Assembly (NCBI RefSeq): GCF_026151205.1 | Contig: NC_087078.1 | Coordinates: 15,641,118-15,705,117 of the forward strand | DNA length: 64,000 nt | Reading direction: 5' to 3' | Source of the DNA: Bolinopsis microptera | Taxonomy: Eukaryota > Ctenophora > Tentaculata > Lobata > Bolinopsidae | Shown: piece after piece, positions 1 to 64,000 of the stretch | Numbering within the stretch: the stretch's first letter is position 1 | Layout: the number at the start of each line of letters is the position of its first letter | Made by a program: the position numbers and the translations under genes | Notes under the pieces: generated by a model | Told to the model about the DNA's origin: nothing | Databases searched by the model: none | The model's input: only the letters and a program-made list of their open reading frames with translations

Positions 1-483
1 CCTGCGGTAAGAGTTAGTAAAACAGTTAGAAGAGTAGGAGGAGTTCCACTATCTTACTTAAAAGTTAGAACATTTTATCTTATCACATTTCAAAGATAAG
101 ACATTTTCGTGAGATCTATTTTGATAGATAGGTGCAACAGCAGCCGGCATCAAAATAAAGTATCAAACCTTCTGAATGTGTGAACCAGCTGGGAGGCGAG
201 GTAGCAGGTCAGATAATGACTGCATGACACCTCTAAAGGCAGCACTGACACAGCTGTCGTAGCATCTGATACTGCTGCTGATAGGATGCTGACAAATTGG
301 GAGCAGGCCCCCCTTCTGTCTAGCCTGTGTTTGTCAATTTTAGTTTGATTAATAGCAGTTTTGTTTTAAAAACTACGTCCCAATTGAACTAGTCACGTCG
401 ACCAAAGCCAACACGACTTATTTCAAATCAATGACACTGTAATCCAACAAATAAATATCAATCCTATTATTAACTGTACTTAC

Positions 484-696
484 TTCTGATGAGGAGGGAT
501 CTGATAGGAGGCCCATATACAGTCTCCAAAGAACACTGTGTAATATAGGAAGTGAGGACACAGTCTTAAGTAGCCAATCTGCTGCTTGTAAGCCATGTGA
601 GACGAGCCACGCTTTCTCGACACCTCTTATCAGCTCTTCTTCCAGGTCTTGTAGTGGTTGTTTCTGTGGGAGACCAGCTTGTGAAACAAAAGGGAA
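484..696 (-). CDS. MYCBP2: MYCBP2 exon: C-terminal helical region
   Basis: Begins FPFVSQAGLPQKQPLQDLEE and contains ADWLLKTVSSLPILHSVLWR, the family helices after the F-P-V segment. Borders cacag and gtaagt; phase 0. Last MYCBP2 exon in the window; the gene continues beyond position 1. Confidence 0.93.
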
Positions 697-3600
697 CTGT
701 GGTTCAAATTGTGACAAAGAGTGGAATTAGACGGACTCGAAAGTTTACTAATGTTTTGTTCTGACACGCTTGACAGATCACGATGATATTTAATCTTTTT
801 TAGTTTTCTGCAGTGAGTTACACTGTATATTATTTCAAAAGATATGAAATGCCCCAAGAAGGGAAGGGTTTGTACCTGAGACATGAACCCAAACAACCAG
901 CCCCGGTCCAGCGAGATGACTGTAGCTAACTTCCGCAGTTGAGGCGAGGGATTTTGTAAAATATTCGTCCGTTTTGCATCTTTCTGCAATAAAGTTAATT
1001 CGAAAATCAGACAATGAAATATAATTTTTTATTAATGAAACAAAATCTATATAATTTGACAAGGATAGCTATTAGCTATTAATGCTTATATATGACATGA
1101 AACATGAATGTGCATTGTGAAAACAAGTGTGAGCGCGTGATCAAGCAGCAGAGGCACCATTTAGTTGCAAAAAAAACCCTGCAGCCTTTCTCATTTTAAT
1201 TGCAAATTATACATATAATGCAGAAAATGAACGGTAAATTATGTGATTTCACAACCACTGTCCGCAACTAAACAGCGCCTCTGACGAGCATAAAAATATA
1301 GCCAGCAGCCCGAGAATTCACTGACCCATTTCCCCTTCCTTGGAATGGTGGCAATGGAAAGAGATTTCTGAACGGGTCTGTCTTTGCGGTTCATAATGTG
1401 CTGTGATGATGCTATCATGATCGGTTCTACAATGCTGGTAAGGGCGGAGCCGGAGCTATGTCCCACTTCCACCTCATGCCGAATTTTGGCAGATTTCGGG
1501 CGGTTTGGTGACTTTGGTCCCGAACTTTGGCGGTGCTCCTTTATTGAAATATTATAATGTGAAAGTTTGATACAAACGTTCCGTGATTAAAAACAATGCA
1601 GGAATGAGTGAATCTGATCTATTAAACATGGAAATGCAGAAATTTGACTCTTGAATATAGAACATCAGCTCATAATAGTAAGGGGAAAAGTGGTCGATTT
1701 AAGGGTTCCGTTGGATTTAAATGTTCACAAGGATTTAGCAACGGAATATGGTAGTTAGAACCCATACGAACATAATTAGACTTGTCACCAATTTTGTATC
1801 TCGACAGAAACACCACTTTTTACCACTTTTTACCACCTTTGTACCACTTTTCTGGTTTGCCAAATATCTTTAGTTGTGAACGTCGTAGAAGGCTGAAAAT
1901 TAACCTAGAATGTTTATCTTATCAAGGAGTAAAACTTTTGTACAAAAATTTTTACATTGGACAATCAGCTAATTGGATAATTACCAATTAGTTAATTACC
2001 AAAAAAAGTGAAAATTTTTTTATTGGCTCAAAATGATTAAAATCGTTTGAAACACGGAGAAATGTAGTTTTTAGAAAAACTTCAAAACTTTTCCACTTAA
2101 AAATTTTTTCGAGACTTGGAAAAATTTCGAAAATTTGAAAAAAAATTTTCCGCCAAAAGTGATCGAATTGCATGAAACGTGGATAAAAATGCTTTGCAGA
2201 AAAACTTCGAACATTTTTAGATTGGGGAATACTAAAATCATCAATATTTGAAGTTGGAGTTCAGTAAATCTCGGCAGATTTTAGTAATTAGGAATAGCTT
2301 AGCGGAAAGGGCTGAACCTGAAAAAGGTTAACCACACAATATTAGAGTTTCATAACTAATTACAATACAACTTTATCAAATTCCACATAAAGAAACAGCA
2401 CAAAAGGACCATTTAAGATCGAACGGATTTTACCTGCTGTATACTATCATTTTATTGATTTCAATGATGAAAACCTCTCTGTACCGTCAATCTTGCCAAT
2501 CTATACCGGGATGAATGTACCGGACCTCTTCTTTGCCTCCATAATAATTAGACCCAGTTGTGCAAGAAATGCGATTTCTCACAGGGGCTTCTTTTAACTG
2601 TGCACTTTTTGTCACTCTCGCAAGAGGCCCGGTATTATAGGGGGGTATAAAAAGCAAGTGTAAATATACCTTCCATTATCCACTGTGGCTTTTTTGTGTT
2701 GTGAATGCGCATGCCGCTTCGTTTGCTATGCAAGATACCTCGAATAACCCCCATATGTCATTGCCAAGGTCGGGATAGAGCTGGAGATAGCATTGAGAGG
2801 TTGCTAGAAATAGCTAGACTTAGAATAAACTGGTGGTAGCTGGGTGGTGCTAGCATGGAGGTAGCAGAACGTAGCTACACGGGGTTTCATTGGAGTTGGT
2901 TATTTTAATGGCCAAAGAGTGCCGGAACTAAAGTTACTTAAGATTGCAGTTTAGGGGCAGTGCAAACTACGGTGGAGTCAGGGACACAGAGCTACAGTGT
3001 AACAGTGCAGGAGTACTGCAAAAGAACAGTGCAAATGATATAGTCTGTAAAATTAAAACGTCGAAGAAGGAGATAAAATTGTGGCTGCAGAGGAGGAGAG
3101 GAGCAGGAACCTGATTGTGTTTGGATTGAAAGAAGAGGAGGAAGAAGAGTTTCCTGCTCTGGTAACCACATTTTTGGAAGAGGTGGGGTGATAACTTACT
3201 TCCAAGCGACACGGTGGGCTGGAACCAATCAGGTACAGCTATCCGACCTATCAAGATCACCGTCCTGAGCTTTGTTCCGCGACAATTGACCCCCTTACAA
3301 TTGACCCCCCGACAATTGACCCCCCGACAATTGACCATCATGTAATTACACTGGCGTCAATTGTCGCAAAATCTAGGGCTTAGTACGACAATTGACCCCC
3401 CATGTAATTACAATGGAGTCAATTGATCGGGTTAGGGTCAGGGTCCTGGGTCAGGGTTAGGGTTAGGGTCAGGGTCAGGGTCAGGGTCAGGGTTAGGGTT
3501 AGGGTTAGGTTTAAGGTTAGGGTTAGGGTTAGGGTTAGGGTTAGGGTTAGGGTCCTGGGTCAGGGTCAGGGTCAGGGTCAGGGTCAGGGTCAGGGTCAGG

Positions 3601-6600
3601 GTCAGGGTCAGGGTCAGGGTCAGGGTCAGGGTTAATTGTATTAAATTATATTGTCGGGGGTCAATTGTCGGAGGTCAATTGTCGGAGGTCAATTGTCGCC
3701 CACCCCTAAGCTTAACAGCCTTTCATCATAATCTGATAGCTAGACTTTATTCTAAGTCTAGTTATTTCTAGCAACCTCTCAATGCTATCTCCAGCTCTAT
3801 CCCGACCCTGGCAATGACATATGGGGGTTATTCGAGGTATCTTGCATAGCAAACGAAGCGGCATGCGCATTCACAACACAAAAAAGCTACAGTGGATGAT
3901 GGAAGGTATATTTACACTTCCTATACCCCCCTATAATACCGGGCCTCTTGCGAGAGTGACAAAAGGTGCACAGTTAAAAGAAGCCCCTGTGAGGAATCGC
4001 ATTTCTTGCACAACTGGGTCTAATTATTATAGAGGCAAAGAAGAGGTCCGGTACATTCAGATACCCGGTATAGATTGGCAAGATTGACGGTACAGAGAGG
4101 TTTTCATCGTTGAAATCAATAAAATGATAGTATACAGCAGGTAAAATCGGTTCGATCTTAAACGGTCCTTTTGTGCTGTTTCTTTATGTGGAATTTGATA
4201 AAGCTGTATTGTAATTAGTTATGAAACTCTAATATTGTGTGGTTAACCTTTTTCAGGTTCAGCCCTTTCCGCTAAGCTATTCCTAATTACTAAAATCTGC
4301 CGAGATTTACTGAACTCCAACTTCAAATATTGATGATTTTAGTATTCCCCAATCTAAAAATGTTCGAAGTTTTTCTGCAAAGCATTTTTATCCACGTTTC
4401 ATGCAATTCGATCACTTTTGGCGGAAAATTTTTTTTCAAATTTTCGAAATTTTTCCAAGTCTCGAAAAAAAATTTTAAGTGAAAAAGTTTTGAAGTTTTT
4501 CTAAAAACTACATTTCTCCGTGTTTCAAACGATTTTAATCATTTTGAGCCAATACAAAATTTTCACTTTTTTTGGTAATTAACTAATTGGTAATTATCCA
4601 ATTAGCTGATTGTCCAATGTAAAAATTTTTGTACAAAAGTTTTACTCCTTGATAAGATAAACATTCTAGGTTAATTTTCAGCCTTCTACGACGTTCACAA
4701 CTAAAGATATTTGGCAAACCAGAAAGGTGGTACAAAGGTGGTAAAAAGTGGTAAAAAGTGGTGTTTCTGTCGAGATACAAAATTGGTGACAAGTCTAATT
4801 ATGTTCGTATGGGTTCTAACTACCATATTCCGTCGCTAAATCCTTGTGAACATTTAAATCCAACGGAATGCCACTTTTCCCCTTACTATAAATGGCAAAT
4901 AATAAAGCAAAACAAGTAAAAGCTCCGAGATTCGAGAAGTAGTTCTAGAATAAATACTTACCCTACTGCTGGGAAGGACGTTAACTGACATAGAGCGATG
5001 CATCTTATTACCAGCGAGGGATACCCCCGAGGTACCAGTGAGCCGGGAACTCATACAGGGAGACATGGGGGTCATGGGGGAGAGACAGGTGGTGCAGGGG
5101 TCACACAGCTGGAGGGACCGGAACTTGTTCTTTGTTGATTCAACGTCCGTCTAAAGTGGATTGTTAATTGTTAAGTAGCTTTACTTGAAACAGATCAGGA
5201 GACAAATAACCGAGGCGCAGTTCTAATTGGCGCAACGGCTGAACGACCAGCCATAATGATTTTGAGTTCTATTTTATACACTCTAATGCACTTACATCCA
5301 TAGCCTCTTCAAGGAATGAGATATAATCCAGGCTATCCGGACTGGACACCTCCTTGATTGGGGCAAGGTAAAGGAGGAAGAGAGCGTTCTTGTAGGTGTT
5401 ACTGAGTTGCTCCTCCAGATCGCTTGTGGAGACGGTTGGGAGGTTTGGGGTGACTTCTATAGGGTACACTGCGTCTCTCTGTCAGGGTGTTTTAGAGTTT
5501 AGTTTCATGACAGAAAATTTATGATTGTGATATCTACTGTTTTTTCTAGCTGTGAGTTATAACAGACAGTTAAACGAAAAGCGACCACTTAATCACTATT
5601 TCAGATCAACCACAAAAAAATAGGAAAAACGACGACCATTCTTTACTCTAAATTTACTCACGTTGGCATCGTCATTAGGGAGAGGTTCCTGCTTATAGGT
5701 CTCAACACACTCACTACAGAGCAAGTACCAGGTACAGAGACCCTTCCCACCGTCACCACACAGTCCTGACCAGCCGTTACAGTAGATACCTTTACCGTTA
5801 TACCCCATACCACCTGATACAAGGAGTGAGCTACAAATCAGAGAAATACCAAATAATTGTGTGTATAATAAATAGCTTTTATAATCACAGCATTTATTAA
5901 AAGATTCACGTTTATAGAGAAAATGGATACAATCATTTCTTATTCTTTCAAACATATCCGTAATTCCCGGTCAGAGAGAAATCCGAGTAATTTAAGTTAT
6001 TTACCACAGTTAGATTTGCAGCCGGGGTGATGTTTGGACATGTGGTAGGTAACAGGATGAGGGACCTTCTCCCCACACAGTTCACACTGCTCCTTCTCCT
6101 CCTTCTCCTCTTCCACCTTGTTATCTGTCTGTGATGTCTTTATACCTGTAGTTGGGTTATGGGTAGTTCGAATGCTTGTAATTTTCTCTTTTTTTATCAA
6201 TGCATGATTAATGGAACTTGAATGCCAATGGATTTAAAAGTAGTTTTATTTCTTTATTTTGAAAAAAAGAAGACAATGTTATCAGGAAAAATCGAATTAT
6301 ATATATATTACAAACCCTTTTTAGATCGTTTTTTCTTTGGCCTATTTGAGCTATCTTTGTTAGTTTCATCAGTAATTGGAGGAGGTGGCTGAAACGATTG
6401 TATTAGTATCAAACTATTTATAGCACTATATAAGAACTAGATAAGCACTATATAAGCACTATATAAGAACTAGAACAACCTCCCAGCCCGGAAAACTGAA
6501 TAAACATTCGGACATTCCGCCGATAATTTCCAAAAAGCATGCAATCGATTTCGCCAATACACATTGACAGTTCAAATGGTGATGTCTGTTGAGTTACCTT

Positions 6601-9600
6601 AATCTTGGTAGTGGCACAAGTCATGATGAGATCCTTGACGGAGTCCCACAGTGAACAGAGCATGTTCAGTGATGAAACACTCTCCGTAGCTTCCTCTCCT
6701 GATACAGTGACAAATATTACCAAAATACCAAGTAAATTCAATATCAAGCTGTCAATTTCTTCTCCAAATCTTCTATTTCTACTATTTAATTGTATTAAAT
6801 CTTACCATGATCCCTCTCAGTGTCATAGTATTATTAAAGATTCTAATGAAGTTAGGTATTTTTATTTTATCCCGGAGTTTCACTCAAGACTTCGACTAAA
6901 AAGATCTAAATCTTACCGCATTCTGAAGTTCGCTGAGTTGTGTAACTGCTAGTCCGTTTCTTGCAGGATCCAGTTGGATTACGTGCTAAGGAATTTAAGT
7001 TAACATATTTCTTTCAAGGTTCGGTAGTCAAATCTTCATTGTAACTGTGCGATTATCCTACCATCATTTTTAACAATTAAGACCCCATTTACTACTACTT
7101 AATTAAGATGAAGTATATTAAAAAGACAGAAAGGCACACAATTAAAACATTAAAACACAAATCAGTTGCAAGTCAGAACATGCTAATTAGCTAATTCAGC
7201 CTACAGAGATAAGGAAATATAATGGGATTTTCTTTTTGACCCTGTCAAGTGTAAAATTCTTACCGGGACCAGATTTTAACACACTGAACTTAGTATCATA
7301 AATCTTCGAGGGTTGACTTTTGTGTCTTTTCAGCTGATCCTGATGATCACTTTCACCTTGCAAAAATGGCGGCAGCTTTACAAGATTTGGCATGCTAAAA
7401 CAGCAGATAAAGTACAGATTCAGATCATATTCAGAACAGATTCAGAGTAGATTTAAATAACAAAAGAATTCATGCAAGAATGCTCACAGCATGCAGACAG
7501 AGAACTGACCCAAGAAACACTTACCGTTTGGTGAAGCAGTTTCAAACTTGATGTAAGCTGCTGCTGCCATGGCATCATCAACAGCTCCATAGTGCCAAAG
7601 ATAAGCTGATGAGAGACATGGTACCCATTAAAAGACGTTATAATTTGAAATTGATTGATGTTTAACTCCACGCGATATCCATTAAACTATAGAAAAAAAT
7701 ATTCAAACAAATATTCAAAGATAAGAGATGAAGAGAAGCTAATAAATACCTGCAAACACTGTCCGGATAGTATTAGTGAGAGACTTTGAGTTGACACACT
7801 TCACTTCTATGTCATCCACAAGATCAGATGTTTCTGACAGGAAGGAAATACTGTATTCTGATCTGAAGGAGAAAATTAATTAAATGATTTGTGTTTCTTG
7901 ATGCTGGAAAATGCGATTTTCACTCTGTAGTGTAACCCGGCCTGTATACGGCCGGGACTTCACTATCGCAGTTGTATTGCAAAAGTATAAACCCGCCTAT
8001 TATATTTGAAAACACGCATTACATTGTCGTATATATTGAGATTATTATTTAAGATGACTGGGATCCATTCCCACGGGACCCAGTCTGGTGCCATGTATTA
8101 CTTGGCTGAATAAGAGGCGTACTTCAAATAAGATTTCACTCCCCACCCCAACATTCCTCAACTACAACAAAGTTTAGATTCAGAATTAGATACATTCATA
8201 TCATGACCAGAAATAAAGTTAAAAATCTAATTTCGAAGCGGGCAAGGTTCTTTGTTTATATTCTTATATTGTACCGCTCCGTAACTTTTTGTTTATCTAC
8301 TCTTCAGTAAACATCTATTTATCGAGGCTTTTCTCGCAACGACTTATCCATGTGGCTTTTCGTTTATAACCTAAATCTATTATATTGATGTCAAGATACC
8401 GAACACCCTGTAAAAGCTTGTCTCTCTCTCTGTTAACAAGAAGTGTAAAGTAGGTACATGCTAAAATAATCAGTTAGTTTCAGCGTTCACAATATTCGCA
8501 ATAACTTGGATATTCAGAGTTTAATTATTTAGTGGAAAAAGGAAGGCATTCTTGGAATGGGCCAGCTGTCCACACGTTCCTGGATCTTCATGGTAGGTAG
8601 CTTACTGTGCCATACGGTGTATTTAGACATTAGGGGCGTGTCAATTAGTTGCCCCATCCGCACCCCCCCCCCCCCCCGCCCCGAGTGTTGGCGCTCCTCC
8701 CCTTTTGGTGCCCCTCCCTAAAATTGAACAAATTAGATGATTTTAGAGGATACGCCGGTTAAATCTCTAAAAAAAGTGTGTTTCCCACATTCAAACGACG
8801 ATTATGCCCCCCCCCCCCCCCCCCACAGCGGGGTCGGCGGGGCCCTTCGTTACGCCACTGGTGTCAATTAGACTTGAGATAAAATTTTTCTATTGTTGTT
8901 GTTGGTAATATACACGGCCATCTTACTATATATAAAGCGAGACGATATATATATATTTATTTATCCGCACCATTTTACTGACACCACGGCATCAACTTTA
9001 ACACGGGTTTCCGCAAAAATCGTACAAGATATAAAACTGAAACTTTTTTAACTGATTCAAATGCTTTAATGGCCTTCAAATCAGCATGAAAAAATCGAAA
9101 ATCGGCCAAGGAATAAGAATTTTAGTACCCAAAATTTGGACCCCCAAGTGGTGTCAAAAAATAATTATTTTTACTGGGAGACTTTAGGGTAGGAAACTGA
9201 TCCAGCCACCAAAGAGCCTTGACACCAGTCTTAAAGGTTTGACGGGTTCCTGCTAGTACATATAATCTTTAATTAGTCTATTGTTTTAGATGTACTCATG
9301 GTATTTCTCATCCGTGCGGGAAATTAATCGTCATGCTTCTAGTTCTACAATGTACATGTATTGTATTATATGGTTCCATCGCCATTCAACAGTGCTTTCA
9401 ATTTTGTTCAACCTTTGGTATCATTTAGCAACTGATGGATCGTTTACATATTACGTAAGCAAGATGTTTGGTCATTTTAGAACCCCCTCCTCATCTGCTA
9501 GACACTTTACACATAGCTATTGTAGAAATATTACGTAATATTATGTGAACTATCTCGAGCCTTAACCAAATAAGCAAACCGAAATTCAGAGCAAAATTCA

Positions 9601-12600
9601 CTACCTTATCGAATGCTAATAATTGTTTATCTTTTCAATCTAAGGTCGTATAGAGCTAAAAGAGGCCTGAGTAAGAGTGCGGGGAACTTTAACTCTAATT
9701 TTGATGTTACATTGTTTAGAATCTAGATCTATAAAACGGAGTGCGAGTTACCGGGAGCGCCTCGCCATCTTCTTATAATTATATTCCTGCATAGTTTCCT
9801 AACTAAGCTCACATAGCTAACTAATAACAGCGTTTTAAGTCAGGCGTCAGCTAAACACCAACTTGTAGTGTTCATTGATCGATTGTCTCAATCGGCTCCC
9901 ATTAAGATTACATAATATGCACATAGTCAAACAATGGGAGATGACTCAGATGTGGCGAAAAAAATGAACGAATAATTTCCAGCTAACAAAGTGTACATTT
10001 TATTTCTCTTCTGTAGTTGGGATCTTAACAATTGAAACCGCAAGACTTTAAATCAACGAAACATTTTTGATGCTCAACATCTACATCACTTCATTAGTCC
10101 CAGTAAATGCATTTGTTTGTAGTTGTGAAACAATTATATTGTATCTGTACTATTGCCATTTTTCTTTAACAGTTAAAATGGTGGTATCATTTTAGCTTTA
10201 TTTAGTATTTCTGATTTTATGAGACCCGTGTTTGTTTTAAACATTCTGCTCCGAAGAGGATCGAAAGCTTTTTCAGTGGAGCCGCTCAGATATGGGCACC
10301 GTATTGTGTAAATTATTTAGTTATATCTTATACAATATCTTTGCTGCAGAGGAACGGGGTAGTAAACACTGTGTTTCGTTTCGACGTTCGAAAATGTTAT
10401 TCCGGGTACTATTCTGGTTAGGAACTGACCGGTCTAGGGTTTTGGCTGATCGGATGTTTAGAAGAGAAAATTTCATGCTGCCGGATCTTGCCGGAAATTT
10501 GTAGCTTATCCCTTTTAACCTCTGTACTATAATGCTCCTTACCTCAGGTACTTACTTAATGCTTCATTACTGGATCTGGGACTATAGAGTTAATAAAAGT
10601 TATAATCCCTATAATAATAGTGGAGTGCTGCATTGTTTCTTTTAATTTTGGGATATAATACGATAATTTTCAGTTTTCGTTTTAATATGAAACAGTGTAT
10701 AATTAAGTATGGTAAAATTGAGGAAGCATAGAAATCCAGATAGGTTAAAACAACAACCGCTTGATTGAGGTGAAATTTTCAATCGTCGCCTTAATTAAGT
10801 GATAATTTAGTTTCTTATAATAAGTTATGTCGAAAGTGAGCGAGCTATTCCATTTTCGCACTCGATCTAAATTTCTAAACGGCCCTTAATATTTTAATTG
10901 GCCCAGAGTTTTACGTAGTAAACTTTTACATCTCCCCAAAATCTGTAATTTTCACGAAGTTCATGCCGGAACGGCGTCAAACCACAAACTTTCTTTAATT
11001 TAGACTAAGGCAATTATACTTCATTATATGCTAGGTCGAATTTAACTTAAATTAATGATCGAGTAAAATCCTCTTCTGATCCTTTTTTTGTTGTTGTTGT
11101 CTAGTGTTTGCCAGTAATGACAAGGGCTTTGAAACCAATATACATATATAATATGTGTATAATAAATATATTTTTAACGCATTCAAATGAACCCAAACAC
11201 TGAGTCAATAAACCTGATCCCTCGAACTTAAAACAAGTGTCACGTTATCCTGCAGGTCAGACCTGTATCGCAACAACCATTCAGCCGTGCTTGCTCGGTG
11301 CAGTTCCTTACCGCTTTACCCGGCAAACCGATACATGATTCTTAGTGCTGAAAATGTTCTCAAAACCCAACATGAAGCACCTTTAAATGCAGTAATAATA
11401 AGTTTTCCAGGAATAGATGAAGTAAGCATGTTGTCATATTTTGGCACGTAAAACATTAAAAAATGCAACACATGCTGGTGCTGATAACCACTGTGTGGTA
11501 TGTGTTATGTTTCAATTTAAGTTTTCTGAATTCGCTATGTAGTGTTATTGTTTCGTTCTTGAGCTTTTCTGCTTAAGATTTCTAGATTTTTGCGTGTTGT
11601 ATTTTCCTCCAATTTTTCGAACCTAGATGTTTTATATTTATCGCCATATTGTATTTTTAAAGAAAATGAGCATCTATCGATATCAGATCCATACATATTT
11701 TAAAAATAATCGTATTGGTTAATTTTGTCTAACTTGAACAAAATTAACCGATACGATTATTTTAAAACTTGGATTCCGAGTTCGGCAGAAATCACATCTC
11801 AACTGATCACTAATATAACGGTCATCTTACTGAAAGCTTCGTTTTAGAAAGCGCCTTCGTTTCGAAATTTTAAGAACGACGGTAATTTCTCTCCGGGGAG
11901 ACAGAGGGGCGAGAAAGAACTTTCTCAATATAGACAGTTTAGATTTGAACTTGGAGCCGCAAGGCCAAGGGTGCTGGGTGATTTTCAAAATATTGAGTTT
12001 TTGAAGGGTTATTTTTATATAGGGTCGTTGTGACATTATGTGTATACTGTTTGAAACAATTTATTTTATCTGCAGGTATCATGAATAGCCAAGGGTACAA
12101 CAAACTACCTGATCGAAGGACCAGAGTTATAATCGAGATACAAGAAGCTGAAATTAAGCATCTGGCAGAAGAAGAGTTGTGGAGGGAGGAAAAACAACTT
12201 GAGAAAAAGTTAAGGATAAACAGTACCACAATTGGTCCAACTGATGATATCGAACAAAACATAGTGGACTCATATCGGAAATTGTTCAAACTGTTCGATG
12301 AGGATGATAACGGTAGTATCAGCGTGGACGAACTCGGCCATATTTTCAGATTACATCTTGGAAAAGCTCTCTCTGAAGGCGATCTTAACAAAATCATAGA
12401 GCAAGTAGATGAAGACGGAAGTAATACTATTGACTTCAGTGAATTTCTAACTTTAATGGAATCTGAAACGTGGAAAGAAATAGAGAGAGGCGAGATCGTT
12501 GAAGCGTTTGCAGTATTTGATCGGAACAGAGATGGGTACATTGACACTGATGAGTTAAGTTTTGCTCTCTGCAATTACGGGGAGACGATGTCGAAGAAGG

Positions 12601-15600
12601 AGGTGGATGAGTTTGTGAATTTTATTGATCAAGACAATAATGGGGTGATAGACTTTGATGAATTTAAGGCTATGGTGAGTGCAGATGAAGATTTGGGAGG
12701 CTGCCGGCAACAATGATTGGTCTTGTCTCTTCGTGATCAATTCAGATTAATCTAAAATAAGCGTTGTAGATTGAGTTATTTTAAAGGACACCTTCTCGAG
12801 AAGAGTTTTGATAAACGATGTCAAGGACAGTGAGAATCTAAACCTCTTTTATTCTGGTAGACACTGATAACCGATAAACTCACGATTGGCCCTTGATATG
12901 CACTAATTTTGAAATGTTTTTACTATCTTCAGTTTCATGATGGAGAACTCAAACATGTAATATACATAATCCGAAAAAAAAGGAACATGCTGATTAATAA
13001 ATTACATTAAGTGCTTCGAAAAATAGCTATTCAGTAAATTTTTCCTTTTAAATAATAAATAGTTATTCTTGTCTACAAACGATTAAATAAATGAGTCTCT
13101 ATAAGTTCAGGTTAGTCCCCATTCAGATGCATGGCCAAGCTTTGGGGGAAGACATGATCTTATCAGTAAACACCGCTTCTTTGATATCAATGGAAGTGTG
13201 AATGGTAGCGTAGAGCTCCCCTTTGAAGGATATCTCGTATCGACTTTTCAGAAGGGGTTCACCGCCATCTTTCATAGCAGAACCATCTTTTCTTCCTACC
13301 TCCACCATCACTCCTAGCTCCAGCATGGTGTCCGTCAGAGAGTGAGGACGTCCAGAAAGTGTAACCACGTGTTGGAAATCAGGGAATTTGGAGATCACGT
13401 GTGACATTATGGTCCTGTTAGAATCACCGTAGATAAAGTACTTCTGCTTTTCCGGATAGGTCACTGTGGCTGACAGGTCCAAGCGTTGGTAACGGGGGAT
13501 GTCAAGGACTTTCAGTACAATGTTGCCTCCTTTGCCATCATTAACGAGCTTGACTGTCATCTTTCTATCACCATGGAGGATATTGTAAAGGTTGCGAACT
13601 TCTTTGTTTGCGTCACCTGCTTCAAGGACGGTCTCGAACACGACTGAGTGTTTAGAACCGTTAGAATTCATGTAATTCCTCAACATTTCTTTATTCTCAG
13701 GAGAATCAGCCTCAACTTTAACAGAGACCTTGGTACTGATGTTCAGGAATATCAGTATCTGTGAGGTATTCGATGAAGATGGACTCGTCCTTGTCGTTTC
13801 TATTATACGATCCAGATAGAGTGAACTTGTGGGTGACGGCATTATCTTTTACACGACCCATACAGTTAAGAACAATCATACGGAACTGCTCCCTGATTGT
13901 AAAGATTGACTCATTCCATTGCCATGGATTCATGCAGGTGTTGATCAGCACGTTCATATCCTCATCGTCTTCAGCCAAACCTACCCTTTTTTTGAAATCC
14001 TTTAGTGCCTCTCCGTGCTTCTTTGCATCCAAACCAGAGTGTGTAATCATCAATGGTATACGACGAGCGTTAGTCCCAACAAACATCTTTGTCCCATCAG
14101 AAAGAGCAATTTGTTGCTTGTTTACGTCTTCAGCATCTTTGTTGTTCTTGAAGTTCATGGCATCAGAAAGGGCCCACTGTAGCTTGTTGGTTTCTTTAAC
14201 ATCTTTGTTGTTCTTGAAGTTTACCACAAAAGTATTGATAGTAGTATCGGGTCCACAGTCTTTAAGGAAGTGCTTCGCCTTTTGGTCATTGTAGATGTCT
14301 TCCATTGGTTTGTACGCAATGTGATCATTAATCAGTTGCTTGGAATTCTCCATGTTATATTCTTTGGGGAGTTGTTGTAGAGGAACACATACAAATGGAT
14401 CATCTTCTCTAGCCATTGTCAACCACATGGAATAGAAAAGTTTTGCTGTAGCAGTACATTGGCCAAGGATTCTGCCGTAACCTCTGTTGCTCAATCCGAT
14501 GACATTATGAGACATCCATATTCCAGCAGATGCTGCAACAGGCTTAGAACCCTCAATTCCATGGTGATCATCATGGTAATATTCTTGGTGATCATGGTGA
14601 TAGCCATAGTGATCCTGGTGATCACGGTGATCGTGGTGATAGCCATCATGATCACCGTGAAAATCTTCACGATGGAAATGAGCTATGGGGTAGCGCATTT
14701 TCCCGTTGCGGTAGCATAGAGCCCCGCCTGGGTATGGACAAAAGCCAGACTTGTGAGGATCAACAGTAATTGAGTCAGCGAACTCAATATGTCTGAACTG
14801 ATCGTGAACATAGTCACTCATTTCACAGTGTGGCACAAAGCCATCAAACTTGTGACTCTTATTGGACCGTTCATTATGTCGTTCATTTTGTCGTTCATTC
14901 TGTCGTTCACTAGACCATTTCTTGTTATGGACCTGGAATTTTGTTTCCTTCATCAGCATAGTCTTGAAGTAACCTCCCCAGACCCCATCAGCTAGAATAG
15001 CAAAGTTGAGTCCCTTCCCTTTGAATTCCTCCCTTAACTGGTAGATCTCCTTAATGGGATCTACTGCAGATTCTTCTGCAGAGCCCATGACGGCGATGAC
15101 AGATAAAACTGGTGTTTCAGCTTTAAGGAACCCTTCGAGTTTTTCTCTTAGATGGTCGACGCTTTGCCGGAAGTTCACATCTAATTGTATTGGGATAAGG
15201 GCATCAGAGCCAAGACCAAGTAAATTTCCAGCTTTTGACCAAGAGTAGTGGTTATGTGCAGGGGCTGTGTAAACTGGGGCTTTCTCAAGACCATGCTTCT
15301 CGAAGAAGTCGAAGAAGCCTAAGCTCATGATTCCTTCTCGTTCAACAAGCTCGTGGAACTTTATGTCTTCAGTGGAGCCGTGAAATAAGCTCATGTTTTC
15401 ATCCACACGCTTAACTAAGTCACAAATTTCATCAACGTCCACATTCAAGAGTTGCCAATTGGAGCAGTCTTTCAAAGCAGTTGCTTCTCTTTTGTCACTC
15501 TCTTTTCTGTAGACAAGCAAGGTGGTTTTTAATCCTTCATCTATTTGGGCTTGAGAGAGAAACGATAAAGGTCCATCTTTAGCGTCGGCATTTAGCAGAG

Positions 15601-18600
15601 CAGATTTAACAGCCATCGGAACAAACTTCATGTTCCTTGAGGCCCAGACTGCTTCAATGTTGGCAGCAGATCCTCCACTTGTCACATGACCCCAAGCAAA
15701 GGGCTCCTTCCTCTCTGGGAACACGTTGTATCCCAACATATCACACAATTGCTCACCAACCAGTTGTTCGTACTTGGGCGTGGATCGTACAGTTTGGTGA
15801 CTGTAGTTTTGATCATAGTAGCGTTCGTACCTGTGTCTGTTTTTGTGGTCGTACTTTGTTGCGAAATCCTTGTTGTTCTGGTGACAGAGCATAGCTGTTA
15901 TGTATCCTAAGAGACCTGGCATGGACATGTCCCAATTCATTTGACCTTGATAGCGAGGGGAGAAGAACGGGATGTTGCCCTCCATATCTGTTTGCATCTT
16001 CATAAGTTCTTCTTTCATGTCCTCAATTTCTTTACGGTATTCAGGCGAAGACTTCATCTCCTTGTTGATGTAGGCTGGATCAGAAGGACTGTTGTTGTAT
16101 CTTTGCCTAATGTGTCCCTCAAAGATCTCCTGGAAAATGTCCATGAAGACGTCTTTATTCTCAGCTCTTGGCCCAAGAAACCATGCACTCAAGGCTTTCC
16201 ATTGCTGTTCGTGTCTTTCTCCGAACTGTTCGTGCTTTCCTCCGAGAGGAGAAGAGAAGACTTGAGATCTGTCAACTGACATACTCTGAAAGGAATTTGA
16301 GGGTGATTTTACCTGAGGTTAAGTTTTTCTATGTGAAAAATAATATTATATTATAAAAACAGTTTATGACAACTGAATATGAATAAAATCATATTGGCGA
16401 GTCAAGCGACCTTAACTTTCAACATTGATTCAAGCACATAAATTGAAATTCGGGAGTATTCTTCTATGACAATTCATTAAAGATATCATAAATGTAACCA
16501 CACGAATTTTTACTTAAGCAGGAAGAAACATGCTGAATAACACTTTTTGCTAAAGAAACGTTAGTAAGAGAAAAGGTCTAACTTATTAGTTGTCAGTTCT
16601 CTCAAATTACAGAAATAGCCCAATCGGTGAATCGGTGTCAAAGATAGTCTTTCTTAAAGTTCACGTATCATAATATGTGATTAAGCACTGGGAGAAGCAA
16701 TAGAGCTGAAAATCACTGTCTCCTTGATGTTGGCAGTAGTATTGAAGGTAGCCTGCATTTCCCCCTTGAAAGCTATCTCGTAACGAGGTCTTTGCAGCGG
16801 CTGCTTGATCCCACCACCAACCTCAAGTGGAACTCCTTCAACTTCCTCTAGCTCAACCATCACTCCTAGCTCCAGCATAGTCTCCGTCAGTCTTACTGGA
16901 CGTCCTGAAAGTCTTACTGTGTGTTGGAAATCCGGGAATTTAGAGATCACGTGTGACATTATGGTCCTGTTAGAATCCCCGTAAATATAGTACTTCTGCT
17001 TTTCCGGATAGGTCACTGTGGCTGACAGGTCCAAGCGTTGGTAACGAGGGATGTCAAGGACTTTGAACACGATAACACTGTTATCCTCATCATTAGCTAG
17101 CTTCACGTGAAGTCTTCTATCACCATGAAGGATCTTGTGCAGATTGGAAACTTGTACTTCGTCGTCCTTATCTGCATTTAGAGGGACAGTCTCAAATAGA
17201 ACAGGAACACCTTTTGCAGCACATTTGTTGATGTAGTTGAACAGAGTCTTTTTCTCCGAATCAGAGATAGCTTCTACTTTGACAGAAACTTGGTACTGAT
17301 GTTCAGGGATATCAGTACAAGTCATGTACTCAATGAAGATGGATTCATCCTTGCTGCTGTCTACACATGGTGCAGATAGATTGAACCTGTGGGTGACAGC
17401 GGCATCCTTAACACGGCCAATGCAGTTCAGAACTACCATACGGAACTGTTCTCTGATTGCAAAGATCGACTCATTTTTTTGCCATGGATTCATACAGGTG
17501 TTGATCACCACGTTCATATTTTCTTCATCTTCAGCCAAACCTGCCCTTTTTTTGAAATTTTTCAGTCCTTCTCCATGTTTCTTGGCATCCAAACCACATT
17601 GCATCATCATCACTGGTATACGACGAGCATCAGTTCCCACAAATTCGTTCATCGCGTTAGCTAGGGCTACCTGAAGTTTGTTGGCTTCTTTAACATCATT
17701 GCTGTTCTTGAAGTTAACCAAGAAAGTATTGATCGCGGTATCAGGTCCACAGTCTCGGAGGAAGTCCTTTGCCGCTTTGTCTTCATAGATCTTTACCGTG
17801 GGTTTAAATGCAATCTTTTCTTTGATGAGTTTCTTTGCACTCTCAAGGTCATAACCCGTTGGGAAAGGCTGTAACGGAACACACACAAATGGGTCATCTT
17901 CTCTGGCCATTGTTAGCCACATGGAATAGAAGAGTTTTGATGTTGCAGTGCATTGGCCAAGGATTCTGCCGTAACCATTTTTGCTCAGTCCAATGACATT
18001 ATGAGACATCAAAATACCAGCGGAAGCAGCTCTGGGCTTTGACCCCTCAATTCCATGGTGACCATGGTGATCATAGTGACCATGGTGATCATGGTGATCA
18101 TGGTGACCATGTTGATCATGGTGATCATGATGATCACCTTCAGGATGGAAATGAGCTATGGGGTAGCGCATTTTCCTGTTGCGATAGCAAAGAGCTCCAC
18201 CTGGGTATGGACAAAAGCCAGAATTATGAGGATCAATTGTAATGGCGTCAGATAACTGGATATGCTCGTATTGCTTTTGCACATAAGGACTCAGCTCACC
18301 GTACTCTACATAGTTGTCCGATCTGCTCTTATTAGATCCTTTGCCTAGCTTTTCTCTCACAGGGTCTTTCTCTGCTCCCTCAATTAACATGGTTTTGAAA
18401 TAGCCTCCCCACGCTGCATCAGAAAGGAGAGCGAAGTTTAGGCCCTTTACTTTGAATTCTTCCCTTAAATCGTACATTTCTTTGATGGGGTCCACGGCAG
18501 ACTCCTTAGTTGAGCCCATAACAGCCACAACAGCTATGACAGGAATCTCACTGTCAAGCTTTTCCTGGAGTCTCGCTTTTAAGTCCGCGACATTTTGTCG

Positions 18601-21600
18601 GAAGTTTACATCCAATTGGATTGGGATAAGAGCGTTAGAGCCCAGATTCAGTAGAGTTCCAGCTTTTGACCAAGAGTAGTGGTAGTTAGCCGGGGCTGTG
18701 TAGACAGGTGACTGCTTCAGACCGTGCTTTTTCATGAAATTGAAAAGACCTAAGGTCATAACACCCTCTTGTTTAACAAACTCATGGAACTTGCTTTCTT
18801 CAGCACAGCCTTCAGTTAAACCCATTTTCTTTGTTACACTTTCAATTAAGTCACAAATTTCATCGATGTCTACGTTCAAGAGTTGCCAATTGGAGCAATC
18901 TTTCAAAGTAATTGCTTCCCTTTTGCTACTCTCCTTTTTGTAGACTAGCACGGTCATTTTCAATCCTTCATCTATTTGAGCTTGAGAGAGAAACGATAGA
19001 GGTCCGTCTTTAGGATCAGAATTGAGCAGATAAGCTCTCACAACTAGCGGCATGTACTTCATGTTCCTCGAGGCCCAGAGTGCTTCAATGTTGGCAAGAT
19101 CCCCTCCGCTGGTAACGTGACCCCATGCAAGAGGCTGCTCCTTTTTCTCTGGAAATACGTTGTAACCCAACATATCACACAACTGCTCACCAACAGGACT
19201 AGCTGCGGGATCTATGTTGTTCTGATTGAAGAGAAGAGCCATCATGTGGCCCAACATAGCTGGCATGGAGATGTCCCAATTCATATGACCTTGATGCATA
19301 TGACCATACGCTTGATTCATATGATTCATATGAGTATGACCTTGATGCATATGACCATATGATTGATTCATATGATTCCATTGACCTGATTCCAATGACC
19401 TAGATTCATACGACCTTGAGGGGAGAAGAATGGAAAACTGCCCTCCATATCTTGTTGCATCTTCAAGAGTTCTTCTCTCATGTGCTCAATTTCACTACGG
19501 TAAGCATGGGAATTCTTCATCTCCTCAGTAATGAAAGCTGGATCAGAAGGGAAGGAGTTGTCCCTCATTCGAACATGTCTCTCAAAGATGTCCTTGAACA
19601 TCTCCATAAAAACCTCATTATTCTCAGCTCTAGGGCCAAGGAACCACGCACTCATGGCTTTCCATTGCTCATCGCAGTTCTCTCTGACAGGAGAGACTGA
19701 AGTACTGTCCACAGACATACCTTGGATGAATTACAATTAAAATTAAATTCTTGAAAATTTCATTTCCTATTTTGTTAGCAATAGCAGTTCTGAAATCGTA
19801 GATATTCCAGAATTCCTTCAATGGAAGTTTTTATCCTATTGGAATCTACCAAATCATAGTATGGAGGAGTTAGGTGAAGTTGATAATATTATACGAGAAA
19901 TGTAGCCTGTTAGCCGATAGCTCATGTAAGCGTTAAAAGCATATTTAAAATCGCAAAATAACTGGGTTCGAATTCGGGCCCTTGCATATGTGTCGGTGAA
20001 AGTATAGAGTTATTACTAATAAATAGATGCAACTGAAAACGCGAAAGCTTATCAATACTTACGATTGACGTTGTAAATTTAAACATCCCATATCGAATCA
20101 CCCAAACAGAGTTTAGGCAAAACCCCAAAGATTGGCAAGTCACTCGACAATATTGGAGCGGGGCATGATCATGTGACGATCAATTATGACTTCATCAAGA
20201 CTCAAGAGGTTGGGGGTCGGAGTAAAAGACACTACGACAGAGGACACTACGACAGAGGACACTACGACAGAGGACACTACGACAGAGGACACTACGACAG
20301 AGGACACTACGACAGAGGACACTACGACAGAGGACATTACGACAGAGGACACTACGACAGAGGACACTACGAGGACACTGTGGTGGAGGACACTACGACA
20401 GAGGACACTACGACAGAGGACACTACGACAGAGGACACTACGAGGACACTGCGGTGGAGGAAACTACGACAGAGGACACTACGAGGACACTGCGGTGGAG
20501 GACACTACGACAGAGGACACTACGACAGAGGACACTACGAGGACACTGCGGTGGAGGACACAACGACAGAGGACACTACGACAGAGGACACTACGACAGA
20601 GGACACTGCGGTGGAGGACACTGCGGTGGAGGACACTACGAGGACACTGCGGTGGAGGACACTACGAGGACACTGCGGTGGAGGACACTACGAGGACACT
20701 GCGGTGGAGGACACTACGAGGACACTGCGGTGGAGGACACTACGAGGACACTGCGGTGGAGGACACTACGAGGACACTGCGGTGGAGGACACTACGTAGA
20801 TACAGTGGAGGATAGTACTGCAGTGGACGGTAAGATGGAGGACACTATTTAAGCGTATAAGTTTATCGACCGAGCTCCTCCTGGAAATCAGGTCCCCCAC
20901 GTGACTGTTGTTATTTTTATTTCAACAATGGATAGACAAGTACAACATTGTTTAATATAATAGCAATACATCTTTATTTCGCGCTGATAATACTATTATA
21001 TTTGGATGAATACAAGTTGGCGTAAAAGCATCTGCATGTGGTTTGTAAAGAAACTGTTAGATAGCGTTACTCGAGCAGAGTGTTGGTTTCTCCTGGAAAT
21101 GAGTTCTCCGACGCTACTGCTACTACTACATGTACTTTGACAATGGATAAATGAACATTTGAAATAAATTTATTATATGTATATAACGGATTTTAATTTA
21201 TTTTATTTAATAAATGTAAAATTAGACATGAGTTACTTTAAAATGTGCCTCCTAAGTGCACGGCGGTCCAACACGTTTCATGTATAATGATACTTAGAAT
21301 GTTTGACCATTTTCGATGAAAACTTTCCCTTTTGTCTTTTTTGAAACATCTAAAACAAATTTTTCCTACATTTGAAACAAATCAGATTTTTCGGTCAAAA
21401 TTTGGCTATTAAGGGCCCTATGGAACTGCCTCCTTTCCACCATACCGGCACACCTCCAATTAAAATTAAGTTTGCAATTATGTATAATAGCGAGCCCAAT
21501 TGCTCGGTTATCTTTATACTTTATAAAGGCGCATCACCAAAAAACACAAATTTTAAAATTTTATTTTCCACTAATTGTTCTGTCATATAATCAGTTTTAA

Positions 21601-24600
21601 TGTTGTAGTTTTTGCGATACAAAAATCCAAAAGGTAATTTTAATTTAATCCCCCGTTAAGCACAATAAAAACTTACTTGGCAGGAACGGGGTCAGCTGAT
21701 TTGCCGCTCGGATTAGGAGCACTAGAACTGGAACCGTGATCGAACACTACAGTCGGAGGGAAGGGCTCCTCTCCACTCGTTGTACGTAGGATGTAAACCT
21801 GGCGTGTGCGGTGTGTAAGTCATGGTGTGTAAGTCATGGTGTGTAAGTCATGGTGTGTAAGTCATGGTGTGTAAGTCATGGTGTGTAAGTCATGGTGTGT
21901 AAGTCATGGTGTGTAAGTCATGGTGTGTAAGTCATGGTGTGTAAGTCATGGTGTGTAAGTCATGGTGTGTAAGTCATGGTGTGTAAGTCATGGTGTGTAA
22001 GTCATGGTGTGTAAGTCATGGTGTGTAAGTCATGGTGTGTAAGTCATGGTGTGTGGATTAATTTCAGACGGTTAACAAGTTGGGGGGGGGGGGGGGGGGG
22101 GGGCAACCATATTAAAGTATATAATTAAAATGTAGGTTTTTCCCAATTTTGACCCGGGGATATACTTTAATATACTTTAATATACTTTAATATACCTATA
22201 CTATCTCGATTCAAAATTTGGCCGCATAATTTCTTTAAAGGCCTATAATGATTGTATAGATTAGATTTACCTTTCATGTAAAGTTAGTCTATTCAAAGAT
22301 ATTGATACTTGACCAATTTATGGGCCAAAATATATCAAATTTGGTGCATATTCCCAAATATGGGCATATGGTTTTTGATTCATAACTTAGCCATTTTTGT
22401 CCAGTCTCGATGAAAATTCAAATACAAGTTCAGGGGACCACTAGCTTCAAGTAGAGCACCTTAAATCGGGTTTTTTGGGCATTTTTAGGTGGTTCTGCAT
22501 AATTGGGCCAAAAAGGGACCAGATATGGGCGCGGCTGCCCTGCACGATTGGCGAATTTTTGGTGGAATATTCTATCTAGCTAGCTACAGACCGCTTATTT
22601 TTTAGATTTTCTTAATGGAGAGGCTGGGCCTGGATGGCCCACGAGAAGATAGAAAGATGAACTAAGACAACATGTGAGTAGTCGCTAATTGTCACACCGG
22701 TCTGGTCCAGATCCTCGGGTACAATTAGCTGCGTTTGGTGCGGTTTGCGAAATTGACAACAGTGGTGATATGCTGGTTGTCAAATATTTCATTGACTGAG
22801 AGGTCCTGGAAATATTGCCCTCTTATTTGGGCAATAGCCGGGCACTGTCCAATAAAGTGTTAAACAGTCTCCTCTTCGTCACCACACATAAGACAAGCAC
22901 TGATGCTTGATTTGAAAATGAAGTGAAGGTGTTTGTGCAGGCCACAATGTCCCGTGATAAGGTGTACTGCAGTTCTGTCATTTTGTCTGTTGTTGCTAGG
23001 TGTAGTGTTAAGGTTTTTGATGATGTTGACGTGTTTGCAGCCGAGTGTCATTTTGGTGTGTCTGGAAGTAAAAATTGCTAAAATATTGATTATGACGTCG
23101 CGTGATGTGATGACTGATGTATATACTTGGGGACTATGAGGCATGATAACATTTGGTATTACACGCAATTGTCTTAAAATACCTTGTTGGTGGATTGAAC
23201 ATTTCATTTAAATCTTATAATTAGTGATTTGTTAGATGAATTTGCTTTAGTTTTTAAATTTATCTTTATTTTTAATTGATTTTATTGTTCGGGTTTTGTG
23301 CTTTTTAAAGGAATACATATATACATATAATGTTGACACTTAACATTAATAATTGCTGATAATTAAATTCTGTGTAACTTAGATTTTCCAGCTTAGACTT
23401 AAAGTTAAAGCTGTGTCCAACCGATTGTGTTTGACCATTTTGTTTTCTGACAACTTAAAAGCTCAAAAATCTATCATGCCCCACACAAACCGTTTTGAAC
23501 GTCCTACGTACACTAAAAACCGCGATTCACCGTACAGTTTGCGGGAAAAGAAAATAGTAAATTGGGGTTTTGCTGTACCTTAGGGCCAATAAATTTGGTT
23601 ACCATAATTTTGGTTACCATAATTTTAGTCAAAAAATTCGCAAATTTTTAGTCTACAACAATTTTAGTCACATTTTTCGACTTTTTGAGACCATTTTCAA
23701 TTCCATACGGCGTATAGTTTATATCGATATGATCCTTCAGCCGTTTCAACAGAGCATGCATTGGGATGGATCGATTGAAATGTAATTTCCAAGAGGAGCT
23801 CTAACCATTTAAGTGCAATAGGACTTTGGTACGGTTTTGTGCAGTAGCAACAGTGATGTTTAGTTATTGACATTATATTAATCATAAAGCCCTATAAAGT
23901 TAGTCGCCGAAAAATGTAGTCTCATGAAGTTTGGTTTACAACAATTTTAGTCAAAAGTTTAACTAAATTTATGGTAGACTAAATTGGTCGTTCTTAAGGT
24001 ACACAATGTTTTGGGATCTTAATTCTTACATTGTAAAGTTATAAATTTATAATATTGAATACTTCAATTTGGCTCATCACCAGCTCAACTATAGCCCCAG
24101 GGACCAGCTATCCTGCCCACCTTATTGTATAACCTTCAAGACGAGGATAATTCTATAGGTTAATAAATCTATATTCTATAATCTATAATTAGATGATTAT
24201 TAATTGTTTAATTGTTACAGCTCATTATCAACCTACCTACCTATTGAACCTATTGAGTATTGAGAGGTTAAGAAGTGGGCATCTTCGCGGTCACCGTGCT
24301 ATATGCAGACCACCTCATTGACTGTTTATTATTATTTGACTCTGGGTAACGCTCCTCCGACCTGTACTACCTCATTAATCCAGATCTTACTTATTGTCAT
24401 ACGGAGTGTTTTAGATTCCTTATCAACAGATAATTTGTCTACCTCTCTTTATCCTAATTAAGTAATTATGACCCAATTAGCTTAACCCACTCTGCAACTG
24501 TCGTGAGTGTAATTTATTATTTATTAATTTATTATGGTCCGGCCATCTATATTCTGACCGTCTAATCTTGTTATTATAACTGGGTTGATTTGTGAGCGAT

Positions 24601-27600
24601 AACGCTGCTTATCTTTTTTACGCTGCTTCAACACATTTATCGGGTTACATGACCGATAAAAAGTACATCTATATAACGGTTTTAATAATATTACATGGCA
24701 CATTTTAGGATTGAATTGAAATTGTTGTTAAAATGTTCATTGTTGATTGTAGCCATATATTTTAGATTTTCGGCTGCCGGACAGTTGCGCACAATCTAGG
24801 TCAAGCTACCATGGGAAGATTACGAATCAAAACCAATTAAAAACTGCTTGATCAGATACGACAGTTGCGCCCAATCAATCTTGAAATACCGTTTTGTGAG
24901 ATTTAGATCATATGGAGATATAGAGATATAAACTTAGAGAAATTTATACTGGTAGAATATTATTTCTGTGTTATCTATACTAATAATCTCAATAAATATG
25001 TGTGTGCGTCTGTTTGTAATTTACGAATAATTAAATCAAGGAAAAGATAAGAGATATGGTATTGGGATGGATCGATTAAAAATGTAATTTCCAAGAGGAC
25101 CTCTAACCCTTTAAGTGCAATAAGACTTAGGTACGGTTTTGTGCAGTAGGAACAGTGATGTCATTGACATTATATTAATTATAAAGCCCTATAAACAATG
25201 TAAGCTTAATAATATTCAATATTCATGTCATATGTGCCCTACTGAAATATTGGTCTCCTTTAATATTAGTCGCCGAAAAATTTAGTCTCATGAAATTTGG
25301 TTTACAACAATTTTAGTCAAAAGTTTGAATAAATTTATGGTAGACTAAATTTGTCGTTCTTAAGGTACGTGGTTTCGAGAAAAACGTAATCATCAGGAAC
25401 CTGTTCAAAGCGTGACGTCATGGTCGGTATTGCGAAATCCTTATTAGAGGCCATTCTATTTCTACTGCGTGGGGTGGACTATTAAGTTTCTATAAAGGAG
25501 GTGGTTGGCAGAACCACCTGTATTTAATTGCTATTGTTAGAATAGTATTCTACCTATTCACAAACTTTTTAATGTCATTTTATTTAAATATCACTAGGAT
25601 TTTAGCTTTAAATGATAATCTACAAGCACTTACCTGGGAACTCCAGGCTATAATGTTCATGAACATTTAATAAAGATTCAGCCGAATGACAGGCTGAGCG
25701 CGGCCCCGTAAACAAGCACCTGCTCAAATTGCCTTTTAAATTCGATCATTAAATCGATTCAATAAATTCTCTCATAACAGTAGAATAGGCATTAGTGCCA
25801 TAATATATTTCATTTTGTTGCCATCACAAATATACATATACTAATACAGTAACAAGTAGTATATTTCAAATTATTTGCAGCGTAATTTTTCTTTGCCAAT
25901 TATACATAGTGTACATAAGGTAAGTTTCTGTGCAATTCGAAATTGCATCGATTAATATTTTATTTTTTATTTAGGGGTCGTTCACATATTACGTAATCAG
26001 CAGAGGGAGGAGGGGGTTTAGTTCCCAAGTTTAGTTCCCAAATGATTACGGGGGGGGGGGGGGGGGGGGGGGATTTGGTTGTTGATTACGTAATCAAAGT
26101 TTTCTTTTTTACCCTCTAGAATAATAACTTTGACAAATTGATAAATTTGACAATATTTTAATTCAAATTCCACTCAATTTCACTCTGATCACTCTGATAG
26201 TGATAAAATTTAGGAATGGATTGGGTATCCGGCTGCTAAAGTTAGTAGTTTGGAAGGTGCTTGGCCGGATATCATAACAATGATTTCGGCTCATAATGAT
26301 CAGGTAGCATGAAACGTAGAGAAAAGTGTTTTTCAGGGAAAAAAGTCAAAAAAGGGGGGGGGGGGGGGGGGGTCAGGTCATGATTACGTAATTTTGCTGT
26401 CAGGATTTAGTTATGACATGGTTATGACATGGTTATGACATGGTGATTACATGGTTAAATTGTGACATGATCATGCTGTCGGGATTCTAGTCTATGATCT
26501 AATGTTAAAGTCTCATACAAAAATATTGAAATTTAATCATTTTCGGGGCAAAAAGCTATCACATTTTGTTTGTGTTTCCAAATATGGGCAAATAGATTTG
26601 GCTCATAACACGGCCATTTTTTTCCAAACTGGATGTAAATTTGTTATGAATTTAGGGGACTAACAAATGGCTTATCTTGTAAATCTTGACGAAGAATATA
26701 AATCTACTAATTGTAGGTATATTAAAGTATATTAAAATGTAGGTTTTTTTCGGATTTTGACCCAGGGATATACTTTAATATACTTTAATATGGTTGCCCC
26801 CCCCCCCCAACAAGTTGTCCATTACAGTGGTCAGGGTTTCAGCTAGCCTATAGCTTGCTTTAGTCTCCCATAAAAGAAGCCAAGTTCGCGGCTAACTTAA
26901 ATACAGCTCACTATAATAGCGTTCCATTACTAATTAAGCCAATAGAAATGTGCAACCCCAGAAAAATAGATTTGCTGTACAATTCAAATACTACGAATTT
27001 AACCAATAATAAGGCTATCTTAAATTCGCACAAACAGATTTCATTACCTGGCTAGGATCAGAGTTGCTGGCGGGACTAAGGAAGATGTTGAAGGGAGAGG
27101 AGATAAGAGTGTATGCAGAGGGACACTTCACACTGCAGTAGGTCTCCAGTGAGCGCTCTGACAACGTCCCCCACAGTCCCTCACTATTCTGCACCTGCAT
27201 AGAGAATAGTGTGTTGTTAAAGGTGCCTTCAACTGAAATAATATGCGAAATGTTGTAATCTGTTCGAAGCAAACCACATAAAACAACTAGAACTGTCCAG
27301 GCCATCCTGATTATCTTATATCTATAACTTACAGTGCGAGTAATACGGAGGGTTTGTCCGGTAGCCACCATGCCGAGTGGAGCGGCACTGGAAGACATGG
27401 CACCTCGGATCGTGTGTCCGGCGGCACCACACTTCACCACCTCGTACTCAAGTGTTGTGTTCTTTTCTGTTACAATTTGAGCGCGGTGAAACAGAATTTA
27501 CGGATATATTCGCTTGACGTCATTAATCGAGAATATTTCCACAAGTCTAAACGTAAATGATAAAGCTCATGTTAACAATTTATAAGACATTAAATATTCT

Positions 27601-30600
27601 AGGTCTAAAAGTTGACCTATTAGTACTTTAAAAATTCCACAATCATTTTATTGAGTCAATTAAATTCTTTCGAATAATTTTCCAACCTGCCACGTTTGAC
27701 TCTGAGTCGGTGGCGTGTTTCCTCTTCTTTTTGTAATCCTCAAGGAGCTGCTCTGATTTCTTGGTTTTTATCATGGGTTTTGTTCTCTCAACTACATGCG
27801 TCTTCGCAGGGGATCCTGATGACCGAGAACGGGGAGATAAAATAAGTATACTTACAATATCAAATATCAATACATTCAATACATCCTATTACATTAAACG
27901 TGTCACGAGAATTGACGGAATTCACTGAAATTACCTATCGGTGAACCGTCAATAAACACTGTCATCTCGTAGGTTCCAGGTTGTACAGGTTTCCAGGTTA
28001 TACTGTAGAACCCGTTATTGTACGACTTAGCATCTATCAGTGTCGGTAACCTGTAAAAAGACTTTGAAATTAAGATGATTTAATTTAAGTTTCACTTTCT
28101 AATAGAGGGTCTGAAAATATTCCCGTCTATTATATAACTTCCACCCCGGGGTCTAAGAATTGGAATAGCTCAAGGGACCCATCAGAAATAAATTTGGCTT
28201 GGGTATAAATTTTGGCTATGGTGCAGTTTTGCGCGATTGACCACACTCTTTTTTAGCGCCTTCGCGACTTTTAAATCAAAATAACCCCGCTTCTAATTAG
28301 AGTTAGGAACTCAACTTGGCCTTAAACGTGTGCAGAAATATCACATTTAGGGGGGCCGGGGTAGAGCATAATTTCAAAGTCCTTAGACATCAGGTTGTCG
28401 AGTTATGTGGCCACACCTTTTTTCGCTCTCGCGAGTTGCAATTTGCACACAAAATACAAGATATCTCGGCTTCTGATTGAGCCAGGTGCTCGTCTTAGGC
28501 ATTAAAATGTTCAGAATCATCATATTGAGTAGGGTAGAGCATCGTTTCAAAGTCCTCAGACGTCAGGTAGTTGAGTTATTAAGCAAAAACTTATTTTTTA
28601 CGCTCTCGCGAGTAGCGATTGCAGCGCTTTAAATCAAAATTACTTAGCTTCTGATTGAAATTAGGAGCTAAACTCGGGCAGCAAAATGTTCAGGATTATC
28701 ATATTGAGTGTGGTAGAGCATAATTTCAAAGTCCTCAGACATCAGGTTGTTGAGTTATTAGGCCACACCCTATTCTTAAGCCATTGCAACTTGCAAGTAG
28801 CGATCGACGCATTTAATACAAGATATCTCGGCTTCTGATTGGAGTAAGGAGCTAAACTTGGGCATGAAAGTGTTCAGAATCATCACATTAAGTGGAGTAG
28901 AGCATAGTTTCATAGTCCTCAGACATCAGGTTGTTGAGGTTTTAGGCCAAAACCTATTTTTACGCTCTCGCGAGTAGCGGTTACAGCGCTTAAAATCAAA
29001 ATAACTCGGCTTCTGATTAGAGTTAGGAGCTAAACTCTGGAAGCAAAATGTTCAAAATTATCTCATTGAGTGGGGTAGAGCATATAATTTTAAAGTTTTC
29101 AGACAATCGGTTTATTCATTTATTAGGCCAAAGTCCAAACCCTATTTTTACGCTCTCGCGAGTAACGACTACATTTCTTAAAATTAGTATAACTCGGCTT
29201 CTGATTGAAGTTCGAAGCTAAACTTGGGTATAAAGATTAAAGGTGTTCAGAATTATCACATTAAGTGGGGTAAAGCGTGGTTTCAAAGTCCTCAGACATC
29301 AGTTTGTTGAGTCATTACACCAAAACCTATTTTATGCTCTCGTGATTACAGCACTTCATAGTGAAATACTTTACTTCGAGATATCTCCACTTCTGATGGG
29401 AGTTTGGTGTTAATCTTGGACATCAAAATGATCAAATATTCGCATTGAATAGAGTACTCGGACTTCAGGTAGAACCATGCTATGATTCTAAATATAGATA
29501 ACGACCAGGTTAAGCACCGAAGTCCAATTAGAAGCCGAGATATCTTGAAATGAGTGTTTTAATTGTTGCAAGTAAGTGCTTAAAAATAGGGTGAGGCCTA
29601 ACAACTTAACAACCTGATGACTGGGGACTTTGAAACTCCACTCAATAAGATAATTCTAGAATTTTGATGCTCGAGTTTAGCTCCTAATTTCAATTAGGAT
29701 CCAGCCGAGTTATTTTGATTTGAAGCGCTGTAACCGCTAAGCTACTATTTGCTGTTTGATGGTGCTATCGTTTATTTTTTTATTTTTGGGGATCCACTGA
29801 AAAAATAAAATAAAAACTACAAGTATTTAGCAGTATACATGCTACAGCTACTAGATCATATAGCTACTAGATCATATAAATAATAAATATATGTAAATAT
29901 TGTTTATAAATGTTTTTTTGCTACTTTAATTATCGATTATGAACAAGTTATTGGTCAGCAAAGAGATTTAATTATAAAATAAGCCATATTATGGTGATGT
30001 GGTTCGGTTTTAATGCATTTTTTCAAAAAACTGTTTCATTCCTAATTTAATCTCAGACAAATTGAGCACAAGGACCAGATGTAAGAACATGTCATTATTC
30101 GATGGCAAATAATACCTTTTGAAAGTTCTCAACTACGCCTTTATAATTCTAACAAACTCTTTGTACTGTAAGACCCACTTGATGGCCATGATGCAAATGG
30201 AACAGAAAAAATTGATGAATGATCGATTATCGACTGTTCGAGCTTTTTTCGATCAAGTATTTATTTTTTGTACTGTTACCGATTAGGAACTCTTTATTTT
30301 CATTACAAGCTCCATATTTTGTAGGGTAGCTCTAAAAAAATTTGAAATAGGTTAGATTTCAGAGATTATGTGAAATTTGATTAGTTACATTATAAGTGTC
30401 GAAAACATAACCGTGACCAAACATGTCCCAGGATAATATGGCTATGGAACCTTGGATGATTCCACTAAAAGTAACTGGAAGTGTCATAAGCTTTGTTGGG
30501 GTTATTGTAAACTGTTTGTCGCTCTCCTACTTCATCAGAAAACAAAATAAAGGGTTGGGAGATAGACTGCTGATGTTACTTAATGTATTTGATTTGCTGG

Positions 30601-33600
30601 TATGTGCGATGTTTATGCCTTATACATTATCAACATTTTATTCAATGACATTTAATACTCGGTAATTACTGAAAGTATTTTAGAAATATTTTTTCATTGC
30701 ACAGTATTTGCAACATGTCTTATAAGCGTAACCAGAGCAATCAAAGTTGTTCGACCTTTTTTCTCCATAAGGGATCTTGGGTTGCAGCAAGTTTCTTTCT
30801 CTATTGTCTTTGTGAGACGGCATTACAAACTGTCTATTGCTGGTATTATTTGTTATTTTTAAGAGAATATAACGATCGGTTTGTATATGCCCTATATTAT
30901 ATGACGATGGCAATGCACTCGACGATCACTCTGAATGTAATCACCGTGTTCATCTCGACCATGATTACAGCATATCGTTTGATGAATAGCAAGATTCAAG
31001 GCACAGTATCTGAAAGTAATCGGCATGCAACAGTGACCATACTTATCCTGTCAACAACATTTTGCCTTTTTAATTTATCAGTCATCTTTTGTTTTGTGTT
31101 TTTTTTATTCGTTTATTTCGGGATACTTGATAGTAGCGAAACAACTTATAACTTGATAAGGGTGTTCTATTACATCACATGGACGTAATAGTCTGCGCTA
31201 ATTCAGCAGTAAACCCCATTATCTATCTGACACGAAAAGAAGATATGAGACGACATGTATCAGAAACTTGCAGGACTATGGTGGGATGGTTTAGAACTAG
31301 GTCACGTGATAGTGGACTAAATGATACTGGATCACAGAACAATAGACCGCAGGAAAGCAATGTGGGGTTGGCCATGAGAAACTTGAATGCTCATAATCCC
31401 CGTTTGGACATTGAAAATTGCCCAGATATTATTCCTGATACCTCTACTAATCTGTGATTTTCTTAATTTGTTGTTTTGAATTAATATAAAAAGTATGATT
31501 TGATTAATTTTCACCTTGCAATATTCAGGGTGAGTTAGAAGACTGCAATCAAACCTATTACCGCTTAAATACAGCATAATTTCAAGACCGAGATATTTAT
31601 TTAAATAATTTACATGATTTAAATTATTTTAAATTATTTGGAGAGGAATGAAATACAATTAAGATATTAAATGTTTTAGAAAGATTATTTGCATAGAGCT
31701 TGATTCTTGATTATCTGTTGTTGAAAACTATATAATAATAATAAATTGAATTATAAACACTGCTTTTAAGTTGTAAAACTTTTACTCAGCAGTGTGAGAA
31801 CAACTACAAAAGAATAAACTGAGATAAGTGCCACAAAAACTCTATCCTAAATTAACAGCTTCCCGGCAAAACACGATTTATTAATATAACTCAGTAACCT
31901 AGAGTCTCGAGTTCATGAATAAAGTTTTTCCAAATCATGAGTTGATAAACTGAACAGATAAGTCTTGAGGGCCGATATGAAGCTGTTACTAGTAGGACAG
32001 CTTTGAACAGACAGAGAAAGGTTGTTGAAGATTTTGGTTCGTTAGTCGACCTGCCTTACTCGTGATATGCTGCTCAATCACGAGGTTGCGGGTTCGATCC
32101 CCGCCTGTGCCACTACCCATGGGGTGAGCGGCGTTTTCGTTCTGCTAAGGGTTCCGATGGACCTATGCAGCCCCCGGTCTACTCAGCCGAATGCTCGAGA
32201 AATCGTGTGTGAGGGTTAAATGAGGAGCTGTACATGATCTATACAGCGGAGCCACGGGCGAAGAAAGTGTGGTATAATACCTTAACAGTCGCTGGCCTTA
32301 GTTATCGATCCTTCGGGTTCCTGTAAGTGCTGGTGCCGGCCATAGTTGTCCGAAGTAAAAGAAAAGGGTGGTTTTCATAGATGACCCTGCTGCCTTGCAG
32401 CTAAACAACGTAAAGTAAAGTAAAGTAAATAATGATCAGGGTAGCATTTTATTTTTTTTATTTTTAAAGAGAGGCTGGGCCTGGTTGGCCCACGAGAGGA
32501 TAGCATATGGATGCTTTGCCTACCTCTGGGGTATGGCAGTCCTGTGGGAGGATGCCAGTGGAATCAAGATGTGTAATCAAGGATGATGATAAGTGTTGTG
32601 GGGTGTGTCATAGATGAACGCTTAAGTGGTGGTTGAGTGTGGAAGAGAGGGGCGAAACAAGACGGCGTTAAAGTAGTCGCTATGTCACACCTGTCTGGTC
32701 CAACTCCTCCGGCACCACTAAGCGTTTAGTGTGGTTTGTAAAGTTGACAATGGTGGAGATGTGTTGGTTGTCGAATATGTCATTGACAGAGAGGTAGTAG
32801 TCCCGGAAATATTGACCTCTTATTTGGGCAATAGCCGGGCACTGTCGAGAAAGTGTGAGACAGTCTCCTCTCCGTCGCCGCATTTAGGACATCAGGGTAG
32901 CATGAAACGTAGAGAAAAGTGTTTTCCAGGGAAAAAAGTCGAAAGGGGGGGGGGGGGGGGGGGGAGGAGGGGGGTCAGGCCATGATAACGTAATTTTGCT
33001 GTCAGGAGGGGGGGGGGTTGATTACACATTTACAGATGGGGGTCAAAATTGCTAAAATATTGATTACTGAATATGTGAACGACCCCTTATGACGTCACAT
33101 GATGTTATGAAGTCGCGTGATGTTATGACGTCACGTGATGTTATGACGTCACGTGATGTTATGACGTCACGTGATGTTATGACGTCACGTGATGTTATGA
33201 CGTCACGTGATGTTATGACGTCACGTGATGTTATGTATGGACTGATGTATATACTTGGGGACTATGAGGCATGATAACATTTGGTATTACACGGAGTTGT
33301 CTTAAAATACCTTGTTGGTGGATTGAACATTTCATTTTCTTATAATTAGTGAATTTGTCAGATGAATTTGCTTTAATTTTTAAATGTATCTTTATTTTTA
33401 ATTGATTTTATTGCTCGGGTTTTGTGCTCTTTAAAGGAATACATATATATAATGTTGACACTTAACATTAATAATTGCTGATTAATCAAATTCTGTGTAA
33501 CGTAGATTTCATTTTCCAGCTTCGACTTAAAGTTAAAGCTGTGTCCAACCGATTGTGTTTGACCAATTTGTTTTCTGACAACTTAAAAGCTCAAAAATCT

Positions 33601-36600
33601 ATCATGCCCCACACAAACCGTTTTTAACGTCCTACGTACACCAAAAACCCGATTGACCGTACAGTTTGCGGGAAAAGAAAATAGTAAATTGGGTTTTACT
33701 GTACGTGCATGATGGTTTCGAGAAAAACGAAATCGTCAGGAACCTGTTCAGAGCGTGACGTCATGGTCGATATTGCGAAATCCTTATTAGAGACCATTCT
33801 AAATCTACTGCGTGGGGTTGACTATTAAGTTTCTATAAAGGAGGTGGTTGGCAGAACCACCTGTATTTAATCGGTATGATTTTAGCTAAATTACAAGAAC
33901 TTACCTGGGGACCCCAGGCTATAGTGTTCATAAACTTATATAATAAAGATTCCGCCGAATAAAGATTCGGCGGAATGGCAGCTGAGCGCGGCCCAGTAAA
34001 CAAGCACCTGCTCAAATTGCCTTTTAAATTCGATTCAATGATTTCTCTCCTAACAGCAGAACAGGCATTAGTGCCATAATATATTTGATTTTGTTGCCAA
34101 ACATATACTAATACAGTAACAAGTAGTATATTTCGTGAACTCTCGCTCATTTAAAGGTCTATGTAGCAAATTATTTACAGCTGGTAATGAACACACCTGG
34201 CTCAGATTTTCAATCTTTGACAATAAATAGCGTAATTTTTCTTTGCCGATCATACATAACTTGTACATGACTACATGTGGTAAGCCAGTTTCTGTGCAAT
34301 TCGAAATTGCATCGATTAATATTTTATTTTTTATTTAGGGGTCGTTCACATATCACGTAATCAGCGGAGGGGGAGGGGGTTTATTTCCCAAGTTTAGTTC
34401 CCAAATGATTACGGTGGGGGGGGGATTTGGTTGTTGATTACGTAATCAACATTTTCTTTTTTTACCCTCTAGAATAATAACAATTTTACAATATTTTAAT
34501 TCAAATTCCACTCAATTTCTTTCTGATAGTGATAAAATTTAGGAATGGATCGGATATCTGGCTGCTAAAGTAAGTAGTTGGGAAGGTGCTTGGCCGGATA
34601 TAATAACAATGATTTTGGCTCGTAATGATCAGGGTAGCATGAGACGTCGGGAAAAGTGTTTTTTCGATCAAAGTATTTATATTTTTTGTACTGTTACCGA
34701 CCAGGCACTCTTTATTTTCATTACAAGCTCTATATTTCGTAGGGAAACTAGAAATATTTGAAATATGTTAGACTTCAGAGACCATGTGAAATTTGATTAG
34801 TAACATTATATAAGTTTCGAAAACATAACCGTGACCAAACATTTCCCAGGATAATATGGCTATGAATCAATCTTGGGAGAGTCCACTAAAAGTAACTGGA
34901 AGTGCCATAAGCTTTGTTGGGGTTATTGTAAACTGTTTGTCGCTCTCCTACTTCATCAGAAAACAAAATAAAGGGTTGGGAGATAGACTGCTGATGTTAC
35001 TTAATGTATGTGATTTGCTGGTATGTGCGATGTATGTGCCTCGTTATGCATTTTCACCATTATATTCTTTATATAATCAGATAATTACTCAAAGTATTTT
35101 CGAAATATTTTTTCATTGCACAGTATTTGCAACATGTCTTATAAGCGTAACCAGAGCAATCAAAGTTGTTCGACCTTTTTTCTCCATAAGGGGATCTTGG
35201 GTTGCAGCAAGTTTCTTTCTCTATTGTCTTTGTGAGACGGCATTGCTAACTGTCTATTGCTGGTACCAACGCTTGTTATTTCTAAGAGAATATTTAAACG
35301 ATCAGATTATATATGCCCTATCTTACATTACGATGGCAATGCAATCGACGATAACTTTGAATGTAATCACCGTGTTCATCTCGACCATGATTACAGCATA
35401 TCGTCTGATGAATAGCAAGATTCAAGGCACAATATCTGAAAGTAATCGGCATGCAACAGTGACCATACTTATCCTGTCAACAACATTTTGCCTTTTTAAT
35501 TTATCAGTCATCTTTTTTTTTGTGTTAAGTTCATTCGTTAATTCCGGGATAATTGATAGAAGCGAAACAACTGATAACTTGATATGGGTGTTCTATTACA
35601 TCACATGGAACATAATGTTCTGCGGTAATTCAGCAGTAAACCCCATTATCTATCTGACACGAAAAGAAGATATGAGACGACATGTATCAGAAACTTGTAG
35701 AACTATGGTGGGATGGTTTAGAACTAGGTCACGTGATATTGTACTAAATGATACTGGATCACAGAACAATAGACCGCAGGAAAGCAATGTGGGGTTGGCC
35801 ATGAGAAACTTGAATGCTCATAATCCCCGTTTGGACATTGGAAATTGCCCAGATATTATTCCGGATACCTCTACTAATCTGTGATTTTCTTAATTTGTTG
35901 TTTTGAATTAATATAAAAAGTATGATTTGATTAATTTTCACCTTGTAATATTCAGGGTGAGTTCGAAGACTGCAATCAAACCTGTAACCTATTACCGCTT
36001 AAATACAGCATAATTTCAAGACCGAGATATTTATTTAAATAATTTACATGATTTAAATTATTTTAGATTAAATTATTTGGAGAGGAATGAAATACAATTA
36101 AGATATTAAATGTTTTAGAAAGATTATTCGCATAGAGCTTGATTCTTGATTATCCGTTGTTGAAAACTATATTATACATATATTTGATTAATCAATATTA
36201 TTCGTTTATTGTAATCCAAAGTAATATTTAAAAGTCAAATTTCCAAACCTCAAGTTTTTAGAGATGCTAAACCGTTCCTCTTCAAAGCAATCACCAGATC
36301 CAGCTGAGTTACTTTCCTCCTCTGTTCCTAGTCTAGCCACTGCTATGTTTACCTGACACAACAAAAAGTATAACTATAAACGGGTCGGTAAATCGCTCAT
36401 TATAGAACAGCTGACAAATAAACTGTTGTAATAAACAAAATTGTTGTTGTTGTTGACAAATAAACTAAATTAAATGTCTAACTAAACTGTTGTTAACATT
36501 GGTCCAGAAAAGGCGAATAATGTTAACAGCTGCAGATCTTTATCGCCATGTGGTAGGAATATCCTATGAGGTAGTCTCGAAGAAAATAACACGTTTGCAA

Positions 36601-39600
36601 TCAATTACCTAATGATTTAATAAGAAAATAAGAGGTAAAGTCTTTGTTGACAGCTGCTAGATAACAAATACCTTGGCTCCTAGAGGGAAGATGATGTTGT
36701 TATTGGCACTCTGGATGCAGCAGACGACTGGGTAGATGTTCCCCACGTAATGCTTGTCTTCCCCATCAAATATTCCTATCTCAATGTGAGCTTTTGTTAT
36801 GTCCACTGACTCTGTTGGGTCCATCCACCTGAGATTTAACAAATATGCAAATATGCAAAAAATATGCAAAAAATATGCAAAAAATATGCAAAAAATATGC
36901 AAATATGCAACAAATATGTATATTATCTGGCGAGGTGGAAGTGTAGAGGGTGGGCTAAGTGCATGGGAATGGGGCCAACATTAATTATTAAATATGTATT
37001 ATAATCGAGTTTAAAATGTTATTTTGAGTATATTTTACGATTGACAGCAGTATCATTACAATTTTATAAATCTTTAGAAAACAGTAACTCACAAAGCAAG
37101 GCGACCTCCACTAGTAGATTTGTTTCCACCCATAAAATCCTTGAGGAACCTCATCTTCTTGGGCTCTTCCTCCAGAAAAGACCGTTTCTTTAGAGCACCG
37201 TATGAATCAGGAAGTGAGTTTAGGTAAAGACCACGTGACAGCAACTTAGCGTGAGCTTTAAAAGCGTACTGACCCTCCTGATGATAATGTTTGAGTTTAT
37301 AATCTCTTTCACATTTCCAAAGTCCCCAAATTATAACTTGCACAATTTGACTGTGAAGCGTTCGATCCATCGGCCGGAGATCACAAATTAAGAAAGGCAC
37401 TAACTTGTGACAATTTCTGAAGCGAATTATTGCAAGGAGATATCATGACCCTGACACAACTCCCAGCAAGGTCCGCTAGAATGTGCTCCAGATGATGAAG
37501 AGTTCTCCGTTCCTTCTTGAACTTGTAGCCCGTTATCTTGCAACAGAATCCCCAGTCAGAGTCGTTGAGCTGCTGCTTGTTTATCTTTGTTACGCTTCGG
37601 AGGAGGAAGGATATTTGGTTACCTGGGTGGTTTAGTGATTGTTATCCCCGGCCAGGACAAAAAGCAAAGCCTGTGTTAAGAGAGGTTACCTGAGATCTAG
37701 AGATATCACTTACTTAAAACTAATCGAGTTGAAAGTGATCTGACCATCACGGGTCGAGATATATTTTGCAAAATCGTTGTTGTGTGCTTAATATTACTAA
37801 CTTAGTATTACTACCTAACTAGATAGGAAGGTGATTACAGATTTATGGATCGGTGCAAAATGACCGCAACGGTCACTTCATTATAATATTAATGTCGAAC
37901 GACTGATAGTTTAAGAGTACTAGCAGGAACCCGTATTACTCTAAAGTGGTGTCAAGACTCAAGAGACTAAAATAATTATTACCTATTTAATTCGCGTTTT
38001 TGACACCACTTGGGGGTCCAAATTTTGGGCACTAAAATAATTATTCCTTGGCCAATTTTTTATTTTTTCATGCTGATTTGAAAAGCATAAAAGCATTTGA
38101 CTCAGTCAAAAAAATTTCAGTTGTATATCTTTTACGGTTTTTGCGGAAAGTTGCGTTAAAGTTGATGCCGTGGTGTCAGTAAAATGGCACAGATAAATAT
38201 ATATATATATATCGTCTCGCTTTATATATAGTAAGATTCGATACAAATAAATTCAGAAACCAGATCTATAATTATATCTAATTTCCGGCAATTCGTTTTA
38301 CCTGGAAGTAACAAAGCACGTTTGGGCCAGTCTTTTGACGCTCCTAATGTAAGTATTGGACTGAAACCACCTTTTTTGGTTGCCAAGTTGAGGAATGCAC
38401 TGCTGTTTTTCGACAATGCCTGTAGAGTGTAGAATTGTTACAAACCTAGCCACGTTCTAAAAATAATTTTCCGCAATTTTATGCATTTATTGAAGAGCTT
38501 ATATTCCAAATACCTCAAAAGTAAAATGAACATTTACATTTCATGTAAAGATAGAATTCCACTGTCATGATGATAAACCTCACTTACAATAGCTATTAGA
38601 AAATAGAAATAGTCAACTGAAATATTCTATTATTATCAACCTCGGACACGTAGACTTCCAAACAATCATCAGGACCAATCCCAGACTCAGGACTGAACTC
38701 CGCCACCATCCAGGAGACAGAGTCAGACAACACAGTCTGGTAGTGGAGCACAGTCGCTTCAGGGTACGGGTGGTTGCTCTCAACTATCACTGTCTCCACT
38801 GCTTCCTGCTCCTTTGTTCGCTTCTTGAAGTTGTGCTCTGAAGTTGGGGAAAAGTGAATTTTGTTATTCTCAATTAGCTATTATATGATAATGTCAGATA
38901 TAATTTTCAGTTTAAATTTATACTCCAGGAATTCAGTAATGTAACGTATTCATTTCTCACCAGAAAGAACAGATAAAAGAGGTTTAAGAACATTCTCCAG
39001 GAGCAAATAGCTAGCTTTAGGAGTGCCCTTGTTGAGCAGTATTAACTCTGTGTAGGACATGGCTGTTGCCATGAACTGAGGAAGAAGTAGCTCCGACTCG
39101 TGTGGGACGGGAGACGGCGTTAGAGGGGAACCGTGTTCTTCAGCCCATGCAAGTGCAACTGGAACTACGGGAGGAAAATGGTAACCTTTTTAGTTATCAC
39201 GTTTTGACACGTGGGGTAAATCTCCCACAAATTAAAATCTGCGCTATACCCTGGATTTAAGGCTTCTCATAAACTCGTAATGACTTAAAATCGGTGATTT
39301 AAAATACCTTTAAGATGTTTATCCTCGATGGCTCTAATGAAAGAGGTCGATATTAGTTCAATAAGTTGTAGCGTCACGTTCTCATACTTTTCGTTACTGT
39401 CACATTCTTTCACCTAAACAGAAGGATAATGATGTTTAGAGATCGTACATTTGAAAAACATTAATATCTGTACTCAAAGCAAAGTTAATTCAAAACATTC
39501 AAATTGCAAAACTACCGATTAAAATAAACAATTCTCGTCGGTTTAGGGAAGATCATTAGAATACCTCTTGATTTAGTTGTGTTTTGTAGATGAGGAAAGG

Positions 39601-42600
39601 AATTTGACCGACAGAAACGTTGGTTCCACTTGATGATAGTACAGAGCTGTGATATTGCAATAATATCAGTACGAGTAAGCGATATCAGCGATATCAGCGA
39701 TATCAGACTGGATTACCATATTTCACGAGTCCGGTTGTTCAGAAACACGTACTGAGAAATTTCTAAAAGCGTTTCTGAAATTTAATAATAAAAGATTGAA
39801 CACGTACTCGTAAAAAGTGAAGACGACACCGTCAGTCCCCGTCACTTGTGTCAGAGGAACCTTAGAGTTGCCATGAGCGATAGACTGGGAATACAGCTGA
39901 ACTTTCACTGTGTACTGCATTTCTGCCTGAAACCAAGAGTGTGGCATAACAACAAGTAGAGACATGGTTACTGGCGGGGAGCCGAACCATAATTGTTTTA
40001 ATAGTGACAGCAATTAACCAATCAGCTTCTAGTATTACCTAATCAAAACCCAGAATGGGGGGGGGGGGGGGGGTCAACCTCATTTTACCTCATTTTACCT
40101 CATTTTACCTCATCCCAATTTTGCCTTTTTTGGCTGGCCTCATGAGGTAAAATGAGGTAAATCTCGGCACAAATTTTTAACAGGTAAAATTCTCTAAATC
40201 GTCAATTTAGTCACGAAGGAGTATGGAAGGAGTTCTAAATGTGTGCTCCTCTAATATAAACAGTAGGAAATGGTTAACTTTATTCGAGGTCTCAGGACTA
40301 TACAATGTCGGGAAGTTCCTGCAGGAATTTGCACATTGCGCTTGAAGCGCAAGATACACAGCGCCAAAAGCGAAGGCCGTAGAGACATGAGACCTTGACT
40401 AAAGTTAACCATTTCATACCATTGCTATAAGAGTATGCCACTTTCAGAGTCCTGAACACACTCCCATATCTCTTAATCGTCAATTATATGAATTTTACCT
40501 GTTAAAATATATCATCTTTAACTGATATCAATTTAGTTTAACACAGTTAGTTTAAAAAAAGAAAATAATACTTCACACCAAACTAACACACAATATGAGA
40601 ATATAAAAAGGAAGGTTTTCTTGGAGACCTGGACCGAGCATCAAAATAGTGTACATTGCTGCTGTCATTGTCAAGACTCAAGAATAAGAGAGTCTAGTTG
40701 TGGGGTTATGCTGGATAACAGATATGATAAGTGGTAACATCCTACAAAAGAATGTTAGCTTACTAAGGAATTTTCCTCTTACTGAATCATACAAGAAGTT
40801 AACTAAGTTCCTCCTAGTCCTAAGCATTATCTTGTTTCAGAGGGAATGAGTGATTTAAAAAGATGAGGCCAAAGAGTTCAGAAGGCATTTGTACTCTGTA
40901 ATTTCTAAGCTAATTTTTTTCGATATTTATAGCTATTTACTGATATTGTCTTGACGTATCAGCAAAAGATCACTGGACCTCGTTAGTTGTTAGTCATGTT
41001 ATGCTGATCCAGTTAGTGACGAGCTATGAAGTAATCATTTGACCTCATTTAATACTGATCCTATCAATGACGAGCTATGAAGTAATCAGTGGATCTCGTC
41101 AATGCTCATCCTGTCCGGACTGTCAGTGACGAGTTATGAAGAAATAAATGGCAAGTTGGTCGTTTAGCTCCGGACAGTCTATGCACGGTCCCTGCACGGT
41201 CCATACAACAACAAGAGAACACTCCATGCACAGTCCCTGCACGGTCAGTCCCTGCACACTCCCTGCACGGTCTATGCACACTCCGTGCGGCTACTAACCG
41301 GCTAGTGACCACAAAGTGGCTACAAGGCGGTCACTAGCCGGCGATTAGCTGAGCTCTAAAGCAGACCTACCGGCTACTAACCTACTAAGCTAACCTACTA
41401 AGTAGGTCTGCTTTAGAGCCAGTAGCCGGTTAGGTAATGTGAAGTTGAAGAGCTGTTATTTCAAAAGTGGCTACTAGCCGGCTAGTAGCCGGTGTTCATA
41501 TGTTACTGTGCAGGGACCGTGCAGGGACCGTGCAGGGACTGTGCATAGACCGTGCAGGGAGTGTGCAGGGACTGACCGTGCAGGGACCGTGCATTAAGTG
41601 TTCATTGTGCAGGAACCGTGCAGGGACCGTGCATGGAGTGTTATCTTGTTGTTGCATGGACCGTGCAGGGACCGTGCAAAGACTGTCCGGAGCTAAACGA
41701 CCAACTTCCCAAATAAATGAAGACCTCATTAATTCCCTTGTTCCAAGAAGATATTCCTCTGGTAACAACCCCTTCTGGCCTGCTTCTGAACATAATATGA
41801 AGATGCGAAAACCTAGTCTACCTAAATTGGAACTTGCTGACTGCATTGGAAAATGGATAACAATCGAGAAATGATAATCAGTGCCAGGTTATAATCAAAC
41901 TTGAATTTGGAATCCAAGGAAAACCTTCCTTTTTTATATTACCATATTGTGCGTTAGTTTGGTGTGAAGTATTATGTTCTTTTTTAAAACTAACAGTGTT
42001 AAACTAAGATGATATATTTTAACAGGTGTAAAATTCATATAATTGACGATTAAGAAATATGGGAGTGTGTTCAGGACTCTGAAAGTGGCATACTCTCATA
42101 GCAATGGTATGAAATGGTTAACTTTAGTCAAGGTCTCATGTCTCTACGACCTTCGCTTTTGGCGCAGTGAATCTTGCGCTTCAGCGCAATGCGCAAATTC
42201 CTGCAGGAACTTCCCGACATTGTAGAGACCTGAGACCTCGACTAAAGTTAATCATTTCCTACTGTTTATAGTAGAGGAGCACACATTTAGAACTCCTCCC
42301 ATACTCCTTCGTGACTAAATTGACGATTTAGAGAATTTTACCTGTTCAAAATTGGTGAAAAATATGGGCGTGGCCCAAGTCAGTATTATACGAAACCGTA
42401 GAGACACAACAAATTTTTTGGTTGTTCCTGACCCTATAGAGCAACTAATTAGAGGTGATATAATCTAATTATTTGAACGAAAAGTGGTTTTGTGAACCGC
42501 CCTATATTCTACAGCGAATCATGAACATTGAACATGTACATAAGAACTTAGAATTGTATGAAGTATGAGTTTATATGAGAAATTTATTATGAAATGACCT

Positions 42601-45600
42601 TTCACTATGCAATTTCGACTAAATTCATGTAGATATCCAATCCAGTTCCATGCACAACTGTTGTTTACATTTGGTCTAGTTAGACACAATTTGTTTCAGA
42701 GTGACTCGATAATCGCAATATCAAATTAAGATATTATTTAAATGGTCCATGTCATGCAATGCAGAAATATCCTCATAAATTGGCAACTGCCAAAGTGACA
42801 CTAAAGTTATTGCTAATTCCTTTACAAAACTTAGCAAGTGCTATTTACAATATCCTAATGGATCATGGAAATTGAAATGTTCAATTTTCTTTTCATAAAT
42901 AATAATTATAATGCGAAGTTTTATTTACCCCAAGTTTGGAGAGTAAGTAGGTTAAACTGGGAATGCCCCTTCCCAGGGACCACATCACCCCTCATAAACC
43001 ATTAAATATCATGGGAGACCATGCACAGCCTCGAATTATAGTATAATGACTTCATTTTTTTTTTAATGACCTCATTTTACCTCATTTTACCTCATCCCAA
43101 TTTTGCCTTTTTTGGCTGGCCTCATGAGGTAAAATGAGGTTGACCCCCCCCCCCCCCCCCCCCAGAATTATTATCACGCGTAATACGAAAACCACTAACC
43201 AGTATCCTGATCTACTTCAAGTCTGTCTATTTTTTCCAACAGGTCAATTGTAATAGCTTCGCACGATAGTTTAAGAAAGAAGGCCTAAAAATAAAGCAGG
43301 ACATATAAAATATATTACCTTCAGCGCAAGTGGTTTCTTAAAGTTTATCCGGCAAAAGTGTCCTTTTGCCTGGGAGTTCTTGACCTGACCCGCATGACTG
43401 AGGACAGTCTTCCACTTGTCTTGACTGTCCTTCACGAACACTTCAACGTCACATGATGTATCTTTTATCGTCTGTACAAGGAATATGATTAACTTGAATA
43501 TTTAAAATAACAGAGGATGGACTTGGATGGCCCACAAGAGGATAGCATGTAGATGCTCCGGGTTGTGGAAACCCTCCAGGACGATAATTCCGGGGATAAT
43601 TTCTATATGAAATACAAGGAATGTTGAAAAATTGTTTTTTCTCTAGAAATTCTTTGTCTTCTATGGGGCGCATTCGTGATATATGAGCATAAACCTAAGC
43701 CACGATTAGGTCCAGATAACCTGCAACTCACCTGAAATATCCCAATACCGCTCAGGAACACATTGGGGTTATCAACTTTAAAGGAGATGACATCAGGCTT
43801 AGCTTTTGGGTTCCAGGAGGAAATGTTAACGGAGGAAAATCTTGAGGGTGTTTCCTTATCTACAGCAACAGACAAAGGTTTGAAGAGGTCCATAGACGCA
43901 AGGACGATTTGTTGAAGAATTGTCTTCAAGAGATTCCTGGCTGATAAGCCGGCACTTGTCTAAAAATTTGTTGGTCAGATGCTTAAAAATATGAAAAACA
44001 AAAGGAAAAAAACAAATGAGTAATTGAGATTAGACCTGCGGGTGTTGGTAAAATATTGCCGCTGTTTTTGCTGCAGCAACATTACGCCCCCCCCCCCCCC
44101 CCCCCAACATTAACACTTACATCAGACATAGCCAGGCTCACAACGTTCCCCAGGACTGTTCTGTAGTTGACATTGTTCAACGTTTCAAAAAGTGTCTGAT
44201 CCAGGGAGACATTTTCGTCCAACCCTCCATCTTGAGAACCCAGGGACATGTCGGAGGAACGAGGCATTATCATCCCTGTTAGTGTTCCGTAGTGGAACAG
44301 TTCCTGAATATGTGAATCAAATTATGAAATCAGAGGAGCCGACAGTTATTTTGAATTAATTGGATTACGCCACTCACCACTGCAAAGATTAAATTTTGGT
44401 ATCAGTATTTTTAGTAGAAGAGTGCTTGGAAAGAAATAATCAATGGATTCAATATAAATGATTAAAAACTCACATTAGTTATGCCACTTCCTTGATAGCA
44501 CATAGCTTGTAGTATAGTCCTCAATATATTCCCATACTTCTCCCCCTTATCATTGTACGACTGAAACGCAGACAGAAAACTGGCCCAAATGTGCTGGGGT
44601 GACTTGTAAAAGAGATGGTAATGTTTGCTGTACACCTTGGTAACTTTCTTAACTAACAAGGAGTCACTCGACACGGGAAGTTGAAGGATTCCTGACAACA
44701 AATCCTGACATTCCTTCAGGAGCCGCCTCTTTTCGGTGGTTTCTTGTTGATGTGGGGAAACCGTCAGGAAGTTGTTCAGCATGCTGATAGGGACTGATAA
44801 TTTACACTCCAAACTACTTTGTTTAGGGTCGAAGCTGTGGTCGCTGATAATGCTGGCAATGCTGATGTTTGAAAATAGGGAGAGATCAGAGTTGGCAAGG
44901 TTCAGGGAGAGGGCAGATTTGTTGATTTTCCCAGCATCACTTCGTTTGGTCATGATGTAAGTGTTCAGAGCGGTGAAGCTTAGTTTTATAATTCCAAGGA
45001 GATGATCCAGTCCAAGCTCCCAATTACCGAGTGACATGGCATCTACGTTACTGGACAACGGGTCTTTAGAGTCGGCCTCCTTCCTGAGTAAGGTTCATTT
45101 ACAATTTGATTGGTTGTGAAAATTATAGATCTGTTCAAGCTGGTTTTATGCCTACTTGTACAATTTGCATATTATTTCACGGCCATGAAATATGCCGAAA
45201 TCAGGCCACCTAGTAATAGAAATTGCGATTAAAATTGTAGCCACTATTAAGTATTGCCACGGTTCCTGTTATGCAGGGGGGGGGGGGGGGGGGGGGTTGA
45301 GGGCGGTGGTGGGAGTTAAAAACACACATGGGGGGGGGGGGGGGGTGACAATTGTTGTTTTCTTGGTGGACTCGGGCCTCGTCCGCACGCACTCTCTCTT
45401 CGATACACAATTTAGGACTCGATGCTTCCCCTGGTAATGCGATCTCGGAAATAAATAATTTTGGCGCTTCGCGCCACAGCCTGAATTTCAAAAATTTTCG
45501 GGAAGGACAAAAGGAAATTGCAGCATGTGCAGAATCTCGATTTTTCCAATTCTCTGCAACAAATCGCGATTTTTCACGTTTGCCGTGACAAATCGCGATT

Positions 45601-48600
45601 TTCTCAGATCCTCGCGACAAATCGCGATTTTTTCAGTTCTCCGCGACAGATCGCGCATTTTCCTTAATATAATTTCCTTAATAACACTATAAATCAGTTA
45701 TCGGAGGACCAAATTCGCGTATTTTCCTTCGAATCTGCGGGCCAAATATCACATTCTATGTAAGTACTATAAAGCCCTTGGTCACAGGGAGGAAGCTAAT
45801 AGTATTCTTTGGAAGTCAGTTTTTATCGCATCAAAAAATATCCGTCGCAACCGAAGATACAGCCGATTAAAATGTAGCTCGCACTGAACACAACGTAATC
45901 AGTATCACCACAAAACCCATCAAAATGTCGCTCGCAAATCTTTGCACGTGCACGTATGTGCGCTTTTGAACACCGTTACCATGGTTACAATGGAACTTCT
46001 ATTTGTTTACTTAATTTGCACGTGGGCGGTCGTACATATATACATTATACTGCAGAAATATTTCTTTGAATTATAATAGAGACTAGAAAACCCGTGGTCA
46101 CAGCCCACAGGGAGGAAGCTAATAGTATTTTTTGTTATTAAGTTTAAATCGCGTCAAAAAATATCCTACACAACTGAAGATACAGCCAATCAAAATGTTG
46201 CTCGTACTAAACACAGCGTAATATCAACAAAACCGATCAAAATGACGTTAAAACAATCATTGCACGTGCGTGTAATAACCCTCGTTACCATGGTTACTAC
46301 GCAAGTTCATATTTTTCGTTTGATTTGCACGTGGGCGGTCGTACATTATACATTTTTATACAGCAGAAATAATTCTTTGAATTACAATATCTTTCGAATT
46401 ATAAGTAAGATATGAAACCAATCACATCCACAGCCTTCCGAATGTAGGTACGGACTTCAGAAAACCGAAAAAATATTTTCGGCTCATAATGATCAGGGTA
46501 GCATGAAACATGAACAAAAGTAGTTTTCAGAAAAATTTTAACTTAAATTTAAAAAATTGGCCCTTTTTTGCCCAAAATTTTGACTAGAGTCATTTTCGGT
46601 CCGAATCATTTTCGAATTGCGAAGGAGAGGCCTGCCTTCCGAGATTGCATTACAAAGGGGAACCCTCGAGTCCAAAATCGTATATTGAAGGGTAGGTGCT
46701 GACTTCGAAAACTGAAAAAATATTTTCGGCTCATAATGATCAGGTAGCATGAAACATGAACAAAAGTAATTTCCAGAAAAATTTTGACTTAAATAATTAA
46801 AAAAAGTTGGTTCTTTTTGGCCCTTACCCAGATTTTATGCTTTTATAATGTGCTTCCTACACCCCTGTTTGTGGTATGTGGGCACCAAGCTAGTCTAATG
46901 TCGTTTGTGTTGTGAAAAATTTCCTTGCTATCTTCCGTGTCGCACCTGATCGTTAGGAATGACACTAAATATTTTAACTATTTTAACAAGTACAGTTTCC
47001 ATCTCGTATGTGGCTGAATTTATGTACGGGTGGGGTGGGGGGGGGCCGGGGGGGGGGGCAAAAGTCAGTACTCATACGTTGGCCTTAATAGCTCAGTCAC
47101 TGAGTGCCCAATTGTAATAATTCTTTCTGGTATGAGTTACTACCACCACTTGCACTGGTTCAAAGAATTTGTCAAATTATCGAAAAATATTCGTGTTCAT
47201 TTGTTTCAAATAAAGGTTCAATTTCGCATTTATTTGATAGTTTGGATAGTCGGATCGAGCCAAATTTTATTGAATGGTGTTTGGCCATTTAAATTACCTT
47301 ATCCTGAAGAAATGAGAGTTGTAGCTTCTCAACTGACCGAGATATGAAGCATAAGTTTGTTCATCACGTGTGATCAGGTGATTGGGTTGAGGATAGATCC
47401 GCATTATGGGATTCGTACAGACTACAGAGAGCCCAATTACGGTGTCGTAATTGGGTAATCACTGAGTAGTGAGTACCCAATCAATTTTTCTAACGAGATA
47501 AACAAATTGCTTGATAACTTCGTCATTTTAAATCCGTTTCGCACCATCTTTTCAGATTTTATTCCGGATTAAATGACCTATTGCAATATGTTACAACGGA
47601 GTCTCTAACATCTTCACAATCAGCAGTATAAGCAATTCAATGTTGATTGGGTGTGGCCCCAAAAAATCGAATTTTCAAATTTTGGTGACGGAATCCTCGA
47701 ACAAGTAGAGAAGTAGGTACAGTATGCCAAAACACGGCGGTGGTATAAGACGCAACGTATGGGTACTTTGGCCCCCCCCCCCCCCCCCCTGTAGTCGGAT
47801 CCCAACCGTTCTAAAAGGCTATCTCGTTAGCTTTTCGTGTTAAGGGGGGGGGGCCAATGGATATTTTTTTGTGAAACTTGATTTCGAGATAGTAGTTGAC
47901 CAACAAACAAAGACCAGTGACCGAACTTTTGAGGGGGTCCCGGACCCCAACCGCCAAACGGTGCGCGCAGGGCAGCCACGCCCATATTTGGTCCAAATTA
48001 GGCCCAATTTAGCCAAATACCCTGAACATACCCAAAACCAAGGTTTATGGTGCTCTACTTGTAGCTAGTGGTCTCCTGAACTCGTATATGAAATTTCATC
48101 AAGATTGGACGAAAAATGACAGAGTTATGAGCCAAAAACCATATGCCCATATTTGGGCATACGCACCAAATTTGGTAGATTTCGGCCCATAAATTGGCCA
48201 AATATCAATATTTTTGAATGAAACTTACTTTATATGAAAGGTAAGCCTAAACTACATATTATCTGTAAGTTATAGCTTTATATCTGTTTAAATGTGGATA
48301 CTAAGGCGAAAAAACCACAAAAAATGAACTAAATTGCCCATATCTCGGTTCGCGATATTTGCGGAATTGATCTCATTAAAATTGTAACAACTCAATCAGT
48401 TTTCAAAATTTTTGCATGAAATTTTCGGAATCGACTCGAAATTGCATTTCCACCTTATTTTAAATACGGATTTTTGATTTAGGCCTCCAAAAAAATTTGG
48501 CGGCCAAATTCCAAAATTATCTCACAAAAATTCAGAATTTGGCCGCCAAATTTTTTTGGAGGCCTTAATCAAAAATCCGTATTTAAAATAAGGTGGAAAT

Positions 48601-51600
48601 GCGATTTCGAGTCGATTCCGAAAATTTCATGCAAAAATTTTGAAAACTGATTGAGTTGTTACAATTTTAATGAGATCAATTCCGCAAATATCGCGAACCG
48701 AGATATGGGCAATTTAGTTCATTTTTTGTGGTTTTTTCGCCTTAGTATCCACATTTAAACAGATATAAAGCTATAACTTACAGATAATATGTAGTTTAGG
48801 CTTACCTTTCATATAAAGTAAGTTTCATTCAAAAATATTGATATTTGACCAATTTATGGGACGAAATCTACCAAATTTGGTGCGTATGCCCAAATATGGG
48901 CATATGGTTTTTGGCTCATAACTCAGTCATTTTTTGTCCAATCTTGATGAAATTTCATATACGAGTTCAGGAGACTACTAGCTACAAGTAGAGCACTATA
49001 AACCTTGGTTTGGGCATGTTCAGGGTGTTTGGCTAAATTGGGCCTAATTTGGACCAAATATGGGCGTGGCTGCCATGCGCGCACCGTTTGGCGGTTGGGG
49101 TCCGGGACCCCCTCAAAAGTTCGGTCACTGGTCTTAGTTTGTTGGTCAATTGCTATCTCGAAATCAAGTTTCACAAAAAAATACCCATTGGCCCCCCCCC
49201 CTTAAAAGCGATTTCTCAACGGTTATCACCTCTCTAGATGATTCTTAAAACATTTGGACACTATTGCATTTTTGAAAAAAATGCAATAGTGGCGTTTTCG
49301 GCCACACCCTTTTTCATGGTTTTGCGGTCAGTCGAATTTTTGTATTTCAGCCAAGGAAGGTCTTAAAGACTATTCCGATACACCAAAATGTGCCTAATAG
49401 CCACATTTATATACAACTTATGAAGCAACATATACCTTAAAATGCTTCGTTTCGGAAATATGGCCGAAAAACGGTTTTTGGCTTGACGCAGTTCATAATT
49501 TCCGTGATTTTTGGCATTTCCGCCTAGGAAGGTCGTAGAGACTATTATGATACACCAAAATGTACATAATGGCCACATTGATATACAACTTATGAAGCAA
49601 CATATACCCTAAAAGGCTTATTTTCGGAAATGTGGCTGAAAAACGGATTTTTGCCGAGCGAAAAATGACAATATTCACAAATGGGCTATTGGACTGTTAA
49701 CTAGAAAGGTCTTAAAGACTCATGATCATCATTTGTCACAAGATGTAAGATGACTCACTTTGTGTCCAGAAACTCCTACAAAAATTGGAGAATGATCTAC
49801 TTTATTGGGCATCTCTCTTAATGGGCCAAGCCAGCAGCATATTCGTGTCTTACGAAAGGGCAATTTTTCAAAATTACGGTTTCTTAAGGTCAAAGGGTCG
49901 GCTGCTAACAGCAAATTGTTCGCAATTGCCGACTCATGCACCTCATATAGTTATACTGAAAAACGCTCACTTTAGGAGTCATCAGTAAATAAGTAAATTA
50001 ACTACTGCATGATTTGTGAAAACTCCAACAATTAATTTTCATTGGCACCATGATTTAAATAGAATGTGTGCCAAACCAAAATTCAACTTCAAACTTTTTA
50101 TTTATTCGTGCCATGAAACCATGATATATGTACCAAGAATACCGGGCCTAAAATAAATCGGCACTGGATTCGGGCCAGACTGTTGCTTGACCGCTGACCA
50201 GTACCCCACTTTATAATTATGATTGATTTCGCTGCCTCGACCAATATTGGTCTGTAATCCCTGGATTGAGATCTGTTGGCTGCAGTTAAATTTAGCTAAT
50301 TTCCTATAATACCGCAGTGGTTTGGTTCCCACTTCAGAATGACCACATATTCTTTTTTTCAGTCGCATAGATTTTCCCATCGTATGATAATGATATTGCG
50401 TGTCATTCCCTCGTTTTTTAATCAAGTGGTGACTGGCTAGTTCTTCTATTATTATAGCTGTGAGCTGCCTCAAGATCTTATCTGGGACATGGGCTATATA
50501 TATATATATATCCTCGAACAAGTAGGTACAGTATGCCATCTGCAAAGCAACAACTCTAAAATATAAAACACGGCGGAGGTATAAGACCCAACGTATGGGT
50601 ACTGACTTTTGGCCCACCCTGTATAATAGAAGGTCTCGAGATGCTGATTTAGCTATTGAGGTTTCACATGTGAAATTTTTCCAGCTTTGGGTAAAGTGGA
50701 CTTTAGAGCGGGGAGGGGATCAAAATCTGAACGATCTCTTACTTACGGGACACTACGGATCTCGGGCCTAATAGCTGGTTTTTAATGAGAGGCTGGAGTC
50801 TGGACCTAGATGGTCAACGTGAGGATAGCTTGAGGATTTAGGATGCTATGCCTTCCTTTCATGGGGTTTTGTAACCCCGAAAGCTGGTATATCTCATCTC
50901 ACTTAACCTTGGTTACATCCCGTGCATGTTTAATTCCTGTTTAATTTAATTCCTGTTTAATTCCCGTCCTGTTTCGAATATATAATTAGATTTAAAGGTC
51001 CAATATCAAGCAAAAAAGTCTGATCTCCGGTACTGATGTTACACTTACATTATTTCCGACGCGAGGATCTCCGAAGTCCGATCTTAAAGTTGGATCTCAG
51101 AGCCAAAAAGAGGAACCTAAGCAGTAAGCCTTGGTTCCTCTTAAATATAGAGTCAAACAGGAAATTCGGTGTTATCAACTCAAACTCGGATTCGTAGCAC
51201 AATTGAAAAACCAAAGAATAAAAATCTTAATGAATTTCCCGACATCCTAAAATTAATATCAGGTCGTATTCGGTTCAGTGGCCCAAACTCCAGTAGGTTA
51301 CAAGACTTAAGTTCAAGTCGAGGAACACTTTGATTCAGCATGATCCTTGACTAGTTGGATTTTTCCCATACCATGCAGTTGTTATCTACTAATCACTCCT
51401 AAACTGAAAGTTTTAGAGTCGAATCTCGAACTCTGCCATTCGACCAAGAAATCTTAATCTGAAGTTCTAGAATTACAGTTCTAATGTTCTAGTACTAATG
51501 TATTAGTGCCCTAGATAAGATGTCGAGGCAGCTGTAACAACAAAAGAGACAGCCAGTAACCAATTGATAAAAAAACGAGGGAATGACACACATTATCATA

Positions 51601-54600
51601 CGATGGGAAAATATATGCGAACCAAACCACTGCACTGCGGTATTACTATTATGGTAAATGAGCTAAATTAAACTGCAGCCAACAGATCTCAATCCAGGGA
51701 TTACAGACCAATATTGGTCGAGGCAGTGAGTCAATTATAATTATAAAGTGGGGTACTGGTCAGTGGTCAAGCAACAGTCTGGCCCGGATCCAGTGCCAAA
51801 TTATTTTAGGTCCGGTATTCTTAGTATATATCATGGTTTCATGGAGTCAGGAAATAAATCAAAAGTTGAATTCTGGTCATTACATTTTGGCTAAATTGGT
51901 GCCGATGAAAATTAATTGTTGGAGTTTTCACAAATCATGCAGTAGTTAAACTTATTTACTGATGACTCCTAAAGTGAGCGTTTTTCAGTATAACTATATG
52001 AGGTGCATGAGTCAGCAATTGCGAACAATTTTCTGTTAGCAGCCGACCCTTTGACCTTAAGAAACCGTAATTTTGAAAAATTGCCCTTTCGTAAGACACA
52101 AATATGCTGCTGGCTTGGCCCATTAAGAGAGATGCCCAATAAAGTAGATCATTCTCCAATTTTTGTAGGAGTTTCTGGACACAAAGTGAGTCATCTTACA
52201 TCTTGTGACAAATGTTGCTCATGAGTCTTTAAGACCTTTCTAGTTAACAGACAACAGTCCAATAGCCCATTTGTGAATATTGTCATTTTTCGCTCGGCAA
52301 AAATCCGTTTTTCAGCCACATTTCCGAAAATAAGCCTTTTAGGGTATATGTTGCTTCATAAGTTGTATATCAATGTGGCCATTATGTACATTTTGGTGTA
52401 TCAGAATAGTCTCTACGACCTTCCTAGGCGGAAATGCCAAAAATCACGGAAATTATGAACTGCGTCAAGCCAAAAACCGTTTTTCGGCCATATTTCCGAA
52501 ACGAAGCATTTTAAGGTATATGTTGCTTCATAAGTTGTATATAAATGTGGCTATTAGGCACATTTTGGTGTATCGGAATAGTCTTTAAGACCTTCCTGGG
52601 CTGAAATACAAAAATTCGACTGACCGCAAAACCCTGAAAAAGGGTGTGGCCGAAAACGCCACTATTGCATTTTTTAAAAAAATGCAATAGTGTCCAAATG
52701 TTTTAAGAATCATCTAGAGAGGTGATAACCGTTGAGAAATCGCTTTTAACACGAAAAGCTAACGAGATTCCGTTTCGTCTCTGACTACTGTAGTTAAACT
52801 TAATTAGATTTTGCGGCGAGATGTAAAGCAGTTTATAATCAGTTTGTAGCCTCTACCAGTTTGTAACCAGTTTGTAACCAGTTTGTTACCTCTCCTTCTG
52901 AATTCCTCAAGGTTGTTCACGAAATTGATTTTATAGTTTTGTTTTCTACAAAATCATCTACATAATATAATGCTTTTGGACAAAAATGTGCTTAGGTACG
53001 TGGAATCGGAAGCGTTCGGCAAATTCATTTTTAATCTGCATATTTGCGCTCTGCCATGCGGGCTCCTCAAACCACATACGATTTGGAAGGTCAGCGGCCA
53101 CCGCTTATAGTTATGTGCAATTGTTTGCGGAAAATCGGGGTTTTGTTTGTTTACACTTTTTCCTTTTTTATGTATGGTGTAAAAAAGCTGCCCTAATCGA
53201 ATCAAAGGTTACATTGATGAATGTACCAGAGATGTGCACCGTGTTACTTTTAGGCGGCGGACTGGACGCCAAAATTGGTCGGCGGAGGTGGTCTGACCGC
53301 GGTCTGACTACTAGATATCCGAACAGCAGTCTACTGTGTACATATTAGTAATTTGGTTGTGAAACTAATGTATTTGAATTGATTTCTTAATATCACTCTA
53401 CATTGAAAAACTTATTTATCGCTGTTTTTGTTGATCTGCCGGCCAATACCTCAAAGGTATACCTCAAACGTAGCACCTGAGAAAGTTTCGTGGTTGATTC
53501 ACGTACTTTAGTTCGACACGCACTATAGTCCTTTAATTAGATACAATTTAAACTTATGTGTTATTCAAATTTTATGCATTATTTTATGGATTATGTATTT
53601 TAAGAATGAACAATGCAATTTGTCATATATTTTATTCAGGAAATATCAAGCGCTGATTCCAGGGTAATTTAAACACGTACCACAGAATACTGAACACGGA
53701 AGAAAAATGTAAATTACATTAAATATGCATTGAATTTTTCTTTCGTGTTTAGATAGGTGGCCGGGTCACCCTGGAATCAGCTCAGCGTTCGGCAAATTTA
53801 TTTTCACTATAGTTCGACAACTTAAGTTCGCCAGATATCACCCCTGTCGAACTTTGGTACGTGTCGAACTAGAGTCCAGGTAGCGTACTCTAGTTTCTGC
53901 TCGTAAAGGATCATTGCTTGATATCGGAGATTTCAAAACTCTAGTTCGACAGTCGAAGTTCTCTTGTCTAACTTAAGTACGTGTCTAACTTGAGTCCAGG
54001 TAGCGCACTTTAGTTCGACAGAGTCGAACCTTAATAGGGTTTGTCGAACTACAGTACGTGTCGAACTAGAGTGCGTCTCGAACTTGAGTACTTGAATTCT
54101 ATTTATTTTAGGCTTTGAATTTTTGAAACGTTGACTATCCACCTTTTTCGTACTGAACTTTTTTCTTTTTTTGGCTTCTTTTTCAATGGTTAATAGTTAA
54201 CTGTTCTTTCCGTTAAGCCTCTAATCCACAAATAAGAGTGCTCACCTTGCCGTCTAAGACCACTTTTAACTTTGAACGGTATGAGTGGGGAATTACATTT
54301 GAAGTAGAGGTAAGAAAACTGTCAAATGTGATCAAACAAACGCTTTTGTTTTCAGAAAATGGCTGAGTTACGAAATACCGCGGACACTGTGATTGCTAAT
54401 CCTAGTGCCATACAAAATGACATATCTTTAGCTGAGGAAACCCCACGGCCAACAGACGTTACAGAACACCCTGAGAAAGATGCCCCCAATAAGAAGTCCA
54501 TTCTCGCAAGAATGTCAGGGATAGCCTACATGTCAGTGTCGAGTATTACTGCTACCAGCCAGGGAGTCATATTCCAGTATCTCAGTTACATGCCTACCGG

Positions 54601-57600
54601 TGAGGTCCTGGCGATCCTGAGTGCAGCAGCGGCGTGTTTCCTCGGTACTCTCATTGCTTTCCAGGGACTATCGCTGTCTTTTCCGAGGAAGCTGTTGCCA
54701 CTTTTCATATTGAGAAATATGTTTACTATGATCACATTCACCGCTAAGACGTGGGCCTTTCAGAACCTCCCTTTGGGTGATGCCAGTGCTCTAATTTTCA
54801 CAATGCCTCTTTGGACAGGAATTTTCTCTAGAATATTCCTAAAGGAGAAATACACTATCGCTCAACTCTTCTGTTCAATAGTAGGATTTTCAGGGGTTAT
54901 ATTAGTGGCCAAACCAACCTTTATATTTCCATCAGAAACAACCAGCGAATTCCCAGCATGGTACCCAGTCATTGCACTGGTATCAGGGATAAGCATGGCA
55001 AGCGAGTTCACAGTTCAACGAGGTCTAGGTGGTCAAATTGGCAGCCTCGTCACCACGTTCTACATGATGTTATTCCACATTGCTGCAGGCATCATCCTTC
55101 ACCATGCCATGGGTGATGAATACCTCAACCCTCCTTGCTACGTACCCCGAGTACTCCTGGTGGTCGCCTCTCTTCACCCTGTTATTGGGCTGTCTTGTTT
55201 GATGAAAGGGCTGGAGGTGGAGAGTGCCTCCATTGCCACCCTGGTTAAGAACCTGGACACTGTTCTGGGTTATATCGTACAGGTGGTGCTGTTTGGGGAC
55301 TCGGTCAATGCTCTGTCTATAGTGGGTGCTGCGCTTATCATGATTGGGACTGTCACTCTGACTTTGACCAGGATATTTGATGTCACGTGTGGGATTGAGT
55401 TATAATTATATTCTGTAAGCATATTTATCAAGTATTATTTAAAGGGAACAAGCACGTTATTTTACTATTACTTAAACATTTTCATGGTTTTTCAGCCATT
55501 TAAACGTTACTGCAACATGAAAAGTGGGTTTCCTTGAATTAGATACAATTTAAACTGATGTATTATTCAAATTTTATGTATTATTTTATGGACTATGTGT
55601 TTTAACTTTTAAGAATGAACAATGCAATTTGTCATTTATTTTATTCAGGAAATATCAAGCGCTGATTCCAGGGTAACTTAAACACGTACCACATAATATT
55701 AATACTGAACACGGAAGAAAAATGTAGATTCACATTGAACATCACATTTTTCTTTCGTGTTTAGATCATAAGTGGCCGGGTCACCCTGGAATCAGCTCAG
55801 CGTTCGGCAAATTTATTTTTAATTTGCAAAATTTCCAGAAAAATATTGACTTAAATATTTTAAAAAGTTGGTTCTTTTTGGCCCTTGCCCAGATTTTATG
55901 CTTTTATAATGTGCTTCCTACACCCCTGTTTGTGGTATGTGGGTACCAAGCTAGGCTAATGTCGTTTGTGTTGCGAAACATTTCCTTGCTATCTTCCGTG
56001 TCGCACCTGATCGTTAGGAATGACACTAAATATTTTAACTATCTTAACAAGTACAGTTTCCATCTCGTATGTGGCTGAATTTATGTACGGATGGGGGGGG
56101 GGGGGGGGGGGGGGGCAAAAGTCAGTACCCATACGTTGGCCTTAATAGCTCAGTCACTGAGTGCCCAATTGTAATAATTCTTTGTGGTATGACTTACTAC
56201 CACCACTTGCACTGGTTCGAGGAATTTGTCAAATCGAAAAATATTCGTGTATGTACTATTCAAATTTTATGTATTATTTTATTCAGGAAATATCAAGCGC
56301 TGATTCCAGGGTAACTTAATTAAACACGTACCACATAATACTGAACACGGAAGAAAAATCTAAATTACATTTACATTTGCATTGCATTTTTATTTCGTGT
56401 TTAGATACGTGGCCGGGTCACTCTGGAATCTGCCCAGCGTTCGGCAAATTTTTAAAAAAACCGGTTTTTTAAACCAAAAACCGGTCCCCAAACAAACGAG
56501 ATATTTGCGCTCTGCCATGCAGTCCGGGCTCTTAAAATCACGTACGATTTGTACAAATCTCGGATAGCCTTATTCATTGTAAATTGTAATAGCATTATCA
56601 ACAAACCAATTAGTTTTCTTACATTGTAACATGTAAATAAACCAAATAATCAACACAATTCAAATTTGTGAACTAACCGTCTGAATAGGAACTGAGGAAT
56701 TTGGCCACTCCCGGAATCAGTTCCATTGTTGCTCCTTTTGCTGGATCTGAAGGTGAACTTTACTCCGTCTGCTACTACCTCACGTTTACCGCTGTTACCA
56801 CAGTCCGAGGAGGGTCCCTCTACCTGAGGGAGGATAGAGTTAATTTTATTAAATAAATTAAATTAAATTGAACAGGAATTAAATTAAGTGGTAAATAGAT
56901 TCAATTAGGGGTTCGTGCTGAGTTTGGGTTGAATCTCAATATGCATTTAGGTAAAGCTCGTCAAGCTTTTAAAGCTCAAATCAGGTCAAACTGCATTTAA
57001 TCGGTACTGAGTAGCAGCATTTCACCACTTAAAGTTAACAAGTCAACATGTTGATATAATTCTAACCTTAGCGGTGATTCTGTACCAGTTTCCAGCAACT
57101 ATATTGACCGCGTCATCAAAGCATACGGTGTGTGTCGACCTGCGTGGTCAGAAAATGGTAGAAAGGTTTGTTAGATACAGTGAAAAATCAAACCGAAAGT
57201 CGTAATATTACCAATGTCCAATACAGCATGCGTGTAACTAGAAAGCTGTATAGTGTATAGTCTCTAGGTAAAAAGCACAATCACGTTAACTTAAGGGTTT
57301 TATGGGCGTCCCAAGTGTGTCAAAAAACTTTAAAAATTCCTTTCAATTCCTGAAATTCATAAAAAATATCCCCTGGCCCTACTTGGGTTTGCAAGTGAAG
57401 TTATAGCTGGGCATCTCAAATATGAGGTCACCATCGTCCGGTTCCGGACCTCCGTATCCGATATCGAATATCTTGAGCTTGGCTGTGTAGTTACCTCGAC
57501 CTCCATACAAACCTATAGATCATTTAACTGTTACGATAAATCCTAGACTAAGCGTTTCAGGATACAATACTAACTCTCCAACACGTGCGTATGGTGTGAA

Positions 57601-60600
57601 TAATTATAAATGGAAACATCAACCATAACCCATGCTAAAGCATTCCCGGTGTTTTCCTGCGACGACGTGATAATGATATAGTAATATGAAATTCTGGATA
57701 GTTACAAGATGAATTTGAGGAAGGATACATACCTAAACCACTGAGGAGAATGTCAGTATCAGTTGTCATGAGAATAGCGTCTACACTTTTCTGGGAGTAA
57801 CCCCAACCACCACCGAACGCTGGAATGAGAAGATTGTCAAATTATGTTTACATCTCGTTATATAAATATAAGTGTGATAACACGTCTCTAACAGGACTAT
57901 TGCCTCGTTTCTCAACAATTAATCAGGGCTCTACTCACAAGGGAATCTATTGCAGACAGAGAGAAGTTCCTCCTGAGCACTGAGTCCCTGCTTACTATCC
58001 TGAGTAGCTACCTGATTGGCTAGATTGCTCACGTGACATATCAGACCGTAACATAAAGCTTCCTTGTTTACTTCACTTTTCACGTGGGGTAGCAGGCTCT
58101 CCCTCATCGACAACTGCGGATATGGAGGGTTATTCCACAAATATCCAGAAGGCAGAAAGTTAACAATTTCCTCCGCAGCACCAGAATTGCCTCTGGGTCC
58201 TACTCCCAGACTTGCATTTTTCTGGATGATACTGGTAGCACATATCATTACTTAATATTATGATCAAAATTTCTGCAGAGGAAAAAAACGTGATCATCAT
58301 TTATTTTAAACCCACATTGCATTCATTTGTAATGAAATTTTCAGCAATACCGTTTCCGTCCAGAAATTAATCAATATTATTAAGGCTTGGTGTTTAACAT
58401 TGTTTAATTTAACTTTCTCAGCAGGAAATTGGCGGCCTTAATCTAAACAGTATTCATGTCATCCACGATGCAAATCATTGTTATTATTCAGATATTAAGC
58501 TTATATTAGTTAAAACAGAGTTTAAAAACACTATTAATGATACTGTAATCACGGAAAACAAATTAAAAAAAAATACTTTTTATAATTATTATTATTAACA
58601 ACTATTTAATAAACATTTAAAAAAGTGAAACTAACTAACCGGGTTAGTATGAGAGGAGGTGAAGGAACTGTTATATGAAGTGTAAGCTGCCAGAGTCCCC
58701 GACCTACGGTTACCAGCCCAGATTGTCTTGTAAATATCGTCGAAACATATCACGTGATCACGACTCAGGCCCGTCTCTTTTGAGCTGTTAAGGGATGGGT
58801 TTAAAGTTTAATCCGGTAATATGGCGTATGTCATCATTTTGATCCAGGAACTTTTTTAAAGATCGACCATCGTATATTTATTAAAAAATTCGTAAAGATA
58901 TCCGGCCTGGTTTTATTTAGAGAAGGCTATGCACGTTCTTCTCACGCATTACATTGTAAATATCCAACTTAATATAAGCCTTTAGTATCCGTAATCTTTG
59001 GTGTTAAAAACTGATATAATTAGATACTGATACAGTCGTTAATAATTTTAATTATTACACTATTCATTTTGCTATTCATGAATTTTAATTAATTTAATAA
59101 TATTTAATATTTAATTCAACTCCTTCCCTCATACCAGTGAGACTTATAGACGGCAGACAATTTTTCGACGAGCATAAAATCTAGCAGACTAATAAACAGT
59201 TTAAAGTAGATAAGATTAGGAAAAAAAACAAAACATACTTAGTTTTAACCAAAAAAGTGGATAACTGATTATACTAAATCAAATAATTCATTCAATTTAA
59301 TGTAGTACATGTTTCGTGATACTATTAGTTATTACTAACTTCCAGAGTCCGGATTCGTTGGAGGTAAGGAAAGATAATTTATTGTTTTCAGTAGCAGAAC
59401 AAAGTACAAACTTTCCATCCTCTACTATTATCTCAACCTCGTCATCTGAAAATAATAAATCTATTTAGAATTTAAAAGTTAAATTTGAATCGACTCGAAT
59501 TAATCCACCAACTATAAATGCAGATAGTATTCATTAAAATAAGATACGAAGCATTGCGTACACAGTACAAGCACACTAAGAAATATGTCTCTACATTTCG
59601 TCTTATCTTGGAAGCTCAAAATACATAAATAGGATTTTTGAGACGAACTTTGATACAGAGCTTGCATCTAAAAACATTTAAAAATGCAGGAATACTTCTA
59701 ATTACCCATGTGAAGTTCTGTCTTGATAAGCGGAGTTCTGCACGTGACGTAGGTTCTGTTACCCACTGCTGTAACGGAAGTTACTATCTTATCAGACTCG
59801 CCACCAAACCCTGGTACTTTACACATGTTCGAATACCACGACTGCAATGTTAGGAATTTATAATGTTATATCCACCAGCGTGCGCTTATTTTGTACAGCG
59901 GGCGCGCTACCGGTCTCAGCCCGGTGTGAAAAGGCCCCGTACTCATATTTCCCGCTTAATATACAGTCCGCGACCACATAACTCGATCAGTAGCGATATA
60001 GCTAGATGCTGTCGCCAAATTTTCCAGTTACCTAATTCCTAAATTATTTTAATAGATTCGATTGTAGAAATTTTTACAAAACCTTCGATGTGAGAGAGTC
60101 TTTTGATGTGACAGAATCTTTGGAGAAGTCGGACGGACATCTGCCGAGCTGACCGTCCATGTATTTTCCACAAGAAAACACCTATCGAGAAATAAGGAGG
60201 TGAATAAATTACAAATTACAAATATAATGCTTTTGGACACGAAGGGAAATACACAACGTAAGGCTTGAAATCTTCGTAAAACTACATCTGTAAATTACAA
60301 ATTGTGTATTAAATATAAACAATGATCCTGTATATAGTGTTTGTTGTATTGATAAATATATTCTTCAGTTGTTTCATTCTCATCCAACAGATTATAATAT
60401 TCATTATTGGGGCGGGTGTTTTCACAGTTTATCTGTATTTTGTCACTATCGCACTGAGATATGTTTAAAAGGTCATGGCGAATCACAAAGTTGAACGGCT
60501 GCACGACTTAGAGGGCCCCCATTTATCTGATCACTGTGGGACCCCTGATAATTGGGGGCCATCTAATAAGTCACCCTCCCAGCTGAACTTCATCACCCTA

Positions 60601-63600
60601 ACCCCCCTTCCAATTACCTGATTACCAGCCAGCACAACAGTATGAGTAGAACCACACGCTACAGCATCAGCAGGGGAGTCTATATTATCAATCCTAGTAG
60701 GAGTGGGAACCAGGGTTTGGGTACCCATACCCAGCTGCCCTGAGGAGTTGGCACCAAACCCGTACACCTCTCCTGTATCCAGTAACAACACTGTGGTGGT
60801 TTCTTGTTAGTTGGGATACCATCTTGTACATGTGATTTTAATCTGACTTAGTGACTTTCTCTTGTGTGTTACTTGAGAAATTACGAACTACGGTATCCTC
60901 CCTTCAGCAATCCTTTTATTTATAATAGCGACACATTTTTTATAAAATTACAATGCCAAAGGTGCCGACAATCATTCATTTCTACAAATTGATAACCTAA
61001 CAATTGAAATCAGAGGGCAGAGTCAAAAAATAGGACGCTGTACTTATGCATGCATGCAAATGATTGAATTATCCTGTGCTACAATTTCGCAACGGCGACA
61101 ATTCAATTTATTCTTGAACTTCTTAAATTTATAGCTTTAAGATACTTTAAATTTAAATCCTGAAGTGATTGAGAACTTACTCATGATCACTCTTTAACGG
61201 TAATTAACCCTCGAATAAATTGTGGGGGTGGGGACTGGGGGGGGGGGGGTTTGGGCTGGGTGGAAGCCTATTGAAGTATTGATGCCCATGCCCATTTGAC
61301 AAAACGTCGAGGAATAAAAGGGCATTTAATCAATCAGATCATTGATTGAATCGATAGTCAAATAAAAAGATGTCAACTAAATTTGACTTCAATATTAAAT
61401 ATTTATTTATCAATTAATCTAACTCTAACCAGTGTGATGCATGCCACAGGCAACTTGTTTGACTACCATAGAGCTATCAGGCAGTTTGATGGGGGCAGGA
61501 AGTTTGGTCAGCTCAGCTGGGTGAACTGGTTTACTGTCTTCAACTGCACCTGAAGGATAGTTCTGGATAATATCTTCTCATTTTCTGTTATTGTACTGTA
61601 CTGATACTTTGAGGGCTGATACTTAGTACAGGTAGTATCAGTACTTGGTAGAGGCCCTAGAGGGCTACTAATATGCAAGTTTCCATGCTAGGGTAGTGCT
61701 TTAAAATTGGAGAGGTATCCTTGATCAACAAAGCTAAAATCAACATGGACTCAGATCCACTTAACACAGTCCATTCCACGTATCTCTCCACTCACCACTG
61801 TTGCGTTCAGCTCGACCAGGTTTGTCATCTTCGTCTGTATCCTCTTCCTCGTCTTCGTCAGCCGAGCTATTGTCACTGTTCGAACTATCGTCTTCCGATT
61901 CTACGGAGGGGACGGAACGGGCTTAAAATGTGCAGAGGGAAATGTTTACTTGTGTTTTCAAAGGGTGAATGGGAAGGGGCTTTTGTGTTTGAATTAATCC
62001 AAAACTTATGCTCTTGAATGAGTGCACTTAATTTGATGTGATGCATTATAAATGAATTTCCGTGAAAAGTGAAATATGTAAAGTGAAATTATATGGTGAA
62101 GTGAAATTAAATGTAATAATATCATAGTACCCTCTGCTTGATCATTACCGAATCGCAGTGGTTTCGGCTCAGGTTTCGCTTTGAACTTGGCATTCTTTTT
62201 GTGGACGAGTTGAGCCTCCTTGGCACAGGTCTTGCAGCACCCACAGATTGAACAGCCGGAGTCTCCTGCACCGCACCCACACTCTCTGAAAAGTGGGTGA
62301 CCGGTATAATTAATGTAATCGGTAATAACTTACAGTAGGATTGACTATATGAGCTTATTTGGATTGGGCTTCTTGGTCATTCGGGTCCGGACTCTACGAT
62401 GTGTGACTTGTATTGTCGGCGCAAAAGATTAGGGTTAGGACTAGGATTATAGTTACGGTAAGGGTAAGGGTAAGGGTAAGGGTAAGGGTAAGGGTAAGGG
62501 TAAGGGTAAGGGTAAGGGTTAGGACTAGGATTATAGTTACGGTAAGGGTAAGGGTAAGGGTAAGGGTAAGGGTAAGGGTAAGGGTAAGGACTAAGAGTAA
62601 GAGTAAGGGTAAGGGTAAGGGTAAGGGTAAGGGTTAGGACTAGGATTATAGTTACGGTAAGGGTAAGGGTAAGGGTAAGGGTAAGGGTAAGGACTAAGAG
62701 TAAGAGTAAGGGTAAGGGTAAGGGTAAGGGTAAGGGTAAGGGTAAGGGTAAGGGTAAGGGTAAGGGTAAGGGTAAGGGTAAGGGTTAGGACTAGGATTAT
62801 AGTTACGGTAAGGGTAAGGGTAAGGGTAAGGGTAAGGGTAAGGGTAAGGGTAAGGGTTAGGACTAGGATTATAGTTACGGTAAGGGTAAGGGTAAGGGTA
62901 AGGGTAAGGGTAAGGGTAAGGGTAAGGACTAAGAGTAAGGGTAAGGGTAAGGGTAAGGGTAAGGGTAAGGGTAAGGGTAAGGGTAAGGGTAAGGGTAAGG
63001 GTAAGGGTAAGGGTAAGGGTAAGGGTAAGGGTAAGGGTAAGGGTAAGGGTAAGGGTAAGGGTAAGGGTAAGGGTAAGGGTAAGGGTAAAGCCAGGGTAAG
63101 GGTAAGGATTAGAGTTAAGGTTAGGGTTACTGTTAGGGTTAGGGTATGATAATTTTGTCTCGACCTAACCCTGACCCTAGTTTTTTGCGCTGAAAAAAAA
63201 TCCCACGCTTTCGAGTCTCCCGCCTTCGAGTCCAGACCCTGCCAGTCTGAGCGAGATAACGTTATACTCAGTTACTAATGCTTGCACCAGTTACAGTATC
63301 ACGCATTTTGTTATGGAAGTGATGGTATCAATTCATAAAGTCACATATAAGTTTGTCGAAACAATTGTTAAAACCAAAGTTTAAAAGCTGCAGAGTAAAG
63401 TTGCGGCCAGAATTATTAAAACAATCGGATTAGTTCTAGCTCTATTCTTCTGTGTGTGCTACAATCGGAAACATAAAAACATAACAATGAAAGCAGTGAG
63501 AAAGTGAGAATTACAACAGATCTAACTCTATTTATTGAGAGGAAAAGAAAACAGCTGGAAAACAATTCCACTTACAGTCCGGGATCTCGGCCAGGTTCAC

Positions 63601-63738: not shown

Positions 63739-63876
63739 CTATTTTGAGTATTATTTACAGAAAGTGTAGTTGAGAAACTTTCAAGGACTGCACATCACGT
63801 GACACGGTCTGACGTGCTAGCTAGACGGCACGTACTGCAAACAGACCGCAGTACGAGATGTTGGAGTGTCTGGTCC

Positions 63877-63927
63877 GAGCTAGACGGCACGTAATGCATC
63901 TCGTAATGCACTACGTGACGTCTAGCT
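63877..63927. repeat. Short inverted repeat near window end
   Basis: GCTAGACGGCACGTAATGCA faces TGCACTACGTGACGTCTAGC; a related direct copy of the left half occurs at about 63820. Function unknown. Confidence 0.55.
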
Positions 63928-64000
63928 GGGGTCTTAACAACGTACTGCATGTTGGGATCGTTTGTAACGCTGGAGAACAAAATGTTCATGGAACAGGATT

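Follow-up and report, generated by a model that had tools for sequence, protein, structure and literature searches.

Putative 3' splice sites directly before the start codons of intronless genes nested in a MYCBP2-type gene of the ctenophore Bolinopsis microptera

Genes nested in the introns of another gene raise the question of where the 5' ends of their transcripts come from. In Bolinopsis microptera, a 64,000-nt stretch of contig NC_087078.1 (the window) contains six such genes within a host gene of the PHR/MYCBP2 type (Table 1). The preliminary description quoted a short string ending in AG, with its spacing, before each nested ATG; all six are correct, and the AG lies 2-6 nt upstream in six of six genes. 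It proposed that a spliced leader is joined there in trans, so that it must be asked whether these AGs are 3' splice sites and, if so, whether their partner is a distant leader or a local exon. Host exons extend from near 62.3 kb to 27.9 kb or lower and include matches to RCC1 (60534-60806, 5.5e-13), PHR (57638-57841, 2.3e-8; 43606-43959, 9.1e-5) and filamin (27906-28079, 1.2e-4) domains; further exons, recognized by eye only, are likely below 8 kb. Host introns measure 119-639 nt (11 frame-keeping junctions of 12 tried, a small sample from one gene).

Table 1. Features of the nested genes and their host, with window coordinates
Feature	Position	Strand	Remarks
Putative acceptor AG, EF-hand gene	12074..12075	+	score 5.5; first base after, 12076; 5 nt before ATG 12081
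EF-hand (calmodulin-like) gene	12081..12716	+	single open frame; antisense to host
Decarboxylase 1	13123..16282	-	Pyridoxal_deC 7.9e-11; host strand
Putative acceptor AG, decarboxylase 1	16286..16287	-	score 2.9; first base after, 16285; 3 nt before ATG 16282
Decarboxylase 2	16681..19718	-	Pyridoxal_deC 9.5e-14; host strand
AG before decarboxylase 2	19721..19722	-	acceptor score -0.35, donor score 5.5; ATG 19718
GPCR-like copy 1	30438..31457	+	broken frame; antisense to host
TATA box TATATAAG	34807..34814	+	exact consensus; -49 of GPCR-like copy 2
AG before GPCR-like copy 2	34848..34849	+	score 0.9; 6 nt before ATG
GPCR-like copy 2	34856..35884	+	intact single open frame; antisense to host
Candidate 46-nt cis intron directly 5' of SLC35G gene	54310..54355	+	donor GAG/GTAAGA 6.4, acceptor TTTTCAG 2.9
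Putative acceptor AG, SLC35G gene	54354..54355	+	score 2.9; first base after, 54356; 3 nt before ATG 54359
SLC35G-type (EamA) transporter gene	54359..55405	+	Pfam EamA 4e-25; single open frame; antisense to host
Host gene, PHR/MYCBP2 type	1..62329	-	domain matches and exons

The weight of six cases depends on the base rate and on their independence. A plain AG precedes 26.1% of ATGs at this distance (2241 ATGs, both strands of the window), a YAG 11.8% and a CAG 6.9%. The genes are not six independent cases: the GPCR-like copies arose by one DNA duplication (92.3% identity over 1527 columns of an alignment that starts 194-197 nt ahead of the ATG), and the two decarboxylases are paralogous to each other, which leaves four gene families. 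The quoted ATG is the first in-frame ATG of its open frame in five of the six genes; GPCR-like copy 1 has another at 30423, 15 nt upstream and ahead of the supposed acceptor. Within the last 50 nt the best acceptor is the ATG-adjacent AG in all six genes, as against 193 of 2045 random ATGs (9.4%). Within 400 nt, the adjacent AG ranks first only for the EF-hand gene and decarboxylase 1, and a higher-scoring acceptor lies elsewhere for decarboxylase 2, both GPCR-like copies and the SLC35G gene (247 nt upstream in the last).

The acceptor matrix draws on general knowledge, and the same data supplied the 2-6 nt range, so that all p values are post hoc. Among 2240 ATGs of the window, the chance of an equal or better acceptor at 2-6 nt is 0.0013 for the EF-hand gene, 0.0098 for decarboxylase 1, 0.0094 for SLC35G, 0.039 for decarboxylase 2, and 0.049 and 0.025 for GPCR-like copies 1 and 2. 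A second null, dinucleotide shuffles of the 60-nt or 150-nt flank, gives 0.0007 / 0.003 (EF-hand), 0.021 / 0.014 (decarboxylase 1), 0.0025 / 0.0055 (SLC35G), 0.028 / 0.039 (decarboxylase 2), 0.011 / 0.056 (copy 1) and 0.009 / 0.022 (copy 2). With one member per family, Fisher's method yields 6.8e-7 / 6.9e-6 when decarboxylase 1 and GPCR-like copy 2 are used and 1.0e-6 / 3.6e-5 when decarboxylase 2 and copy 1 are used, again post hoc. Counting six of six overstates the case, but the excess of acceptors over four families is real, with a combined post hoc p of about 1e-6 to 1e-5.

The excess is unevenly distributed. The EF-hand acceptor falls in the top 0.5% of 7300 AGs, that of SLC35G in the top 3.5% and that of decarboxylase 1 in the top 3.6%. 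These three scores are comparable to those of the host gene's own acceptors (-2.7 to 7.0, median 4.0, n=10), the latter two lying under the host median. The AGs of the GPCR-like copies are weak by score, and that of decarboxylase 2 is a weak acceptor but a better donor (CAAG/GTATGT; the 99th percentile of GTs is 5.7). Of the acceptor-like AGs first described before every nested gene, those of the EF-hand gene, decarboxylase 1 and SLC35G, in three of the four families, are supported as splice sites. From their scores and their excess over chance we infer that in all three intronless genes the AG 3-5 nt ahead of the start codon probably marks a real 3' splice site.

If so, each transcript would lose a 5' stretch, and a short leader would be attached almost immediately before the ATG. 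Trans-splicing of a leader onto nested genes is plausible. The likeliest partner would be a trans-spliced leader in the case of the EF-hand gene and decarboxylase 1; at the SLC35G gene a local cis intron of 46 nt appears at least as likely, and the AGs of decarboxylase 2 and of both GPCR-like copies probably stand there by coincidence. This composite reading is preferred tentatively and, taken whole, comes near to an even chance without reaching it. Were the sites used in trans, a shared leader would supply the 5' end of the intronless nested genes. That would help to account for the persistence of such genes inside introns, and the decarboxylase pair, which shares the host's strand, would be expressed from within a host intron; use in cis would make this an ordinary case.

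Ordinary cis introns throughout, each gene having a promoter to itself and at least one non-coding 5' exon nearby, with no trans-splicing, are unlikely as a general account but deserve serious weight. Introns of the 5' leader that end beside the ATG are a known arrangement; the acceptors here resemble it in lying a few nucleotides before the ATG, and SLC35G also has a matching donor. Its candidate intron is a GT-AG pair with donor and acceptor both of host grade, and is one of just three pairs in the window (both strands) with a donor of at least 5.7 and an acceptor of at least 2.8 that are 40-120 nt apart. With the donor raised to at least 6.4, only 1 of 265 strong acceptors is so paired, most likely in the pair at 25920, the SLC35G donor rounding to 6.4 yet falling under the cut. 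However, 46 nt is short against the host introns, themselves a small sample from one gene. Each gene has, among the eight top donors listed, between one and five that score at least 2.1 within 600 nt of upstream sequence, so that a cis donor is on hand for the EF-hand gene, decarboxylase 1 and GPCR-like copy 2; this density is nevertheless near chance (roughly 1.7 per 600 nt) and, SLC35G excepted, is not positive evidence. For decarboxylase 1, a donor at -30 would define an intron of 27 nt, which was rejected as too short. Leader introns ending within 5 nt of the ATG in three unrelated genes would also be unexpected. A borrowed leader and an ordinary short intron both fit, and sequence alone cannot choose between them.

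Less probable is that no splicing occurs, short 5' leaders arising from the genes' own promoters and the AGs being coincidences chosen post hoc. The frequency of plain AG before ATGs (26.1%), the non-independence of the GPCR-like copies and the poor acceptor of decarboxylase 2 favour this view, as does the exact TATA box of GPCR-like copy 2, from which the start would fall at about -18; were the box used with its usual spacing, it would be too close to the AG for splicing to occur there. Yet exact TATA-box matches occur at 0.00061 per nt, which amounts to about 3% for one 50-nt stretch and more over four families, and the acceptor context of the EF-hand gene, decarboxylase 1 and SLC35G is rare by chance even against shuffled flanks.

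The same description held that the nested genes may need no promoter of their own. The EF-hand gene, both GPCR-like copies and SLC35G are antisense to MYCBP2, so the idea fails for these four and is possible only for decarboxylases 2 and 1. These lie head to tail, with 398 nt from stop to ATG and 393 nt from stop to the AG of decarboxylase 1; an operon's common strand, short gap and acceptor before the downstream ATG (score 2.9) are all present. No AATAAA or ATTAAA occurs in the 400 nt 3' of the decarboxylase 2 stop, and likewise none follows SLC35G. It is nonetheless very doubtful that the pair forms a promoterless operon inside a MYCBP2 intron, carried by the host precursor, with a leader trans-spliced before each ATG. 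Splicing of the decarboxylase acceptors in cis to upstream MYCBP2 exons, making the decarboxylases alternative 3' parts of host transcripts, is scarcely credible: both share the host's strand and are flanked by host frames near 27 kb on one side and below 8 kb on the other, but the scheme is inapplicable to the antisense EF-hand, GPCR-like and SLC35G genes, and the protein start MSVD, common to both decarboxylases, favours separate proteins.

A leader in trans requires a source. At Rfam gathering scores no leader RNA or other known RNA family was found in the window, and ARAGORN found nothing in it. The Hormiphora leader was rejected as a candidate, its best alignments in the window reaching 25 (+) and 26 (-) of 44 positions against 25-29 in 15 simulated windows. 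Leader genes are sparse, so the lack of one here says little. For many animal groups, to our knowledge, no spliced leader has been described.

The combination of nested genes and spliced leaders is already on record in a ctenophore and a glass sponge. The account of the ctenophore Hormiphora californensis describes genes nested on both strands of introns, as here, and a leader on 56% of Iso-Seq reads; that leader was read from cDNA, whereas the present sites are known from genomic letters (PMC8527503). Many single-exon and nested genes, again as here, are reported for the glass sponge Aphrocallistes vastus together with a trans-spliced leader, predicted on only 4% of long reads (PMC10282587). 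In the Hydra RFC140/flp operon, as described, the downstream gene has a single exon and an acceptor ahead of its ATG, at 417 nt from the stop of the upstream gene, against 393 nt in the decarboxylase pair (PMC3273482). The Hydra case was proven by acceptor mutation and RT-PCR (PMC3273482); the likeness is one of arrangement alone, and the acceptor of decarboxylase 2 itself is weak.

GPCR-like copy 2 has no Pfam match at E ≤10, its top solved chain reaches only E 0.21, and its predicted structure, made from one sequence, was too poor for a structure search (mean pLDDT 46). Relatives of SLC35G were absent from the viral contigs scanned, where two repeat patterns were likewise unmatched, and those of decarboxylase 2 from the prokaryote genomes and viral contigs scanned. 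The EF-hand gene matches Pfam EF-hand_7 (6.6e-29), with calmodulins as the top solved matches. Decarboxylase 1 is intronless when aligned with copy 2, the frame breaking near 13.73 kb in the former and near 19.4 kb in the latter, and the nearest solved relative of decarboxylase 2 is 6ebn (3.4e-100).

The start codons of the six small genes nested in the MYCBP2-type host, and the six acceptor-like strings quoted before them, are all present in the window as written. The preliminary description held that six of six AGs at 2-6 nt before an ATG would hardly arise by chance; the letters stand but their independence does not, as the cases comprise four families rather than six independent genes, and a plain AG precedes 26.1% of 2241 ATGs at this distance (YAG 11.8%, CAG 6.9%). 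The alignment of the two GPCR-like copies (GPCR1, with a broken reading frame, and GPCR2) begins 194-197 nt before the ATG, runs past the stop and has 92.3% identity in 1527 columns; their AG was copied with them by DNA duplication. The decarboxylases (dec1 and dec2) show 64-70% amino-acid identity, with dN/dS of 0.18-0.33 and dS of 0.64-1.03 in three pieces; similarity drops off shortly before the start codon is reached, and their AGs do not line up. Each carries one frame break in a gene otherwise conserved by that dN/dS, reflecting either recent decay or assembly error, and a His/Asp-rich repeat within the enzyme.

The EF-hand gene (EF) is calmodulin-like. Pfam matches are to Pyridoxal_deC for both decarboxylases and to EamA for SLC35G, a name taken from the earlier sequence-only note. 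The top solved relative of dec2 is 6ebn (E 3.4e-100), annotated as a non-canonical aromatic amino acid decarboxylase. The GPCR label is based on a directly read NPIIY motif and hydrophobic segments: Pfam yields no match at E <=10, the top solved chain for GPCR2 reaches only E 0.21, and a single-sequence structure model of this copy gives helices at low confidence.

Acceptor scores are 5.5 for EF, 2.9 for dec1 and SLC35G, 0.9 for GPCR2, -0.35 for dec2 and -0.8 for GPCR1, and range from -2.7 to 7.0 (median 4.0) at ten host acceptors selected by frame and consensus. Thus, EF exceeds the host median, dec1 and SLC35G fall below it yet beat three of the ten, and the remaining three are level with the weakest host sites. 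Read as a donor, the dec2 letters (CAAG/GTATGT) score 5.5, slightly below the 99th percentile of GTs (5.7). With the distance window and acceptor matrix fixed on data already seen, which makes the chance values in this paragraph post hoc, the share of random ATGs with an equal or better acceptor at 2-6 nt is 0.0013 for EF, 0.0098 for dec1, 0.0094 for SLC35G, 0.025 for GPCR2, 0.039 for dec2 and 0.049 for GPCR1. After flank shuffling, the four-family Fisher value is 6.8e-7 (60 nt) or 6.9e-6 (150 nt) using dec1 and GPCR2, and 1.0e-6 or 3.6e-5 using dec2 and GPCR1. The adjacent acceptor scores highest within the last 50 nt at all six genes versus 193 of 2045 random ATGs; however, over 400 nt it does so only at EF and dec1.

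The observation is partly confirmed and its trans-splicing interpretation partly supported; the likelihoods given here build on a prior of judgement. The reading with real acceptors, of which at least those of EF and dec1 are used for trans-splicing, has a little under an even chance. Nested genes and trans-spliced leaders are described within one genome in the available text on Hormiphora (PMC8527503) and Aphrocallistes (PMC10282587), so the general combination is already published. No leader RNA gene was recognised within the 64-kb window, which says little because the Hormiphora density (718 copies in 110 Mb in that text; PMC8527503) gives ~0.4 per 64 kb. The available part of a C. elegans study gives no figure for acceptor-to-ATG distance (PMC9984361).

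Cis leader introns at all sites are rather unlikely, but at SLC35G taken singly one is at least as likely as trans-splicing. SLC35G has a donor (GAG/GTAAGA, score 6.4) at -49, defining a 46-nt candidate intron, one of only three pairs on both strands that combine a donor score of 5.7 or more with an acceptor score of 2.8 or more at 40-120 nt spacing. Such an intron would be short here: 11 of 12 host donor-acceptor pairs tried keep frame, at 119-639 nt, two with a common donor. The 600 nt upstream of nested genes hold 1 to 5 donors of at least 2.1 among the top eight listed, near the ~1.7 expected from totals, so the other genes are compatible with both cis- and trans-splicing. That the sites undergo no splicing at all is less probable still. 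An exact TATATAAG stands at -49 of GPCR2 (chance ~3% per single 50-nt stretch); a TATA box usually lies ~30 nt from the transcription start, so GPCR2 transcription would begin near -18, too close to the AG for splicing there. In Oikopleura, the available text describes some promoters downstream of the trans-splice site, which is then skipped (PMC6389100); a good acceptor is not necessarily always used. That the decarboxylases are spliced to exons of the host is highly improbable.

Pfam matches in host frames identify the host as a minus-strand PHR/MYCBP2-type gene, with no match in most remaining host frames scanned. EF, GPCR1, GPCR2 and SLC35G lie on the plus strand, and host transcription cannot supply their RNA because they are antisense to MYCBP2. 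The suggestion that nested genes may need no strong promoter therefore fails for these four and survives as a possibility only for dec2 and dec1, which share the host strand and are the only ones its precursor could yield. They are 398 nt apart. No AATAAA or ATTAAA occurs within 400 nt past the dec2 stop, a weak point because none follows SLC35G either. For Hydra RFC140/flp, the available text gives 417 nt from stop to acceptor and an operon proven by acceptor mutation and RT-PCR (PMC3273482); the corresponding span between dec2 stop and dec1 AG is 393 nt. The SLIDR paper, in its available part, has operons as unreported in ctenophores or hexactinellid sponges (PMC7986045). Among the arrangements considered, only an intron-borne decarboxylase pair would be surprising.

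Positions of host domains and other features in the window
Feature	Position	Strand	Detail
RCC1 domain of host	60534-60806	-	E 5.5e-13
PHR domain of host	43606-43959	-	E 9.1e-5, 23.5 bits vs cut-off 23.6
PHR domain of host, other match	57638-57841	-	E 2.3e-8
Filamin repeat of host	27906-28079	-	E 1.2e-4, under own cut-off
Decarboxylase frame breaks	13.73 kb; 19.4 kb	-	one per gene
His/Asp-rich repeats	14540-14660; 18040-18140	-	both decarboxylases
G+T-rich tandem arrays	62457-63146; 3429-3632		hexamer-based
15/26-nt tandem array	20228-20796		three frames open, >200 codons
145-codon open frame	50102-50539	-	no Pfam match; region has repeated partner near 51.7-52.6 kb
Repeated element	25920-25974; 34280-34338	+	contains intron-like stretch, 55 / 59 nt (GTAAG...TTTAG)

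The repeated element, in which GGGGTCGTTCACATAT comes after the intron-like stretch, is probably a transposon remnant, and the 15/26-nt array is probably not a gene. Runs of at least 8 nt across the whole window number 14 for G and 7 for C, reaching 23 nt, with A and T runs of at most 10; long G/C runs are possibly a signature of the genome.
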